A stretch of DNA of 64,000 nucleotides from Alkalicoccobacillus plakortidis (GTDB lineage: Bacteria; Bacillota; Bacilli; Bacillales; Bacillaceae_D): NCBI RefSeq assembly GCF_023703085.1, contig NZ_JAMQJY010000001.1:372001-436000 (forward strand). The letters run 5' to 3'. Positions 1-64,000 of this stretch are shown in pieces. Made by a program: the position numbers and the translations under genes. The notes under the pieces are model-generated. The model saw only the letters and a list, made by a program, of their open reading frames with translations, had not been told where the DNA came from and searched no databases. Within the stretch, counting starts at the first letter, position 1; each line of letters opens with the position of its first letter.

Positions 1-514
1 CTCGGTGTTTTTGATGACAAACATGTAGGGATCCAATACATAAAAAAAGCAATAAAAAGGCGTGTTACTTCGTTGATTGAAGATGGTGTGGAATGGATCC
101 TCATTAGTGGTCAACCAGGAGTTGAGTTATGGGCAGCAGAATCAGCTTTTGAATTAAAAGAGATGTATCCTGAACTTAAAGTGGCCATTTTACCACCGTT
201 TTTAGAACAGGAAAGCCAGTGGAAAGAAGCAGCGCAGGAGAAGTATCAACAGGTTTTAAGTGAGGCTGACTTTGTCAAACCAATTACGAATCGAGTATAT
301 GATAGTCCAGGCACAATTGCGCTTGAAAAATGATTTTTTAGTTGAGAAATCAGATGCCATGCTTATTTTATATGATCAAGAACAACCAGGAACTCCTAAA
401 TTTTATTTAGAACCAACCTTAAAAAAACAAAACAGTCAGAGTGGCTATATGATATATTATTTAACACCGGAAGATATTGAAGATGCTAGACGAGAAGAAG
501 AAATGGATTGGTAG
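1..514 (+). CDS. ypsA: YpsA family protein (DUF1273), 5' partial, frameshifted
   Basis: The reading frame is open from base 1, so the N-terminus lies outside the window. The protein matches the YpsA/DUF1273 family (SLOG-like Rossmann fold; in B. subtilis it influences cell division). The conserved WILISGQ-GVELWAAE segment is at about codons 30-43. The C-terminal part (LKNDFLVEKSDAMLILYD) is in another frame. The break is at 307-312, where CCAGGC replaces an expected CCAGC; removing one G gives DSPAQLRLKND, which aligns with the family. Directly downstream is gpsB, as in B. subtilis. The product is firm; the frameshift is probably a sequence error. Confidence 0.85.
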
Positions 515-603
515 CAAGTTTTGAAACAAAATTGACTTTTCACAGGACTTTTGAAAAAATAAAAGAGAGACTAGTTAGTTTAGACTAAGCAGGGGTGATA
601 TTG

Positions 604-922
604 ATGAGTAATCAAGAAATTAAACATTCAGCAAAAGAAATTTTGAATAAAGATTTTAAAACAAGTATGAGAGGGTATAACCCGGATGAAGTGGATAAGT
701 TTTTAGATTCCATTATCCAGGATTATGAGCTTTATCAGAAAAAGGTTGAACAGTTAGAGCAGGAAGTACAACAACTCCGAAAAGAAAACAAAAAGCTTCA
801 GGAGCGACCTACTAGACAAGCTCAGGCACCAAGCCCCTTCTACTAACAATACCAACTACGATATTTTGCAACGTTTATCTAACTTGGAGAAAAAAGTTTT
901 TGGAAGTAAAATGTACGAATAA
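604..922 (+). CDS. gpsB: Cell division regulator GpsB, frameshifted
   Basis: GpsB is a small DivIVA-related coiled-coil protein that shuttles penicillin-binding proteins between septum and side wall. The N-terminal lipid-binding-like domain is clear ([20 protein letters not shown], about residues 10-29), followed by [13 protein letters not shown] and a coiled coil rich in E, Q and K. The conserved C-terminal segment ([20 protein letters not shown]) is in another frame and ends at 922. The break is at 829-834 (CCAAGC); reading CCAGC restores [17 protein letters not shown] 604 is preceded by AGGGGTG; TTG 601 is also possible. It sits between ypsA and the RNase H-like gene. The frame break is likely an artefact because the tail is intact and conserved. 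Confidence 0.88.
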
Positions 923-940
923 TTCAGGAGGAATGAAACT

Positions 941-1339
941 TTGATTGAAGTTTATTTTGATGGAGCTAGCGCTGGTAATCCTGGCCCGTCTGGAGCAGGA
1001 GTGTTTATCAACTTCAAAGACGGAACGGTAGAAGAAAATTCAATTACTTTACCACCAATGTCTAATCATGAAGCTGAATATGAGGCCTTTATATGGGCTC
1101 TTAAAAGGTGCACCGAACTAGGCTTTACTCATGTTTCGTTCCGAACGGATTCACAATTGATTGATGATGCAGTTGAAAAACAATTTGTCCGTAACCCTCT
1201 ATATAAACCATACTTGGAGCAAGCTTTGTCTCTGATTAATCAGTTTGATTTATTTTATCTGAAGTGGATACCAAGTAAATCAAATCGAAATGCTGATCGA
1301 CTTGCTAGGTTGGCGATCCCAAAACAAAAAAGAGCGTAA
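941..1339 (+). CDS. RNase HI-like protein
   Basis: A 132-residue protein with the RNase HI fold. The four acidic positions of the family can be assigned: D7 (YFDGASAGNPG), E46 (HEAEYEA), D70 (FRTDSQL) and D119 (RNADRLA), so it may be active on RNA-DNA hybrids or related substrates. It resembles the Bacillus YpdQ/YpeP group. The start is TTG 941, set by AGGAGG at 926-931 with nine bases of spacing; an upstream ATG at 933 stops at once. It follows gpsB by 18 bases and precedes rnpB. Activity is inferred only from the conserved residues. Confidence 0.82.
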   Translation: MIEVYFDGASAGNPGPSGAGVFINFKDGTVEENSITLPPMSNHEAEYEAFIWALKRCTELGFTHVSFRTDSQLIDDAVEKQFVRNPLYKPYLEQALSLINQFDLFYLKWIPSKSNRNADRLARLAIPKQKRA

Positions 1340-1410
1340 GTTGAATGAGTGGTTGCAAGGTGGAGCATATCGAGCTATAATAGATTAGCGCGATCGCGTA
1401 TCAGGTTTAA

Positions 1411-1812
1411 GTTAAGCATTCAGGTGGCCGCTGTGCAGCAATGCATAGAGGAAAGTCCATGCTCGCACGAGCTGAGATGCTCGTAGTGTTCGTGCCTAGC
1501 GAATTCATAAGCTAGGGTAGTTGGGTAACTGACTAACGGCAGGAGAATTGCCTACGTCCAGTAGGATATGGTAAACGCTCCTTGAAAGTGCCACAGTGAC
1601 GGAGTCCATCTGGAAACAGATGGAGTGGAACGAGGTAAACCCCTCGAGCGAGAAACCCAAAAATAGGTAGGGGCATTTTCTGATTTGGAATTGAACAAAA
1701 TCAGAAGGACAGGATTCATTTCCTGTAGATAGATGGTCACCACCAGCGTACGAGGCTCATCACCGCTTGCAGTACAAAGGTACAGAACATGGCTTATCGA
1801 GTGCTTAACGAT
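1411..1812 (+). ncRNA. rnpB: RNase P RNA, class B
   Basis: The catalytic RNA of ribonuclease P, which matures tRNA 5' ends. Blocks typical of the Bacillus class B RNA are present: GAGGAAAGTCCATGCTCGCA near 1449, TGCCTAGCGAA near 1494, GAAAGTGCCACAGTGACG near 1584, GTGGAACG-GGTAAACCCC near 1626, and AGTACAAAGGTACAGAACAT near 1771. The ends are set by an 11-bp P1 helix: 1411-1421 pairs fully with 1799-1809. The gene lies after gpsB, the same relative place as in B. subtilis. Confidence 0.97.
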
Positions 1813-1842
1813 GATTGACTGATTAATTGAATCAATAAATTA

Positions 1843-1867
1843 AAATCCCCAGATGAGGGATTTTTTT
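1843..1867 (+). terminator. Rho-independent terminator of rnpB
   Basis: AAATCCC and GGGATTT form a short stem around a small loop, followed by seven T residues, 30 bases after the RNA 3' end. Confidence 0.8.
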
Positions 1868-1904
1868 GTTTTGTCTGAATCCTTTAGCGCTAACACGCAT
1901 TAAT

Positions 1905-1948
1905 ATGTGTAAATTTTTGTTTACACGTTCTGAAAATTCAATTAACAT
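1905..1948 (+). promoter_or_regulatory. Probable sigma-A promoter with overlapping inverted repeat, ABC importer operon
   Basis: TTTACA (1920-1925), a 17-bp spacer and TAACAT (1943-1948) form a plausible promoter 39 bases before the binding-protein gene. A perfect 7-bp inverted repeat, GTGTAAA-6-TTTACAC (1907-1926), overlaps the -35 box and looks like an operator. No T-box leader was found here. Confidence 0.45.
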
Positions 1949-1986
1949 AAGAACTATGTTTATAGATAAAAAAGGGGGAAATCAAT

Positions 1987-2979
1987 ATGCTTAAGAAATG
2001 GGGATTGTTACTATCAGCTCCTTTGCTGATAGCTGCTTTATCTGCCTGTGGAAATTCAGATGATGAAAATGCGGAAAACGGAGAGGACCCAGAATTCACA
2101 ATTGGTGCAACACAGATTGTTGAACATCCATCTCTTGATGCAGCCTACCAAGGTTTTCAAGATGCTTTAACGGATGCTGGAATCAATGCGGAGTTTTCAT
2201 TTCAATCAGCTCAAGGTGATCCAAATAATACATCAACGATTGCAACAAACTTTGTTTCTGATGGTGTCGATATGATTTTTGCCAACTCAACGCCTAGTGC
2301 AATAAGTGCTTTACAGGCGACTCAAGAGATCCCAATTGTCTTTACTTCTGTTACTGACCCTGTCGAAGCAGGTCTCGTTTCAGCTCTTGACGAGCCAGGT
2401 GATTCAATTACAGGTGTACGTGATCTTCATCCAGAAGCAATTGATGACACAGTTGGGTTTATTAATGAGTATTTCCCGGATTCAACAATAGGGCTAGTGT
2501 ATAATGCCGGAGAATCAAACTCAGTTGTTCAGATTAATGCCATTAAAGAGTCTGTTGAGGGAACCTCATTAACAACAACAGAACGAACAGTTGCTACTTC
2601 AGCGGATGTTCAATCAGCTGCTTTGGCATTAGCAGAGGATGCTGATGTCATCTATCTTGTAACTGATAATACCGTTATCGCAGCTTTAGAGTCCATTGTA
2701 GGAATTTCGAACGATAGAGGAATTCCGTTAATCGCTAGTGATCCTGAGTCACTTGATTCAGGTGCGTTTGCCGCATTTGGTGTTGATTTCCATACATTAG
2801 GATACCAAGCAGGTGAAATAGCTGCAGATATCTTAACTGGTGAAAAATCACCTAGCGATATTCCTGTTGAATCGCCAGCTGAGATTAATTTAGTGATTAA
2901 TCGTGAGGCAGCGGAAGCACAAGGAATTGAATGGAACGAAGCTTGGGACGACGCAGCAGAGACATATGAATCGAAATAA
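1987..2979 (+). CDS. ABC transporter substrate-binding lipoprotein, TrpX/YtrX type
   Basis: A 330-residue lipoprotein of the ABC_sub_bind family (PF04392). The signal peptide ends at a lipobox with Cys21 (ALSAC), followed by an acidic linker. The mature part has the two-lobed pattern of the family (IGATQIVEHPSLDAAYQGF; AIDDTVGFINEYFP; GRIPLIASDPES-like segments). Relatives in streptococci are regulated by tryptophan T-boxes and are proposed to import tryptophan; others have unknown ligands. Here the ligand cannot be read from the sequence. It is first in a three-gene operon with a permease and an ATPase and has the ribosome binding site AAAGGGGGAAA. Confidence 0.85.
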   Translation: MLKKWGLLLSAPLLIAALSACGNSDDENAENGEDPEFTIGATQIVEHPSLDAAYQGFQDALTDAGINAEFSFQSAQGDPNNTSTIATNFVSDGVDMIFANSTPSAISALQATQEIPIVFTSVTDPVEAGLVSALDEPGDSITGVRDLHPEAIDDTVGFINEYFPDSTIGLVYNAGESNSVVQINAIKESVEGTSLTTTERTVATSADVQSAALALAEDADVIYLVTDNTVIAALESIVGISNDRGIPLIASDPESLDSGAFAAFGVDFHTLGYQAGEIAADILTGEKSPSDIPVESPAEINLVINREAAEAQGIEWNEAWDDAAETYESK

Positions 2980-2992
2980 CATCTAACTCGAG

Positions 2993-3025
2993 ACCGGCCT
3001 ACCGCTTCGGAGGGTCGGTTTTCTT
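2993..3025 (+). terminator. Intercistronic hairpin with T-rich tail
   Basis: ACCGGCCT pairs with AGGGTCGGT (including G-T pairs) and is followed by TTTTCTTTT. It lies between the binding-protein and permease genes, so it may partly end or stabilise the transcript and give more binding protein than permease. Confidence 0.5.
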
Positions 3026-3041
3026 TTATAAAGGAGAAGTG

Positions 3042-4043
3042 ATGAACATGCTTGCGATTTATGGAGCATTAGAACTTGGTTTTATTTATGCCATTATGGC
3101 TTTAGGCGTGTATCTAACGTTTCGGATATTAGATTTTCCTGATTTAACAGTAGACGGGAGCTTTGTGACAGGTGCTGCTGTTGCTGCGTTAGCTATTGTT
3201 AATGGTGTAGATCCATTTATCGCAACGATATTAGCTGTTTTAGCTGGTTTTGTAGCTGGCTGTATCACAGGTTTATTACATACAAAAGGTAATATTAATC
3301 CGCTACTTGCAGGTATCCTGATGATGATCGCCTTGTATTCAATTAATCTTCGTATCATGGGTATGCCACGAATTTCTCTACTTAACGAACCGACGATCTT
3401 CGCATGGGTTCGAGAAGGGTGGAATTCGCTTGGTATAGACGACGCACTTCGTTCTTTTTTCCAAGGTCTCGGGATGACAACTCTGCCTTCAACTTGGTCA
3501 CTTCTTATCGTGACAATTATGGTCGTATTGGTGATTAAAATCATCACAGATTATTTCTTAAAAACAGAGGTTGGTCTTGCCATTCGAGCAACTGGTGATA
3601 ATAAACGAATGATCCGTAGCTTCTCAGCCAATACCGATTTTTTAATCATACTGGCACTTGGCTTATCTAATGGACTTGTTGCCCTTTCCGGTTCTCTTAT
3701 TGCACAGCAAGGCGGATTTGCTGATGCAGGCATGGGGATAGGGATGATCATCATTGGGCTCGCTTCAGTCATAATTGGTGAAGCTTTGTTTGGAACAAAA
3801 TCGATTTTCCGAACAACTCTTGCAGTTATATTCGGGGCTGTTATTTATCGAATTGTTGTTGCCCTAGCTCTTAAAGTAGATTTTCTAGAAGCAGGCGATA
3901 TGAAGCTCATCACCGCAGTATTAGTAATTGTTGCGCTTATCTCGCCCAAAGTCATTGAGAAGCAACGCGAAAGAAGAAAACGTAGGCAGAAGCATCGACT
4001 CGCAAAAGGGCAAGGAGGTGGAGAGAATGCTGAATCTGCATGA
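3042..4043 (+). CDS. ABC transporter permease, TrpY/YtrY type
   Basis: A 333-residue membrane protein with about eight hydrophobic segments, of the branched-chain amino acid/ribose permease class (BPD_transp_2) paired with ABC_sub_bind proteins. Characteristic segments are LTVDGSFVTGAAVAA near residue 33 and EVGLAIRATGDNKRMIRSF near 180. The basic C-terminus (KQRERRKRRQKHR) is cytoplasmic by the positive-inside rule. ATG 3042 follows AAGGAG by five bases; ATG 3048 is an alternative. It overlaps the ATPase gene by 17 bases, so the two are translationally coupled. Confidence 0.85.
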   Translation: MNMLAIYGALELGFIYAIMALGVYLTFRILDFPDLTVDGSFVTGAAVAALAIVNGVDPFIATILAVLAGFVAGCITGLLHTKGNINPLLAGILMMIALYSINLRIMGMPRISLLNEPTIFAWVREGWNSLGIDDALRSFFQGLGMTTLPSTWSLLIVTIMVVLVIKIITDYFLKTEVGLAIRATGDNKRMIRSFSANTDFLIILALGLSNGLVALSGSLIAQQGGFADAGMGIGMIIIGLASVIIGEALFGTKSIFRTTLAVIFGAVIYRIVVALALKVDFLEAGDMKLITAVLVIVALISPKVIEKQRERRKRRQKHRLAKGQGGGENAESA

Positions 4044-4821
4044 AGTCGCTCTAACATTTAATGAAGGTACTGCAGACGAGAAAAAGGCACTTCAAACCAT
4101 CGAATTAAATTTGGAAAAAGGCGACTTTGTCACCATAATTGGTAGTAATGGCGCTGGCAAATCCACGTTAATGAATGTGATTTCAGGGGCCTTATTACCT
4201 GATCAAGGTGATATTCAAATTGATGGTAAAACCGTCATTAAGCATCAGGAATATAAACGATCTGCTTTTATCGGCAGGGTGTTTCAAGATCCAATGGTTG
4301 GTACAGCTCCATCGATGACCATTGAAGAAAACCTGGCTATTGCTTATTCTCGAAATAAAAAACGGACGTTAAAGCTTGGTGTAAACAAACAACGTAGAGA
4401 CTTTTTTAAGCAATCACTCGAATCGCTTCATCTTGGTTTAGAGAATCGTTTTACAGCCAAAGTTGGCCTTTTATCCGGTGGGGAGAGACAAGCCTTATCA
4501 CTACTTATGGCGACTTTTACTGAACCAAAGATATTATTACTCGATGAACACACCGCGGCTCTCGATCCATCACGTGCTGAATTAATTACAAACTTAACGA
4601 GAGATATTGTTTCACGACACAAACTAACAACCCTAATGGTTACTCACAATATGCAACAAGCGTTAGACCTAGGGAATCGTTTGATTATGATGGATCAAGG
4701 TCAGATAATCTTGGATATCCCAGAATCGAAAAAGCAGGATCTAACAGTAGAAGGGTTATTACAAGAATTTAAACGAATCCGTGGTTCACAAATGGAAAGT
4801 GATCGTGCTGTTTTAGGATAA
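4027..4821 (+). CDS. ABC transporter ATP-binding protein, TrpZ/YtrZ type
   Basis: A 264-residue ABC ATPase. Walker A is GSNGAGKST at about residue 41, the signature is LSGGERQALSL, Walker B is ILLLDEHTAALDP (His follows the catalytic Glu, as is usual in this subgroup), and the switch His is in MVTHNM. ATG 4027 is preceded by AAGGAGGTGGAGAG, inside the end of the permease gene. It energises import with the two genes upstream. A strong terminator follows, so the operon has three genes. Confidence 0.9.
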   Translation: MLNLHEVALTFNEGTADEKKALQTIELNLEKGDFVTIIGSNGAGKSTLMNVISGALLPDQGDIQIDGKTVIKHQEYKRSAFIGRVFQDPMVGTAPSMTIEENLAIAYSRNKKRTLKLGVNKQRRDFFKQSLESLHLGLENRFTAKVGLLSGGERQALSLLMATFTEPKILLLDEHTAALDPSRAELITNLTRDIVSRHKLTTLMVTHNMQQALDLGNRLIMMDQGQIILDIPESKKQDLTVEGLLQEFKRIRGSQMESDRAVLG

Positions 4822-4832
4822 TGTTAAAATGA

Positions 4833-4872
4833 ACTGCCTCCATTATCGTGCTGATAATGGAGGCAGTTTTTT
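4833..4872 (+). terminator. Rho-independent terminator of ABC importer operon
   Basis: A 14-bp perfect stem, ACTGCCTCCATTAT with ATAATGGAGGCAGT, around a 7-base loop, followed by six T residues. Confidence 0.92.
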
Positions 4873-4916
4873 CTGCATTCTAGCAGGCGTTACGCTTTAA
4901 AGCGCTAAAATTATAC

Positions 4917-4969
4917 TTGTTTTTGTTGAACGATCACTATATAATTACACCTAATGAGAAGACAGGTGT
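4917..4969 (+). promoter_or_regulatory. Candidate sstT promoter and adjacent hairpin
   Basis: TTGTTT (4917-4922), a 17-bp spacer and TATAAT (4940-4945) suggest a sigma-A promoter. ACACCT/AGGTGT (4947-4969) followed by CTTTTT is a small hairpin right at the expected start of transcription. A second TATAAT lies at 5007-5012 without a well-placed -35. Confidence 0.4.
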
Positions 4970-5037
4970 CTTTTTACAGAGGACTAGTTTGATACATATC
5001 ATCTTGTATAATTCTACATCTAGAGAATGGAGCTATC

Positions 5038-6258
5038 ATGAAAACAGTTTTGAACAGATGGAATCGTCTTGGCTTAGTTAAACAAATTATTATTGGTTTA
5101 ATCATCGGAATAATACTTGCCTTAACCATACCTGAGACAGCTCAACCGATTACAATTGTAGGTGAGCTATTTGTTGGTGCGCTTAAAGCTATAGCTCCCG
5201 TTTTAGTCTTATTTTTGGTTATATCTGCTTTTGCTCAGCATAAAAAAGGGCAGCAGACAAATATGAAATCGATTATTAGTCTCTATATCATCGGGACCTT
5301 CTGTGCTGCTGTAGTGGCAGTCATAGCAAGTTTTCTATTTCCAGTACGCTTAAATCTTGTTAACAGTCCTGAAGGTTTTCAGGCTCCAGAGGGGTTATCG
5401 GAAGTCCTTCAATCCTTATTATTAAATATTGTTGATAATCCTATTAATGCCATCATAGAATCCAACTTTATTGGCATTCTCGCTTGGGCTATTGTGTTTG
5501 GACTAGCTTTTAGACGCACACCTGATACAACAAAAACGATGCTACAAGATATTTCTAATGCTGTTTTGAAAGTTGTTGAGTGGGTCATTAAGCTTGCCCC
5601 ATTTGGGATTTTAGGTTTAGTATTTGAATCCATTTCAACAAGCGGTCTTGATGCACTTATTAGCTATGGAAAATTACTTGTTGTGTTAATTGGCTGTATG
5701 CTCATTGTTGCATTAGTTACTAATCCGCTTATCGTTTACATGTTGTCTAGAAAAAATCCTTATCCATTGGTCTTAACTTGTCTGAAAGAAAGTGGGATTA
5801 CGGCCTTTTTCACTCGGAGCTCGGCTGCAAACATCCCAGTGAATATGAAGCTAAGTGAAAAGCTTGGATTAAATAAAGATACATATTCTGTTTCCATTCC
5901 TCTTGGAGCAACCATTAATATGGCCGGTGCAGCAGTGACGATCTCTGTGCTAACACTTGCCACTGCTCACACGTTAGATATTGAAGTAAATTTTGTGACA
6001 GCACTTATCCTCTCTTTTATTGCTACAATTAGTGCATGTGGCGCTTCAGGAGTGGTTGGTGGTTCCTTATTATTGATTCCACTTGCCACAAGCTTATTTG
6101 GAATCCCAACTGATGTGGCGATGCAAGTAGTAGGGATTGGCTTTATTATTGGTGTTGTTCAAGATTCTGCAGAGACAGCACTCAATTCATCAACGGATGT
6201 TGTTTTTACAGCAGCAGCTGAGGAACGAGAGAAACGAAAAGTTAATAAAATGAATTGA
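5038..6258 (+). CDS. sstT: Serine/threonine:Na+ symporter SstT
   Basis: A 406-residue member of the DAACS (dicarboxylate/amino acid:cation symporter) family that imports serine and threonine with sodium. Typical SstT segments are [14 protein letters not shown] at the N-terminus, the [13 protein letters not shown] segment near residue 260 (substrate and cation site), [14 protein letters not shown] near 285, and [17 protein letters not shown] near 372. The length matches the E. coli protein (414). It is a single-gene unit closed by its own terminator. It lies between rnpB and rlmL, unlike in B. subtilis. Confidence 0.93.
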
Positions 6259-6273
6259 ATTATTTAATTGTGA

Positions 6274-6305
6274 AACTGCACCAGATATAAGGGTGCAGTT
6301 TTTAC
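6274..6305 (+). terminator. Rho-independent terminator of sstT
   Basis: AACTGCACC and GGTGCAGTT form a 9-bp perfect stem followed by a T run. Confidence 0.88.
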
Positions 6306-6334
6306 ATTTGTCGTTAAACTCATTCGAACCTTTC

Positions 6335-6363
6335 TTGTCACAAGCTCAGACAACCCGTATAAT
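6335..6363 (+). promoter_or_regulatory. Sigma-A promoter of rlmL
   Basis: TTGTCA (6335-6340), exactly 17 bases, TATAAT (6358-6363). It lies 34 bases before the proposed ATG. Confidence 0.72.
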
Positions 6364-6397
6364 GAGGAAAGCTGAAAAAATAAGGGAGTTTTGATGG

Positions 6398-7541
6398 ATG
6401 GATAAGGTTACGCTTGGTTGCTACAGCCACGATGGGTTTAGAAGCAATCGTAGCGAGAGAGATTAAAGACTTAGGATATGAAGATATAAAAGTAGAAAAT
6501 GGAAAGGTGACTTTTACCGCAGGAATTGATGCCATTCCACGTGCAAACCTTTGGTTACGTACGTCTGATCGTGTGAAACTGTTAGTTGGCGAATTTAAAG
6601 CTTTTACATTTGATGAACTTTTTGAAAAAACAAAAGCATTACCATGGGCGGATCTTATTCCTGCAAATGCCGAATTTCCGGTAATTGGTCGCTCGGTAAA
6701 ATCCACATTATTTAGTGTGCCTGATTGCCAAGCTATTGTGAAAAAAGCGGTTGTAGAAAGCTTAAAAAAGAAACATAACATTAGCTGGTTTGACGAAGAT
6801 GGTCCCTTTTATCGAATTGAAGTGGCGCTTCATAAAGATGTGGCGACTTTAACGATTGACACAAGTGGAGAAGGACTTCACAAACGTGGCTATAGATACC
6901 TACACAACGAAGCTCCACTTAAAGAAACACTTGCTGCAGCACTTATTAAATTAACAACATGGAATCCAGATCGCCCATTTGCTGACCCATTCTGTGGTTC
7001 AGGTACTCTTCCAATTGAAGCGGCAATGATCGGACAAAATCTAGCACCAGGTTTTAACCGCAACTTTGCTTCAGATGAGTGGGATTGGGTTGGAAACGAT
7101 GTATGGGATAAGGCTAGACAAGAAGTAGAGGATCTAGCTCGTTATGATCAGAAGCTTGATATTCTTGGATCTGATATTGATCACAGAAGCGTAGAGCTAG
7201 CGCAAAACAACGCAAAAGAGGCGGGTTTTGCTGATCTAATCACATTTAAACAAATGCAGGTTCGTGACTTTAGCCACAAAGGAAGCTATGGCATCATTAT
7301 TGGAAACCCACCTTATGGGGAACGAATTGGCGAACGAGATGAAGTTGAATTTATGTATAAGCAAATGGGTGAGGCATTACGTAAACTTGATACATGGTCT
7401 GTTTACATGCTCACATCCAACGAGAACTTTGAAGAGCTATATGGCAAAAAAGCATCCAAAAAACGCAAATTATACAACGGGAATCTTAAAACCGATTATT
7501 ATCAGTATTTTGGTCCGAGGCCTCCTAGAAAAGCGGATTGA
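6398..7541 (+). CDS. rlmL: 23S rRNA (guanine-N2) methyltransferase RlmL/YpsC, frameshifted at the N-terminus
   Basis: This THUMP-domain methyltransferase modifies a guanine of 23S rRNA (m2G2445 in E. coli). The THUMP region is at the N-terminus. The SAM-binding motif is ADPFCGSGTLPIEAA near residue 195, and the catalytic motif is NPPYGER near 305. ATG 6398 after AAGGGAG gives MDKVTL, but the continuing frame starts at VATATMGLEAIVA. The break is GCTTGG at 6412-6417; reading GCTGG gives MDKVTLVATATMG, as in B. subtilis YpsC. Without the correction the first usable codon would be TTG 6414, which lacks a ribosome binding site. Confidence 0.9.
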
Positions 7542-7772
7542 TTAAATTTATTTTAATGAAGAACACATTATTTTTTAGAAATTCTATTCAGCAAATGTAT
7601 AGAGGGATCTAAGAAAGAATGTGTTCATTTCTTTTTCATTGTCAACTGAAACCTTATTCAGCATAAACCGTATATAATGTAATAAAGATAAATAAAGCAT
7701 GTTTATCTAGAAATCTTTCAAATATGCAATTAGATAGTGATTCTAATCATTATATATAAAGGGGAAAAAATA
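7542..7772. other. Intergenic region, AT-rich
   Basis: No gene is seen. GAACACATT (near 7561) and AATGTGTTC (near 7618) could close a long hairpin followed by a T-rich tract and may end rlmL transcription. TATAAT is at 7673-7678 without a clear -35. Confidence 0.35.
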
Positions 7773-8129
7773 ATGTCTAACAACGAAATCATTGATTATA
7801 CGGAAGAACCATCATCAGATGAGCGTGTCATGGCTATGCTCATCTACCTAACTAGTTTTGCAACGACGATTATTGCGCCATTAATTATTTGGTTACTAAA
7901 AAAGAATGAGTCTCAATTTATTGATTTTCACGGGAAAGAATATTTCAACTTTTTCATTTCGTATGCGATTTATGGTATTGTTGCGAGTTTCCTTATGATC
8001 ATATTAGTGGGATTTTTGCTCCTACCGCTCGTTGGAATATTAGCATTTATTTTCACAATCATCGCAGCAGTTAAGGCCTTTAATGGCGAAAAATATGTCA
8101 TTCCATTAACAATTCGTTTTATAAAATAA
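7773..8129 (+). CDS. DUF4870 family membrane protein
   Basis: A 118-residue protein with a short acidic N-terminal arm and three hydrophobic segments, matching DUF4870 (formerly Tic20-like). Family-type segments are MAMLIYLTSFATTIIAPLI, FHGKEYFNFFISYAIYGI and an Ile/Phe-rich third helix. Function is unknown. The start ATG 7773 follows AAAGGGGAAA. It is monocistronic: a strong terminator follows. Confidence 0.75.
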   Translation: MSNNEIIDYTEEPSSDERVMAMLIYLTSFATTIIAPLIIWLLKKNESQFIDFHGKEYFNFFISYAIYGIVASFLMIILVGFLLLPLVGILAFIFTIIAAVKAFNGEKYVIPLTIRFIK

Positions 8130-8139
8130 TACGTGGACA

Positions 8140-8172
8140 AAAACGGCGGACTATATGTTCGTCGTTTTTTGG
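8140..8172 (+). terminator. Rho-independent terminator of the DUF4870 gene
   Basis: A 12-bp stem with G-T pairs (AAAACGGCGGAC with GTTCGTCGTTTT), followed by T residues. Confidence 0.85.
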
Positions 8173-8255
8173 CATCTTAATTGCTATCACTGGTTCACTA
8201 CTTTCAAGAATGCTATCATGAAAATAATAAGTTAGTAGGGATTGGAGGTGTGGAC

Positions 8256-8618
8256 ATGAGCAAGTTAATCATCACAAGTTACCCGTTGGGTGTGGTAGGA
8301 GAGAAGTCTATCATTTTTGAAAGCAACGAAACCGCGACTTATCATCAAGTCTTATTTGATGTATTAAAGAAGGTATTTGCAGATAAAGTTCCGGAAGTAC
8401 TGCCAAAAGAAGGGGACGTATTAAACATTAATGTGATTGAACAAGATGCAACAAGCTCACTTCCACGTATTCAGCATTTTTCATTGCTTGGGGAATTGGA
8501 GGATGAATTGGTAGATGTATTGGATGCAGCACAAGAATGGCTAGATGACCAAGATTTAAGTCAAGGAAAGGATCAAGGGTCCCTAGTGAATGAATTAGTA
8601 GATAAGCTAGACTTTTAA
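8256..8618 (+). CDS. Hypothetical acidic protein
   Basis: A 120-residue soluble protein that I do not recognise. It starts MSKLIITSYPLGVV and has an acidic C-terminal half with two short Leu/Asp-rich helices (ELEDELVDVLDAAQEWLDD and LVNELVDKLDF). It has no signal peptide and no cysteines. ATG 8256 is preceded by TTGGAGGTG. It is transcribed in the same direction as the kinase 49 bases downstream. The codon pattern looks like that of its neighbours and the frame is fully open, so it is likely real. Confidence 0.7.
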   Translation: MSKLIITSYPLGVVGEKSIIFESNETATYHQVLFDVLKKVFADKVPEVLPKEGDVLNINVIEQDATSSLPRIQHFSLLGELEDELVDVLDAAQEWLDDQDLSQGKDQGSLVNELVDKLDF

Positions 8619-8667
8619 TCATTAAATTTCACTTACCGCATTATGGATTATAAGGAGGAAACTATTA

Positions 8668-10236
8668 ATGAATAACAAAGACACAATCATTTTAGGCATT
8701 GATATCGGAACAACAAGTGCTAAATCCGTATTATTTTATACAAACGGGGCCGTTTTAGCTTCAAGTGAAATTAGCTATCCGACATTATCCCCTCAACCTG
8801 CTTGGTCAGAGCAAGATCCTGAAGTCATTTTAAGGGCGGTAAAACTATCTGTCTCACAATCGATTGCGTCTTCCAATACTGAGCCAAGTAAAATCGCTGC
8901 AGCCGGATTTTCAACGGCCATGCACTCTTTGTTAGCTGTGACCAAAGAGGGAAAAGCGATGACAAATAGTATCATTTGGTCTGATAATCGTAGTGCAGAA
9001 CAAGTAACTACGTTAAAGCAATCAAATGAAGCATTAGAATTTTATTTAAGGACAGGTACACCGATTCATACAATGTCACCGCTTTCAAAATTGTTGTGGA
9101 TGAAAGAGCATACTCCTGATGTTTTTCAACGTGCGTATAAATTCATCTCCATTAAAGAATATATTTGGTTCCATTTATTTGGAGAGTTTGTTGTTGACTA
9201 CTCCATTGCCTCAGCAAGTGGTCTCTTAAATCTCAGCAAAAATGAATGGGATCAAGAAATTCTCCAATATATAGGCATGACAAAAGATCAATTATCAGAA
9301 CTTGTACCAATCACATACAAACAAGAGCTTAGCCATGCAAGTATCGCACAAGAATTAGGCGTTTCTAACTCGACTCCATTTGTCATTGGAGCGAGTGATG
9401 GTGTGCTGGCTAATGTTGGTGTGGGAGCAGGATCCAATGATAAAACGGTTATTACTATTGGAACGAGTGGAGCAATAAGAAGAACCGTAAAAGAACCTAA
9501 AACCGACCAACATCAACGAACATTTTGCTATGCGTTAACTGAAAATAGTTGGGTCATTGGTGGCGCGACAAACAATGGTGGTAATGCATTTCGATGGTTT
9601 CGAGATGAATGGTCCAAAGGAAAACAAATGGATGATGCACAAGAGATGACAAAGGACGTATACGAATATTTGTTAAGCCTCGCTGAGACATCTCCAGCAG
9701 GAGCAAAAGGACTGCTGTTCATGCCATTTCTAAATGGAGAGCGAGCGCCTTATTGGAACCCCAATGCTCGTGCGGGTTTTGTAGGAATTGGCAATCATCA
9801 CACTCAACCTGATTTTATTCGTTCATTGCTAGAAGGCGTTATTTTTAGCATTTATTCTGTTGGACTTGCCTTACGTGATTTAAGTGGTCCATTGACAGAA
9901 ATTCGTGCCTCAGGTGGCTTTGCCCGCTCACCATTATGGCTGCAAATTCTTTCTGATGTATTTGGGAAGGAAATTCAAATTCCATCAAGTCATCACGCTT
10001 CTGCATTTGGAGCGGGCATCGTCGCTTTACTCGGAACGGGGCATCTGCAGTCACTTGAGGAATCAGATCGTTGGATTGATATTAAGCACATGTATGAACC
10101 AAATAAACAAACAAATGAAACCTATCTAGAACTTTTTGAGTTATATGAATCCGTTTATCAAGCTCTAGAGCAGCCGTTCGATCAACTCGCTCGGATCCAG
10201 CAAAGGTATAAAAGTCAATCAACGCCTCTCAAGTAG
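8668..10236 (+). CDS. gntK: Gluconokinase (FGGY family carbohydrate kinase)
   Basis: A 522-residue FGGY kinase, predicted to make 6-phosphogluconate from gluconate. The N-terminal phosphate-binding motif is GIDIGTTSAKS. GntK-like segments are FSTAMHSLLAV, SIIWSDNRSAEQV, TIGTSGAIRRT and NNGGNAFRWFRDEW; the C-terminal FGGY signature is in ASGGFARSPLWLQILSDVFG. The length matches B. subtilis GntK (513). No gluconate permease or GntR repressor is nearby, so specificity rests on family resemblance; xylulokinase or another FGGY kinase is the alternative. The ribosome binding site is AAGGAGGAAA. Confidence 0.8.
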   Translation: MNNKDTIILGIDIGTTSAKSVLFYTNGAVLASSEISYPTLSPQPAWSEQDPEVILRAVKLSVSQSIASSNTEPSKIAAAGFSTAMHSLLAVTKEGKAMTNSIIWSDNRSAEQVTTLKQSNEALEFYLRTGTPIHTMSPLSKLLWMKEHTPDVFQRAYKFISIKEYIWFHLFGEFVVDYSIASASGLLNLSKNEWDQEILQYIGMTKDQLSELVPITYKQELSHASIAQELGVSNSTPFVIGASDGVLANVGVGAGSNDKTVITIGTSGAIRRTVKEPKTDQHQRTFCYALTENSWVIGGATNNGGNAFRWFRDEWSKGKQMDDAQEMTKDVYEYLLSLAETSPAGAKGLLFMPFLNGERAPYWNPNARAGFVGIGNHHTQPDFIRSLLEGVIFSIYSVGLALRDLSGPLTEIRASGGFARSPLWLQILSDVFGKEIQIPSSHHASAFGAGIVALLGTGHLQSLEESDRWIDIKHMYEPNKQTNETYLELFELYESVYQALEQPFDQLARIQQRYKSQSTPLK

Positions 10237-10347
10237 ACGGTAATATGATTATGTAAACTTAATGGTTTTTCCATTTCTGAAACATTCACCTCCCCATTTT
10301 ATAAATGGCCTCTCGATGTATTAGATGAGAACAAAGGAGGAGATCAG

Positions 10348-11124
10348 ATGGTAAAGCTGTTTATTGATCCTGGTCATGGAGGCACAGATCCAGGAGCAGT
10401 GGGCCATGGTTTGCAGGAAAAAGCATTAACACTTGAGATTGGACGTCAAATACGGGATATATTGCTACGCGAATACGTTGGTGTGGGCGTGAAGATGAGC
10501 AGAACGACCGATGTTTTTTTACCTTTAACAGAACGAACCCGGTTAGCAAATCAATGGGGAGCAACCTATTTTGTATCTATTCATATTAATGCTGGCGGAG
10601 GGTCGGGTTTTGAAACCTTTGTTCATTCAAGTCGAAGAACACAAACCGTTAAGTTGCAATCGGTTATGCACGATGAAATGATGACTCGGTTACAAGTAGC
10701 AGATCGGGGGCAAAAAGCAGCTGACTTTGCTGTATTACGAGGAACAAAAATGCCTGCAATTTTAACTGAAAATCTGTTTATTGATCGAACGACTGATGCC
10801 CACAAGCTAAAAAGCGGAGCCTTTTTGCGGCTAGTAGCCGAGGCCCACGTATTTGGACTTGCCCAAGCATTTCAGTTACAAAAAAAGTCTGTTATACCAA
10901 GTCAAAATTCTATGTATCGAGTTCAAAGCGGCTCTTTTGAGGTAATGAAAAATGCGAATCAGGTTAAAAAAAAGATAGAAGAGGCGGGATATTCACCGTT
11001 TATTCGTCTTGAGAACGGGTTGCACAAAGTTCAAGTTGGAGCCTTTTCAAATCAATCAAATGCAGAGTCATTAGCTGCAGAGCTTCGTAAAAAAGGGTTT
11101 ACTGCAGGTGTTTTTCGTTCATAA
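10348..11124 (+). CDS. cwlC: N-acetylmuramoyl-L-alanine amidase CwlC with SPOR domain
   Basis: A 258-residue Amidase_3 enzyme that cleaves peptidoglycan stem peptides. In B. subtilis CwlC is made in the mother cell under sigma-K and helps lyse it. The zinc and catalytic residues are visible: H10 (DPGHGG), E24 (LQEKALTL), H79 (SIHINAGGG) and E141 (LTENLFID). The C-terminal 80 residues are a SPOR domain with two repeats (YRVQSGSF and HKVQVGAF), which binds denuded glycan strands. There is no signal peptide, as in B. subtilis CwlC. No confident sigma-K promoter could be assigned. Confidence 0.9.
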   Translation: MVKLFIDPGHGGTDPGAVGHGLQEKALTLEIGRQIRDILLREYVGVGVKMSRTTDVFLPLTERTRLANQWGATYFVSIHINAGGGSGFETFVHSSRRTQTVKLQSVMHDEMMTRLQVADRGQKAADFAVLRGTKMPAILTENLFIDRTTDAHKLKSGAFLRLVAEAHVFGLAQAFQLQKKSVIPSQNSMYRVQSGSFEVMKNANQVKKKIEEAGYSPFIRLENGLHKVQVGAFSNQSNAESLAAELRKKGFTAGVFRS

Positions 11125-11198
11125 AACAAACGAGGTATGCATATTCATATAATCGGGGACAATAGTAATTGTATTTTGATTATATGGAGGATAAGACT

Positions 11199-11402
11199 AT
11201 GCAGACTACTAGAGGCACGGAAAATACGTATGACGTCATGCTACGTGTTGAAAAAGCGTTAAAAACAACTGAAGCATTTATACAAGCAGAGCTGAATGCA
11301 ATGAACACAAAACAAACTCAACAAGCAGAAGCATTTATCCAAGAAGCCAGAGCGGATTATCTGGATGCACAAAAATATTATACGTCGCGTCTTTATACGT
11401 AA
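11199..11402 (+). CDS. Small helical protein, DUF2564-like
   Basis: A 67-residue protein, probably an all-helical hairpin (RVEKALKTTEAFIQAEL... QAEAFIQEARADYLDAQKYY). It resembles the DUF2564 family of small Bacillus proteins, but the match is by pattern only. ATG 11199 follows TGGAGGATAAG. Function is unknown. It ends at a bidirectional terminator shared with the convergent HesB-like gene. Confidence 0.6.
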   Translation: MQTTRGTENTYDVMLRVEKALKTTEAFIQAELNAMNTKQTQQAEAFIQEARADYLDAQKYYTSRLYT

Positions 11403-11438
11403 AAAGAAGCGTGAGCATTAGGCTACGCTTCTTTTTTT
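11403..11438. terminator. Bidirectional terminator
   Basis: AAAGAAGCGT with ACGCTTCTTT, flanked by A and T runs. It serves the small helical protein (+). It overlaps the 3' end of the HesB-like gene (-), whose stop is at 11423. Confidence 0.85.
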
Positions 11439-11746
11439 ATGTGTTCCTCTGGATGTGCTGCATCTAAAAAACGGGGTTGGTTGAATTCAACTCGATCAAG
11501 ATCAGAATTATAGTCAATGGTCATTCCATCTACATACCAAAAATCATCTTCTGTTACAAAAAAAGCGATGCCTTGTTTTTCAAGAATATACGAGTTAGGA
11601 CTTGGTTCATCTCTCATTACTCCTACAGAAAATCCGCCAGACCCAACTCCTCCAACACGGACAAATAAACGTACGGATTCACCATTCTTCAATTCCATTT
11701 CCTCTTTATATAACGTAACGACCGAGTCTGATAATAATAATTGCAT
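11423..11746 (-). CDS. HesB/IscA-like protein, YneR type
   Basis: A 107-residue protein of the HesB-like YneR family: MQLLLSDSVVTLYKEEM, then a RLFVRVGGVGSGGFSVGV segment equal to the IscA core. It lacks the three cysteines that bind iron-sulfur clusters in true IscA, as YneR proteins do, so cluster transfer is unlikely. The start at 11746 follows AGGAGGAATATCT. In B. subtilis yneR lies close to yneT-parE-parC; here it is about 6 kb upstream of them and in the opposite direction. Confidence 0.82.
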   Translation of the reverse strand: MQLLLSDSVVTLYKEEMELKNGESVRLFVRVGGVGSGGFSVGVMRDEPSPNSYILEKQGIAFFVTEDDFWYVDGMTIDYNSDLDRVEFNQPRFLDAAHPEEHIKKEA

Positions 11747-11880
11747 TAGATATTCCTCCTAACTTTGTTTAGTTTATCACAATTGAACATTTTTTTAAGC
11801 TTGTGAGAAGGACAATTCGTTTCGAATGTCGAAATAGAAAGATGAACAAATATGTACATAAAGATTGGTGGGAATATAGT

Positions 11881-13380
11881 ATGTCAACTGAAAAGAAATA
11901 CTTAGATCTTGTTCAAAAACAGAATCATTATAACCAAGCCTTATCCTTACTCGCTTGGGATGCGCGCACTGGAGCTCCAAAAAAAGGCGCAGGACAGCGT
12001 TCTGAAGTCATTGGCACTCTTTCTTCTGAGGTGTTTGCTTTGTCTACATCTAATGAGATGGAATCATTATTGACTGAATTAGAAGCATCAGAAGATACGA
12101 TTGCAGACATCACTGCAAAAAGCATCAAAGAATCTCGTAAAGAGTACGATCGCAATACAAAAATTCCTGCTGCTGAATTCAAAGAGTATGTAACTTTACA
12201 ATCCCAAACAGAAACCCTTTGGGAGGAAGCAAAGGACAAATCAGATTTTGAGATGTTCCGCCCTAATTTAGAGAAATTAATTGACTTTAAAAAGCGGTTT
12301 ATTGGCTATTATGGTGAAGAAACGGGCCATGCGTATAACACCTTATTGGATGATTATGAGCCAGGTGTTTTTGTTGACACCATCGATGAAGTATTCTCAG
12401 ATCTTCGTAAAAATTTAGTCCCACTTGTTCAAGCTGTAACAGAATCAGCTCATCAGCCAAAAATGGACAGTTTATTAACTCATTTTCCAAAAGAAAATCA
12501 ACAAGCATTAAGTCTTGATATCCTAAAAGAAATTGGCTTTGATTTTTCTGCAGGAAGAATGGATGAAACAGTTCACCCGTTTGCAATTGGAATTAACCCT
12601 TATGATGTACGTGTGACAACTAAATACAATGAGTCAGATTTTAGAGTATCGTTATTCGGAACCATTCACGAAGGTGGACATGCTTTATATGAACAAAACA
12701 TCTCACCGGACCTCATTGGTACACCACTTAGTAGTGGGACGTCTATGGGGATTCATGAATCACAATCATTGTTCTGGGAGAAATTCGTCGGGCAAAACTT
12801 TGCGTTTTGGGAACGAAATTACCCTCTATTAAAAAAGCATGCGAATGGACAATTTGATAACGTTAGTCTTGAGGACTTTTATTTTGCGGTGAATCAAGCG
12901 AAACCTTCCTTAATTCGTATTGAAGCAGATGAGCTAACTTATTGCCTTCACATTATTCTTCGTTATGAATTAGAAAAAGCGTTAATTGAAGGAAGTTTAG
13001 CTGTAAAGGATCTTCCACATGTGTGGAATGAAAAAATGCAGGAGTATTTAGGCGTAAAACCAGCAAACGATGGGGAGGGTGTACTTCAGGATGTACACTG
13101 GTCTTTTGGCGCATTTGGCTATTTCCCTTCATATGCATTAGGTTACATTTATGCCGCTCAGCTAAAAGAGGCATTTACTAAATCTAATCCTGGTTTTGAT
13201 CAACTCATTCAACAAGGTGACTATGCTCCAATCCGTAGTTGGATGACCGAGAACGTTCACCAATTTGGTCGAGGAAAAAAACAAGCCGATATATTAAAAG
13301 ATACAACTGGATCCGGTATTGATGCAAAGCCATTAATTCAGTACCTTCAAAGCAAGTATACAAAACTCTATAAGTTATAA
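11881..13380 (+). CDS. ypwA: Carboxypeptidase Taq (M32 family metallopeptidase)
   Basis: A 499-residue thermostable-type M32 carboxypeptidase, similar in length to B. subtilis YpwA (501). The zinc motif HEGGH is at residues 263-267 and the downstream HESQSLFWE motif holds the third ligand. The family segment LTYCLHIILRYELEKALIEG is also present. ATG 11881 (MSTEKKYLDLV) was chosen because GGTGGGAA lies eight bases upstream; 26 further codons are open upstream but lack a site. It removes C-terminal residues from peptides in the cytoplasm. Confidence 0.93.
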   Translation: MSTEKKYLDLVQKQNHYNQALSLLAWDARTGAPKKGAGQRSEVIGTLSSEVFALSTSNEMESLLTELEASEDTIADITAKSIKESRKEYDRNTKIPAAEFKEYVTLQSQTETLWEEAKDKSDFEMFRPNLEKLIDFKKRFIGYYGEETGHAYNTLLDDYEPGVFVDTIDEVFSDLRKNLVPLVQAVTESAHQPKMDSLLTHFPKENQQALSLDILKEIGFDFSAGRMDETVHPFAIGINPYDVRVTTKYNESDFRVSLFGTIHEGGHALYEQNISPDLIGTPLSSGTSMGIHESQSLFWEKFVGQNFAFWERNYPLLKKHANGQFDNVSLEDFYFAVNQAKPSLIRIEADELTYCLHIILRYELEKALIEGSLAVKDLPHVWNEKMQEYLGVKPANDGEGVLQDVHWSFGAFGYFPSYALGYIYAAQLKEAFTKSNPGFDQLIQQGDYAPIRSWMTENVHQFGRGKKQADILKDTTGSGIDAKPLIQYLQSKYTKLYKL

Positions 13381-13387
13381 GAAAAAG

Positions 13388-13413
13388 AAACGGGCCACAC
13401 GCCCGTTTTTTTT
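13388..13413 (+). terminator. Rho-independent terminator of the M32 peptidase gene
   Basis: AAACGGGC-5-GCCCGTTT followed by a long T run. Confidence 0.9.
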
Positions 13414-13415
13414 TA

Positions 13416-13459
13416 ACTTATTATTCCTAGTTGACTACTAAGAATAATAAGTGTATGAT
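13416..13459 (+). promoter_or_regulatory. Sigma-A promoter inside a 37-bp palindromic operator
   Basis: TTGACT (13431-13436), 17 bases, TATGAT (13454-13459). The -35 box is at the centre of an imperfect palindrome (13416-13452): the outer arms ACTTATTATTC/GAATAATAAGT are perfect and inner TAGT/ACTA arms are in register, giving 16 of 18 pairs. A repressor bound here would block RNA polymerase. Confidence 0.75.
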
Positions 13460-13494
13460 CAGAGTACGTTAAACGATTGAAAGGAGCATTCTGA

Positions 13495-13956
13495 ATGGCA
13501 CATATAACATTGTTAGCAGGAGACCAGTTTTTGAACAAAAAAGACAAACTGTTTTTAACGCAATTGGAATCTTGGGTTGTTGAACAAGGTCATAAGCTTT
13601 CAGAGGTTCGCATTTCTTCCTTTAGTCAAGACCTGTTTAAAGCGGATATGATCATTTTAGCAATACCGGTAGAACAGCACTCGTATCAAGCCTTTAAGGA
13701 CTTTATGCAAAGCTTACCTGCCAATAGCTTGCAAGACAAAAATGTCTATCCATTTATTCTAGGTGGTACACCTGCACACTTAAGTATTATGGAGTTATAT
13801 CTCAACCCATTACTAAATCGCTTAGGGGTAACAGAGCCACTTAAACCAGTTCCTCAGCACATTCAAACATGTAAACATAAACCAAAACCAAAAAATACGT
13901 TCTCAATCGAGCGCTTTTATCAATTTTTACAGCTAAATATTCCGCAGTCTGTATAA
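13495..13956 (+). CDS. Flavodoxin-fold NAD(P)H-dependent FMN reductase-like protein
   Basis: A 153-residue protein with the flavodoxin-like fold of NADPH-dependent FMN reductases and quinone/azo reductases. It has an N-terminal beta strand (HITLLAGD), the ADMIILAIPVEQHSYQ segment (phosphate/flavin loop region in relatives), and PFILGGTPAHLSIMELYLNPLL (dimer and flavin region). The GTPAH variant replaces the more common GG-W/Y-G pattern, so the exact substrate is open. ATG 13495 follows AAAGGAGCATTCTG. The strong palindromic operator suggests induction by a small electrophile or oxidant; no regulator gene is adjacent. Confidence 0.7.
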   Translation: MAHITLLAGDQFLNKKDKLFLTQLESWVVEQGHKLSEVRISSFSQDLFKADMIILAIPVEQHSYQAFKDFMQSLPANSLQDKNVYPFILGGTPAHLSIMELYLNPLLNRLGVTEPLKPVPQHIQTCKHKPKPKNTFSIERFYQFLQLNIPQSV

Positions 13957-13973
13957 ATGACACCAACCATGCA

Positions 13974-14016
13974 AAAAAGATGAACGAGCAAACCTATCTG
14001 CTCATTCATCTTTTTT
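13974..14016. terminator. Bidirectional terminator between flavin reductase and MarC genes
   Basis: AAAAGATGA-ACGAGCA with TGCTCAT-TCATCTTTT, with A and T runs on the two sides; it serves both convergent genes. Confidence 0.88.
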
Positions 14017-14019
14017 CTG

Positions 14020-14652
14020 TTAAAGTGAAAATACCTCACTCAGTCCACTAACAATCATTTCAACGGCCATAACTGTTAAAATAAGTCCCATTAACCGAGT
14101 AATAATGGTAAGCTCCGTTTTATTTAATTTATCATTAATCCAACTTGAGTAATAAAAAATAACAAATGTAACGAGCAAAATTAAAGTAAAGGCAATAAAA
14201 ACACTTACGGAATGACTAATCTTATCTGAGTGTGCAGACGTTAAGCTCATGACCGTTGCAATCGTCCCAGGTCCTGCAATAAGAGGAGTACCAAGTGGTG
14301 TAACAGAAATATCTTCTTTCTCTAATCCTTCTTTATGTTCATCCTCATGGAGTGCTTGACTATGTGTTGATTTGGCACTCACTAACTTATAACCGATTCC
14401 AAAAATTATAATTCCTCCGGCTATCCGCAATGCATCTACTGTAATGCCAAAGGCTTTGAATAAAAAAGGACCTACAACTAAAAAAGCAGTTAAAATCGCA
14501 AATGCTGTAGCAATTGCTTTAAAAGCAATATGGCGCCGTTCCTTTGTCGAATTGGATTCAGTCATTGCTAGGAATATGGGAATATTACCGATCGGATTCA
14601 TAATCGCAAAAATGGATACAATAGCTTGAAGCGTAAATGAGATCATAAACAA
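14020..14652 (-). CDS. MarC family integral membrane protein
   Basis: A 210-residue protein with six hydrophobic segments, of the MarC/UPF0056 family (B. subtilis YvbG, 211 residues). The N-terminal signature is IVSIFAIMNPIGNIPIFLA, and SVTPLGTPLIAGPGTIATVM is the conserved second-half repeat. The biochemical role of the family is not known; early links to multiple antibiotic resistance were not confirmed. The start at 14652 has AGGAG nine bases upstream. Confidence 0.87.
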   Translation of the reverse strand: MFMISFTLQAIVSIFAIMNPIGNIPIFLAMTESNSTKERRHIAFKAIATAFAILTAFLVVGPFLFKAFGITVDALRIAGGIIIFGIGYKLVSAKSTHSQALHEDEHKEGLEKEDISVTPLGTPLIAGPGTIATVMSLTSAHSDKISHSVSVFIAFTLILLVTFVIFYYSSWINDKLNKTELTIITRLMGLILTVMAVEMIVSGLSEVFSL

Positions 14653-14799
14653 AAACTCCTGCCTACATATTGATTTGCTATTATGCTGTCCTAATTCTTT
14701 TATAACAATTCAATGGTTTTAGTCTTAAAATGCGTATTTTAGGGTATAGAAGGAGTGTATTTATTCTTTATAAAGATCATAAAGAGAGGTTGTGCGGGG

Positions 14800-15855
14800 T
14801 TGATAACGTTTGAAGGGGTAACAAAAACATTTGCTGATGGAACTAAAGGGGTCGATAATCTCTCTTTAACCATTAACAGCGGAGAATTTTTTGTGTTAAT
14901 TGGACCAAGTGGGTGTGGAAAAACAACAACAATGAAAATGATTAATCGCTTAATTGATCCCACAGAAGGGGTAATTAAGATAGATGATGATCGTGTTCAG
15001 GACGTAAATATTAATAAATTACGCTGGAATATTGGCTATGTATTGCAACAGATTGCCTTATTTCCGAACATGACAATTGCTGAGAATATCGCAGTTGTGC
15101 CTGAAATGATGAAATGGAAAAAGACCGAGATTCAATCTCGTGTAGATGAACTTTTAAACATGGTTGGTTTAAAACCTGAACAATTCAGAGATCGCATGCC
15201 AAATGAGCTCTCTGGTGGACAGCAGCAACGAATCGGTGTTGCAAGAGCGCTTGCTTGGAATCCGAATATTATCTTGATGGATGAGCCCTTTAGTGCACTT
15301 GACCCAATAAGTCGAGAGCAGTTGCAAGAGGATATAAGGAATCTCCAAAAAGAAATCAAAAAAACAATTGTATTTGTCACCCATGACATGGATGAAGCAT
15401 TACATTTAGGTGAAAAAATATGCATGATGCGCGATGGTGCTGCTGTTCAAATCGGCACACCAGAAGAACTTTTGACTAATCCAAAAGATGAGTTTGTGCA
15501 ACAATTTATCGGAAGTCGAGCTCTTAAAAAGGGAAAAACGAGTTCTGAGAATAAGATCCGCTCATTTATAAATAAAAGCAGTTCATATCTTCGCCCTGAA
15601 ATAGATGAATTGGATGAGCAGCTGCAATTTACAACAAAGCCTGATGGCAGCCTTAATCAAACGTATTTTCAATCGGTTCACCGAACAGATGTACAAGCTG
15701 TTTCAGGTGATTATACGGCGAAGGATGCCTATACAACCCTACAAAAGCTAGAGATTCCCGCGATACCCGTAGTAGAGGATGAGATGATTATCGGCACAAT
15801 CTCATACGAGGATCTAGCGAGAATGGCTGCTGAAGGGAGTGTGGCAAGCAAATGA
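14800..15855 (+). CDS. Compatible-solute ABC transporter ATP-binding protein, OpuFA/OpuCA type
   Basis: A 351-residue ATPase of the glycine betaine/carnitine/choline importer group. Walker A is GPSGCGKTT near residue 37, the signature is LSGGQQQR, and Walker B is IILMDEPFSALDP. The C-terminus has one recognisable CBS-like unit (YTAKDAYTTLQKLEIPAIPVV), which in OpuC/OpuA proteins responds to ionic strength or c-di-AMP. The start is TTG 14800 (LITFEGVTK) with AGAGAGG ten bases upstream; a longer GTG 14755 frame adds unrelated residues. It overlaps the next gene by four bases (ATGA). Confidence 0.88.
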   Translation: MITFEGVTKTFADGTKGVDNLSLTINSGEFFVLIGPSGCGKTTTMKMINRLIDPTEGVIKIDDDRVQDVNINKLRWNIGYVLQQIALFPNMTIAENIAVVPEMMKWKKTEIQSRVDELLNMVGLKPEQFRDRMPNELSGGQQQRIGVARALAWNPNIILMDEPFSALDPISREQLQEDIRNLQKEIKKTIVFVTHDMDEALHLGEKICMMRDGAAVQIGTPEELLTNPKDEFVQQFIGSRALKKGKTSSENKIRSFINKSSSYLRPEIDELDEQLQFTTKPDGSLNQTYFQSVHRTDVQAVSGDYTAKDAYTTLQKLEIPAIPVVEDEMIIGTISYEDLARMAAEGSVASK

Positions 15856-17386
15856 GTCATTTGCAGGATTTTTATCAGTTATTTTTACAAAGACAAGATA
15901 TGCTGTGGTCTTCTTTATGGGAGCATCTACAGTTATCGATTATCTCCTTATTAATTGCTGTTTTTATTGCCGTTCCATTAGGCATCGTTTTATCGAGAAA
16001 AGATCGAATCGCCGAATTTATCATTGGTATTGCGGCTGTTCTTCAAACTATTCCAAGTCTAGCCTTACTCGGATTTATGATTTTATTTGTAGGCATAGGT
16101 ACAACACCTGCAATTATTGCCTTAACTGCTTATGCCCTTTTGCCTATTTTACGGAATACATATACGGGTATAAAAGAAGTAAATCCGGCTATTCGCGAAG
16201 CAGCTCGTGGAATGGGTATGAACTCATATCGTAGTCTTATTAAGGTAGAGCTACCGATTGCCTTACCAACCGTTATGGCCGGTATTAGAACGTCAATGGT
16301 GTTAATTGTAGGTACGGCAACACTAGCTGCTTTAATTGGTGCTGGTGGTCTTGGAGACCTCATTATGACTGGTATTCAACGTTCGAATAACGAGTATATC
16401 TTACTTGGTGCGATCCAGCCGCTCTTTTGGCTCTATTTTTTGATGGGATATTACGTGTTACCGAACGATTAAGCAAGCGTAGCTCGTATAAACCAGTATT
16501 AGCTGTCATTGGTTTAGCTTTAGCTATTATTTTTGTCCCAATGCTTGCTATGCGTGGTTCAATTGGACCAGATCTTGTAGTTGGAGGAAAAATGGGTGCT
16601 GAACCTGAGATAGTTGGCAATATGTATAAGCATTTAATAGAAGACGAAACGGATCTAACTGTTGAGGTACAAGGAAATCTAGGAGCAACGGATTTTGTCT
16701 TTAATGCCTTACGTGTAGGAGATATTGATGTGTATCCTGAATTTTCAGGAACCATTGTTGGTGAGCTTTTAGCACTGGATGACTTCAGTTATGACCCTGA
16801 TGAAGCTTATGAACAAGCAAGGGAAGGAATTTATGATGAGTATCAATTCCGCTTCCTTGAACCGATGCTATACAATAATACGTACGCAATTGCTGTACCA
16901 AGAGATAAAGCCGAGGAAAATAACATTGAAACGATCTCTGATTTAGAATCAGTAAAAGATGACTGGAGATTTGGTTTTTCCTTCGAATTTATTGATCGCC
17001 AAGATGGGTATGCAGGATTTCCGGACCGGTATGGATTTGAGCTTGCTAACGTTTCTTCTCTCGATGTCTCTGCAGGCATTCGAGCGATTGAAAGTGAAAA
17101 CATTGAGGGAACAGATGTGTTCTCAACAGATCCACAAATTGTCGAAAATGATCTCGTAGTGCTAGAAGATGATGAAAGTTTATTTCCACCTTATCAAGGA
17201 GCTCCTTTGATTCGAGAAGAAACATTGGAGCAATATCCGGAGCTTGAAGATATCCTGAATCAGCTTGCAGGAAAAATTTCTGAGGAAGATATTCAAGAAT
17301 TAAATTATTTGGTCGATATTGAGGATGAAAACCCATCGGATGTAGCAAGAGATTATCTGGTTGAAATCGGATTGCTAACTGAATAA
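15852..17386 (+). CDS. Fused permease/substrate-binding protein of compatible-solute ABC transporter (OpuFB-like), frameshifted
   Basis: The N-terminal part (15852 to about 16470) is a BPD_transp_1 permease with the EAARGMGMNSYRSLIKVELP coupling loop. The C-terminal part (about 16550-17386) is an OpuAC-type binding domain starting at GPDLVVGGKMGAEPEIVG. The frames differ. At 16413-16420 ATCCAGCC stands where ATCCCAGCC is expected; adding one C gives GAIPAALLALFFDGILRVTERL, the normal link between permease and last helix. The product is thus one polypeptide, as in the described OpuF transporters, not separate permease and lipoprotein. Likely ligands are glycine betaine and related osmolytes (by family). 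Confidence 0.85.
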
Positions 17387-17449
17387 TGAGTGTTAATGCA
17401 GGAATTGGGGTATGATGTTTGTACATGATTTATGAGAGGAGTGATGGAA

Positions 17450-17863
17450 ATGACAATCGAGAACCCATCAAATCAGGCGATTACAAATATTTTTCACACA
17501 AGTAAACGAATTGCTGTGGTAGGATTATCAGATAACCCAGAGCGTACCTCCTATATGATTTCAGAGGCGATGCAAAAAGCAGGCTATGAAATTATCCCCG
17601 TGAATCCAACTGTCACAGAGGTATTAGGTGTAAAAGCTGTGTCATCCCTCAAAGAGATTGAAGGTGACATTGATATCGTGAATGTGTTTAGAAGAAGTGA
17701 ATTCCTTCCTGATATCGCAAAAGACACTGTAGAGGTTGGTGCAAATGTCTTCTGGGCACAACTTGGTGTTACAAACCAAGAAGCCTATGATTATTTACGT
17801 GAACACAATATCACAACGGTTATGAATCGCTGTATCAAAGTAGAGCACGCCAAATTCAAGTAA
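17450..17863 (+). CDS. yneT: CoA-binding protein YneT
   Basis: A 137-residue protein with the CoA-binding (succinyl-CoA synthetase alpha-like) Rossmann fold: IAVVGLSDNPERTSYMI near residue 20, YEIIPVNP near 48, and ANVFWAQLGVTNQEA near 100. ATG 17450 is favoured because GAGAGGAG lies eight bases upstream; ATG 17444 is too close. It stands just before parE-parC, the same order as in B. subtilis (yneT-parE-parC). Its function is not established. Confidence 0.88.
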   Translation: MTIENPSNQAITNIFHTSKRIAVVGLSDNPERTSYMISEAMQKAGYEIIPVNPTVTEVLGVKAVSSLKEIEGDIDIVNVFRRSEFLPDIAKDTVEVGANVFWAQLGVTNQEAYDYLREHNITTVMNRCIKVEHAKFK

Positions 17864-17871
17864 AATGTTCA

Positions 17872-17898
17872 GGGAGGATGCCAATATGGTATCCTCCC
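17872..17898 (+). terminator. Hairpin after yneT
   Basis: GGGAGGATGCC pairs with GGTATCCTCCC around a 5-base loop. It lacks a T run (TATATAAACG follows), so it may protect or weakly terminate the transcript. Confidence 0.5.
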
Positions 17899-17983
17899 TA
17901 TATAAACGAATAAGTTAAACGTACATCATTTATAAAAAATCGGCCAAATCTAAAGAATAACGATACAAAAATAGAAAAGATCC

Positions 17984-18059
17984 TTGATATAACTGAAATA
18001 ACCATTAGAATTAACTTATATCATACGCTGAGAAACACATGTTCGGTTTTGTGCTACAA
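17984..18059 (+). promoter_or_regulatory. Candidate parE promoters
   Basis: TTGATA (17984-17989), 16 bases, TAGAAT (18006-18011). A second candidate is the extended -10 TGCTACAAT (18052-18060), closer to the TTG start at 18091. Confidence 0.45.
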
Positions 18060-18090
18060 TAGCTGTAGCAAGTTGAAAGGGGTTCAGACG

Positions 18091-20067
18091 TTGGCAAAAT
18101 CACAGATAGAATATAACGATGATGCGATACAGGTACTAGAGGGCTTAGAAGCTGTTCGTAAAAGACCTGGGATGTATATTGGTAGCACAGATGCAAGAGG
18201 GTTACATCATCTCATTTATGAAATTTTAGATAACGCTGTGGATGAGGCAATGGCCGGTCACGGTAATTACATAAAAGTAACACTACACTCTGATGGGAGT
18301 GTCTCAGTTTTAGATAACGGTCGAGGTATGCCTGTTGGAATGCACAAAATGGGTAAACCCACACCAGAGGTCATTTTAACTGTTCTTCACGCAGGTGGAA
18401 AATTTGGACAAGGTGGATATTCTACAAGTGGAGGCTTACATGGAGTAGGTGCTTCTGTTGTGAACGCACTTTCTGAATGGCTAGTCGTTGATATTAGACG
18501 AGATGGTGAGCTTTATCAACAGCGATTCGAAAAAGGTGGAAAACCAGCAACAACACTTGAGAAAAAAGGCAAAACTCGAAAGTCCGGAACGGTTGTTCGC
18601 TTTAAGCCGGATCCGACTATTTTTACAACAACCACGTTTAATACAGAAACATTATCAGAGCGCTTACGTGAAGCGGCATTCCTTTTAAAAGGACTACAAA
18701 TTGACCTTTCTGATGAACGAGGCTCTGAAACGATTGAGGAATCCTTCGTATTTGAGACAGGTATTGAAGCATTTGTTCATTACTTAAACGAGGGCAAGGA
18801 AACACTACATCCGGTCATCACATTTAACGGGGAACAGAATGGAATTGAAATGGAGATGTCGTTTCAGTTTCATGATGCGTACACTGAAAATGTATTAAGC
18901 TTTGTGAACCATGTTCGAACAAGAGATGGTGGAACACATGAGCTTGGTGCAAAATCTGCGATGACAAGAAGCTTTAATGAACACGCAAGGAAATTGAAGC
19001 TTCTAAAAGATAAAGATAAAAATCTTGAAGGTGCAGATATACGTGAAGGCTTTACAGCGATTATTTCGATTCGTGTTCCAGAGGCTCAGCTTCAGTTTGA
19101 AGGACAAACAAAAAGCAAATTAGGCACACCAGAAGCACGTTCTGTTTTAGATGGCGTTGTTTCTGAGAAGCTTGCTTATTTCTTTGAAGAGAATCCGGAC
19201 ATTGGGACAAGCCTCATTCGAAAAGCAATTAAAGCCTCGCAAGCTCGCGAAGCCGCAAGAAAAGCACGTGAGGATTCACGTAATGGTAAGCGGAAAAAGC
19301 GTGATGTGTTATTAAGTGGGAAACTAACACCTGCACAATCACGTAATCCAAAACGGAATGAGCTATATCTAGTGGAGGGTGACTCAGCAGGAGGTTCGGC
19401 TAAACAAGGTCGTGACCGTAAGTTCCAAGCTGTATTACCCTTACGAGGAAAAGTCATTAACACAGAAAAAGCAAAACTAGATGACATTATGAAAAATGAA
19501 GAAATCCGCACAATTATTCATACAATTGGCGCGGGCGTGGGTGCGGACTTTACAATTGAGGATGTAAACTACGATAAAGTTGTCATCATGACTGATGCCG
19601 ATACCGATGGGGCACATATTCAGGTGCTACTACTTACATTTTTCTACCGCTATATGAAAGAGCTATTTGATGCAGGAAAGATTTACATTGCCTTACCTCC
19701 ACTATATAAAGTGAGTAAAGGAACAGGTAAAAAAGAAGTGGTTGAATACGCGTGGGATGAGCGTGAACTAGACAAAGCTACAAAGGCAGTCGGCAAAGGT
19801 TATGCCCTGCAGCGCTATAAGGGTTTAGGTGAGATGAATCCCATTCAATTATGGGAAACAACCATGGATCCTGAGACACGTACATTAATTCGAGTTACAC
19901 TTGATGACGCAGCAAGAGCCGAAAAGCGTGTAACGACTTTAATGGGGGACAAAGTTGAACCCCGTAGAAAGTGGATTGAGTCTCATGTCGCATTTGGACT
20001 TGAAGAAGAGACAAATATCCTTGAAAATGAAAACCTTGGTGTAACGGAGGGCGAGCAAAATGTCTAA
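18091..20067 (+). CDS. parE: DNA topoisomerase IV subunit B
   Basis: A 658-residue ATPase subunit of topoisomerase IV, which decatenates daughter chromosomes. The GHKL ATP-binding motifs are present: DNAVDEAMAG, DNGRGMPVG and GGLHGVGASVVNALS. The TOPRIM domain has EGDSAGGSAKQGRDR and MTDADTDGAH (metal-binding acids), and the C-terminal YKGLGEMNPIQLWETTMDP is typical. The start is TTG 18091 (LAKSQIEYNDDAIQV) with AAAGGGG eight bases upstream. The frame upstream of it has no homology. It overlaps parC by eight bases. Confidence 0.97.
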   Translation: MAKSQIEYNDDAIQVLEGLEAVRKRPGMYIGSTDARGLHHLIYEILDNAVDEAMAGHGNYIKVTLHSDGSVSVLDNGRGMPVGMHKMGKPTPEVILTVLHAGGKFGQGGYSTSGGLHGVGASVVNALSEWLVVDIRRDGELYQQRFEKGGKPATTLEKKGKTRKSGTVVRFKPDPTIFTTTTFNTETLSERLREAAFLLKGLQIDLSDERGSETIEESFVFETGIEAFVHYLNEGKETLHPVITFNGEQNGIEMEMSFQFHDAYTENVLSFVNHVRTRDGGTHELGAKSAMTRSFNEHARKLKLLKDKDKNLEGADIREGFTAIISIRVPEAQLQFEGQTKSKLGTPEARSVLDGVVSEKLAYFFEENPDIGTSLIRKAIKASQAREAARKAREDSRNGKRKKRDVLLSGKLTPAQSRNPKRNELYLVEGDSAGGSAKQGRDRKFQAVLPLRGKVINTEKAKLDDIMKNEEIRTIIHTIGAGVGADFTIEDVNYDKVVIMTDADTDGAHIQVLLLTFFYRYMKELFDAGKIYIALPPLYKVSKGTGKKEVVEYAWDERELDKATKAVGKGYALQRYKGLGEMNPIQLWETTMDPETRTLIRVTLDDAARAEKRVTTLMGDKVEPRRKWIESHVAFGLEEETNILENENLGVTEGEQNV

Positions 20068-22504
20068 AACTGAACGATATCTTGATCTTCCGTTAGAAGA
20101 CGTAATCGGTGATCGATTTGGACGATACAGTAAATATATAATCCAAGAGCGGGCATTGCCAGATGCACGAGATGGCTTAAAGCCCGTTCAACGACGAATT
20201 TTATACGCAATGTATAAGGAAGGGAATACATCCGAAAAGGCATACCGTAAATCAGCCAAAACTGTCGGGAATGTTATCGGTAACTACCATCCACACGGAG
20301 ATTCTTCCGTATATGAAGCCATGCTGCGCATGAGTCAAACCTGGAAGGTGCGTCAGTTACTAGTCGACATGCACGGGAATAACGGCTCAATTGATGCGGA
20401 TCCTCCAGCAGCGATGCGTTATACAGAAGCAAGACTTTCTTCAATTAGTTCAGAGCTTTTACGCGATCTAGAAAAAGACACCGTTGAGTTTATTGAGAAC
20501 TTTGATGATACGGAAAAGGAACCGGTGGTACTACCAGCTGGTTTCCCAAATCTACTTGTGAACGGTTCAACGGGAATATCCGCAGGTTACGCAACAGATA
20601 TTCCACCTCATAATTTACGCGAAATCATTGATGGAGTCATTATGCAGATGGAAAATCCATCAACCACACTTGATGATCTTCTCCAGGTTGTGACTGGACC
20701 TGATTTCCCTACTGGTGGCATTGTACAAGGACTTGAAGGCATCAGACAGGCCTATCAGACCGGTAAAGGCAAGGTCGTTGTGCGAGCTAAAACAGAGCTT
20801 GAGGATATGCGTGGAGGCCGTCAGCAAATTGTCATTACTGAAATTCCATACGAAGTTGTTAAATCAAATCTCGTGAAGAAAATGGATGAGATTCGTTTTG
20901 ATAAAAAGGTAGACGGAATCACGGAGGTTCGTGATGATACCGACAGAACGGGTTTACGTATTGTTGTGGAGTTAAAGAAGGATGCGGATCCAAATGCGAT
21001 CCTACATTATTTATTTAAAAACACGGATTTACAAACAACGTATCACTTTAATATGGTCGCTATTTATCATAAAGCACCTCAATTAATGGGACTACAGGCA
21101 TTAATCCAAGCATACATAGATCACCAAAAGTCTGTGATTAAGCGACGTTCTGAATTTGAGCTGCGCAAGGCACAAGCTAGGGAGCATATTGTTGAAGGGC
21201 TAATAAAGGCTGTATCAATCCTTGATGAAGTGATTAAAGTAATCCGTGCCTCTCAGGATAAACGAGATGCAAAAAATAATCTTATCGATTCATTCCAGTT
21301 CTCTGAGGAACAGGCAGAGGCTATTGTAAACCTCCAGTTATACCGTTTAACAAATACGGATGTTACCACTCTTCAAAAAGAAGCAGAAGAGCTTAAAAAG
21401 CAAATTCAAGACCTAGAAGCGATTTTAGCTAGTGAGAAAAAGCTCATCCAAGTCATTAAGAAGAATTTAAAACGAGTGCAAAAAGAGTTCGGTGAAGATC
21501 GACGAACGCAAATTACAGCTCAAATTGAAGAACTTAAAATTAACATGGACGTTTTGATTGCAGCTGAGGATGTTCGTGTAACGGTTTCTGAGTCTGGATA
21601 TGTTAAACGTACGAGTTTGCGCTCATTCACTGCATCAAGCAAAGAGCCACCTGGTATGAAAGAGGGAGATAGCGTACTCTTTAATGAGGAGCTAAACACT
21701 ACAGATACATTGCTACTCTTTACGAAACAGGGAAATTATTTATTTATACCGGTGCATCAGCTTCCTGATATTCGCTGGAAGGATAACGGGCAGCATGTCG
21801 CAAACTTAGTTACTATTGATCGCGATGACGAATTTTTGTGCGCGATGGGTATACGTGAATTTAAGGAAGAAGACTCACTCTTATTCCTAACAAAAGAAGG
21901 TATGGTCAAACGATCTCAGCTATCGCTCTATCAAGCAACTAGACACTCCAAGGCACTTGTTGCCTTAAAGCTAAAAGAAAACGATGAATTACTTGCAGTA
22001 ACAAAGACAAAAGGAACCAACGAAATATTCCTGGCAACACGAAATGGATATGGATTATGGTTTGGTGAAGAAGAAGTTAGTTTAGTTGGACAGCGTGCAG
22101 CTTGGGTAAAAGCCATAAATCTAAAAGAGGATGATGTTGTCATCGGAGCGGAGACCTTCTCCTTAGATGAAAAGGTAGAATTTATCTTAGCTACTCAGAG
22201 AGGTTCAGTTAAGAAGATGGCAATAACCGAGTTTGAAAAAGGCTCCCGTGCAAAGCGTGGGTTGGTTATGCTACGTGAATTAAAGAGTCAGCCTCACCGC
22301 CTAGTTGGATGCAAACGTATTTTAACAGCAGGGGATGAATTTATTTTAACCACTGATAAAGGAACAGAAGAAACGATACGAGCAAAATCTTATCGACCAA
22401 GTGATCGATACAGTAATGGCTCCTATGCCGTAGATACACAAAAAGAAGGAACGTTAATCAATATTCAACGAGTACCTAAAGATCCCACAAACGAAAAAGA
22501 GTAA
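20060..22504 (+). CDS. parC: DNA topoisomerase IV subunit A
   Basis: An 814-residue DNA breakage-reunion subunit. The catalytic tyrosine is Y121 (AAMRYTEARLS). The quinolone region reads HPHGDSSVYEAM near residues 78-89, the usual susceptible-type sequence. The C-terminal beta-pinwheel repeats are visible (KEGMVKRSQLSLYQ; QRGSVKKMAITEF; KGTEETIRAKSYRPSDRYSNG). The length agrees with B. subtilis ParC (806). CGGAGGGCG precedes the ATG inside the end of parE, so translation is coupled. It forms a heterotetramer with ParE. Confidence 0.97.
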   Translation: MSKTERYLDLPLEDVIGDRFGRYSKYIIQERALPDARDGLKPVQRRILYAMYKEGNTSEKAYRKSAKTVGNVIGNYHPHGDSSVYEAMLRMSQTWKVRQLLVDMHGNNGSIDADPPAAMRYTEARLSSISSELLRDLEKDTVEFIENFDDTEKEPVVLPAGFPNLLVNGSTGISAGYATDIPPHNLREIIDGVIMQMENPSTTLDDLLQVVTGPDFPTGGIVQGLEGIRQAYQTGKGKVVVRAKTELEDMRGGRQQIVITEIPYEVVKSNLVKKMDEIRFDKKVDGITEVRDDTDRTGLRIVVELKKDADPNAILHYLFKNTDLQTTYHFNMVAIYHKAPQLMGLQALIQAYIDHQKSVIKRRSEFELRKAQAREHIVEGLIKAVSILDEVIKVIRASQDKRDAKNNLIDSFQFSEEQAEAIVNLQLYRLTNTDVTTLQKEAEELKKQIQDLEAILASEKKLIQVIKKNLKRVQKEFGEDRRTQITAQIEELKINMDVLIAAEDVRVTVSESGYVKRTSLRSFTASSKEPPGMKEGDSVLFNEELNTTDTLLLFTKQGNYLFIPVHQLPDIRWKDNGQHVANLVTIDRDDEFLCAMGIREFKEEDSLLFLTKEGMVKRSQLSLYQATRHSKALVALKLKENDELLAVTKTKGTNEIFLATRNGYGLWFGEEEVSLVGQRAAWVKAINLKEDDVVIGAETFSLDEKVEFILATQRGSVKKMAITEFEKGSRAKRGLVMLRELKSQPHRLVGCKRILTAGDEFILTTDKGTEETIRAKSYRPSDRYSNGSYAVDTQKEGTLINIQRVPKDPTNEKE

Positions 22505-22529
22505 GCCTTAATGGCTTATTCTTTTTTTT
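22500..22529 (+). terminator. Rho-independent terminator of parEC
   Basis: AGTAAGCC and GGCTTATT form a stem over a 5-base loop, followed by CTTTTTTTT; it overlaps the parC stop region. Confidence 0.85.
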
Positions 22530-22543
22530 GCAGCTGTGATTAG

Positions 22544-22568
22544 GTTTAAACCCTCTTTATAGGGGAAT
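22544..22568 (+). promoter_or_regulatory. Sigma-B-like promoter of the YteA-like gene
   Basis: GTTTAA (22544-22549), 13 bases, GGGAAT (22563-22568), close to the general-stress consensus GTTTAA-N12-14-GGGTAT. The ATG is 26 bases downstream. B. subtilis yteA is a sigma-B gene, which fits. Confidence 0.6.
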
Positions 22569-22593
22569 AAAGAAGAGAAAGGAGGCAATACGT

Positions 22594-23080
22594 ATGCCAT
22601 TAACAGATAAACAAATTCAAACCTTAAAACAGGATCTGCTCGATCTGAAAAAGAACCTTGAAGGGAATGAAGGATTCACAACGGATTTTAGTGAATCAAC
22701 TGGAGAAGTTTCAAACGGAGTCGATAATCATATGGCAGACCAGGCCGCTCAATATGAAGACCGAATGAAAGAACAAACGTTCCAAGCGTGCAGACCAAGA
22801 AAAACTTCAAGAGGTGGAGGAAGCTCTGCAGCGAATAGAAGATGGAACATATGGATTATGTGTGGATACGGGAGAAGAAATTCCATACGAAAGATTAGAA
22901 ATTGTTCCTTATACAAAACGCACAATTGAAGCTCAGGAAAAAGTGGATCAAGAAGGCAATGATCAAGACGCAGATCAACAGTTTGCTGAGTCGATGGAAA
23001 ATGTTGCTGACAAAGATACATTAAGAGAAGATACATTGACCACACAAAAGCTAGATAAAGAACAGGACGCCTATAAATAA
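22594..23080 (+). CDS. yteA: DksA/TraR-type general stress protein, YteA-like, frameshifted
   Basis: It combines an N-terminal helical part (PLTDKQIQTLKQDLLDLKKN... DNHMADQAAQYEDRMKEQTF) and, in another frame, the DksA-type C-terminal part (LQEVEEALQRIEDGTYGLCV... IPYERLEIVPYTKRTI). The break is at 22782-22787 (CCAAGC); CCAGC gives FQRADQEKLQEVEEAL, as in the family. Only the first of the four zinc-finger cysteines remains (YGLC), as in Bacillus YteA proteins, so it probably does not bind zinc. The C-terminus is acidic and low in complexity. The ribosome binding site is AAAGGAGG. Confidence 0.8.
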
Positions 23081-23081
23081 C

Positions 23082-23121
23082 AAAAAAGCATTTCTCATAT
23101 TGATAATGAGAAATGCTTTTT
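23082..23121. terminator. Bidirectional terminator between yteA-like and YtvI-like genes
   Basis: AAAAGCATTTCTCAT and ATGAGAAATGCTTTT form a 15-bp perfect stem with A and T runs. Confidence 0.92.
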
Positions 23122-23122
23122 G

Positions 23123-24244
23123 TTATTCCTTTTTCCACCCTTCGCGTATAAACAAGCCAATGGATGTCGTGATACCAATATCATGAAAGATCATAACTAA
23201 AACAAGGATAAGTGGACCTACAATGATCCCCACAGCTCCCATTAACTGAAGACCTGCGAACATAGAAATCAACACTGCTACAGGGTTAAGGTTCAAGCTA
23301 CTTGAAAGAACTTTAGGCTCAATCATCTGGCGAATCACGACAATAATGGCATAAAGAATTAGAATTCCAAAAGCAAGAGAGTAGTCCCCACTAATTAGTA
23401 AATAAACTGCCCAAGGTAAGAGAATCGTTCCCGTACCGAGGTAAGGAAGAAGCTCGGCTAAACCTACAATGATTGATAAAGTGAATGCACCATCAACACG
23501 TATAATAAGCAATCCAATATACACAATTACCGCTGTGATAAACATGAGAATGACTTGTGCTCTGATAAAACCAAATAGCCTTACTCTAATCCCATGAATA
23601 AATGCTTGGATTTTAGTTCTAATACTTAAAGGGATGACTTTACGGAAAGCTGTTTGATAGCTATGCCAACTTTTTCCCATGAAATAAATACTGATGACAC
23701 CAAATAAAAACGCAACTAAAAAAGCAGGTAATCCGAGCAAAATGGAATATGTCCAATCAAGTAATGATTGCCCCGTTTGCCCAATTAAGTTCCCAAGTTG
23801 TCCTCCTAATTGAGAGATACTCTGCCTAAGTGCGTCTTGTTGTGTTTGGTCTAGACTGTTAAATAAACCAAGCCCTTGTTGCCAAAATGGTAGAACCGTC
23901 TCATTAAAAAAGCTTTGAAACTTAAGAGAACCTGTTTCAATCCATAATGGAACTTGATCAAAGAAACGTCTTAAACTAAAGTAAATTAAAAATCCTATAC
24001 CCGTTAATAGGGAAGAGACAACGATAATACCACCAAGTAAACCAACTAAACTTGCAAATCCTGAATTTAATTTTAGTTTAGTCTTAAGCAAACGCATAAG
24101 TGGCTGCATCATCCATGCAAAAAAGGCAGCAATCCAAAAAGGATAAGTTACTGTGAACAATTTAATAAATAGCCAGCTTGCTACGATCAGTGTGATTGTG
24201 AATAAAACCGCACGTAACGCCATAAAGGCATGGGCCTTGGTCAT
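23123..24244 (-). CDS. ytvI: AI-2E family transporter, YtvI-like
   Basis: A 373-residue polytopic membrane protein of the AI-2E exporter superfamily (PF01594). It most resembles the Bacillus sporulation membrane protein YtvI (similar length). Typical segments are VAFLFGVISIYFMGKSW, FGFIRAQVILMFITAVIVYIGLLII, LAELLPYLGTGTILLPWAVY and QMIEPKVLSSSLNLNPVAVL. Substrates of this subgroup are unknown. No signal of sporulation-specific regulation could be read upstream. The YtvI assignment within the superfamily is moderately sure. Confidence 0.75.
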   Translation of the reverse strand: MTKAHAFMALRAVLFTITLIVASWLFIKLFTVTYPFWIAAFFAWMMQPLMRLLKTKLKLNSGFASLVGLLGGIIVVSSLLTGIGFLIYFSLRRFFDQVPLWIETGSLKFQSFFNETVLPFWQQGLGLFNSLDQTQQDALRQSISQLGGQLGNLIGQTGQSLLDWTYSILLGLPAFLVAFLFGVISIYFMGKSWHSYQTAFRKVIPLSIRTKIQAFIHGIRVRLFGFIRAQVILMFITAVIVYIGLLIIRVDGAFTLSIIVGLAELLPYLGTGTILLPWAVYLLISGDYSLAFGILILYAIIVVIRQMIEPKVLSSSLNLNPVAVLISMFAGLQLMGAVGIIVGPLILVLVMIFHDIGITTSIGLFIREGWKKE

Positions 24245-24361
24245 ATAGAGTGTATTCCTTTCCGTCGCTCTGCAAATATATAGCTATATCTATCTTATAC
24301 ATCTGTTGTTTCTTATATATTAATTCCCTTAAAATCCTGTGTCAAACCTTAGCAGACAATC

Positions 24362-24391
24362 AAAAAAGAAACACTCCGAAGAGCGTTTCTT
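24362..24391 (-). terminator. Rho-independent terminator of motAB
   Basis: Read on the minus strand, AAGAAACGCTC-TTCG-GAGTGTTTCTT is followed by TTTTG, directly after the motB stop. Confidence 0.85.
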
Positions 24392-24394
24392 ATC

Positions 24395-25212
24395 TTAATT
24401 TTGGTCAGAAAATTCTATTTCTAGTCGTTCTCTTTCAATATTAAATGGCAAAATCAAAATTTCAACTCGACGATTTTGCTGTCGACCTTCCTCTGTTTCA
24501 TTCGATACAATCGGTTTGTATTCACCATGTCCGGCTACAATAAACTGATTTGGTTTCAATCGCTCGTTTTCTAAGAAATAGCCTAGCACATTCTCTGCAC
24601 GTGAAATACTCAATGTCCAGTTCGATTGAAACTGAGGTGTATTAATTGGTCGATCATCTGTATGTCCAGATATCTGGATATAACGAGGTGGATCTGTTGC
24701 AAGCATATCAGAGATTTCGTACACAATTTCTTGAGCATCTGTTTTTAACTCATCACTCCCTGAATCAAACAGAATGTTATCGTTGATCGTAATAAGCAGG
24801 CCATCCGTACCTATCTCAGTAGTTAAGCGGTCACTTAATCCTTGTTCTTCAATATAACGATTTAATTCTTTCTGGAGCTCCCACAAATCCTCAGATGGCC
24901 CGTCTTGATTTGTTCCATCTGAATCGTTTTGTTGCTCGTCTTCTTCTTGATCCTCTGAATCTTCAGGAACAGCTGCAGAATCAGGGGAGAGGTACCTTCG
25001 CCTTCTAGTGAATCCGAGTACTCTAATATACTTGTTCCACCTAAGGCTTCATTTAAAGCTGATTTTAACGATTCATAACGTGTATTATCTACTTGTCCCA
25101 TAGCGAATAAGATAATGAAGAGTGCCAATAATAATGTTAACATGTCAGCGTAAGGTAATAGCCAACTTTCATCTACATGTTCTTCGTCATGCTTTTTTCT
25201 TCTAGCTGACAT
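24395..25212 (-). CDS. motB: Flagellar motor protein MotB, frameshifted
   Basis: The stator subunit with an N-terminal transmembrane helix, HVDESWLLPYADMLTLLLAL, carrying the ion-binding Asp23, and a C-terminal OmpA-like peptidoglycan-binding domain (FDSGSDELKTDAQEIV; IQISGHTDDRPI; RRVEILILP). The two parts are in different frames joined in an acidic linker near 24982-24987 (a run of four C on the coding strand). If the original read CCAGCTG here, the linker would be SPADSAAVPEDSED. ATG 25212 overlaps the motA stop by 11 bases. Ion specificity (proton or sodium) is not decided. Confidence 0.87.
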
Positions 25213-25996
25213 TTTCCTGCTCAGCTCCTTCAATATAGGAAAGCTGCTCTTTTTCGCCCATATAAACACTCAAATATTCTTCAATAGCACGGGGCGAGCT
25301 TCCGTTTAAGATAGCGATTGTACCTTCCACAATCATGTGATTATGAAGAACCTCAGCTCTTGATTTGCGCTTTAACTTATTGGCAAAGGGATGAAACAAT
25401 ACATAGCCACAGAAGATCCCAAATAATGTAGCTACAAATGCTGCAGCAATCGAATGTCCTAATGCCTCTGTGTCATCTAAATTCCCTAATGCGGCAATTA
25501 GTCCTAAAACAGCTCCTAAAACACCTAAACTAGGAGAGTATGTACCTGCTTGAGTAAAGATTGAAGCACCAGAGGAATGGCGATCCTGCATGGCATCAAT
25601 TCGTTCATTTAACGTATGACGAATGAATTCAGGCTCTTGGCCATCGATCATCATTCGTACAGCTTGTTTAAAGAAAGGATCTTCAATTTCACCTACTTTA
25701 GCTTCTAAAGCAAGCATACCTTCACGACGAGAAATGGTCGCATATTCTACAAACTGTTTAACCAATTCTTCTTGTGTAACCTGTTTTTTCTCAGTGAATA
25801 ATACTTTAAACAAACTAGGAATTCGTTTTACTTCTGAAAAAGGGAAGGCGATAAGAATAGCTGCTGCTGTTCCTGCAAATATAATAAGCAACGCAGCTGG
25901 ATTTACCAGAACAGATAGGCTGGTTCCTTTAAAAACCATCCCAATTAAGACTGCAGCAACTCCTAAAACAATCCCGATGTATGACGTTTTATCCAT
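25202..25996 (-). CDS. motA: Flagellar motor protein MotA
   Basis: A 264-residue stator protein with four membrane segments. Conserved segments are DKTSYIGIVLGVAAVLIGM at the N-terminus, SRREGMLALEAKV in the cytoplasmic loop that contacts FliG, FTQAGTYSPSLGVLGAVLGLIAAL (third helix, with the proline of the ion path) and HPFANKLKRKS. It resembles B. subtilis MotA more than MotP. The ribosome binding site AAGGAGAA lies before ATG 25996. A 14-bp palindrome lies 32 bases upstream. Confidence 0.93.
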   Translation of the reverse strand: MDKTSYIGIVLGVAAVLIGMVFKGTSLSVLVNPAALLIIFAGTAAAILIAFPFSEVKRIPSLFKVLFTEKKQVTQEELVKQFVEYATISRREGMLALEAKVGEIEDPFFKQAVRMMIDGQEPEFIRHTLNERIDAMQDRHSSGASIFTQAGTYSPSLGVLGAVLGLIAALGNLDDTEALGHSIAAAFVATLFGIFCGYVLFHPFANKLKRKSRAEVLHNHMIVEGTIAILNGSSPRAIEEYLSVYMGEKEQLSYIEGAEQENVS

Positions 25997-26027
25997 AATA
26001 ATTCTCCTTAAAATATAAAATGATAGC

Positions 26028-26041
26028 TATAGTATACTATA
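26028..26041. promoter_or_regulatory. 14-bp perfect palindrome upstream of motA
   Basis: TATAGTATACTATA is a perfect palindrome 32 bases before the motA start. It could be an operator or simply an AT-rich promoter element. No sigma-D motif (TAAA-N15-GCCGATAT) was found. Confidence 0.3.
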
Positions 26042-26327
26042 CTTAAGTCCTAGTTAGTAAGAATGGGATGAAGTTCTATTAAAATGCTTGTTAAGACTTA
26101 GTAATTTACCATTAATTGAATGAAAATAAGGATAAATGATGTGTAAACATTAAAAAATACTTGTCGATATCGCAGGAACAAGTAAATAATAAACGATGAT
26201 AATTATACTTAAAATCAAAATAAATAAACCAAAAGACCTATAAACAAAAAAGACATTTCTTTATTTCGACACAATTTGATATACTTTTAAAGACGGAATG
26301 CTTCGTGTATGGAAAGGACGTATAGAA
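26042..26327. other. AT-rich intergenic region between motA and yitT-like gene
   Basis: Divergent upstream region. It contains several AT-rich stretches but no convincing gene, RNA or well-spaced promoter pair. Confidence 0.4.
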
Positions 26328-27197
26328 ATGCCCAGAAAACACAAAAAGGAGACATTACTGCACTTGATAGGGCGAATTGTCTTAATCATAATAGGTGCAA
26401 TAATGGCTGCGGGTTCGATTGAGTTATTTTTATTACCTAGTTCTATCATTGATGGAGGGATCATTGGGATCTCGCTTATTCTCAATAACCTAACAAATAT
26501 TAATTTTGGGATTCTCGTTTTTATCATTAATCTTCCATTTCTCTATTTCGGCTACAAATTTATAGGTAATAAATTTTTGCTATCATCACTTATTGGAATC
26601 ATTACATTATCTCTAGGTGAAACATATTTACATCATTTACACTTACCTGCATTCACAACATCTCCTTTACTTGCAACTGTATTTGGAGGAGTGTTCTTGG
26701 GAGCAGGTGTGGGAATTGTCATTAGATATGGAGGCGCACTTGACGGTACCGAGATACTTGGGATTTTATTTTCAAAGAAATTTCCTTTTTCAGTTGGGGA
26801 ATTTGTCATGCTTTTTAATGTTTTCGTCTTTGCATGGGCAGGATATGTGCTTGGAGCAGAGCAAGCAATGTATTCGATTATTACATATTTTATAGCAGCA
26901 AAAACCATTGATGTCGTGATTCAAGGTATTGATGAAACAAAAGCGGTATTAATCGTGTCGGATTATTATGATGAGCTTGCAGATGCAATTACGTCAGAGC
27001 TTGGTCGTGGGATTACAATGTTAAGTGGAAAAGGCGGGTTCAAAAACGACAAGAAAGAGATATTATATGTGGTTGTAACAAGGCTTGAAGTGATGACGTT
27101 GAAAAACATCGTAACGGATATAGATAAAAAAGCGTTTATCACAATTATGAATACACAAGAGGCTCATGGATCTACATTTAAATCAGGTGTTCATTAA
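26328..27197 (+). CDS. YitT family membrane protein (DUF161/DUF2179)
   Basis: A 289-residue protein with about six hydrophobic segments (family core: [22 protein letters not shown] and [21 protein letters not shown]) and a C-terminal cytoplasmic DUF2179 domain ([21 protein letters not shown]). The family is common in Firmicutes and has no settled function. ATG 26328 was chosen with GGAAAGGACG upstream; ten more codons are open before it. It is monocistronic, with a strong terminator downstream. Confidence 0.85.
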
Positions 27198-27209
27198 AAT
27201 AACCAAAAA

Positions 27210-27242
27210 AAAGTGGACAGCATTTTGCTGTTCGCTTTTTTG
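27210..27242 (+). terminator. Rho-independent terminator of yitT-like gene
   Basis: A 13-bp stem with G-T pairs (AAAGTGGACAGCA with TGCTGTTCGCTTT), followed by TTT. Confidence 0.88.
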
Positions 27243-27316
27243 CTTTAATTCAAGTAGGTATTTAGATGTGAAAAAAGAGGACTTTACCAAAACGCGAGAT
27301 ACTCACGCATTAAATA

Positions 27317-27325
27317 TGATATAAT
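27317..27325 (+). promoter_or_regulatory. Extended -10 promoter of lipoprotein gene
   Basis: TGATATAAT matches TGnTATAAT; no good -35 is present, as is usual for extended -10 promoters. It is 60 bases before the ATG. Confidence 0.5.
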
Positions 27326-27384
27326 GTGTATTAATATGAAAATAAGGGAATGTTTTTAACTGGTTTTAGAAAAGGGAGTATATC

Positions 27385-28269
27385 ATGGTAAAAGAAGTTC
27401 TTAAAAAACTTTTGCTGCTAGTTAGCCTTTGCCTATTAACATCTTGCGTGGCAAACGAAGAAGGTAATCAAAGTATAACTGATCAAGAGAAAGAGCCAAC
27501 AATTAATGAGATCATACAAAAATCCAAAGCATCGTTAAGTGAAGTCAACAATTTTACGTTAAGTTCTGACAACACCCAGGTCATTTCAAGAGGGGAAGAA
27601 AGACGAGAAACGATAACGAGTTACGGTTTAACCTATTATAACGAATCTCCGTTTGCCTATCACCAAAAACTCGAAACATCTGTAAGCAACTCACATTCTT
27701 CTAGAACTGAAAACACAGAAGCAGAGCAGTATGTAAAAGAAGATATGGCCTTTTTATTGAATAATTCCTCGAATATTTGGATGGAAGTTCCTTTGGAATT
27801 AACAGAAGACCTACTTAGTTTTCAAAACCCTCAATTTGAGGTAAACAGATACCTTGATTTAATGGAAGAATACAAGGAAAACATCGAGTTAGAAAGAACG
27901 GATAACTACCATATTTTGAGTTTAGAAGGAAGAGGACTTGAAGTACGAGAAGCTGTTATGCAGCTTTATCGGATTAGTAACTTAGCAAACGAACAGCAGT
28001 CCGTTGATATTGTTAATCAAATGGAGATAGAAGCCATTGATTATGACTTGTATATTAATAAAGACACATATCTACAGGATAAAGTAGAAATCTCCATTCA
28101 ATTAAATACAACGTTTGAAGGAGAACCAGTTGACGTCGAAATAAACATTCAGACTGACATTACAGATTACAATGACACAGAAACAATCATAATCCCAGAT
28201 CATATCATTAATGATTCTGAGGAATATAAAATGGAACTAGGAAATTCACTAACTGGTTCAGATGATTAA
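27385..28269 (+). CDS. Lipoprotein, DUF6612-like
   Basis: A 294-residue predicted lipoprotein: a basic N-region, a Leu-rich core and lipobox LTSC with Cys21. The mature protein has a pattern of beta strands resembling LolA/LppX-type proteins annotated as DUF6612 (EIIQKSKASLSEVNNFTLSS; YYNESPFAYHQKLET; INKDTYLQDKVEISIQL). No catalytic motif is seen. The role, perhaps lipid or envelope binding outside the membrane, is inferred only. The ribosome binding site is AAAAGGGAG. Confidence 0.7.
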   Translation: MVKEVLKKLLLLVSLCLLTSCVANEEGNQSITDQEKEPTINEIIQKSKASLSEVNNFTLSSDNTQVISRGEERRETITSYGLTYYNESPFAYHQKLETSVSNSHSSRTENTEAEQYVKEDMAFLLNNSSNIWMEVPLELTEDLLSFQNPQFEVNRYLDLMEEYKENIELERTDNYHILSLEGRGLEVREAVMQLYRISNLANEQQSVDIVNQMEIEAIDYDLYINKDTYLQDKVEISIQLNTTFEGEPVDVEINIQTDITDYNDTETIIIPDHIINDSEEYKMELGNSLTGSDD

Positions 28270-28297
28270 ACCGAATGATAAACACTCGGTTTTTTTC
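28269..28297 (+). terminator. Rho-independent terminator of the lipoprotein gene
   Basis: AACCGAAT with ACTCGGTT (one mismatch), followed by TTTTTTC. Confidence 0.8.
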
Positions 28298-28353
28298 TTT
28301 TGTCTCAAAACAAGAAGAATACTTAGATATTGAGACCAATTTTGTTAAAAACG

Positions 28354-28385
<32 letters not shown>

Positions 28386-28429
28386 TAATAGTTTTTACGG
28401 ATTAAAGCTTTTCGTTAGTTCAGTATTCA

Positions 28430-28637
28430 GATTCCATTCTTTGATCCCAGCTTGGAAATTATCAGCTAATCAGTTTGTTTTTGTTCACGACTGGTAGTTT
28501 AGATGGTAGTCCAGAATCACTCGGTAATATCTCCATATTTTTTTAAATGATAATATCGATTAATTCCATTTTTGCAACTTATGCCTATTTTTCTGGCGGT
28601 ACCACTTTATAGAGTTTAAATTTATTCCCATTCATCA
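28430..28637 (-). pseudogene. Decayed coding remnant of unknown family
   Basis: On the minus strand several short stretches read like protein in different frames: MNGNKFKLYKVVPPEK, then IGISCKNGINRYYHLKKYGD, then SDSGLPSKLPVV, then FPAGIKEWNLNTE if CCAAGC is read as CCAGC. Stops separate them. I do not recognise the family. It follows the M23 peptidase gene and may be all that remains of a neighbouring gene. Confidence 0.3.
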
Positions 28638-29330
28638 CTATTTTTGAAATCTTATTCTATCCTTGTTTGTTGGGATTCCATTACTTACTTTTTCCCATAA
28701 GCCATTTTTAAATATTTCATATTGTTCAAAAGCAAAAGGCAGTCCGTTTGTCTTAGCTATGTCACTACTATCCATAAGTTGAAAATGCAAATGCGGAGCA
28801 AAGGAGTTCCCTGAATGACCAACTCTACCTATAACTTCACCTTTTACTACACGCTGACCAACTGAAACCTGAATTGACCCTGTTTGAAGATGGACTAATC
28901 CAGCATATACATTGTCGTCACACTCTATAATGATGTAGTTGCCAGCAACTGATTGAATATCGTCTTTTTTCGGGTCGAAATAATTAGCATTTTTATATGC
29001 ATTAGACATATCTGAAAGCAATTTTGTTCTTGCTCGTTCTTTATAACCATCCTCTGCTTGGATAATGATTCCTTCACAAGGAGCAAACACTTCTTGCCCC
29101 CAACAATAATAATCGTCTAAAGGAACTCCAAAAAGTAGATATTGCGCCAAACTAGTACGATAGGCTGGCCATCCTTTTCTTTCCCAATCCACTTGAATAA
29201 AGTCATAAGCATATCTTGATCCAAATTGGTTTGTACCGTGACTTGGAATTTTTGTCCCTGGTGTGTTAGGAGAGTACCATTCTCCTCGTAAAGGAAACTC
29301 TACAATTATCGGTTCACGCGCATCAATCAT
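28638..29330 (-). CDS. M23 family metallopeptidase
   Basis: A 230-residue M23 (LytM-type) peptidase. The zinc motifs are H-x-G-x(n)-D in SHGTNQFGSRYAYDF near residues 30-44 and HLHFQ near 183. G-rich loops (VVKGEVIGRVGHSGNS) match the family. No signal peptide or membrane segment is present, so it is either cytoplasmic or exported in another way; some orphan M23 proteins of bacilli share this form. ATG 29330 follows AAAGGAGGGACATGAA; a longer frame to 29423 has no site. Confidence 0.82.
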   Translation of the reverse strand: MIDAREPIIVEFPLRGEWYSPNTPGTKIPSHGTNQFGSRYAYDFIQVDWERKGWPAYRTSLAQYLLFGVPLDDYYCWGQEVFAPCEGIIIQAEDGYKERARTKLLSDMSNAYKNANYFDPKKDDIQSVAGNYIIIECDDNVYAGLVHLQTGSIQVSVGQRVVKGEVIGRVGHSGNSFAPHLHFQLMDSSDIAKTNGLPFAFEQYEIFKNGLWEKVSNGIPTNKDRIRFQK

Positions 29331-30082
29331 TTCATGTCCCTCCTTTGTTTTACAATGTATTTTGTTTGAATGACATTGGTACGTAAAATATTTTGGTTTG
29401 TAAGCCTCTCTGCTGTTCTCCAATGCTTAGGGTATTAAAAACTAGCATATTATTAAGAAAGAGCTCTCTCCTACCTTGACCTCTAGTTGCATGCTTTGAA
29501 TAGGTGAAGTAAATTATGCATATACAATTAATAAGACGCAGGTGTTTTCGCACCTACTCCTTTCAAGTTCCCTCATGAAGTACGACAAGCCCATCTGGTT
29601 ATATAACAAGAGTTAACCACCCTTTCAAAAGCTAGGCACAGCTAGGGGTGGTTATTTTTTTGTTTCAATATTCATAATTACAACAATCACTATAGTTATG
29701 TATACATTCCAAAACTTAGAATGACATATGCTAAGTCTGTTGTAATCATAGGCCTGGCACTTCACTGTATGTTTCTACCAAAATTATAACATGAAAGGGA
29801 GTCTTCTGCTAAGTACGAAATCTTTTTATGTACTTCTATAACCTCTTATAAAAGCTAGATAGATCATGTCAATCAAATCTTGAAATGCTTTATAACCACA
29901 AGCCAAAACCAATTAAAAATACTCTTTCTATAATAGAAATCCATCTAATATTCATCTCATTCAGCACTTTATTCCTTAAATTTCTCCCCAAAAAGCTTTT
30001 AATATGACATAAGCAAGTTGAGGCATATGAGATGTGATGTTCACTTAAGTTCTTATGGAAAATAACAATCACTTAACACAAA
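29331..30082. other. Gene-poor intergenic region
   Basis: About 750 bases without a convincing gene. A 60-codon minus-strand frame at 29890-30072 has no ribosome binding site or recognisable pattern. The only clear structure is the plus-strand terminator at 29614-29660. Confidence 0.45.
29614..29660 (+). terminator. Orphan plus-strand terminator
   Basis: TAACCACCC and GGGTGGTTA form a 9-bp perfect stem followed by a run of T. No plus-strand gene lies upstream for more than 1 kb, so it may end an unannotated small RNA or be left over from a lost gene. Confidence 0.65.
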
Positions 30083-30107
30083 AACTACGCCAATATTTGA
30101 CGTAGTT
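30077..30107 (-). terminator. Minus-strand terminator after UvrA-like unit
   Basis: On the minus strand AACTACG-TCAAATATTGG-CGTAGTT is followed by TTTTTG. Confidence 0.7.
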
Positions 30108-30115
30108 AATTCTTT

Positions 30116-30206
30116 CTATTTTAGGGAAATCCGGTATAGAATCGTGCCGACAAAGTAGGTAGCCATTCCAAGCTAAGAATATTATTACTTTTGACTTCTT
30201 TCTCAT
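30116..30206 (-). CDS. Small membrane peptide downstream of UvrA-like gene, probably frameshifted
   Basis: A very strong ribosome binding site (AGGAGGTG, 30213-30220) precedes ATG 30206. As written, the frame runs past the terminator to 30069. If GCTTGG on the coding strand (30168-30173) is read as GCTGG, it becomes a 29-residue peptide starting MRKKSKVIIFLAGMATYFVG and ending YRISLK, with a basic N-terminus, one membrane helix, and a stop at 30116 just before the terminator. It is 29 bases after the UvrA-like stop, so probably co-transcribed. Function is unknown. Confidence 0.5.
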
Positions 30207-30235
30207 TTGATAACACCTCCTGTTATCAGTTAGCA

Positions 30236-32498
30236 TTAATCCTGCATTAGATATCTCCCTGTAATCGATAGCTTGTTTTGAATAATCTCTAAAGGTGTAC
30301 CCTCAAATACAACTTGTCCACCTCTGCTGCCTCCGTCTGGTCCCATATCAATGATCCAATCAGCTTGACTGATGACCTCTAGGTTATGCTCTATGACAAT
30401 GACGGTATTTCCTGCATCAACAAGTCGATTCAGAATAGCCATAAGATGCTCAATGTCCGACATATGCAGACCTGTTGTTGGTTCGTCTAAGACATAGATG
30501 CTGCCTTTTTTATGGAGTTCACTTGCGAGTTTAATTCGTTGGCATTCTCCTCCAGACAGCGTGCTGAGTGGTTGACCAAGTGTAATGTAGTTCAGTCCAA
30601 CGTCACTCATGGCCTGCAGTTTTCGTACCACCTCTTTTATCTGGAAAAATTGCAAGGCTTGTTCAACTGTCATGCTTAATACATCAGCAATGGATTTTCC
30701 GTCTAGCTTATACTCAAGCACTTCTTCCTTAAATCGTTTCCCTTCGCACACTTCACATGGCAATTTTACACTGTCTAGAAATGCAAGATCCGTATAAACC
30801 ACACCTTGTCCTTGGCAATTCTCACAAGCTCCTTTGGAATTAAAGCTAAATAACCCTGGACTCACTTTGTTTGCAGAAGCAAAAGCCTTACGAACCTGAT
30901 CCATGATACCAGTGTATGTAGCGGGATTGGAGCGTGTTGAGCCACCTATGGCTGATTGGTCAATGACAATGGTATCTGGATTCTGATCCAAGAAAACGTT
31001 GTTGATTAATGAACTTTTGCCTGATCCAAGCAACGCCAGTTACGACGGTAAGAACACCTGTCGGAATATCTACACTCACATGTTGTAAATTATGAAGATT
31101 TGCATCTGTAACCGACAGTTTACTTACCGGCTGCCTACTCTCCTGCTTTAGTAGTATTGGTCGTTTCATATGTGTACCCGTTAACGTATCTGCTTCCAAC
31201 AATCCTTGGAAGCTTCCCTCATACATAATTGAACCACCACGACTACCAGCATGTGGACCTACATCTACAATATGATCTGCTACCTTTATAACATCCGGAT
31301 CATGTTCAACAACAATAACTGTATTACCCTTATCACGTAGCTTCTCAAGTAACTCATTTAATCGATGCACATCACGGGAATGTAGGCCAACACTTGGTTC
31401 ATCAAAGATATAGGTAACGTCTACAAGACTACCACTCAAATGCTTAACTATTTTAACTCTTTGAGACTCACCGCCTGACAACGTATCCGTCTCACGATTT
31501 AGTGTTAAATAATCAAGACCGATATCCTCTAAATGCTGTAACCGCCCGATTAACGAGGAAATGACAGGAGTGGCAACCGGATCATCAATCTCTTTTACAA
31601 TCCGAATGAGCTTGCCAACCTCCATAGATGACATTTCTGCAATGTTTAAATCATTAATCTTACAGTTAAGCGCGGCTTGACTTAGTCTAGCTCCCTTACA
31701 GCTTGGGCATGGACCTTCTGATATGAAAGGAGCAACAGCTTTTTGTGTACGTTCAGACATGGTTTTCAAATCACGCTTTATATATTTATTCGTAAACTTC
31801 TCTACGACGCCTTCCACGGTGATGTTCATGGCTTTACCGGCGAAATCCATCTTAATTTTCTGGGCTTTTCCGTATAACAGCTGCTCCAAATCTCCTTCTG
31901 AGTAATCACTCAGCTTTTTACTTGAATCAAAGAACCCTGTTTGTATAAGGATGTTCCACTCCCACTTATCTACACCATAATCAGGCAACAAAATCGCTCC
32001 ATCATTTAAGGACTTTGACAGATCAACCACTTTTCTTAGGTCTACTCCTAATTTGCGACCGATTCCATTACATTCGACGCACATGCCTTTGGGATCATTA
32101 AATGAAAACATATTTGCTTGCCCAATGTGAGGCTCTCCCACTCTAGAAAAAAGCAAGCGCATAATAGGCGAAATATCGGTGATTGTGCCCATTGTCGAAT
32201 GAGAACCTCCACCCAAGCGTTTTTGATCAACAATGACAGACATGCTCAAGTTCTCAATGGCATCGGCATCTGGCTGTGGTACACGAGGTAGAAATGTACG
32301 CACAAACATGCTGAAGTTTTCATTTAGTAAACGTGTGGATTCCGCAGCAATCGTATCAAAAACAATGGAAGACTTCCCGGAACCAGAAACACCGGTAAAA
32401 ATGGTGATCTTTCGCTTAGGGATTTGTAACGACACATTATTTAAATTGTTTTCCCTTGCTCCAGAAATAGATATGTATTCTTGAGTTGGTTTAGTCAT
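30236..32498 (-). CDS. UvrA-like ABC protein (excinuclease A paralogue, drug-resistance type), frameshifted
   Basis: A roughly 753-residue double-ABC protein shorter than UvrA (about 950), as in the UvrA-like paralogues linked to resistance to DNA-binding drugs (DrrC type). The first ATPase has FTGVSGSGKSSIVFDT, TLSGGESQRVKIVKHL and IFDEPSVGLH; the second has GSGKSSLINN, TLSGGECQRIKLASEL and [10 protein letters not shown]. Zinc-type CxxC pairs are present (CVECNG, CPSCKG, CENCQG). The frames break at 31026-31031 (GCTTGG on the coding strand); GCTGG restores VVTGVAGSGKSSLINN. Start at 32498 (MTKPTQEYIS), nine bases after AAGG; ATG 32504 is too close to the site. Confidence 0.85.
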
Positions 32499-32504
32499 GT
32501 TCAT

Positions 32505-32718
32505 CGTCCTTCCACGCGTCCTGTATTAGGGACTAATTATACCATTATGATTAATGGTTTCGGTTTTAAGGTTGTATAGTTTATTAGTGTTCAATGTTCC
32601 GGAAGTAATTTATGCACGTTTTAGGGGTTTTGAGAACGTCTTGTTGATTTCTAAGGCTTTTTCAAGGCTTTCTTCAAAGAGTGTTTCATCACCATCATAG
32701 AAACGTTTTGTGTGCTGT
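32505..32718. other. Intergenic region
   Basis: Upstream of the UvrA-like gene; nothing convincing was found apart from AT-rich stretches that may hold its promoter. Confidence 0.4.
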
Positions 32719-33090
32719 TTAAGTTTTATGTAATTGAGATGTGAGTGTACCTTGATGAAACTGCATTTTCCAATTTCCATCAGTTAGTTTCCATATGGAA
32801 CTACGTAAGGAATGTTGTTTACTTACATTGTTATATACACTGTAAGTCGTTAAAACTATTTGTTCAGACAATGGATGAATTTCAAAATCACTTAATTTCA
32901 TATTTACCACACTAAGACTTATTTCACTTATGGTCGCATTTTTATACAAAACTTTACCGGAACTTCCAATCTCGAAAAAATCTTTTGAAAGTAATTGAGT
33001 AAGCTCATCTTTTGATGCCCTAATCTCCGGTTTCAATAATTTCTCTTCTAAATTAAGTAAAATTTCTTTTAGAGAACAATTATCATCCAT
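32719..33090 (-). CDS. DUF4440 (NTF2-like) family protein
   Basis: A 123-residue soluble protein of the SnoaL/NTF2-like fold, DUF4440 type: LKEILLNLEEKLLKPEIRAS at the start, LLSKDFFEIGSSGKVLYKNA in the cone, and the C-terminal strand pair SLRSSIWKLTDGNWKMQFHQGT. Relatives are often annotated as nuclear transport factor 2 family or ketosteroid isomerase-like, without known substrate. The start has AGAAAGGGTGA upstream. Confidence 0.75.
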   Translation of the reverse strand: MDDNCSLKEILLNLEEKLLKPEIRASKDELTQLLSKDFFEIGSSGKVLYKNATISEISLSVVNMKLSDFEIHPLSEQIVLTTYSVYNNVSKQHSLRSSIWKLTDGNWKMQFHQGTLTSQLHKT

Positions 33091-33228
33091 TTCAGATTCA
33101 CCCTTTCTCTTCTCAATGTAGATATTTTTAACTTAGAGGGCATTGTTCATCAATTATTCTGTCCTGTTAGTGGAAGTACGTTATTTCACAATCTCTGAGA
33201 ATAATTTAGTAAACCCTTAGTAGATCTT

Positions 33229-33513
33229 TCATTCATATCTTTGTATTAGAAACCAAGCCAAGAGTCTTACCAATGATAAAATAAGCATGAGACCAAAAAT
33301 AGCTACAGGTACAATACTTAGCGACATACCCCAATTAACCATTTTTTTATTATGTGGTTTACTCCTTGCTTTAGCGCCTACAATAATTCCTATTACACCT
33401 ATTAATCCAAAAAGAGCTCCTGAAAGTAAAGTGATCAATATACTATATATTCCGATAATTAAGGTTAGAATGGATAATGTACTATTCACATTCACTTCGC
33501 TATTTTTATTAAT
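33229..33513 (-). CDS. Small membrane protein, DUF4190-like, possibly ATT-initiated
   Basis: An 88-94 residue protein with two long hydrophobic segments (LSILTLIIGIYSILITLLSGALFG and MSLSIVPVAIFGLMLILSLVRLL) and a basic loop (KARSKPHNKKM), like DUF4190/DUF4064 proteins. A perfect AGGAGG (33521-33526) lies seven bases before ATT 33513, which is in frame; the first conventional start, GTG 33495, is 25 bases from the site. ATT starts are rare, so either the real start is ATT or a base has changed from ATG. Function is unknown. Confidence 0.65.
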   Translation of the reverse strand: MNKNSEVNVNSTLSILTLIIGIYSILITLLSGALFGLIGVIGIIVGAKARSKPHNKKMVNWGMSLSIVPVAIFGLMLILSLVRLLAWFLIQRYE

Positions 33514-33750
33514 GGTTATTCCTCCTTTTATTTATTTTCATTTTTATTGTATTACTAACCTCCTCTTCTAGATTTAGTTTCTATCAGTATACTTTCTCTT
33601 ATTAGGGAATTATAGACTACTATCCGCTCTAACTATCATCTACTCTCAGATATTATCATTAAAGTATGACAAAACAACGTTCTTTTCACTAAGGCAAAAT
33701 AAACAATCGATGTTTTGTAAGTTATCTCTTTCAATTCTATTAACCTTTTA
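33514..33750. other. Intergenic region upstream of katG
   Basis: AT-rich divergent region; apart from the katG control site at its end no structure was identified. Confidence 0.4.
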
Positions 33751-36073
<2,323 letters not shown>

Positions 36074-36087
36074 TTCTTATAAAAAAT

Positions 36088-36123
36088 AGACACGTGACCT
36101 ACAAGGGTCTGTGTCTATTTTTT
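36088..36123 (+). terminator. Rho-independent terminator of katG
   Basis: AGACAC and GTGTCT with an inner GACC/GGTC stem, followed by ATTTTTTT. Confidence 0.8.
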
Positions 36124-36285
36124 TGTACTCTCTATTCTACTTTACATTCTATTAACTAGTTTTCACGAAAATAATAATAGAATTTTTTAAAAATTGTGAT
36201 CCTATAAGAACGTTCTCTCGTTACCATAATAGGTAGTTATGTAATGAAGCATGACTATAAAAACTTTTTGAGAGGGGTACTATTC

Positions 36286-36888
36286 ATGAAAAAAGCAATA
36301 ATCGCAACAACGTTTGCATCTGCTTTGGCATTTACAACGTTTTCAGGCACAGCTTTAGCCGATCACGAAGGAAGAGAATTTTTAGTTGAACTAACGCCGT
36401 ATGAGGTAGTGAATGAAGACATTGAAGTGAAAAGTGATGCAACGGGTGAAGCTCATATTCAAGTGAGTGAAGATGGAGAATCTTTGGAATATTGGGTTGA
36501 AGCTGAGTATCTGGAAGATGCAGTAGCTGGCCACCTTCACAGTGGTCCAAAAGGAGAAAACGGCCCTCCTAAAGAGTTAGTCTTGTTTGAAACAGATGAG
36601 CCAATGGATTATAACGGAGATGTTGCCTCAGGAACATTAACAGAGGATGACCTCGTAGGTGAACTAACTTGGCAAGAGTTTTCTATGGCATTAGTTGCTG
36701 GAGAAGTATACATTGATATCCATACAGAAGAGTATCCGGATGGAGAGCTCCGTGGACAATTAGATGAATATGCACAAGATGCAGCTAAGATGCCTAAAGA
36801 AATGCCGCAAACAGGATTTGGCGGTGCAAGTAATCAAGGATGGTTTATGAATGCCTGGAATAGCATCACTTCTTTTTTTACTAGATAA
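36286..36888 (+). CDS. Secreted CHRD-domain protein with MPQTG tail motif
   Basis: A 200-residue exported protein: signal peptide with cleavage near ALA-DH (residue 25), then a CHRD domain (VAGHLHSGPKGENGPPKEL; DLVGELTWQEFSMALVAGEVYIDIHTEEYPDGELRGQL). CHRD domains are found in chordin and in many bacterial surface proteins. The tail MPQTGFGGA resembles a sortase LPxTG signal, but the following segment is only weakly hydrophobic and ends FFTR, so anchoring is uncertain. ATG 36286 follows GAGAGGGG. It is alone between katG and the convergent SRPBCC gene. Confidence 0.82.
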   Translation: MKKAIIATTFASALAFTTFSGTALADHEGREFLVELTPYEVVNEDIEVKSDATGEAHIQVSEDGESLEYWVEAEYLEDAVAGHLHSGPKGENGPPKELVLFETDEPMDYNGDVASGTLTEDDLVGELTWQEFSMALVAGEVYIDIHTEEYPDGELRGQLDEYAQDAAKMPKEMPQTGFGGASNQGWFMNAWNSITSFFTR

Positions 36889-36920
36889 TATAGGTGCAAA
36901 TGATTGATATTAAATATCTT

Positions 36921-36956
36921 TCGGTAATTCCTTCTTGTAAGGGGTTACCGATTTTT
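36921..36956. terminator. Terminator between CHRD and SRPBCC genes
   Basis: TCGGTAA with TTACCGA plus inner CCTT/AAGG, followed by TTTTTC on the plus strand; it lies between convergent genes. Confidence 0.82.
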
Positions 36957-37390
36957 CTATACGTTTGTTCTCAATTTGATCCCGTACTCCATATAAGCCT
37001 TCAACAACATTAAGGCCTCTCCCAAGCCACCTGCACAATGAACGAGTGTACTTAAATGATCCTTTGTGTATCCAGTTTCTGTGACAGTAATGTATGTGCC
37101 TCCACCCTCGGCTTCTTCAAGATCAAAACTGACAGTAGTTGTTAGCTGATTTGCAGGTGACCATTCAAATGAAAAGTGTTTATCTTGAATTTGATTAACG
37201 ATCCTCCCTCCATCTTTTATTGTGATTCGTTCTTTGCCCCAATTGGTCCACACAAGCGTTATATATGAGGGCTTATTGTGGTTTCATCTGTAAACCACTT
37301 GTTCCATTCTTCAGCTGAGATAATTGTTTGATAAACCTCATCAATAGATTTTTCAATACGAGTCTTTTGTGTGATATGTGGGATGTCCAT
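36957..37390 (-). CDS. SRPBCC/AHSA1 domain protein, frameshifted
   Basis: The N-terminal part (from ATG 37390 or 37393: DIPHITQKTRIEKSIDEVYQ and EEWNKWFTDETTI) and C-terminal part (WTNWGKERITIKDGGRIVNQ; HFSFEWSPANQLTTTVSFDL) together make a complete AHSA1 domain of about 144 residues. They are in different frames, broken near 37262-37270, where one base appears lost (coding strand reads ATAAGCCCTCAT). AGAGGAGG precedes the start, inside the 3' end of the GNAT gene, so the two are coupled. The ligand of this START-like fold is unknown. Confidence 0.78.
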
Positions 37391-37965
37391 CATACGCCTC
37401 CTCTTCTACTTTGTAGTCACCTTGAAGCATTCCATATACAATACAGTCTTTGTATTGATGTTTTGCATTACGTATCATGTGCCTGATGATCCCTTCTTGC
37501 TGCATGCCTGCTTTGGTCATGACTTTTCCAGAGGCAGGATTGTCTGTATTATGAGCGGCGCAGATCTTATGAACCCTCATCTGTTGAAACCCAAACTCAA
37601 TCACCGCTTTTAAAGCTTCTGTTGCAAAACCGTTGTTCCACCAGTTGTATCCAAAAGAATAACTAACGTGACAATTTTCGGTGGCTTCTTCAAAATCATA
37701 TAGATCAATTTCTCCGATTAACTCATTTGTAGCTTTTAAAACAATGGCCCAATAACAAAAACGATTGCTCTCATATTCGCTTATTATCTTATGTAAACGC
37801 GAGATCGTTTGTTTAATATCAACATGAGCTTGGGCTGATACGTTGATCACTTACTCGTTCGTCTGACAGCCAGTGATTAAAAGCATCAAACACATCGTCC
37901 ATTGTAAATTTTCTAAGCAGAAGTCTTTCCGTTTCTAGTTGAGGCGTTCCGTTAAATTGAATCAT
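37353..37965 (-). CDS. GNAT family N-acetyltransferase (RimJ/RimL type), frameshifted
   Basis: A GNAT enzyme of the ribosomal-protein-alanine acetyltransferase type. The N-terminal part (MIQFNGTPQLETERLLLRKF from ATG 37965, with GGAGG upstream) is followed after a frame break by the acetyl-CoA-binding core (GYNWWNNGFATEALKAVIEF) and IRAHNTDNPAS-like segment. The break is GCTTGG at 37828-37833 on the plus strand; GCTGG gives VSDQRISPAHVDIKQTI. The target amine is unknown. Its end overlaps the SRPBCC gene start. Confidence 0.82.
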
Positions 37966-38067
37966 AGTACCTCCATGACTTAATTGCTCATTTTAATTGC
38001 ACTTCTGTCGTTACTCCTTTCGATTTTTTTGTCATAATTCCTCCCCAATTAACCTTAATTTCAAACT

Positions 38068-38439
38068 CTAATCCAGATTAAAATCTTCAATGGCCTTTTG
38101 CAAAATACTCTGTGATCGAATGACTTCTTCTTCAACATAGCGCTTTAATGCTAATGCCTTTTCTGCGTCACGTATGTAATAGATTGTTATCTCTTGATAC
38201 GAATCTTCTTTTAGTTTTTTTTGCCCGGAACGTACGATTCCTTCATCAAGCAGCTCATGTAATGCTCGATAGATTTCAGCATGATTAGGCGAGTATCCTA
38301 GTGGTTTAAAATGCTGCTTTAGTTCATCAAGCATTTGGATGCCATAAGGTCTACTGTTTTCAATATAGGTGATGAGATAGCCCTTAATAAATAATCGCTG
38401 TTTAACCAAAAATCCTGAAGGCTTTCTTGAATTACCCAC
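38068..38439 (-). CDS. rtp: Replication termination protein Rtp-like / PadR-like winged-helix protein
   Basis: A 123-residue winged-helix protein that matches B. subtilis Rtp (122 residues) along its whole length from memory: SGFLVKQRLFIKGYLITYIE, PYGIQMLDELKQHFKPLGYS, PNHAEIYRALHELLDEGIV, and a C-terminal dimerisation helix. In B. subtilis Rtp dimers bind Ter sites and arrest forks. The same fold is that of PadR repressors. GTG 38439 follows GGGGAGGGGG. A GTAC palindrome in its promoter recurs upstream of the neighbouring ABC exporter, which favours a repressor role here; a true terminator function remains possible. Confidence 0.8.
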   Translation of the reverse strand: MGNSRKPSGFLVKQRLFIKGYLITYIENSRPYGIQMLDELKQHFKPLGYSPNHAEIYRALHELLDEGIVRSGQKKLKEDSYQEITIYYIRDAEKALALKRYVEEEVIRSQSILQKAIEDFNLD

Positions 38440-38460
38440 CAGAAAATCCCCCTCCCCTTA

Positions 38461-38476
38461 ATGTACTAATTGTACA
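38461..38476. promoter_or_regulatory. GTAC palindrome at the rtp-like promoter
   Basis: ATGTACTAATTGTACA: TGTAC-5-GTACA inverted repeat, 22 bases upstream of the GTG start and overlapping a possible -10. It also resembles half of a B. subtilis Ter site (ATGTACYAAATNTTCW; 14 of 16 by my recollection of the consensus). Confidence 0.6.
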
Positions 38477-38586
38477 ATAATGTCGAATCAAGTGATACAG
38501 TCCCTTCTCTCTTTCTGACATGAAGTTTAAAAATGACACAATAAAACCTCCCTTATGACAACAAATCACAAGGGAGGAACTACTGC

Positions 38587-39418
38587 TTATTTCTTATTTC
38601 GATATAAGTACATGGTTAATGGAGCAAAAATAACTAAAAAGATAGCTGAAGCTAAAAGCACCCATCCTACTTCTGCGCCTGTTACGGTTCCATACATACA
38701 GCCTCTAACAGCCGTTACTAACAAGGAAATAGGATTAATATCAACAAAACCTTGTAGTATATTAGGTAATGTCTCCGGATCAACAAATACATTACTGACA
38801 AATGTTAATGGAAACAACACCATCATACTCACCATCATTAGTGATTTTTCTGAGCGCATGATGATACCAAGTGTCGTCCAGATCCAGGAAAGACTGAAAC
38901 AGAAGATTAAAATAAGTCCCAAAGCAGCTAGAACTCCAATCAATCCTCCCTCTGGTCTAAAGCCCAAGCAATAATCCTAATAAAATCATGATTGTTGATG
39001 CCATCAAATATCTGACCGCATCGACAAGTAGAGCTCCTACCAATGCTGAAGGTAACCAAATAGGTAACGTTCTAAAGCGGTCAAAGACGCCTTTACGGAT
39101 ATCATTATTTAAATCTACGCCTGTGTACATGGTAATCTGTGAAACAGTCATGACTAAGATACCTGGTAATAAGAATTGTAAGTAATCCGCAGTTGATCCG
39201 GCAATGGCTCCACCGAATAAATACGTAAACATTAACAAAAAGATGATCGGGAACATCGTTACATCGAACAATTGTTCTGGTACGTGTTTTATTCGTAATA
39301 ATGCTCTGGATGAGAAAGTTAAAGATGAGGATAACGCACTCGGATGAGGTGGTTTGACACTGGATGCGATGGCATCATGAAGGCGTTGATCTACGTCCTT
39401 TGTGGCGTTTTGACTCAT
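38587..39418 (-). CDS. ABC-2 type transporter permease (DrrB-like), frameshifted
   Basis: A permease of about 277 residues with six hydrophobic segments, of the ABC-2 drug/lipid exporter type. It has the [20 protein letters not shown] entry, [20 protein letters not shown] and a C-terminal [21 protein letters not shown] loop. The frames break at 38964-38969 (CCAAGC on the plus strand); CCAGC gives [11 protein letters not shown] across the join. It overlaps the ATPase gene by four bases (ATGA). It works with the ATPase upstream in exporting a drug or lipid-like compound. Confidence 0.87.
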
Positions 39419-40404
39419 GCGCTTTCCTCCTTGTTGCTGTCATTCTCTTCAGCTGTTTTTCCAGTTAAGGTTAAGAAGACTTCATCCAGGCTTGGTTGCC
39501 CAAGTGAAAAATCACTAAGTGAGATTCCCGCTTCATCCAACGCATTTAAAGCCTTAACAACAATAGACGAATGAGTCACTTGTGAGGTTAGGGCTGCTGC
39601 ATCTGTTCCCGTGTGAATGGGTCCATCTATTACGCCCTCTAATAAATTGATGGCTTGCTCTCTTTTAGATGGATCACTTAAACGTAATTGAAACGTACCA
39701 GAGCCAACAGATGCTTTTAGCTCATCACTAGTGCCTTCTGCAATGATTTTTCCTTGATTAATCACAGCAATACGGTCCGCAAGTTGATCAGCTTCTTCTA
39801 AGTATTGAGTAGTGAGCAGAACGGTTGTTCCTGCACTCACTAATGCACGTACAATATCCCACACTTGATTACGACTTCTAGGGTCAAGTCCAGTTGTTGG
39901 TTCATCAAGAAATAACAGCTCAGGAGTAACCACGATACTTGCCGCAATATCAATTCGTCTTCTCATACCTCCTGAGTATTTTTTAACTTGTCTTTTAGAA
40001 GCTTCCTCTAAACCAAAGGCATGGAGAAGTTCTTTCGCTCGTGCCTTCGCTTGAGTTCGATTATAGCCCATAAGCCTGGCAATCAGTACCAGGTTTTCGA
40101 TCCCTGTCAGATCTTCATCGATAGAGGCGTATTGTCCAGTTAAACTGATTCGACTTCGCACATCTGATGTTTCCGTAGCAAGATCATGTCCAAAAATTCG
40201 TGCTTGCCCTTCATCTAGAGGTAGAAGTGTAGCGAGCATACGAATTGTCGTTGTTTTACCCGCACCATTTGGACCAAGGAATCCATAAACGGTGCCTTTT
40301 TTAATCGATAAATCAACTTCATCAACCGCTCGGTGTTTGCCAAAAACTTTGACTAAGCCGTTTGCTTCAATAGCCAGCTCAGAATTTGAAAGATGATTGC
40401 TCAA
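39415..40404 (-). CDS. Daunorubicin resistance-type ABC transporter ATP-binding protein (DrrA-like)
   Basis: A 329-residue exporter ATPase. Walker A is GPNGAGKTT near residue 41, the signature [14 protein letters not shown], Walker [14 protein letters not shown], and the switch segment [17 protein letters not shown]. The C-terminal DUF4162-like part is present. The start is TTG 40404 ([10 protein letters not shown]) with AGGGTGGTGAG upstream. It is first of a two-gene exporter operon. The GTAC palindrome 116 bases upstream is shared with the rtp-like gene. Confidence 0.9.
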
Positions 40405-40519
40405 TCAATCTCACCACCCTTTTCTATGTCTATTCACTTTCTGAATATTATTTTAATTGATTGTGTGTAAAAGCACCAGTATCCGATGTCACTTCTGCCT
40501 TTCATTCTTATCAATATGG

Positions 40520-40535
40520 TGTACAAATTAGTACT
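40520..40535. promoter_or_regulatory. GTAC palindrome upstream of the ABC exporter
   Basis: TGTACAAATTAGTACT. Its reverse complement matches the site upstream of the rtp-like gene except for one extra base in the A/T centre and the last base. It lies in a likely promoter region of the exporter operon. Confidence 0.6.
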
Positions 40536-40553
40536 AAAACATGTGAATAGGAA

Positions 40554-41486
40554 TTAGCTTAACACTTGTTCCTTAATCCTAATCGCGATTTCCAAGGACT
40601 TTATTGCTGCATCTAGACTTAATCTTGTTCCCGCATTCGTTTGACAACACGCCACCACATGCTTTAATGATTCTTCATAGCAATTTTTGTTTGTTATTTG
40701 TATGTCTTCCTCCTTGTTATCCTTATACTTTTTAAAAGAATTCACGACTGTATCTTGATAACTATCTTCTTGGTACGTAATTCTTCCTTCCTCAAAAACA
40801 GCCTCGTACCCAACAGTGAATGGTGCCGCAAACGGCATCATGGACGAACCTTCCACACTAACAATTGTATCCGAATAAGTTAATGCTGCCTGGATATGTG
40901 ATTCTCTTTTTCTCCCATTGATCCCTTGAGCATTTATTTGTAATGGGCTACCGAGTAACCAGGTGATAAAGTCAAAATCATGGATCATTAAGTCGGTGGT
41001 AATGTTATGTAAGCCTAAATCCCCCCACAAAGGTGGTGATGTTCTTTTTACATGTAAAGCCTTTAACCTACCCAATTCTCCTGATTGTTTCACTTTAAAA
41101 AGGTAAACATTCGGCATCTCATGTTTGATAAACTGATGAACGAACACACGTTTGTTATAGGTCTTTTCTGCAGTAAGCATTAGAGCCGCATCTTCTAATG
41201 TTAAAGCCACTGGTGTCTCACAGAAAACATGTTTGCCGTTTTTAAGAGCTTCCACTACATATTGTCTATGTAATGAGCTTGGTAAACAAACATCGATTAA
41301 ATCAATGTTTGGGTTCGTTAACACTTCATGAATATCATCTGTTGTTTGAATATCTAGCTCCTCGCCAATCTTTTTTAGTTTATCTCTATCTCTACCAAAT
41401 AATGTGATAGAATCAATACCAGCTACTTGCTTATATATCACAGCGTGATGATAGCCAAAACCCGTACCTAATATGCCTATATTCAA
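40554..41486 (-). CDS. Gfo/Idh/MocA family oxidoreductase
   Basis: A 310-residue NAD(P)-dependent oxidoreductase. The Rossmann motif is GILGTGFGYHHAVIY at the N-terminus; the usual EKP motif is changed to ETP (VFCETPVAL), keeping the Pro but not the Lys, which is unusual. The C-terminal domain has HDFDFITWLLG, the common D-x-D/H region. Start TTG 41486 follows AAAAAGGAG by nine bases. It is divergent from a WYL regulator, with a palindrome between, suggesting a regulator-target pair. The substrate, perhaps a sugar or inositol derivative, is unknown. Confidence 0.8.
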   Translation of the reverse strand: MNIGILGTGFGYHHAVIYKQVAGIDSITLFGRDRDKLKKIGEELDIQTTDDIHEVLTNPNIDLIDVCLPSSLHRQYVVEALKNGKHVFCETPVALTLEDAALMLTAEKTYNKRVFVHQFIKHEMPNVYLFKVKQSGELGRLKALHVKRTSPPLWGDLGLHNITTDLMIHDFDFITWLLGSPLQINAQGINGRKRESHIQAALTYSDTIVSVEGSSMMPFAAPFTVGYEAVFEEGRITYQEDSYQDTVVNSFKKYKDNKEEDIQITNKNCYEESLKHVVACCQTNAGTRLSLDAAIKSLEIAIRIKEQVLS

Positions 41487-41536
41487 TAAAAACAACTCCT
41501 TTTTGATTTACTACTAAAAGCATATCAATCTATTTA

Positions 41537-41552
41537 TGACAACAGATTGTCA
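41537..41552. promoter_or_regulatory. Inverted repeat in the divergent promoter region
   Basis: TGACAA-CAGA-TTGTCA. On the minus strand its arm provides TTGACA as a -35 (with TAGATT 15 bases on), so a bound regulator would affect the oxidoreductase gene, and it also lies just upstream of the WYL gene. Confidence 0.45.
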
Positions 41553-41579
41553 ACAATGTTTCAAAAGAGGTGGAATCAT

Positions 41580-42551
41580 GTGAAAGTACATCGACTCATG
41601 TCTATTTTGCTTTTGATTGAATCGCGAGGAACCATTAAAGCAAATGAACTTGCTGAGAAACTTGAAGTATCATTACGAACGATTTATCGAGATGTCGATA
41701 AATTATGTGAATCAGGCGTCCCTTTAACCACCACAACAGGACCAAATGGTGGCATACATCTTATGGAAGGCTATTCATCAGGACTAAACCACCTTCATGA
41801 GCAAGATTTAATGAATTTGTATCTAAGTGGGATGGGTATTCAACCAGTTAAAGAAAGTGATATGTCGATAAAATTAAATCACACACTTTTAAAGCTACAG
41901 CAGCATGCCTCAATAGATGGATATACTTTAATGGAAAATATGAATAAGAGATTTCATTTTGATGAGGATTCATGGTGGCAGGACCCTATTCGTTTATTAG
42001 ATATAGATGACCTTCTATCAGCTGTCTTCCGATCAAGTAAGATACGAATTACTTATGAGAAAGTAAATGGAACGTCCTCAATGAGGATCATTCATCCATA
42101 TGGAATTGTTGTGAAGAGGGCCGATTGGTATGTGATTGGATTCTGTGAACTAAGTGATGAGATACGTACATTTAAATGCGAACGCATAAAAGCAGCAGAA
42201 ACGTTAAAAGAAGAGTTTCTGATCCCTCTCAACTTTTCGCTCCAACAATACTGGGACGCTAGTAAACAAGCGTTTATTGGAAAGCTTATAAAAGCTGAAC
42301 AATACCATGTCCAACTATCAATGTCTGCGGATTACGCACGGCACCTTTCTGGTTATGAGGTGTTAAGCCGCCTTAAAAACGACTCTGGCCTATTACTTAC
42401 AATAAATTTATATGACTATGAATACGCAAAAAGCGTCATATATGAACAACTACCATACATAGAAGTACTGCAGCCTGAAGAATTACGTAAAACCATCCAA
42501 CAAACACTTGAGTATCTGTTAGACAAGTATAAGAACAATGACCCTCATTAA
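41580..42551 (+). CDS. HTH/WYL-domain transcriptional regulator (YafY type)
   Basis: A 323-residue regulator: DeoR-like winged helix (ANELAEKLEVSLRTIYRDVDKL near residues 22-43) followed by a WYL domain (HPYGIVVKRADWYVIGFCELSDEIRTFKCERI). WYL domains sense nucleotides or other ligands. GTG 41580 was chosen because AAGAGGTGG lies six bases upstream; ATG 41556 is in frame without a site. It probably controls the divergent oxidoreductase. Confidence 0.85.
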   Translation: MKVHRLMSILLLIESRGTIKANELAEKLEVSLRTIYRDVDKLCESGVPLTTTTGPNGGIHLMEGYSSGLNHLHEQDLMNLYLSGMGIQPVKESDMSIKLNHTLLKLQQHASIDGYTLMENMNKRFHFDEDSWWQDPIRLLDIDDLLSAVFRSSKIRITYEKVNGTSSMRIIHPYGIVVKRADWYVIGFCELSDEIRTFKCERIKAAETLKEEFLIPLNFSLQQYWDASKQAFIGKLIKAEQYHVQLSMSADYARHLSGYEVLSRLKNDSGLLLTINLYDYEYAKSVIYEQLPYIEVLQPEELRKTIQQTLEYLLDKYKNNDPH

Positions 42552-42562
42552 TGATCTCTTAC

Positions 42563-42601
42563 AACCAAAAAAACACCCCCAAAGGAGTGTTTTTTTTGGT
42601 T
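42563..42601. terminator. Bidirectional terminator
   Basis: AACCAAAAAAACAC and GTGTTTTTTTTGGTT form a long stem with a CCCCCAAAGGA loop; it separates the WYL gene from the convergent fucose genes. Confidence 0.85.
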
Positions 42602-42602
42602 C

Positions 42603-42647
42603 CTACTCTTTCACAGCACCACTTGCTATTCCGGCAATAAAATAGTG
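42603..42647 (-). pseudogene. C-terminal tail remnant of a sugar ABC permease
   Basis: Minus strand, in a different frame from the overlapping lactonase: HYFIAGIASGAVKE followed by TAG. This is the characteristic C-terminus of MalG-type sugar permeases and equals FIAGIASGAVKE at the end of the permease at 49131. The DNA differs at many third positions, so it is not a recent copy. Confidence 0.75.
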
Positions 42648-43477
42648 TTTTCTAATGAATAAAAACGTATAGCATTGCCTCCAAATAACTGATCAAATTC
42701 TTTTCCTGTAAGCTGAGTACTAAGCGCTTCCTCAACAATCGTTATTACATCATCATAAGATGCGGCTAATAGACAAACTGGCCAATCACTGCCGAACATC
42801 ACTCGACTTATTCCGAACATTTGTACGGTATGTTGAATATATGGAACAAAGTCCTCCTGCTCCCAGTCTTTTTTGGCTTCAGTAACGAGTCCTGACACCT
42901 TACAGTAAACGTTAGCAAATGTTGCAACCTCTTTCATATATCGCTTCCAGAAACCAGGATCACCATCTACTATATTCGGTTTTCCTAAATGATCAATTAC
43001 AGCTTTTAGTTCAGGAACCTGCTTAAGCAATTGAACAATCACAGGTAACTGATGCTCTTTAATCAAGAGATCAACGGGAATCTGATTGTCTTCTAAATAT
43101 GAAAACGCATTCAAATATGTTTTATTTAAAAGGATCTCAGCATCCGCCATATCCTGAATCATCACACGAATACCGACAAACTTTGGATGTTGTTTTAACT
43201 TCTCCAAGTCATCCTGATAGGTACTACTTGTCATATCCACCCATCCAACGACACCTGCAATCGACTTATTTATTTCACTAAGCTTAAGTAAATACTGTGT
43301 GTCTTCCAAAAGTGGTGAAGCCTGAACCGTAACGGACTGATCCATCTTATGATTAACTAGTAGAGGGTTCAGATCACTGGGCTGATAATCCTTGTACAAT
43401 ACATCATCATTTTCATTAATCCAATCATAATACCCTTTGCTTATTTCCCAGTAGTGCTGATGCGCATCTATCCTCAT
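42626..43477 (-). CDS. Amidohydrolase, probable L-fuconolactonase
   Basis: A 283-residue amidohydrolase-2 protein. Metal and catalytic residues fit sugar lactonases: H6-x-H8 (DAHQHYW), the AVIDHLGKP His, and the GSDWPVC Asp near residue 246. It is expected to hydrolyse L-fucono-1,5-lactone to L-fuconate. The last eight residues (NTILLPE) run over a foreign permease tail and may not be original; the natural end is probably near FYSLE. It overlaps fucU by four bases. Confidence 0.8.
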   Translation of the reverse strand: MRIDAHQHYWEISKGYYDWINENDDVLYKDYQPSDLNPLLVNHKMDQSVTVQASPLLEDTQYLLKLSEINKSIAGVVGWVDMTSSTYQDDLEKLKQHPKFVGIRVMIQDMADAEILLNKTYLNAFSYLEDNQIPVDLLIKEHQLPVIVQLLKQVPELKAVIDHLGKPNIVDGDPGFWKRYMKEVATFANVYCKVSGLVTEAKKDWEQEDFVPYIQHTVQMFGISRVMFGSDWPVCLLAASYDDVITIVEEALSTQLTGKEFDQLFGGNAIRFYSLENTILLPE

Positions 43478-43902
43478 CTCAATTCCTCCTCCTTCACGAC
43501 ACCTTTTTTTATAATCAAATTGGCATATTGTGCTTTTTCACTCGTTGCGATAATAGCATACGCCTGCTTTGCACGCTGATAGAATTCAAACCGTTCTACA
43601 TGCTCAAAAGAATATGAACCAACCTTTTTTTGATAGACCTGCCAAATAGGTGTTTCGACATCGTCCCCTGGCACAACCTTCATTAAAATAAGTGGGGCTG
43701 ATACATAGTCATCGAGCGGAAACAGCTTTAAAATCGCCTCTAATAGTTCGGGGATAGCTGTACCATCACTTCGGATCAAACAATTGGTATGGCTTGCAGC
43801 AGGAAAATGGGCGTCTGCCAGAACGATTTCATCGCCATGACCCATTTCCATTAAAATCTTCACTAACTCTGGGCTTAGTATAGATGGAATTCCTTTTAAC
43901 AT
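43474..43902 (-). CDS. fucU: L-fucose mutarotase FucU (RbsD family)
   Basis: A 142-residue RbsD/FucU protein that interconverts alpha and beta anomers of L-fucose. Conserved features are the MGHGDEIVLADAHFPA segment with the catalytic His near residue 21, and the C-terminal EKAQYANLIIKKGV with the Tyr-Asn pair typical of the family. FucU rather than RbsD is chosen for length and for the fucose context. AAAGGAGAATTAC precedes ATG 43902. Confidence 0.87.
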   Translation of the reverse strand: MLKGIPSILSPELVKILMEMGHGDEIVLADAHFPAASHTNCLIRSDGTAIPELLEAILKLFPLDDYVSAPLILMKVVPGDDVETPIWQVYQKKVGSYSFEHVERFEFYQRAKQAYAIIATSEKAQYANLIIKKGVVKEEELR

Positions 43903-43914
43903 GTAATTCTCCTT

Positions 43915-44774
43915 TCACAATGTATGTTTTTTTCGATAGGCAGCTGTGTGATGCCCGTTTCTTTTTTAAATAAGCGATAAAAATGAGGCATTGTCTGATA
44001 ACCTAATTGTTCGGCAATTGACTGAATGCTTTCATCGGTTTGTACAAGAAGCTCTCTCGCTTTTAATACCTTTTTCTTAAAAAGAAAATCACTTACTGTC
44101 ATGCCAATTGTTCGTTTGAATTTTTTGCTAAAATATACAGGGCTTATGTTTGCCTCTTTTGCCAAGTTATCAAGACGAATTGGTTCATGAAGGTTAAGCT
44201 CGATATAGTCAAGACTGGCTTTAAGCCAAGTGAGATTTGTAGGGATTATTTCTTGCTCCTCCACTGAGTGCTCCATCCATCGTTTGAGCTGAATCACTAG
44301 CATAAGAATTTGTAAGGATACAGTCTCTTCCCAATTGGTACACTTATTCGTTCTTTCTTGATCAATCTGATTAAAATGACCTTCCACAAATTGCTGTTCA
44401 TTTTGAGTACATTTGTGACGAAAGATTCTTGCTTCCTTTGCCTTCACACTCGTTTGAAACAATATCATTCGCTGATCCGTTGTTAAGGTCTGCATCGTGG
44501 GCGAGAAAAACAAAGCGGATGAGGTCAGCGTTTCTCTATCCTCTAAAATTGATTTATGAATGATATTAGGAGGAATGATGATTAAATCCCCCTTTTCGAG
44601 CTCAATAAATGTTTGATCAATAAAAAATGTGCCCTTTCCACTATGAATATAAATTAATTCGCACCATTCATGAGAATGATCTGGCAGCTCCTCCTTCCTA
44701 CCTTTTGTGAGATTATGCATGAGTGAGAAAGGTAACGTTCCAACTGGTGACAACGTTTTACGAATAGGATCCAT
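43915..44774 (-). CDS. AraC family transcriptional regulator, frameshifted at the C-terminus
   Basis: A regulator of about 286 residues with an N-terminal cupin-like sensor (LPDHSHEWCELIYIHSGKGT) and a C-terminal AraC DNA-binding domain (ANISPVYFSKKFKRTIGMTV; SIAEQLGYQTMPHFYRLFKK). The normal ending GITPAAYRKKHTL is in another frame: at 43943-43947 one base of an expected CCAGC is missing; with it restored the gene stops at 43915, just before the fucU ribosome site. Start 44774 is nine bases after AGGAGG; ATG 44780 is too close. It divergently faces the fucose operon and probably activates both units with a sugar ligand. Confidence 0.85.
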
Positions 44775-44820
44775 TCCCATACACCTCCTAGGATAAAATA
44801 AGCAACAATCAGGCTAATAA

Positions 44821-44840
44821 AAGCTATTATTATAGCTTTA
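44821..44840. promoter_or_regulatory. Perfect inverted repeat between AraC gene and fucose operon
   Basis: AAAGCTAT-TATT-ATAGCTTT, 8-bp arms with a 4-base centre, 47 bases upstream of the AraC start and 86 bases before the SDR gene; a likely regulator site. Confidence 0.5.
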
Positions 44841-44926
44841 AGCATATGTTAGAATAGTTAAAAAAATCATATCATATTCTGATTCTTTTTTGAGGGAATT
44901 TTTTCTTTTATGAAGGAGGTGAACGT

Positions 44927-45697
44927 ATGCGTTTAGCTAACAAGATCGTTCTAATTACTGGAGCTGGTTCAGGGATTGGAAGAGTCACAGCAGAACTTTT
45001 TGCCAAAGAAGGAGCTACGGTCATTGTCAATGACATTGATACAACACGTGGTGAGGAAACCGTTCAGCTCATACAAAACGCTAATGGAAAAGCCGTATTT
45101 ATGCAAGCGGATACAACGGATGCAACCTCTGTGGAAACCATGATCCAAACGATTATTCAAACGTATTCTGTCATTGATATTCTTTTTAATAATGCCGGAA
45201 TTAGTGGGATTGGTCGCTTGCACGAGCTTGAAGAAGATGAGTGGGATCGTATCATGAGGATAAATGTAAAAGGTGTCTTCCTCCCAAGTAAGTATGTTCT
45301 GCCTCATATGATTAAACAAAATGGTGGCGCGATAATAAACATGTCTTCCTGTATTGCTGAAATCGGCTTGGCGGACCGAGCCTCCTACGCAACAACAAAA
45401 GGAGCTGTTCTCTCGTTAACAAAATCTATGCAGGTTGATTATGCACCCTATAACATTCGTGTAAATGCTTTGTTACCCGGTACCATTTTCACCCCGTTTG
45501 TTGAGGATTACCTCAGCAAATCAGCAGACCCTGACGCCGCCATCGCTAAAGTAAAAACACGCCAATTATCTGGCGAGCTTGGTAAACCTGAAGACGTGGC
45601 AAAGGCAGCCCTATTTCTCGCATCGGATGAATCATCGTTTATGATGGGCTCCCCACTCTATGTTGATGGTGGCGTCGTATTCGGCAAAAATGCCTAA
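44927..45697 (+). CDS. Short-chain dehydrogenase, probable fucose-pathway step
   Basis: A 256-residue SDR: TGAGSGIG cofactor motif, NNAG near residue 88, catalytic Ser in SSCIAEIG, and YATTK (Tyr/Lys). In the non-phosphorylative L-fucose route two such enzymes are needed: L-fucose dehydrogenase and 2-keto-3-deoxy-L-fuconate dehydrogenase. It is first in a four-gene operon (spacing 9-30 bases) and the second SDR is last. Which one does which step cannot be told from sequence. The ribosome binding site is GAAGGAGGTGA. Confidence 0.85.
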   Translation: MRLANKIVLITGAGSGIGRVTAELFAKEGATVIVNDIDTTRGEETVQLIQNANGKAVFMQADTTDATSVETMIQTIIQTYSVIDILFNNAGISGIGRLHELEEDEWDRIMRINVKGVFLPSKYVLPHMIKQNGGAIINMSSCIAEIGLADRASYATTKGAVLSLTKSMQVDYAPYNIRVNALLPGTIFTPFVEDYLSKSADPDAAIAKVKTRQLSGELGKPEDVAKAALFLASDESSFMMGSPLYVDGGVVFGKNA

Positions 45698-45718
45698 AAC
45701 AAAAAAGGAGAATGAATG

Positions 45719-46615
45719 ATGAGAATTTGTAATATTACAGAGAATGGTCAAGATTATTTAGGGGTAGTTATCGATGGACGGATTGTACATATCAGCAAAG
45801 CCTTAGAGGACACACCTCAGGATCAAGTCCCTAAAAATGTAAGCGAGTTCATTAAAGGTGGTCAGTCAGCATTTGAAAGTCTGCAATCATATGTTCAAAA
45901 GCTAGTGATTTCTGATAGTCAACCCTATGTAGTAAAGGAGACAGATTGTGAGTTTGGGCCAGCTGTGCCTAACCCAAGTAAGATCATTTGTGTCGGCTTA
46001 AATTATCGACGTCACGCAGATGAAACAGGAGCAAATTATCCAGAGGTTCCTATCCTGTTTAATAAATTCAACAATACTCTAACTGGTCACAATAGGGATA
46101 TTGCCATTCCAAATGTAACAGATCAGCTAGATTATGAGGTAGAGCTTGCTGTTGTCATTGGCCAAAAAGCTAAAAATGTGAGTGAAGAGGATGCCCTTAA
46201 GTATGTAGTTGGCTATAGCACAGCTAATGATTTATCTGCTCGAGATTTGCAGATGAAAACACCCCAGTGGTTGCTTGGCAAAACGTGCGATGACTTTAGT
46301 CCAATTGGCCCCTACCTTGTGACTGCAGATGAAGTGGACGATCCACAGAACTTATCCTTAAAAACAACAGTGAACCAAGATGTTCGTCAGCAATCGAACA
46401 CATCGGATATGATTTTTAGTTGCAAAGAGATTATTAGCTATATCTCCAAGCATTTCACTCTTGAACCTGGTGACATCATCTTAACTGGTACTCCTGAAGG
46501 TGTTGTTCTCGGATTACCGGAGTCCGAACGTGTGTACCTTAAACCTGGTGATACAGTAACAGTTGAAATTGAGAAACTAGGAGCATTAACAAATACCTTT
46601 ATAGAGGAAAAATAA
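45719..46615 (+). CDS. Fumarylacetoacetate hydrolase family protein, probable 2,4-diketo-3-deoxy-L-fuconate hydrolase
   Basis: A 298-residue FAH protein with the metal triad E-x-E...D in DYEVELAVVIG and the downstream TCDDFSPIGP segment, plus ICVGLNYRRHADETG. In the fucose pathway it splits 2,4-diketo-3-deoxy-L-fuconate into pyruvate and L-lactate. ATG 45719 is eight bases after AAAGGAG; ATG 45716 is also possible. It belongs to the operon with the dehydratase 11 bases downstream. Confidence 0.83.
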   Translation: MRICNITENGQDYLGVVIDGRIVHISKALEDTPQDQVPKNVSEFIKGGQSAFESLQSYVQKLVISDSQPYVVKETDCEFGPAVPNPSKIICVGLNYRRHADETGANYPEVPILFNKFNNTLTGHNRDIAIPNVTDQLDYEVELAVVIGQKAKNVSEEDALKYVVGYSTANDLSARDLQMKTPQWLLGKTCDDFSPIGPYLVTADEVDDPQNLSLKTTVNQDVRQQSNTSDMIFSCKEIISYISKHFTLEPGDIILTGTPEGVVLGLPESERVYLKPGDTVTVEIEKLGALTNTFIEEK

Positions 46616-46626
46616 GGAGCGATGTG

Positions 46627-47724
46627 ATGAAGATAACCAATGTTGAAACCTACTTGCTTGATATTCCCTTAAAACAAAAAGCGATTACTGATTCTCAAAC
46701 AAAATTAGAATCCGTCGAATTTGTTGTGGTAAGAATTGATACAAATGAAGGCATTAGTGGCTGGGGCTTTAATTGGAACTACACGAAAGGATCAAGAGCT
46801 GTACAGGCCATTATTGATGACACTTACGCTCCTGTCCTCATGGGAAAAGACCCGTTGCTGCACAAGGCCATTATGAATGACATGCATTATACCAATCATT
46901 TTATTGGTCAAGTTGGTATTACACGAGTAGCCGCATGTGCCGTCAACTTTGCTTTATGGGATATTCGATTAAAAAGCTTTGGCATTCCATTATGGCGTTA
47001 TCTTGGACCTGTTAAAGATAAAGTAAAAGCTTATAACACCGATGGTGGCTGGTTACAAACAACAACCGATGAGCTAGTACACGATATGACAGCTCTTATT
47101 GATCGAGGCTTTGACGCCGTCAAGATGAAGCTTGGATTACCAGATCCACGGCAAGACTACGAGCGTGTGAAGCAGGTCCGTAAGGCAATCCCACCAGAAG
47201 TGAAGCTTATGGTTGATGTCAATACCGTTTGGGACCTCAAAACAGCCATGGTTTGGGGCAGACGATTAGAGGAATTCGATATTTACTGGCTAGAGGAGCC
47301 TATGAATCCCTTTAACAAAAGTGACCATGCTAAGCTGGCTCAAGCCTTGGATGTACCAATCGCTGTTGGCGAGACGATTTATACTAAATACGATTTCCGT
47401 GAATATATAGAGGCTGGCGCTGTTGATATTGTTCAGGCTGATGCAACAAAGCTCTCAGGCATAGATGAGTGGTTAGATGTCGCGGCCCTTGCCCGTTGCC
47501 ATGATCTTGAGGTCATACCACATACAAATGTGCAGCAAAAGCTTCACGTTCAGCTTGCAGCCGCCTCATCTAACGTCCCGATGGTCGAATGCTGTTATGA
47601 ATCAATTAGTGATATATGGGAGGATCCTATTAAGGTTGTGAATGGCTACTATACGCTTCCAGAGGAACCAGGGCTCGGATGTAAGTTAACAGATTATGTG
47701 CTAAAGGAACATCGAATTGGTTAA
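46627..47724 (+). CDS. Mandelate racemase/enolase-superfamily sugar acid dehydratase, probable L-fuconate dehydratase
   Basis: A 365-residue enolase-superfamily protein: K-x-K base in AVKMKLG near residue 163, metal ligands in LMVDVNTVW, WLEEPMNP and AVGETIY, and the His of VIPHTNVQQ. It is expected to dehydrate a sugar acid to its 2-keto-3-deoxy form. It is shorter than the characterised Xanthomonas L-fuconate dehydratase (about 440 residues) so specificity comes from context (FucU, fucosidase, lactonase). GTG 46624 would be an alternative start; ATG 46627 has AAGGAG seven bases upstream. Confidence 0.82.
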   Translation: MKITNVETYLLDIPLKQKAITDSQTKLESVEFVVVRIDTNEGISGWGFNWNYTKGSRAVQAIIDDTYAPVLMGKDPLLHKAIMNDMHYTNHFIGQVGITRVAACAVNFALWDIRLKSFGIPLWRYLGPVKDKVKAYNTDGGWLQTTTDELVHDMTALIDRGFDAVKMKLGLPDPRQDYERVKQVRKAIPPEVKLMVDVNTVWDLKTAMVWGRRLEEFDIYWLEEPMNPFNKSDHAKLAQALDVPIAVGETIYTKYDFREYIEAGAVDIVQADATKLSGIDEWLDVAALARCHDLEVIPHTNVQQKLHVQLAAASSNVPMVECCYESISDIWEDPIKVVNGYYTLPEEPGLGCKLTDYVLKEHRIG

Positions 47725-47754
47725 TTGAATCTATTATAGTTGGGAGGTTGGTCG

Positions 47755-48552
47755 ATGAAACGTTTAGAAAATAAAGTAGCACTCGTCACCGGAGGAAGCA
47801 GAGGAATTGGTGTTTCGATTGTCGAACGACTTGCAGAAGAAGGAGCTCATGTAGCGATTAACTACCACTCAGCAAGCTCCAAACAACTCGCTGAGGATTT
47901 GAAAGAAAAAATAGAAGCGATGCATAACATTAAAGCCATCACAATCCAAGCAAATGTTGGTGTAAAAGACGATGTAGAACGTATGGTCTCAGAGGTTGAA
48001 GACACACTCGGCGATGTAGAGATTTTAGTTAATAATGCTGGTATCGCACCCTTTGAATCCTTTCTAACTCTATCTGAGGAAACGTGGGATATGACCTATC
48101 AAACTAATGTTAAGTCTATTTTCCTATTAAGCCAACGCGTCGCGCAAAAGATGGTCAAAAAAAGAGCAGGCAAAATTGTGAATATCACTTCAACAGCTAG
48201 CTTGCTTGTAACAAGTCCTGTCATTCCACACTATATCTCGTCTAAAGCCGCCGCCTCCCAGTTAACAAAGGCACTTGCCATTGAGTTAGGTCGCTATCAA
48301 ATCAACGTCAATGCCGTCGGACCAAGCACCGTGGAAACAGACATGACAACTGAGATGTTTGAGGATAAAGAGAACTATCAACGTGAAGTCGAAGCCAATC
48401 CGATGAAACGATTAGGAACATCCAAACAAATTGGTGATGCCGTTGTCTTTTTAGCTTCAGATGAAGCCGAACAAGTCAACGGCCACCTCCTGATGGTGGA
48501 TGGCGGTTTAACAGTGAAGGCTGCTCAGCCTGATGATCATTTGCAGCATTGA
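47755..48552 (+). CDS. Second short-chain dehydrogenase of the fucose operon
   Basis: A 265-residue SDR: TGGSRGIG cofactor motif with the Arg that favours NADPH-type binding, NNAG near residue 91, catalytic Ser in TSTASLL and YISSK. It resembles 3-oxoacyl-ACP reductase-like SDRs, as sugar SDRs often do. It is last in the operon. ATG 47755 follows TTGGGAGG; the upstream in-frame codons have no site. Confidence 0.83.
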   Translation: MKRLENKVALVTGGSRGIGVSIVERLAEEGAHVAINYHSASSKQLAEDLKEKIEAMHNIKAITIQANVGVKDDVERMVSEVEDTLGDVEILVNNAGIAPFESFLTLSEETWDMTYQTNVKSIFLLSQRVAQKMVKKRAGKIVNITSTASLLVTSPVIPHYISSKAAASQLTKALAIELGRYQINVNAVGPSTVETDMTTEMFEDKENYQREVEANPMKRLGTSKQIGDAVVFLASDEAEQVNGHLLMVDGGLTVKAAQPDDHLQH

Positions 48553-48837
48553 TTGGTAGTTGATTAAACAGGGTTTCGGTCTTAGCAGGAAGATTTTGCG
48601 CTACAGTAAGAAACCTCTATGCTTTATCAAAAAGTATTAAATGTTTAGTAAGAGCCAAAACCCGTTACAAAGGACTCTTTCTATTCTACCAAGACATGTT
48701 GATCGTTCATCAAGAAACAATACCTATCATCAAGATCTTTCATACGCTTAGTCAGAAGGTTTAATCATAATCAAGAAGAATAAAGCTGATGGTAGCCAAC
48801 CTGGGAGTAATAATTTAGATATTCAATGGTTTGAGAA
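48553..48837. other. Intergenic region with a diverged inverted repeat
   Basis: No gene was found. GGGTTTCGGTCTTA (48571-48584) is complementary to TAAGAGCCAAAACCC (48649-48663) with one mismatch and one gap, which could be an old element end or a weak terminator after the SDR operon. Confidence 0.35.
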
Positions 48838-49015
48838 GTATCACTTAAACGTATGAGTAATTGACCAGACCCCACTGAAGCTTTTAACTCTTCAATTGTC
48901 CCTTCGGCTATATTTTTCCCTTGGTCTATTACTCAATTCGATCTACTTCTCTAAGATTTTATATTGTTAGCAGAACGGTTATTCCAGCACTCACTAAAGC
49001 ATACACAATGTCCAG
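48838..49015 (-). pseudogene. Fragment of a DrrA-type ABC ATPase gene
   Basis: The minus strand reads DIVYALVSAGITVLLTI and then degenerates, corresponding to [20 protein letters not shown] of the ATPase at 39415-40404; the nucleotide similarity to about 39680-39860 continues for roughly 170 bases. Stops and gaps show it is dead. Confidence 0.75.
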
Positions 49016-49036
49016 GGGAGTATTATCCCCTTATAC

Positions 49037-49089
49037 AAAAGGGCCGGACAATGAGCTGTCAAAATGACGTCATTGTCCGGCCCTTTTTT
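49037..49089. terminator. Strong terminator at the end of the sugar ABC operon
   Basis: GGGCCGGACAATGA and TCATTGTCCGGCCC form a 14-bp perfect stem with A and T runs on the two sides. It lies 42 bases after the permease stop and can also stop plus-strand transcription. Confidence 0.9.
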
Positions 49090-49130
49090 TGGCTAAAAGA
49101 GTTTTGTCACAGCCCCATCAATTCTGTTAT

Positions 49131-49949
49131 CTACTCCTTCACCGCTCCACTCGCAATGCCAGCTATAAAAAATCGTTGCAAGAATAGAAACATGATAAAG
49201 ATTGGCAGTACTGATATGGATGCAGCTAACATCAATTGCCCGTAATCAAGGTTATCCTGTCCTGCCAAAATAGACAATACAATCGGCAGTGTGTACATAT
49301 CCTCAGTCACGATAGCTACAAGTGGCCATAGGAAGTTATTCCATTGATGTGTGAATAAAAAGATAGCCACTGCCCCGATGGCTGGAAGCATCATCGGTAA
49401 TGAAATCTGAAAGAAAATACGGTATTCTCCGCAGCCGTCAATCCGTGCTGACTCTAACAATGAATCAGGAATCGATTTCATGCTTTGCCTCATAAGAAAT
49501 ATCGCGAATGGGTAAGCGAGCTGTGGCAAGATAATCGCACTGTACGTATTCAAAATCCCCAGATTAGCAAAAAGCTCGAATTGAGGAATAATCAATGCCT
49601 GATATGGAATCATCATTGATACAAGTAACATTGCAAACAATGTGTTCCGACCTTTAAACGTATATTTTGCAAAGGCATAACCTGCTGCTGCACTGAACAA
49701 GCCTGCCACGACTGTAAATATTACGGTAATAATCGTGGAATTCAATAACGCTTGAAAGATATCAATGTTATCTAAAAGGTTTCGAAAGTTTACTGCTAAC
49801 TGGTCACCAGGAATAAGATTGGGTGGTACAGAAAGCAATGCTCCTGATGAGTTCGTTGCACCAACAATCATCCAGTAGAATGGTCCAAGTGTGATGAACA
49901 AGCCAAGCACTAGCACAAGATATTTTAATAGCTTACCTAGGATATTCAA
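49131..49949 (-). CDS. Carbohydrate ABC transporter permease, MalG type
   Basis: A 272-residue permease with six membrane segments. The EAA loop is ESARIDGCGEYRIFFQISLP near residue 170, and the C-terminus is FIAGIASGAVKE, typical of sugar permeases of the carbohydrate uptake transporter-1 family. It overlaps the MalF-type gene by four bases. It forms the channel with its partner; the ATPase is not encoded nearby and is probably a shared MsmX-type protein elsewhere. Confidence 0.9.
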   Translation of the reverse strand: MNILGKLLKYLVLVLGLFITLGPFYWMIVGATNSSGALLSVPPNLIPGDQLAVNFRNLLDNIDIFQALLNSTIITVIFTVVAGLFSAAAGYAFAKYTFKGRNTLFAMLLVSMMIPYQALIIPQFELFANLGILNTYSAIILPQLAYPFAIFLMRQSMKSIPDSLLESARIDGCGEYRIFFQISLPMMLPAIGAVAIFLFTHQWNNFLWPLVAIVTEDMYTLPIVLSILAGQDNLDYGQLMLAASISVLPIFIMFLFLQRFFIAGIASGAVKE

Positions 49950-50848
49950 TCGTCATCACCTGCCAATTTAAACTGAATAAACGATAGTAGCGCTATGATA
50001 AGAACAACGATATAAGCGATCGCTGAAGCATAACCAAAGTCAAAGTATTCAAATCCATTTTCATATAAATACATGGTAACCGTTGTTGTGGCATTAATCG
50101 GTCCACCACCAGTTAAGTTAAATGCTTCATCAAACAATTGAAACGTCCCGATTGTTGACATGACCACAGCAAATAGTAAAACGGGCTTTAACTGGGGCAA
50201 AGTGATTGAAAAGAACTTGCGGATAGGGCTGGCCCCATCGATACTAGCTGCTTCATAAAGATCTTTAGGTATTACTTGAAGACCAGCTAAGATAATAATC
50301 ATGTTATAGCCTGTCCATCGCCAGATTGTAACCATAATAAGAGATACTTTGGCCCAAAAAGGATCATTTAACCAAGGGATACGATCAATGCCTACGCTCG
50401 AAAGCATATAATTTATAATCCCAAAGTCTTGATTTAAAATTAATAGAAAAATAATCGCTGCAGCGACTAATGATGTAACAGTTGGTGTAAAAAAAGCTAC
50501 ACGTAGCACACCTTTCAAGCGATGAATTCCACTATGTAATACATTCGCAAGTACAACGGCAAACATAATCATAATTGGAACTTGAAATATGAGTATAATG
50601 AAAGTGTTTAACAGTGATTCATAAAATAAGCTATCTTGAAACAGGCGTATATAATTCTCAAACCCTGCAAAAGTATTAATGCCTGCTTCATTTGTTGTAA
50701 AGCTAAGGAATAATGAATATACTACGGGATAACCCGTAAACATCAAAAACAGTAGAACGGTTGGTGCAATAAACACATATGGTGCGAGTCCTGCTTGATT
50801 TTTCGGGCTTTTGCCTTTTACTTTTTTATGGGTGACAGAATTACTCAT
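49946..50848 (-). CDS. Carbohydrate ABC transporter permease, MalF type
   Basis: A 300-residue permease of the MalF/LacF type: APYVFIAPTVLLFLMFTGYP at the N-terminus and EAA loop EAASIDGASPIRKFFSITLP near residue 200, then GGPINATTTVTMYLY. It overlaps the binding-protein gene by eight bases. Import substrate is inferred to be fucosylated oligosaccharide or fucose from the island. Confidence 0.9.
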   Translation of the reverse strand: MSNSVTHKKVKGKSPKNQAGLAPYVFIAPTVLLFLMFTGYPVVYSLFLSFTTNEAGINTFAGFENYIRLFQDSLFYESLLNTFIILIFQVPIMIMFAVVLANVLHSGIHRLKGVLRVAFFTPTVTSLVAAAIIFLLILNQDFGIINYMLSSVGIDRIPWLNDPFWAKVSLIMVTIWRWTGYNMIIILAGLQVIPKDLYEAASIDGASPIRKFFSITLPQLKPVLLFAVVMSTIGTFQLFDEAFNLTGGGPINATTTVTMYLYENGFEYFDFGYASAIAYIVVLIIALLSFIQFKLAGDDD

Positions 50849-52136
50849 CGCTTGCCTCCCGTCCCGTGGCTGCTTCTAATCGATTTCCTGCAGTCTCAAG
50901 AGCCTCATCTACAGTCACGTTCTCCAAAATAACTCGTCCAATGGCATCGTTAAAATTATTTTGAGCCCTCAAATAATCATCAGTGAAGTTAACAATCGGT
51001 AAATCTATTGCCTCTTCCCCAAAAAGGGTAAAGATTTCTTGACCACCAAAGAACTCATCTCCTTCAGCGAGCTCTGGTCGCTCAATGGCTTCGATAAGAG
51101 CCGGATATGCACCGTAAGCTTGTGCCCCGTAAACTTGATTGTCAACGTTTACAGAAGCAAATTCTCCAAATAAATACGCCGCTTCTTTATTACTTGATAC
51201 AGATGTAATCGCAAGGTTTGATCCACCATCATTTGCGGCAGTTAAACCACCTTCCTCAAATACAGGAAGCTTCATGACTCTCCATAAGCCTTCTTGCTCT
51301 GGCATCTGGTCCTCGATAATCCCTTTTTGCCATGACCCACTGATCACTGATGCAACCGCATCATTTTTAATTGCCGCATTTACTTCCTCACCCGTAGAAG
51401 CGTAAAGGAAAATTCCTGCATCGTCCATTGCTTTTAATGTTTCCATCGAACGATGAGCTGCCTCTGTATTAGCAGTAACTCTTCCATCTAGGTCAAAATA
51501 TAATAAATCATGCTGTTGTAGCATCGCTCTGTAAAATTGAGTGTCTCCGTTAAATTGCATTCCAGTCATTAACGTGCCAGTTTCGTCAAGCATTTGTTCA
51601 CCTGCTGCAATATAATCATCCCATGTAATGATCTCATCTGGATCAATACCTGCATCTTCAAAAAGATCGACTCGATAAAATACAGTCATCGGTCCCGTAT
51701 CTCTAGGGAATGCCATGATCCCATCATCATCATTTATGAGTGGAGCAATTTTTCCTTCAACAAATTTATCACGATGCTCATCAAACCCCATATCTGATAA
51801 GTTAACAAAGCTTTCGCTGAAATTCTCCATGTAGAGATCAATTCGTTGATTTTCTACTTGGACAAGATCAGGAAGCTGACTCTCAACACCAGCTGCAAGG
51901 CCAGTTGTTAATCTTTGATACACTTGATCTCCACTTAGTTTTAACACGTCTACATTAATATCAGGGTACTTCTCTTCAAAATCTGGAACAATATCAAGTA
52001 AATACTCAGCCTCTAAATTCCATGCCCACACTGTCACGTCACCGGAAGGTCCATCTGATTCCTGATTCTCCGTCTCACTACATCCCGTCAAAGCAAGGCC
52101 TAAACAAGCTATGCTTAACGGTATTTTATACCGCAT
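50841..52136 (-). CDS. Extracellular sugar-binding lipoprotein
   Basis: A 431-residue family-1 solute-binding protein. The signal peptide ends in lipobox LTGC (Cys18), then a short acidic linker and VTVWAWNLEAEYLLDIVPDF. Binding-cleft type segments such as DDGIMAFPRDTGPMTVFYRVDLF and ANDGGSNLAITSVS are visible. The start is ATG 52136, preceded by GGGAGGGAA; the frame extends 27 codons upstream without a site. The operon is SBP-MalF-MalG, with a cre site upstream. Confidence 0.9.
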   Translation of the reverse strand: MRYKIPLSIACLGLALTGCSETENQESDGPSGDVTVWAWNLEAEYLLDIVPDFEEKYPDINVDVLKLSGDQVYQRLTTGLAAGVESQLPDLVQVENQRIDLYMENFSESFVNLSDMGFDEHRDKFVEGKIAPLINDDDGIMAFPRDTGPMTVFYRVDLFEDAGIDPDEIITWDDYIAAGEQMLDETGTLMTGMQFNGDTQFYRAMLQQHDLLYFDLDGRVTANTEAAHRSMETLKAMDDAGIFLYASTGEEVNAAIKNDAVASVISGSWQKGIIEDQMPEQEGLWRVMKLPVFEEGGLTAANDGGSNLAITSVSSNKEAAYLFGEFASVNVDNQVYGAQAYGAYPALIEAIERPELAEGDEFFGGQEIFTLFGEEAIDLPIVNFTDDYLRAQNNFNDAIGRVILENVTVDEALETAGNRLEAATGREASDE

Positions 52137-52201
52137 ACCATTCCCTCCCATTAATGAAAAGTTCAAATAATGCAACTTAAAAAATGTGATAACGATCTCA
52201 T

Positions 52202-52217
52202 ATGTTAACGCTTCCAT
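52202..52217 (-). promoter_or_regulatory. Catabolite-responsive element (cre) upstream of sugar ABC operon
   Basis: On the minus strand ATGGAAGCGTTAACAT matches WTGNAANCGNWNNCAW at every defined position; 66 bases upstream of the binding-protein start. Binding of CcpA would repress in good carbon sources. Confidence 0.72.
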
Positions 52218-52548
52218 TTATAGCATAAGGATAATTTTACGTCAAATCATATCCATTGGGTTAAGATATTATAAATATCATTTTGTTTTTAGTTTTATTA
52301 TGAATACGTTACTTAAAACTGTAGTATGTAATATTATAGTTTTGGCATGTTTATGATTAGTTTCCTTACTCTTTTTCTTTTCTGTTTATCCCGTATTGTT
52401 CTCAAAGCTTAAGCCTAGTTTTATGCAAAGGTCATAACTTGCATAGTATTGACGATGTAGATGTGCACACAGCAGTGGATGCTTAACATTAAGAGGTATC
52501 AAAGTATAACTAGGTACATGAAAACTAACTAAAGGCATTTAATTTCAA
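52218..52548. other. Intergenic region between sugar transporter and remnant genes
   Basis: AT-rich, no gene seen; the minus-strand promoter of the sugar ABC operon is expected in its first hundred bases. Confidence 0.4.
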
Positions 52549-52584
52549 AAGAAGAACGCTCCTAACATTAGGAACGTTCTTCTT
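52549..52584 (-). terminator. Hairpin terminator-like repeat
   Basis: AAGAAGAACG with CGTTCTTCTT and an inner TCCTA/TAGGA; on the minus strand TTTT follows. Probably the old terminator of the transporter of which only the remnant below survives. Confidence 0.6.
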
Positions 52585-52646
52585 AATACATATTCTTTGT
52601 AAAAAAATTAGCAGTTTTGGTGTACCAATTTGGTTTATCTATAACA

Positions 52647-53025
52647 CTAATTCACATTTACATTTACAAGATATTGATCGTACGCTTTTTGCATGATTTC
52701 TACATAACGATCAATACCTAACGATTCTAGACCAGTTACATAGCTGTCCCAATCTGTATCAAAATCAAGTTCTCCTACGATAAAACGTACAGCATTTTGC
52801 TCCACATTTGCCTTAATATTTGTTTCTAATGTAGTTACTTCTTCTTGTACTAGTTCTTCAAACCAAACACTCCAATAAGGGAATACTTGGTTCGGCTCCA
52901 TCCCCTCATATAAATAAGTCGCTTCTTGTAAATGACGTTCAAAACCTTCTTGTTTATAAATACTCGACCTGCACCCATGAATCTCTAAATTCTGCTGGAT
53001 GATAATATTGTGCACTAGTACCCTA
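52647..53025 (-). pseudogene. C-terminal fragment of LplA/YtcQ-type sugar-binding protein
   Basis: About 120 residues: YYHPAEFRDSWV in one frame, then YKQEGFERHLQEATYLYEGM and FIVGELDFDTDWDSYVTGLE with LGIDRYVEIMQKAYDQYL at the end, the usual tail of LplA-type lipoproteins (normally over 500 residues). There is no signal peptide, start region or partner permease, and there is a frame break near 52970. Confidence 0.75.
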
Positions 53026-53099
53026 AATAAATTCCTTTAAATATCTTTATCTTCGTTTGGTTTTGTTAGATTTTTAACTGATCATTATGGTAAATGAAA
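53026..53099. other. Short intergenic stretch
   Basis: Nothing identified. Confidence 0.3.
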
Positions 53100-54129
53100 T
53101 TATAATTTAAAGGTATACATTGATTGATCTTCTTTCATTTTTATAGTCAGCTTGCTTTTTGTACCTTCCACAAGCTCAAATAATTGCTCAATATGGTATA
53201 CACCTGATTTCATGTTATTTTCATACGTAATATGAGCAATGGATGCAGCAACCTTTGCGGTGATATTTGATTGATTGTGTCCGTTAGTTAATTGATCGCT
53301 CAATATGGCTCGTTGACGAATAAGCATCCACTTTAATCGCAAACTGATCCGACCCGATATTTAATCTCTCAATTAGTGACACAAGACGATTGCGGAGTTT
53401 TTTGTTTTTTAAACATCTTGATAGTTTTAGAATCCCGATTAATGCAGCGATAGTAGTAATAAATGTTGAATCAAAACAAAGTCTTGTTGTCACACTGGGA
53501 ATAGACAGTGTATGTCGCAAGGTATATTGATCTGAAAAAGGAAATTCATAAACATTGCGATTTCCTACTGGTTCATTGAAATCAATTTTTTTACGTTTAT
53601 TAAAGGAATTGACCATCTTTACTAATGTCCAATCAATGGCAGCAGGTCCATGTTTCTCTCCAACTCCAAGCAATATTGAAATATCTACTTCCTTGACATC
53701 ACTGCAGTCTTGTAATGCTTGTTGTACGAGTAAGTTAGTTAATCCTGGAGCGAGCCCCACACTTACTATAGCAGTACCGGGTAATGATTGATTTTTTAGT
53801 TCCATCACTTGTTTCAGAAAATCAGAATTCGCTGCAATATCAATATAGTAAATACCTGCTTTTAAGCACATTTCAACAAATATGGTTGATTCTAAATCAA
53901 GACACATCACAACAATCTTTGTTTCAGATAACCAATCCGGCTCGATATGGGAATGTACATCATAAACAAGTGGTTGTACTTGGTTTGCCGTCTCCTCTGA
54001 AAATTGTTCTGCCTTCCGCTTATTTCGGCCAGCAGCATAAACTTTATTAAGATAAAAACGAACAAGTTGTTGGCAAATACTTCGTCCAACCTTTCCATAC
54101 CCTCCTACAACAACAATTTTATCTTTCAT
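53100..54129 (-). CDS. Saccharopine dehydrogenase-like NAD(P)-binding protein, frameshifted
   Basis: About 342 residues. The N-terminal Rossmann motif is VVGGYGKVGRSICQQL (GxGxxG-type), followed by the Sacchrp_dh_NADP domain (GIYYIDIAANSDFLKQVM; VSVGLAPGLTNLLVQQAL). The C-terminal part (NGHNQSNITAKVAASIAHI) is in another frame. The break is near 53320-53325 (coding strand GCTTATT); GCTGGTATT would give KVDAGIRQRAILSD. The substrate is unknown. It overlaps a defective methyltransferase gene in the same direction (ATGA), so the pair was once an operon. Confidence 0.75.
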
Positions 54130-54601
54130 TGTTTCATATCACTCTTTCTACATAAGATGGCTTCAACAAATAATGCTTTAAAATAACTCGTACACTCATG
54201 AAAGTTTGACTCATGGAGTAATTTGATTAGTGACTCACGCTCTATCGGATGATTCGTCACACCCATCGATTGGATGTAATGTAAGGTATGGTGAGTGGGT
54301 TGTCCATTTGGACACGATTACTAATCCCTGCATCCTCACAACGTGATTTTGCTAGTTTTAGCATGATAGAAGATGTATCAAGAGCTGTTATTCTGATTCT
54401 AGGCAAAGCTTCAGCTAGTCTGACCAGTTCTTCACCTCCCCCTGCACCAATAACAAGAATGGATGCATCTGCACGGATTGACCGACTTATTAGAATGGCT
54501 GATAACGTATGTAAAATCTCATATCCAGGTACCTTTTTAGTAATCGTTGCCTGGATATGTTTGGACTTCTGATAGATCCCAACTGTTTAACGGACACATG
54601 A
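54126..54601 (-). pseudogene. Class I SAM methyltransferase with internal deletion
   Basis: The 5' part reads SKHIQATITKKVPGYEILHT and then ILVIGAGGGEELVRLAEALP (SAM-binding motif I) and ITALDTSSIMLKLAKSRCED (motif II region). It then jumps at about 54265 to a C-terminal segment (ESLIKLLHESNFHECTSYFK) ending at 54126. Roughly 90 codons between are missing compared with normal enzymes of about 230 residues. There are also frame changes near the start. It is probably inactive. Confidence 0.75.
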
Positions 54602-54709
54602 TTTGGCCTCCTCTTTTTTCCTGTGGTACACTTAATTAATAACTATTCTCAATTATATCGATTAAATACTTTATTTCTATCCCACAAAATTGGGATTGTT
54701 GGAGGAACA

Positions 54710-55708
54710 ATGACGGACAAAACCCTTTCTTTACATCAGGTAAGAACGCACATTCGCCAAGCATTAAAGAAACAAATTTCTTTTGATGCATCCTGCATTA
54801 CGACAGTTGATCCCAGTACTTTGCTTTCAACAGGATCTCTTACTGATACAGTTATTGAAACCATTCATGATGCTTTACTTAAAAATGAATACCTAACTAA
54901 TGATCTCAACTCTCATCAACAACTTGCCGAGAGCACAAGATCTAAGGCAGTGTCTTTACAACACTCACAAAAACCAAATGCAAGCATACGACTACACACC
55001 ATTTTAATTCCAGCAGGTTTTGGAGATGAGCTTCGTGTAGCGCTCATCAGCAAGTCAACATGTTGGGGATTTATTAGTCTATTTCGTAAACTTTCAAGTC
55101 CTTACTTTACAAAGGAAGAATTAAAGTTGTTATCTAGACTCGCCAGTTTTTTTGCTGAAGATCTTCAATCAAAACAAGCTCAGTTAGTGAAAACAAAAGA
55201 CAATGATTTTACGCCAGGTTTACTCATTCTAAATAAAGACCTTCAACTTATTTACTCAACAGGTGAAGGAGAAAAATGGCTTGCACTCATGAGAGAATGG
55301 GAAGGTTTATCAGAAAGTCAGCTACCTCGCTCCTTTCAAACCTTATCGATACAATTACAAAAGGAGAATACAGACCATGCAACACTCATTACGAGCAACT
55401 TATTTGGTGGCATTATGCAGGTACGTGCAGAACAACTCCATCATTTGAAACAGGACAATACAATTGCGTTTCATATTGAAAAGGCTTCAATTGAAAACAA
55501 TCAATTTTATATTCAATCACACTACCAGTTAAGTAATCGCGAACTCGACGTGATTCTCTGTATAAAAAAAGGACTATCAACTAAGCTAATAGCTGATAAT
55601 CTTTTTATTTCTACATACACGGTTCAAGATCATTTAAAATCTATTTTTCATAAAGTAGACGTTCATTCACGTAATGAGTTATTAAGTAAGATAGATCAGC
55701 TATTATAA
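54710..55708 (+). CDS. LuxR-family transcriptional regulator with N-terminal GAF-like sensor
   Basis: A 332-residue regulator. The C-terminal LuxR-type HTH is YQLSNRELDVILCIKKGLST (near residue 265) and VQDHLKSIFHKVDVHSRNEL. The N-terminal 180 residues resemble GAF-containing regulators (SIRLHTILIPAGFGDELRVAL; GFISLFRKLSSPYFTKEELK). ATG 54710 follows TTGGAGGAACA; the frame continues 29 codons upstream without a site. It is divergent from the methyltransferase/dehydrogenase pair and probably regulated it. Its end overlaps the trpS stop by six bases. Confidence 0.83.
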   Translation: MTDKTLSLHQVRTHIRQALKKQISFDASCITTVDPSTLLSTGSLTDTVIETIHDALLKNEYLTNDLNSHQQLAESTRSKAVSLQHSQKPNASIRLHTILIPAGFGDELRVALISKSTCWGFISLFRKLSSPYFTKEELKLLSRLASFFAEDLQSKQAQLVKTKDNDFTPGLLILNKDLQLIYSTGEGEKWLALMREWEGLSESQLPRSFQTLSIQLQKENTDHATLITSNLFGGIMQVRAEQLHHLKQDNTIAFHIEKASIENNQFYIQSHYQLSNRELDVILCIKKGLSTKLIADNLFISTYTVQDHLKSIFHKVDVHSRNELLSKIDQLL

Positions 55709-56701
55709 GATATCTCTTCTAAAATAACTCATACTCATGGCTTCTCTCACTTCCTCCATTGTCTGCTTGCCAATGTTTCTTGCCCTTGCAGTTCCTGCTT
55801 CAAGTATTTCATCGATTTGTCGAGGCTGCTTCAGTACGATATTTCGTCGTTCTCGCATCGGCTCAAGCAAATGATTGATGCTTGCTGCAATCATTTGCTT
55901 ACACTCAACACATCCAAGCTTGGCATTTGTGCATCCGTCATAAATGTCAGTTACTGCTTCTTTTCGAAAGGCTTGGTGATAGGAATAGATTGGGCATACT
56001 TCTGGATGACCAGGATCTGATTTTCTGACTCTTGCGGGATCAGTGGTTGCTTTTTTAATTTTTGCATGTACTTCTTCTTTTGTTGCGTCAAGATTAATTG
56101 TATTGCCTTTAGTTTTACTCATTTTACTGCTGCCATCTAAGCCAATTAAACGCGGAAATTCACCAACAACAGCTTGAGGTTCTTGAAAAATCGGGGCATA
56201 TAGCTGGTTAAAACGTCGAATGATTTTTCGTGTCTGCTCCATATGTGGAAGCTGATCTTCACCAACTGGAACGACGGTTGCTTTACAAAATGTGATATCT
56301 GCTGTTTGGCTGATTGGGTACCCGAGAAATCCATAATACAAATCTTCATAGCCATTTTCCTTCGCTTCAGCTTTAATTGTTGGATTATGACGTAGGGAAT
56401 TAATCGTAACAAACATCGAGAAATAAACTGTCAATTCAGCGATTTCAGGAATCATTGATTGCACAAAGATTGTGCTTTGATTCGGGTCTATTCCAACAGA
56501 TAGATAATCCAACGTGACTTGTTTTAGGTGGTGTGCTAATTGATCAGGCTGTTCAAAATGAGTGGTTAGTGCTTGCACATCCGCTAACATGATAAGTGAG
56601 TCAACTTGACTTTGTAGCTCCACGCGATTTTTTAAGCTGCCGACATAATGGCCAAGATGTAGCTTTCCTGTTACACGATCTCCTGTTAATAAACGTTCCA
56701 T
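55703..56701 (-). CDS. trpS: Tryptophanyl-tRNA synthetase
   Basis: A 332-residue class I synthetase. The HIGH-type motif is KLHLGHYVGSL near residue 14 and the KMSKS motif is SKMSKTKGN near 195. Typical segments are GYPISQTADITF and GEDQLPHMEQTRKIIRRFN. The start is preceded by AGGAGGAACG. A tryptophan T-box leader lies upstream, so expression rises when tRNA-Trp is uncharged. Confidence 0.96.
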   Translation of the reverse strand: MERLLTGDRVTGKLHLGHYVGSLKNRVELQSQVDSLIMLADVQALTTHFEQPDQLAHHLKQVTLDYLSVGIDPNQSTIFVQSMIPEIAELTVYFSMFVTINSLRHNPTIKAEAKENGYEDLYYGFLGYPISQTADITFCKATVVPVGEDQLPHMEQTRKIIRRFNQLYAPIFQEPQAVVGEFPRLIGLDGSSKMSKTKGNTINLDATKEEVHAKIKKATTDPARVRKSDPGHPEVCPIYSYHQAFRKEAVTDIYDGCTNAKLGCVECKQMIAASINHLLEPMRERRNIVLKQPRQIDEILEAGTARARNIGKQTMEEVREAMSMSYFRRDIL

Positions 56702-56799
56702 AAATAACGTTCCTCCTAAAAAGTATAGTATTTTGATTCATCCTCTTTTTTCGCCACCAACCATCTTCCATGGCCATCACCCCCTTTAAAAAAACACAA

Positions 56800-57055
56800 A
56801 AAAACCCCATCCAAAAAGGACGAGGTTCTCGTGGTACCACCTTTGTTAGCTGCCTTAAAAACAACTCACTTTTCATACGGAAGAATTAACTTAGGGTCTT
56901 CGATACGATTCTACTTGGTAACGGTTAGACAGACCCGGCCACATTTACTATTCTTCAACGCGGCAATTCAGAAGCCCATTCCAAATCAATAGGAGATTGG
57001 TTTGCAGCGACCACCAACTCTCTGAACACCTAGCTTGATTTGTACTTACTCTTCA
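56800..57055 (-). promoter_or_regulatory. T-box leader of trpS, TGG specifier
   Basis: On the minus strand: stem I distal elements (AGAGAGTTGGTGGTCGCTGC, 57024 to 57005), specifier loop GAATGGGC with TGG at 56976-56978 (Trp codon), T-box GGTGGTACCACG at 56830-56841, and a terminator AACCTCGTCC/GGATGGGGTT at 56803-56827 followed by TTTTTT. The antiterminator would include the T-box. This is a standard tRNA-sensing riboswitch. Confidence 0.93.
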
Positions 57056-57085
57056 TCATAATTATTCGTTTATTAAATGACTCTT

Positions 57086-57805
57086 TTATTCCCCTAGATC
57101 CACATTGTGATATACCTGTTGTACATCCTCAAGGTCTTCTAATGCATCAACCAGTTTCTCAAACTGCTCTTTAGCATCTTCTGGGACTTCCACATCGTTT
57201 TGCGCAACCATTGTAAGCTCTGCAACAGAGAATTCACTAACGCCTAATTTCTTAAACGCTTCTTGAACAGCGTGAAATTGCTCAGGATCGGCATGAACGA
57301 TTACTGTATCATCTTCTTGCACGATGTCCTTTACATCTACCTCTTCCTCCATCATATGTTCTAAAACTGCTTCTTCTGAATGGCCTTCGACACCAATAAC
57401 TGCAGCTGCATCAAACATATAAGCAACAGACCCACTCACGCCCATATTACCACCGTTTTTTCCAAAAGCCGCTCGAACATCTGATGCTGTTCGGTTAACA
57501 TTGTTCGTTAAGGCATCGACGATAATCATCGATCCGTTGGGTCCAAACCCTTCATAACGGAGCTCATCGTAATTCTCATCTAAACCGCCTTTTGCCTTTT
57601 CAATCGCCCGATCTATAATTGCTTTTGGAACATTATATGTCTTAGCACGCTCTAGAACCACTTTTAAAGCTTGATTCGATTCTGGATCAGGTTCACCTTG
57701 TTTGGCAACCACGTATATCTCTCGACCGAACTTCGCATAAATTCTACTTGTATTAGCATCCTTTGATGCTTTTTTTTCTTTAATGTTATTCCATTTACGT
57801 CCCAT
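57086..57805 (-). CDS. yeeI: YebC/PmpR-family regulatory protein, YeeI type
   Basis: A 239-residue protein nearly identical in pattern to B. subtilis Yee[61 protein letters not shown] and the acidic [15 protein letters not shown] end. Related YebC proteins bind DNA or help ribosomes at proline-rich stretches. ATG 57805 is chosen by homology; GTG 57814 is possible. It lies just upstream of the trpS leader in the same direction. Confidence 0.93.
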
Positions 57806-57991
57806 TTTGAACACTCACTTTCCCTTGATCTCTCAGTTTTTATCATATCCTAATTCTTATGTTTCTGACAAGGTATTAGGACAACCCTTCCTATAATATA
57901 CTGTAAAATGTTGTTTTTAAGTGGGATATTCAGGGTATCTATATCTTTGTGCATGATTCATTATTTCGATCACTAATTAGGAGCTGAAGAA

Positions 57992-58288
57992 TTGAAAAGA
58001 GTCGAGGTCAAGAAACTAGCTATTGGTAGTGTATTAAAAAGTGCCATTTATTTTTATTTTATTCCCATTATTCTTATGCTTATCGGTACGATTGTTGTAA
58101 CGTTTGTTCTAGTTGCTCAAGATGGAGCAAGTGGATATGTAATGATTCCTGCTTTCTTAATCGGAATTGTCTTTTACACGGGATTGTACGCAGGCATTAT
58201 TTCATTAATGACACTCTGCTACAATTGGTTAGTTGGTAAATTTGGCGGACTTGTTTTGACGATTGTAGATGTAGATACGGAAGAATAA
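57992..58288 (+). CDS. Small membrane protein of unknown function
   Basis: A 98-residue protein with two long hydrophobic segments (FYFIPIILMLIGTIVVTFVLVA and IPAFLIGIVFYTGLYAGIISL) and a short acidic tail (VDVDTEE). It somewhat resembles DUF3566-like proteins but I cannot assign it. The start is TTG 57992 with TAGGAGCTG upstream. It is monocistronic, with a terminator shared with the convergent GH2 gene. Confidence 0.65.
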   Translation: MKRVEVKKLAIGSVLKSAIYFYFIPIILMLIGTIVVTFVLVAQDGASGYVMIPAFLIGIVFYTGLYAGIISLMTLCYNWLVGKFGGLVLTIVDVDTEE

Positions 58289-58293
58289 CAAGT

Positions 58294-58328
58294 AGAGCTT
58301 GCCAAAGGAATTCCCGTGGCAAGCTTTT
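58294..58328. terminator. Bidirectional terminator
   Basis: AGAGCTTGCCA with TGGCAAGCTTTT; it lies between the small membrane protein gene and the GH2 gene. Confidence 0.75.
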
Positions 58329-58331
58329 ACC

Positions 58332-60014
58332 TTACTCACTAAAATACTTTTTCACTACACTAGCTGCAAGCTTAGGTCGTCTAAATTCATCAAATATGCC
58401 CTTACTATTTTTTGTTCCAGCCCGACTCATTAACCACCCTGTATCTTCTACAACTTTACAATCAGCAAATTGCCAAATATACATACCAGAGATGAAGGAT
58501 CGCTTCGTATAAGCTCGAAGGTTCTCTTCTATGATAATCGCCTGTCTTTCCTCCGTACCCCGTACTGCATTAGGATGACGTAGACCGTAATACCCGTCTC
58601 CGCCAAACTCACTCATAATAATCGGCTTACCACCTCCACCAAGTTCTTCTGCCCAGATTCTTGCTTGATCAACCAGTTCTCCTGGATCTTCATCTGTATA
58701 CCATAATGGATAAAGATTAAAAGAAATAATATCCGCAAGATCAAAACAAATATCGTGTTCCCGGTGATGTGTAGCATATGTCACTGGTCGTGATGAGTCC
58801 AACTCTTTAATTTGTTCAAGTTGTTCTTTATACATCACTTTGCCTTCTTGTGTATTACTCGCACATTCATTTAGAATGGCCCAGATTAAGATACTTGGAT
58901 GATTAACATGATTCTGCACCATTTCCTCGTTACAATCCATACATTGCTTTTGGAATAATGGGTCACTCATTTGATCAAGCACTAGCCCTCTTGCGTGATT
59001 TTCCTCCCATACAGCAATTCCTCTCTCGTCACATAGGTCTAGGAATCGCTCATCATTTGGATAATGACTGGTCCGAACAGAATTAGCTCCAGTTTCAATA
59101 AGGAGTTCAAGGTCTTGAACTAATAACTGATAAGGAAAAGATGCTCCAACTAATGGATGGTCTTCGTGTCGGTTATACCCTTTTAGTATAATATCTTGGC
59201 CATTTAATTGTATGCGGCCATTCTCTGTTGTGACCGTTCTGAAGCCAACACGTTCGATTAGGTCATCAACTGGAGTCGTTTGATGATCTGTATAAACATG
59301 TAAAGTTAATAAATAAAGAGACGGATTATTTAACTCCCACGGTATTAACTGTTCGAACATCTTGTTTATTTGCACATCTACTGTTTCGTTCGCTTGGATT
59401 TCGATAAAGCCAAACGAAATAGGTGTATCAGCTAATTGGCCCTTTATTTCTACCTTTTGTATAGTATCATGATGATTCGTTACCCATACTTTAATATCCG
59501 CTCCCCAGACGCCATCCTTTTGAAAAGATGTGCAGGACAAACGATCAATACATACATCAGATATGTATTCGATGGAAGTAGGACGAATGATACCACCATA
59601 TGTGTAATAATCATTGGCTATATGAAGCTTAGATTTCTCTGAAAACGTATTGTCTACAATCACAACAAGTTCATGCTCTCCTTTTTCAACATCTTTTATA
59701 TATGTAGAAAAGGGTGTATATGCATTATAATGATGAGCTACATGCATACCATTCCAATAAACGTCTGCCGTATGACTCACGCCTTTAAAATTTAATTTAA
59801 TCGACGTATCTTTGCTCACATCTACTTTGCGCCTATAGGCAGCTTTTCCTCGATATGTTCGAAAGTCAGGGTGAAGTTCCAGGCAAGCTGGTACGGGCAT
59901 ACGATATTCGTATCGTTCGCATACTGAATCACCCTCATTGATCGGTTGAAAATCCCAGTCACCTTCTAACTCATACACGTCCCGGATCTTGTTTGTTTCA
60001 AATAATCTAATCAT
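58332..60014 (-). CDS. Glycoside hydrolase family 2 enzyme (beta-glucuronidase/beta-galactosidase-like)
   Basis: A 560-residue GH2 protein: sugar-binding domain (YRGKAAYRRKVDVS), immunoglobulin-like domain and TIM barrel. The acid/base is E383 (ILNECASN) and the nucleophile is E469 (IIMSEFGGDG). The RTSHYPNDERFLDLCDERGI segment is typical of beta-glucuronidase/galactosidase subgroups. No signal peptide, so it acts on imported sugars. It starts 20 bases after the fucosidase, so they form an operon. The exact sugar (galactose, glucuronate) is not decided. Confidence 0.87.
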   Translation of the reverse strand: MIRLFETNKIRDVYELEGDWDFQPINEGDSVCERYEYRMPVPACLELHPDFRTYRGKAAYRRKVDVSKDTSIKLNFKGVSHTADVYWNGMHVAHHYNAYTPFSTYIKDVEKGEHELVVIVDNTFSEKSKLHIANDYYTYGGIIRPTSIEYISDVCIDRLSCTSFQKDGVWGADIKVWVTNHHDTIQKVEIKGQLADTPISFGFIEIQANETVDVQINKMFEQLIPWELNNPSLYLLTLHVYTDHQTTPVDDLIERVGFRTVTTENGRIQLNGQDIILKGYNRHEDHPLVGASFPYQLLVQDLELLIETGANSVRTSHYPNDERFLDLCDERGIAVWEENHARGLVLDQMSDPLFQKQCMDCNEEMVQNHVNHPSILIWAILNECASNTQEGKVMYKEQLEQIKELDSSRPVTYATHHREHDICFDLADIISFNLYPLWYTDEDPGELVDQARIWAEELGGGGKPIIMSEFGGDGYYGLRHPNAVRGTEERQAIIIEENLRAYTKRSFISGMYIWQFADCKVVEDTGWLMSRAGTKNSKGIFDEFRRPKLAASVVKKYFSE

Positions 60015-60034
60015 TAACTTCCTCCTTCATTAGA

Positions 60035-61502
60035 CTAATCAAGTAATATCTTTATCACAACAGGCATATCACTTTGTACTGTATGTGTTTGGACAATCAA
60101 ACCTTGCTCTGTACGCTTCCATTCTGGTTGCTCAGCAAATCCTAGTAAAGACACTTCCTTAATAATGCCATGAAAATGAGGTAACTTTGACGCATCCTTC
60201 TCTGCAAGCGAAGTCATACACACTTCTCCACTTTTAGGGTATTGCAGGACTGTCGCAAATAGGTAAGAACCATTTACTGTAAAACGAATATCTTCTGGAG
60301 TGAACACCTTTGTTTCGTTATCTGTGAATTGTCCTTCTATAATCTCGGTTGGTCCTTCCCCAGATTTTCTCCATACTTTCGTGTCATATATAGCCTCACC
60401 ATTTACCTTCAACCAGTCACCAATCTCAAGCAAAATGGCACGATCTTCATCTGGAATGGTTCCATCAGCTTTTGGTCCAACGTTTAGTAATAATGAACCA
60501 TTTTTACTGACGATATCAACAAGGTCTGAGATAATCTCTTTAGCTGTTTTATACTCATTATTTTCTGTATAACACCAGGAGTTTTTTGCTACCGCTGAAT
60601 CCGTTTGCCAGAAGTATGGTTTCTGTTCAGCAAATTGTCCTCTTTCAATATCAAGAACTGCAGTCCCAAACATAAAGGCATCATGTTTGTAGTTAATCGC
60701 AACCTCGATTCCCCACTCAAGAGCACGATTATAATAATAAGCAGCAAATTTCTTTAGATATGGTTTAACAGCATGATGTTGAATCCACCAGTCAAAATAC
60801 ATAATCCGTGGTTGATATAGATCCACAATTTCACATGTGCGTACAAGCCAATCCTCTAGAAATTCTTTTGATGGGGCTTGGGCTAAATAAATCTTGATGG
60901 TCTGGCTCTGGCATTGCTGCCCAATAAAAATCTCCTTCCACAAGTGGTTCTTTAATATCACTATCAAATTCTTTTCCGTGCCCCATGAAAAACCAATGCT
61001 CCATTCGATGAGAAGATGCACAAAAAGCAATCTCTCGTTTGGCCAATGACTCACCTAATTCTCCAAGTACATCTCGTTTTGGACCCATTTCATATGCATT
61101 AAATGGTGACACCTCACTTTTATACATCTGAAATCCATCATGATGCTCTGCAACCGGCATGACATACCGTGCACCTGCATCTTCAAACAACTGAGCCCAT
61201 TCTTCTGGATTAAAATATTCAGCCCTGAATTTTGGAATAAAGTCCTTATATCCAAATTCTTTATGCTCACCATACGTTTTAAGATGATGTTCGTATTCTT
61301 TTGATCCTTGAATATACATATTACGCGAGTACCATTCACTTCCGAATGCCGGAACAGAGTAAACACCCCAATGAATAAAGATGCCGAACTTTGCTCCTTG
61401 GTACCAATCCGGTACCCTATATTCTGATAAAGAGCTCCAATGATCTTTGAATCTCCCTTCTTTTATTACTTGATTAATAGTTTCTAGATAAGCCTCTTTC
61501 AT
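60035..61502 (-). CDS. Alpha-L-fucosidase (GH29), frameshifted
   Basis: A GH29 enzyme of about 488 residues without signal peptide. N-terminal segments are WYQGAKFGIFIHWGVYSVPA and YVMPVAEHHDGFQMYKSEVS; the nucleophile Asp lies in IMYFDWWIQH; the C-terminal region has KNGSLLLNVGPKADGTI. Frames break at 60876-60881 (GCTTGG on the plus strand); GCTGG gives HQDLFSPAPSKEFLEDWLV, the normal continuous sequence. It releases L-fucose inside the cell for the fucose operon 15 kb away. A cre site lies 44 bases upstream. Confidence 0.9.
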
Positions 61503-61545
61503 AAGTGCCTCCTCATTAAATGTGTTGTTCTTATCTTAAGCTCAT

Positions 61546-61561
61546 TTGTAAGCGTTATCAA
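61546..61561 (-). promoter_or_regulatory. Catabolite-responsive element (cre) upstream of fucosidase
   Basis: TTGTAAGCGTTATCAA (plus strand) fits WTGNAANCGNWNNCAW at every defined position, 44 bases upstream of the start codon of the fucosidase-GH2 operon. CcpA repression is expected. Confidence 0.72.
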
Positions 61562-61570
61562 TATCATTTC

Positions 61571-61609
61571 AAAAAAAATCACTGATCCATTTTAAGTTCG
61601 AATCAGTGA
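61571..61609 (-). terminator. Rho-independent terminator of the desaturase gene
   Basis: Minus strand TCACTGAT and ATCAGTGA stem followed by eight T residues, just after the desaturase stop at 61625. Confidence 0.88.
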
Positions 61610-61624
61610 GCATGAATTATTTAC

Positions 61625-63131
61625 TTACCCTGTATAACGACCTGAATGCAGTTCATCTTCAAGAATGAAGTCGGCAGTCAGTTGTCCTGACAGTGTGACC
61701 ATCGGAACCCCTCCACCTGGGTGAGTTGAACCTCCCACAAAATAAAGATTAGAAAGCACCTGACTTCGGCTTGGGATTTTAAAGCCTCCATTTGTTTTCC
61801 GATCTGCTGCAACACCGTAGATTGAGCCACCATTAGATCCGTATAGTGTATTAAGATCATTTGGCGTGAATACATATTCAAATTCAATATGATCACGTAT
61901 TTTGGATAAACCATTACGCTCAAGCTTGCTAAGAATAGTTTCACGATAGGTGTCTTTATACATAGCCCAGTCCTCTCCATCTTTTAATGGGGGAACATGA
62001 GTAAGTATAAAATGATTTTCTGCTCCAACCGGTGCTTGCAGCGGATCAGATTTAGAGGATATCCCTACATACACAGTTGGATCATCAGCCGGCCGCTTTT
62101 CCTCAAAGATTTGTTTAAATTCTAATTGCGGATCCTTAGAGAAAAAGAAATTGTGATGAGCAAGTTGCGGATATGTTCGGTTTATACCTAGAAGTAACAC
62201 TAAACCAGAAACACTCGGTTCATAGTTGCTCAGCTTTTTAACTTCTTGTTTTGCTTTTGGTGCTTTAGTAAGCAGTTTTTCATAAGTCGGTATAACCTCA
62301 AGATTTGAAACGATGATATCCGCGTTCAACATCTCTCCGCTCGCTAGTTGAACTGCTTTTGCTTGTCCATCTGACTCTATGATTTGATCCACTCTAGCAT
62401 TAGTACAAATATCTACTTCAAGCTCATTCAACACTCGTTCCATAGCTCGAATGATATTATACATGCCACCCTCAACATAATGAACGCCAAGACCAAATTG
62501 AACGTAAGCAAGTTGTGATAAGACAGCTTGGTGCCTGATAAGGAGATGAGCCTACATACATCACTAAAAAATCAAGAAGTTGCTGTAAATGAGGATCCCT
62601 TATATACTTTTTTGTAGCTTGGTTCATACTTTTCATTGGGTCCATTGCAAGCAATTCTTTAAAGCTATGCAAGGTACGCAAGTCCTTTAATCCAGCTAAG
62701 CTTTTTTGATAGAAGCTTTTGGTACATAGCTCATAAATTTGACTACTATAATGTAGATAATCAAGAAACCCAGACTTATCCTCTGGTGAAATTCGATCAA
62801 TTTCAGCTAGCATATCCGGTAAATCACCTTTAAGATCAATGGATACACCATCCTCGAAAAACGTTCGCCATTGAGGTTCAATTCGCTTGATCGTCAGATA
62901 ATCAGAGAGTTTACGTCCTGCACGTGTAAACAATTGTTCCAATGTCCATGGCATCGTCAAAATAGATGGACCTGTATCAAACGAATAACCAGCACCACTT
63001 CGGATATTACATTTTCCACCAATTCGTTCATTGGCCTCTAGGACTTGAACCTGATAACCTTCTGCTGCAAGACTAATTGCTGAAGATAACCCACCAATTC
63101 CGCCACCAATTACAATTACTTTCTTCTTCAC
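61625..63131 (-). CDS. Phytoene desaturase family FAD protein (CrtN/CrtI-like), frameshifted
   Basis: A carotenoid-type desaturase/oxidase of about 500 residues. The N-terminal FAD-binding motif is VIGGGIGGLSSAISLAAEGY with the VLEANERIGGKC segment, and the C-terminal signature is YFVGGSTHPGGGVPMVTLSGQ. Frames break at 62526-62531 (GCTTGG on the plus strand); GCTGG gives APAVLSQLAYVQFGLGVHY. It could make or oxidise C30 carotenoids (as CrtN/CrtP in other bacilli) but CrtM-type genes are not in the window. It heads a group with the methyltransferase-like gene upstream. Confidence 0.88.
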
Positions 63132-63151
63132 ACGTACTTACCCCTCTTCTC

Positions 63152-63712
63152 TTAATAGATCCAAGGCATTAAAATCCAGCGCTGCCGTTTCCACTCGTCA
63201 TAGGTTTCACCCAATGCTTCTGTTAACATCGCTTCCTCAAGCTTTATTCGAATAACGATGGAAGGAATGATAAGCAGAAGAGTGAATAACAACCCTACCC
63301 ATGAAGCTAGGTAACAGGATAGACCAACCATGCAGACTATTAAGGCAGTATATAAAGGATGTCTCATAGAACGATATGGTCCATGACTAACCAGTTTTTT
63401 ATCAGCAGATACCTGAACATGCCTTGTAAATTCATGCTTTAACGTCAGCATTGACCAGTATCTGAGAAAAATACCTGTTCCATAAATAAACAAGCTTAAC
63501 CACGTGATAAAAAGAGGTGTGTGAATTACAAATGAGGTTTCTCGGATAATCAGGCAACCAATGACCGTTGCGATGATGGAAAGTAGAATAAGGTAATAGC
63601 TTTTTTGTTCAATTGAAAGAGAGTCTCCTGAGTGACGTGCCCCTCTAAAAAGAACAAATTCCAATAACCAAATTAGACTTAAGCAAAAAAAGAACCACTC
63701 TTCTATATTCAT
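63152..63712 (-). CDS. Isoprenylcysteine carboxyl methyltransferase-like membrane protein
   Basis: A 186-residue protein with about five hydrophobic segments, of the ICMT/PEMT-like family: TRHVQVSADKKLVSHGPYRS and MRHPLYTALIVCMVGLSCYL (SAM-binding RHP motif) and the LEEAMLTEALGETYDEWKRQ C-terminal part. In bacilli such genes often accompany carotenoid or lipid genes. The order with the desaturase 20 bases downstream suggests co-transcription and a role in modifying an isoprenoid product (inferred). Confidence 0.85.
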   Translation of the reverse strand: MNIEEWFFFCLSLIWLLEFVLFRGARHSGDSLSIEQKSYYLILLSIIATVIGCLIIRETSFVIHTPLFITWLSLFIYGTGIFLRYWSMLTLKHEFTRHVQVSADKKLVSHGPYRSMRHPLYTALIVCMVGLSCYLASWVGLLFTLLLIIPSIVIRIKLEEAMLTEALGETYDEWKRQRWILMPWIY

Positions 63713-63733
63713 AAAGCTCCCTTCACTTGCTGA

Positions 63734-64000
63734 TTAGTTAGAAGTAACACGCTGATACGTAACGTGTGAATAACGTTGGATAATAATAACGATAATGAGC
63801 ACAGAAGTTAAAACAACCGCCATTTGATAGGTTGGAATGATAATAGCACCAATAAAAATGACTAAACCACAAGCAAAAAATAACTTTCCAGCTAAACGAT
63901 TAACAATCGCCCAAACCTGATCGTTCTGAAGGGTCCAACGATTTCGTGCACCAAAGATAGCATTCCGTTTCACTTGCGGCATAATGTTACCAATAATCAT
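63734..64000 (-). CDS. SdpI family protein, partial at the window end
   Basis: The 3' part of a membrane protein with two hydrophobic segments; the start lies beyond 64000. The conserved SdpI/YfhL segment is IIGNIMPQVKRNAIFGARNR followed by WTLQNDQVWAIVNRLAGKLF. SdpI is the immunity and signalling protein of B. subtilis against the SdpC toxin; many homologues are not linked to a toxin. No sdpC-like gene is visible, so an immunity role is not implied. Confidence 0.82.
   Translation of the reverse strand: MIIGNIMPQVKRNAIFGARNRWTLQNDQVWAIVNRLAGKLFFACGLVIFIGAIIIPTYQMAVVLTSVLIIVIIIQRYSHVTYQRVTSN

Follow-up and report, generated by a model that had tools for sequence, protein, structure and literature searches.

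The published consensus of the genome of an Alkalicoccobacillus (alkaliphilic Bacillaceae) miswrites the word CCAGC/GCTGG in many copies. Most often one A/T is added; other copies lose a base, gain a G or carry a substitution that preserves length. These errors crowd one short motif whichever strand the gene is on, in every codon phase and in coding and non-coding sequence alike. Judged from the sequence, the resulting frame breaks are almost certainly faults of the published consensus and not of the DNA of the cell, and we consider it highly probable that the error is bound to the motif and caused by a modified base.

Frame breaks were called in a 536-kb sample of the genome by frameshift-aware alignment to the proteins of two congeners, and the main count comprises the breaks on which both references agree. 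The 107 two-reference clusters of the same sign, after removal of 5 and 3 opposite-strand duplicates, gave 99 distinct breaks; one-reference breaks and mixed-sign clusters stand outside this number. At 63 of the 99, one base is gained at CCAAGC/GCTTGG (chance fraction about 0.025 each, binomial p ~6e-75), and CCAAGC, CCAGC or CCAGGC lies within 18 bases of 76. The first-pass annotation had described frameshifts concentrated at CCAGC/GCTGG, and mostly written as CCAAGC/GCTTGG, in the window, that is, the whole analysed stretch of 64,000 nucleotides; the pattern reaches beyond it. The same annotation had named equal numbers of breaks at unrelated motifs as evidence against a read error, and the breaks do not bear this out: 23 of the 99 carry no word of the CCAGC family, and 8 of these (8 of the 36 breaks outside the 63) have lost a single base close to a run of 5-7 equal bases. 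When the congeners themselves were examined, a gain at CCAAGC accounted for 0/6 and 0/5 two-reference breaks, in a control whose power was reduced because our genome's proteins served as one of its two references.

A reference-free test of open reading frames gave a frame switch at 32 of 353 CCAAGC sites and at 6 of 508 CCAGC sites, and at no more than 3 sites for each of eight control hexamers. No frame-switch excess was found in this test for ACAAGC, GCAAGC or TCAAGC. On the best-scoring strand, the 63 breaks divide into 29 in the CCAAGC sense and 34 in the GCTTGG sense, and all three codon phases are occupied in each (20, 1 and 8; 18, 11 and 5). Alignment to congener proteins showed conserved protein sequence before and after the breaks, as would also be expected if the cell read through the frame changes by programmed translational frameshifting or by RNA editing at this word. 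We regard the chance of such recoding as negligible, given that neither orientation and no codon phase is spared, that untranslated rRNA is affected and that the word also suffers substitutions and losses.

Within the window, CCAAGC occurs 60 times (22.8 expected), a count reached in 0 of 100 shuffles, while CCAGC occurs 61 times (68.2 expected). Seven of the 14 breaks listed for the window by the first-pass annotation are backed at the same place by the proteins of both congeners; the fucosidase break is backed by Pfam, those in the UvrA-like and GNAT genes are consistent with the Pfam matches, and those in a small peptide (30168) and an AraC gene (43943) are suspected breaks of that annotation. 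For the dehydrogenase break placed at 53320-53325, one reference indicates a +1 shift, which lies some 30 bases away at 53289, and the rlmL-like break lies outside the strict set of 63. The words described as intact CCAGC at 2875 and 20534 and as CCAAGC at 32213 are all present in the sequence.

Table. Frame breaks in the window and the candidate methyltransferase genes. The names ypsA-, gpsB-, rlmL-, OpuFB- and YteA-like and ABC permease are those of the first-pass annotation.
Feature	Position	Strand	Evidence
ypsA-like, +1 at CCAGGC	307..312, break ~309	+	both congener proteins
gpsB-like, +1 at CCAAGC	829..834, break ~831	+	both congener proteins
rlmL-like, +1 at GCTTGG	6412..6417, break ~6412	+	one congener protein in the sense of the gene; both only via opposite-strand reading
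OpuFB-like, -1 at CCAGC	16413..16420, break ~16412	+	both congener proteins
YteA-like, +1 at CCAAGC	22782..22787, break ~22785	+	both congener proteins
UvrA-like, suspected break, CCAAGC on + strand	31026..31031	-	ABC_tran pieces in two ORFs; consistent, not proven
katG-like, +1 at CCAAGC	35017..35022, break ~35016	+	both congener proteins; reference is catalase/peroxidase HPI
GNAT, suspected break, CCAAGC on - strand	37828..37833	-	Acetyltransf_3 match from model position 34; consistent, not proven
ABC permease, +1, CCAAGC on + strand	38964..38969, break ~38959-38968	-	both congener proteins
alpha-L-fucosidase, GCTTGG on + strand	60876..60881	-	Pfam Alpha_L_fucos, 6-166 in one frame and 185-345 in another
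desaturase/amine-oxidase-like, +1, GCTTGG on + strand	62526..62531, break ~62528	-	both congener proteins; Pfam domain
M1/M2 tandem, restriction-modification-like island	contig C1, ~2,593,000-2,596,000		PF00145

Genome-wide word counts were compared with those of relatives. CCAAGC is enriched (728/Mb, compared with 507-544/Mb in four congeners) and TCCAGC depleted (362/Mb, compared with 522-531/Mb), with rounded congener sizes in both comparisons; the density of CCAGC is 948/Mb, compared with 1,370 and 1,459/Mb in stretches of the two congeners. From this shortfall, we estimate that about 30% to a third of the CCAGC copies are altered in some way. Where the alignments cover the sample, a false extra base was seen at 75 CCAGC sites, beside 443 intact ones (about 14%), which extrapolates to 670-790 sites with an extra base genome-wide. 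An extended motif around CCAGC was rejected: between altered and intact sites, the neighbouring bases show only weak differences (nominal p 0.001-0.05 at -3, -1 and +1, uncorrected). The flanks thus do not account for the correct reading of most sites, which counts against the preferred explanation.

The rRNA genes are affected as well. A comparison of seven otherwise near-identical 23S rRNA copies gave 4 variable columns, every one of them inside CCAGC/GCTGG, which makes up 37 of about 2,925 columns; an eighth copy in two pieces (L186, L187) was excluded from this comparison. In 16S rRNA, the motif holds 6 of 12 variable columns while making up 32 of about 1,552, and 4 of the 8 copies are altered at one motif site. 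These differences between copies bear on whether the insertions are real mutations of a mutator or decaying genome. The breaks do stand in the deposited sequence, and the consensus by itself cannot discriminate; nevertheless, this explanation appears highly improbable, because rRNA copies differ at motif sites and the genes hit include those for IlvA, AroC, SigF, Gnd, glutamate synthase and KatG (a subset of the broken genes, named from 10 chosen reference proteins, 9 of them with names).

Substitutions point to the same word. CCAGC to CCAAC (30 observed, 2.2 expected) and CCAGC to CAAGC (20 observed, 2.0 expected) rank first and second among substitution contexts, and CCAGC is the sole word behind both. 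The change of GCTGG to GTTGG is in excess in the protein-changing phase (5/73, compared with 1/76 and 0/95) and shows no excess in the mostly silent phase (7/17, compared with 9/21 and 2/11); although these counts are small, this is the reverse of what mutation under selection would leave and argues further against real mutations. Deamination of m5C as the source of CCAGC to CCAAC was rejected on the same small counts, since the mostly silent phase lacks an excess. Counting against the preferred explanation, among 5-mers identical in both references no elevated change was seen for CCAGC, which differs in our genome about as often as it does in the controls (0.53; 0.53 and 0.60), in a comparison that excludes insertions and in which divergence is large.

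A context bias of the basecaller at CCAGC could produce motif-bound errors with no modified base, and the losses beside homopolymers do suggest that this assembly contains read errors of the ordinary kind. We nevertheless consider this unlikely: if so common a 5-mer were generally misread, one would expect the bias to be well known, the three hexamers that vary the first base of CCAAGC show no frame-switch excess, CCAGC alone underlies both leading substitution contexts, and a published 5-mer hotspot is described as a methylation motif (PMC6591954). A motif-specific read error, as the first-pass annotation proposed, fits the two orientations, all phases, the differences among rRNA copies, the word's further substitutions and losses and the clean congeners. 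A modified base, which that annotation named as a possible cause, would be the likely reason for the error.

Under this preferred explanation, the assembly would derive from nanopore-type long reads lacking effective short-read polishing; the single-base losses beside homopolymers fit nanopore data. The living cell would modify a base in CCAGC/GCTGG, whereby the word would be misread. The least certain step is that the modification may be 5-methylcytosine on both strands of the asymmetric site, written by a tandem of two methyltransferases, M1 and M2.

The search for a methyltransferase with a CCAGC-like target, also suggested beforehand, yielded m5C candidates, and the link of M1/M2 to CCAGC is one that we infer. 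Four m5C methyltransferase matches were found in the genome, including the tandem pair, whose adjacent same-strand ORFs match PF00145 at 2.2e-54 and 6.8e-70. Next to the tandem lie a DUF2357+PDDEXK_7 gene and AAA matches that fall short of the Pfam cut-offs, both of which also adjoin the tandem in genome G181; an HNH gene adjoins our tandem too, and p275D carries a PLD-type gene instead. M1 had no match at E 1e-3 in three congeners (G002, G003, G004), yet a fourth (G001) has a 42% M1 homologue and a normal CCAAGC density. The tandem recurs in four other hosts; the CCAAGC frame-switch excess was not found in three other tandem-bearing genomes (0/168, 1/64 and 0/46, in 100-200 kb each, where platform and target may differ). 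For a target shared with p275D, the signs are mixed: M1 is well conserved in its presumed recognition part (28/40 and 35/40 in two blocks), but that of M2 diverges (12/40, 11/40 and 20/40 in three blocks). That M1/M2 write the modification is a tentative proposal.

The same artefact could have another writer, an N6-adenine methyltransferase like ModD1 or a phage-type m5C enzyme, a rival on the writer only that overlaps the preferred explanation and that we hold to be comparably tentative. ModD1 is a Type III enzyme with an N6_N4_Mtase domain (PF01555), taken here as defining. A Type III writer was rejected, as PF01555 gave 0 matches in our genome at E 1e-3 in a search that matched in 11 of 14 control genomes. 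The two other families searched gave one isolated PF02384 match in a 363-aa open frame and two PF07669 matches below cut-off, one within the rlmL-like gene, which likewise speaks against an adenine writer. Favouring one, ModD1 is described as methylating CCAGC (PMC13248682), and the errors centre on A. The two further m5C genes lie in phage-like surroundings and are alternative writers.

The frameshifts are almost certainly artefacts, and the most that they may offer is a lead to an enzyme that marks DNA. With about 14% of CCAGC sites carrying an extra base and an estimated third altered, false pseudogenes by the hundred and wrong rRNA alleles would enter the annotation. The errors may also explain why completeness is 96.9, compared with 99 in four congeners. 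The misread word hints at the methylome of the strain and makes the target of the methyltransferase testable. Slightly more tentative than the choice of M1/M2 is the full proposal that the misread word is an epigenetic footprint, in a finished assembly, of an m5C restriction-modification system with the asymmetric target CCAGC/GCTGG and M1/M2 as its writer, a pair that further Bacilli and a Lactococcus plasmid also carry. If true, the error motifs of public assemblies could be mined for the specificities of methyltransferases, with reads not needed.

Several known systems resemble parts of this picture. Among publications on CCAGC or GCTGG with a methyltransferase, judged by titles and abstract openings, only the announcement on ModD1 of Neisseria meningitidis was relevant; ModD1 is reported to regulate via methylation of 5'-CCAGC-3' (PMC13248682) and thus shares its word with our genome, which has no PF01555 domain. 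Whole-genome amplification is reported to remove modification-mediated errors, and strains are described in which modifications that the basecaller did not know gave rise to many systematic errors (PMC10687267); as summarised there, their excess lies in mismatches and not indels, whereas the breaks here arise by an extra base. In nanopore assemblies, the Dcm motifs CCAGG/CCTGG are described as holding a large share of consensus errors, with methylation absent from the models and homopolymer errors next (PMC6591954). Our genome likewise has a 5-base hotspot, with losses beside homopolymers as well; unlike the Dcm motifs, however, the word is asymmetric, its main break-causing error is one extra A/T, and platform and modification would be as proposed above. 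LlaJI is described as an asymmetric restriction-modification system with two m5C methyltransferases, McrBC-like restriction genes and the target GACGC (PMC1459862). Our island differs in its HNH gene and predicted target; its tandem m5C methyltransferases adjoin a putative AAA ATPase and a PD-(D/E)XK gene, a layout that may resemble that of LlaJI.

We called frame breaks by frameshift-aware protein-to-DNA alignment against the proteins of two Alkalicoccobacillus congeners (G002 and G003); syntenic stretches of the window and the congeners have a mean DNA identity of 72-79%. Of the 14 split genes listed by the first-pass annotation, half (7/14) were backed by both references. The rlmL break was supported in sense by one reference, and by both only when read on the opposite strand, while the dehydrogenase contains a break with a single reference, about 30 bases from the listed place. 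Two separate Pfam halves supported the fucosidase break, and Pfam evidence is consistent with breaks in the GNAT and UvrA-like genes. An additional -1 break, found with both references at window position 24984 near a CTCTCCCC run, lies in a gene absent from that list. The window contains 60 copies of CCAAGC against 22.8 expected, a count reached in 0 of 100 shuffles.

In a wider sample of the 4,366,190-base, nine-contig assembly (C1:1-536000, of which 412 kb aligned to reference proteins), 99 distinct breaks had two-reference support, 63 of them +1 shifts at CCAAGC/GCTTGG. Breaks did not fall equally at unrelated motifs, as CCAAGC, CCAGC or CCAGGC lay at most 18 bases away in 76 of the 99. The 36 breaks other than the 63 at CCAAGC/GCTTGG comprised four with CCAGGC and +1, nine with CCAGC, six with CAGC, eight -1 losses with a homopolymer run and without a motif word, and nine with neither motif word nor homopolymer-run loss. 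Control calls, with the other congener and the source genome as references, yielded six breaks in G002 and five in G003, none of them at CCAAGC, CCAGC or CCAGGC. A test independent of relatives found an open-frame switch at 32 of 353 CCAAGC sites, compared with 6 of 508 CCAGC sites and no more than three sites of any of eight control hexamers. Over the whole genome, CCAAGC is in excess (728/Mb vs 507-544/Mb in four congeners) and TCCAGC in deficit (362/Mb vs 522-531/Mb; congener sizes rounded). Forward and reverse counts have matching ratios for CCAAGC (1756:1422) and TCCAGC (875:706), giving no sign of strand preference.

Substitutions pointed to the same word. Among 86,192 codons on which both references agree, with 4,131 singletons of the source genome, the two most enriched single-base contexts were CCAGC to CCAAC (30 vs 2.2 expected) and CCAGC to CAAGC (20 vs 2.0). 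GCTGG to GTTGG was raised in the protein-changing phase (5/73 vs 1/76 and 0/95 in controls), and in the mostly silent phase it stood at 7/17 vs 9/21 and 2/11; this excess is blind to selection and behaves like error, on small counts. Counter to this, among all 5-mers identical in both references, CCAGC changed no more often in the source genome (0.53) than in controls (0.53 and 0.60), a comparison that excludes insertions and in which 44-58% of 5-mers differ. Substitutions, an added A, a lost base and an added G are a single word, CCAGC, misread in several ways.

A translational device at CCAAGC would be an alternative explanation for the breaks. Against it speak both orientations (29 CCAAGC-sense and 34 GCTTGG-sense among the 63, on the best-scoring strand) and their spread over codon phases (20, 1, 8 and 18, 11, 5, respectively). 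Among 10 chosen reference proteins, the broken genes include those for threonine ammonia-lyase, chorismate synthase, SigF, phosphogluconate dehydrogenase, glutamate synthase and KatG. Untranslated rRNA is altered at CCAGC/GCTGG too, which argues that the breaks are not biology. In seven 23S copies (an eighth, split in two pieces, was left out), all four variable columns fall within the 37 CCAGC/GCTGG-site columns: a T is added in two of them and a G is missing in the other two. For 16S rRNA, motif sites take up 32 columns and contain 6 of the 12 variable ones; the CGAACGCTGGCGGC site, which we take to be universally conserved, is altered in four of eight copies (three substitutions, one insertion). 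The frameshifts are thus almost certainly artefacts and not real gene features; the motif-specific read error proposed initially is supported by motif-bound breaks, rRNA changes and error spectrum. The 16S alleles (L171-L178) disagree among themselves at CCAGC sites, and taxonomy based on one copy would include these errors.

We then considered which enzyme might modify CCAGC. The methyltransferase ModD1 has this stated target (PMC13248682). A ModD1-type enzyme was rejected, since a profile search of the source genome at E 1e-3 gave no PF01555 match. The genome has four m5C methyltransferase matches, two of them in tandem (M1 and M2). An asymmetric m5C target needs a separate enzyme for each strand. 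By analogy, the pair could serve both strands of CCAGC/GCTGG; LlaJI (target GACGC) is a described case of such pairing (PMC1459862).

Coordinates of features discussed in the text
Feature	Location	Remarks
Window	C1:372001-436000	
Tandem M1/M2	C1:2593278-2595615	
Defence-like island	G000:C1:2587875-2597107 (L195:3875-13107)	near a gene presumed from sequence to be rlmH-like
m5C methyltransferase match	C1:1647716-1648231 (L196:9514-10264)	spans only 1-169 of 324; 224-aa frame
M1 homologue L213	G291:C1:984746-985861	68% identity; two stop codons inside match
M1 homologue L214	G372:C9:44357-45442	62% identity; two stop codons inside match

The island carries an HNH gene, M1/M2, an ORF of 232 aa that matches no Pfam family, and genes of the AAA-like and DUF2357-PDDEXK_7 kinds; M2 and the 232-aa ORF are ~1.3 kb apart, with no listed ORF of at least 70 aa between them. 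M1 has a 42% homologue in the congener G001 and, at E 1e-3, no match in G002, G003 or G004. Alternatively, the writer may be one of two m5C genes in phage-like surroundings. The L196 frame, itself in such surroundings, is partly shared with a second ORF that is read in a different frame.

The M1/M2 tandem also occurs in three other genomes (G181, G291, G401) and on the Lactococcus lactis plasmid p275D (identity 60-73% for M1, 56-67% for M2); compared with p275D, M1 is well conserved in its presumed target-recognition part and M2 is not. The frame-switch test found no CCAAGC signature in G181, G291 or G401, the bearing of which depends on their sequencing platform. AAA-like and DUF2357 genes adjoin the pair in G181 as well. 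On p275D (L211), the pair's neighbour is annotated as a PLD-domain restriction endonuclease, and matches to HNH, AAA and DUF2357 are absent around it, which suggests that restriction partners are exchanged around a fixed methyltransferase pair.

A consensus error bound to CCAGC and caused by a modified base is very probably the explanation; the platform would be nanopore, and CCAGC would carry the modification. A literature search found no description of CCAGC as a motif of such errors. In a Klebsiella genome called with default models, ~70% of nanopore consensus errors were reported in CCAGG/CCTGG Dcm motifs, with homopolymers next (PMC6591954). Modifications absent from training are reported to cause many systematic errors, which drop sharply after amplification (PMC10687267), and in Kit 14 data ambiguous positions track motifs that strains share only in part (PMC11610573). 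The pattern here is the same, one motif together with losses beside homopolymers, and the CCAGC errors are a further case of this known class.
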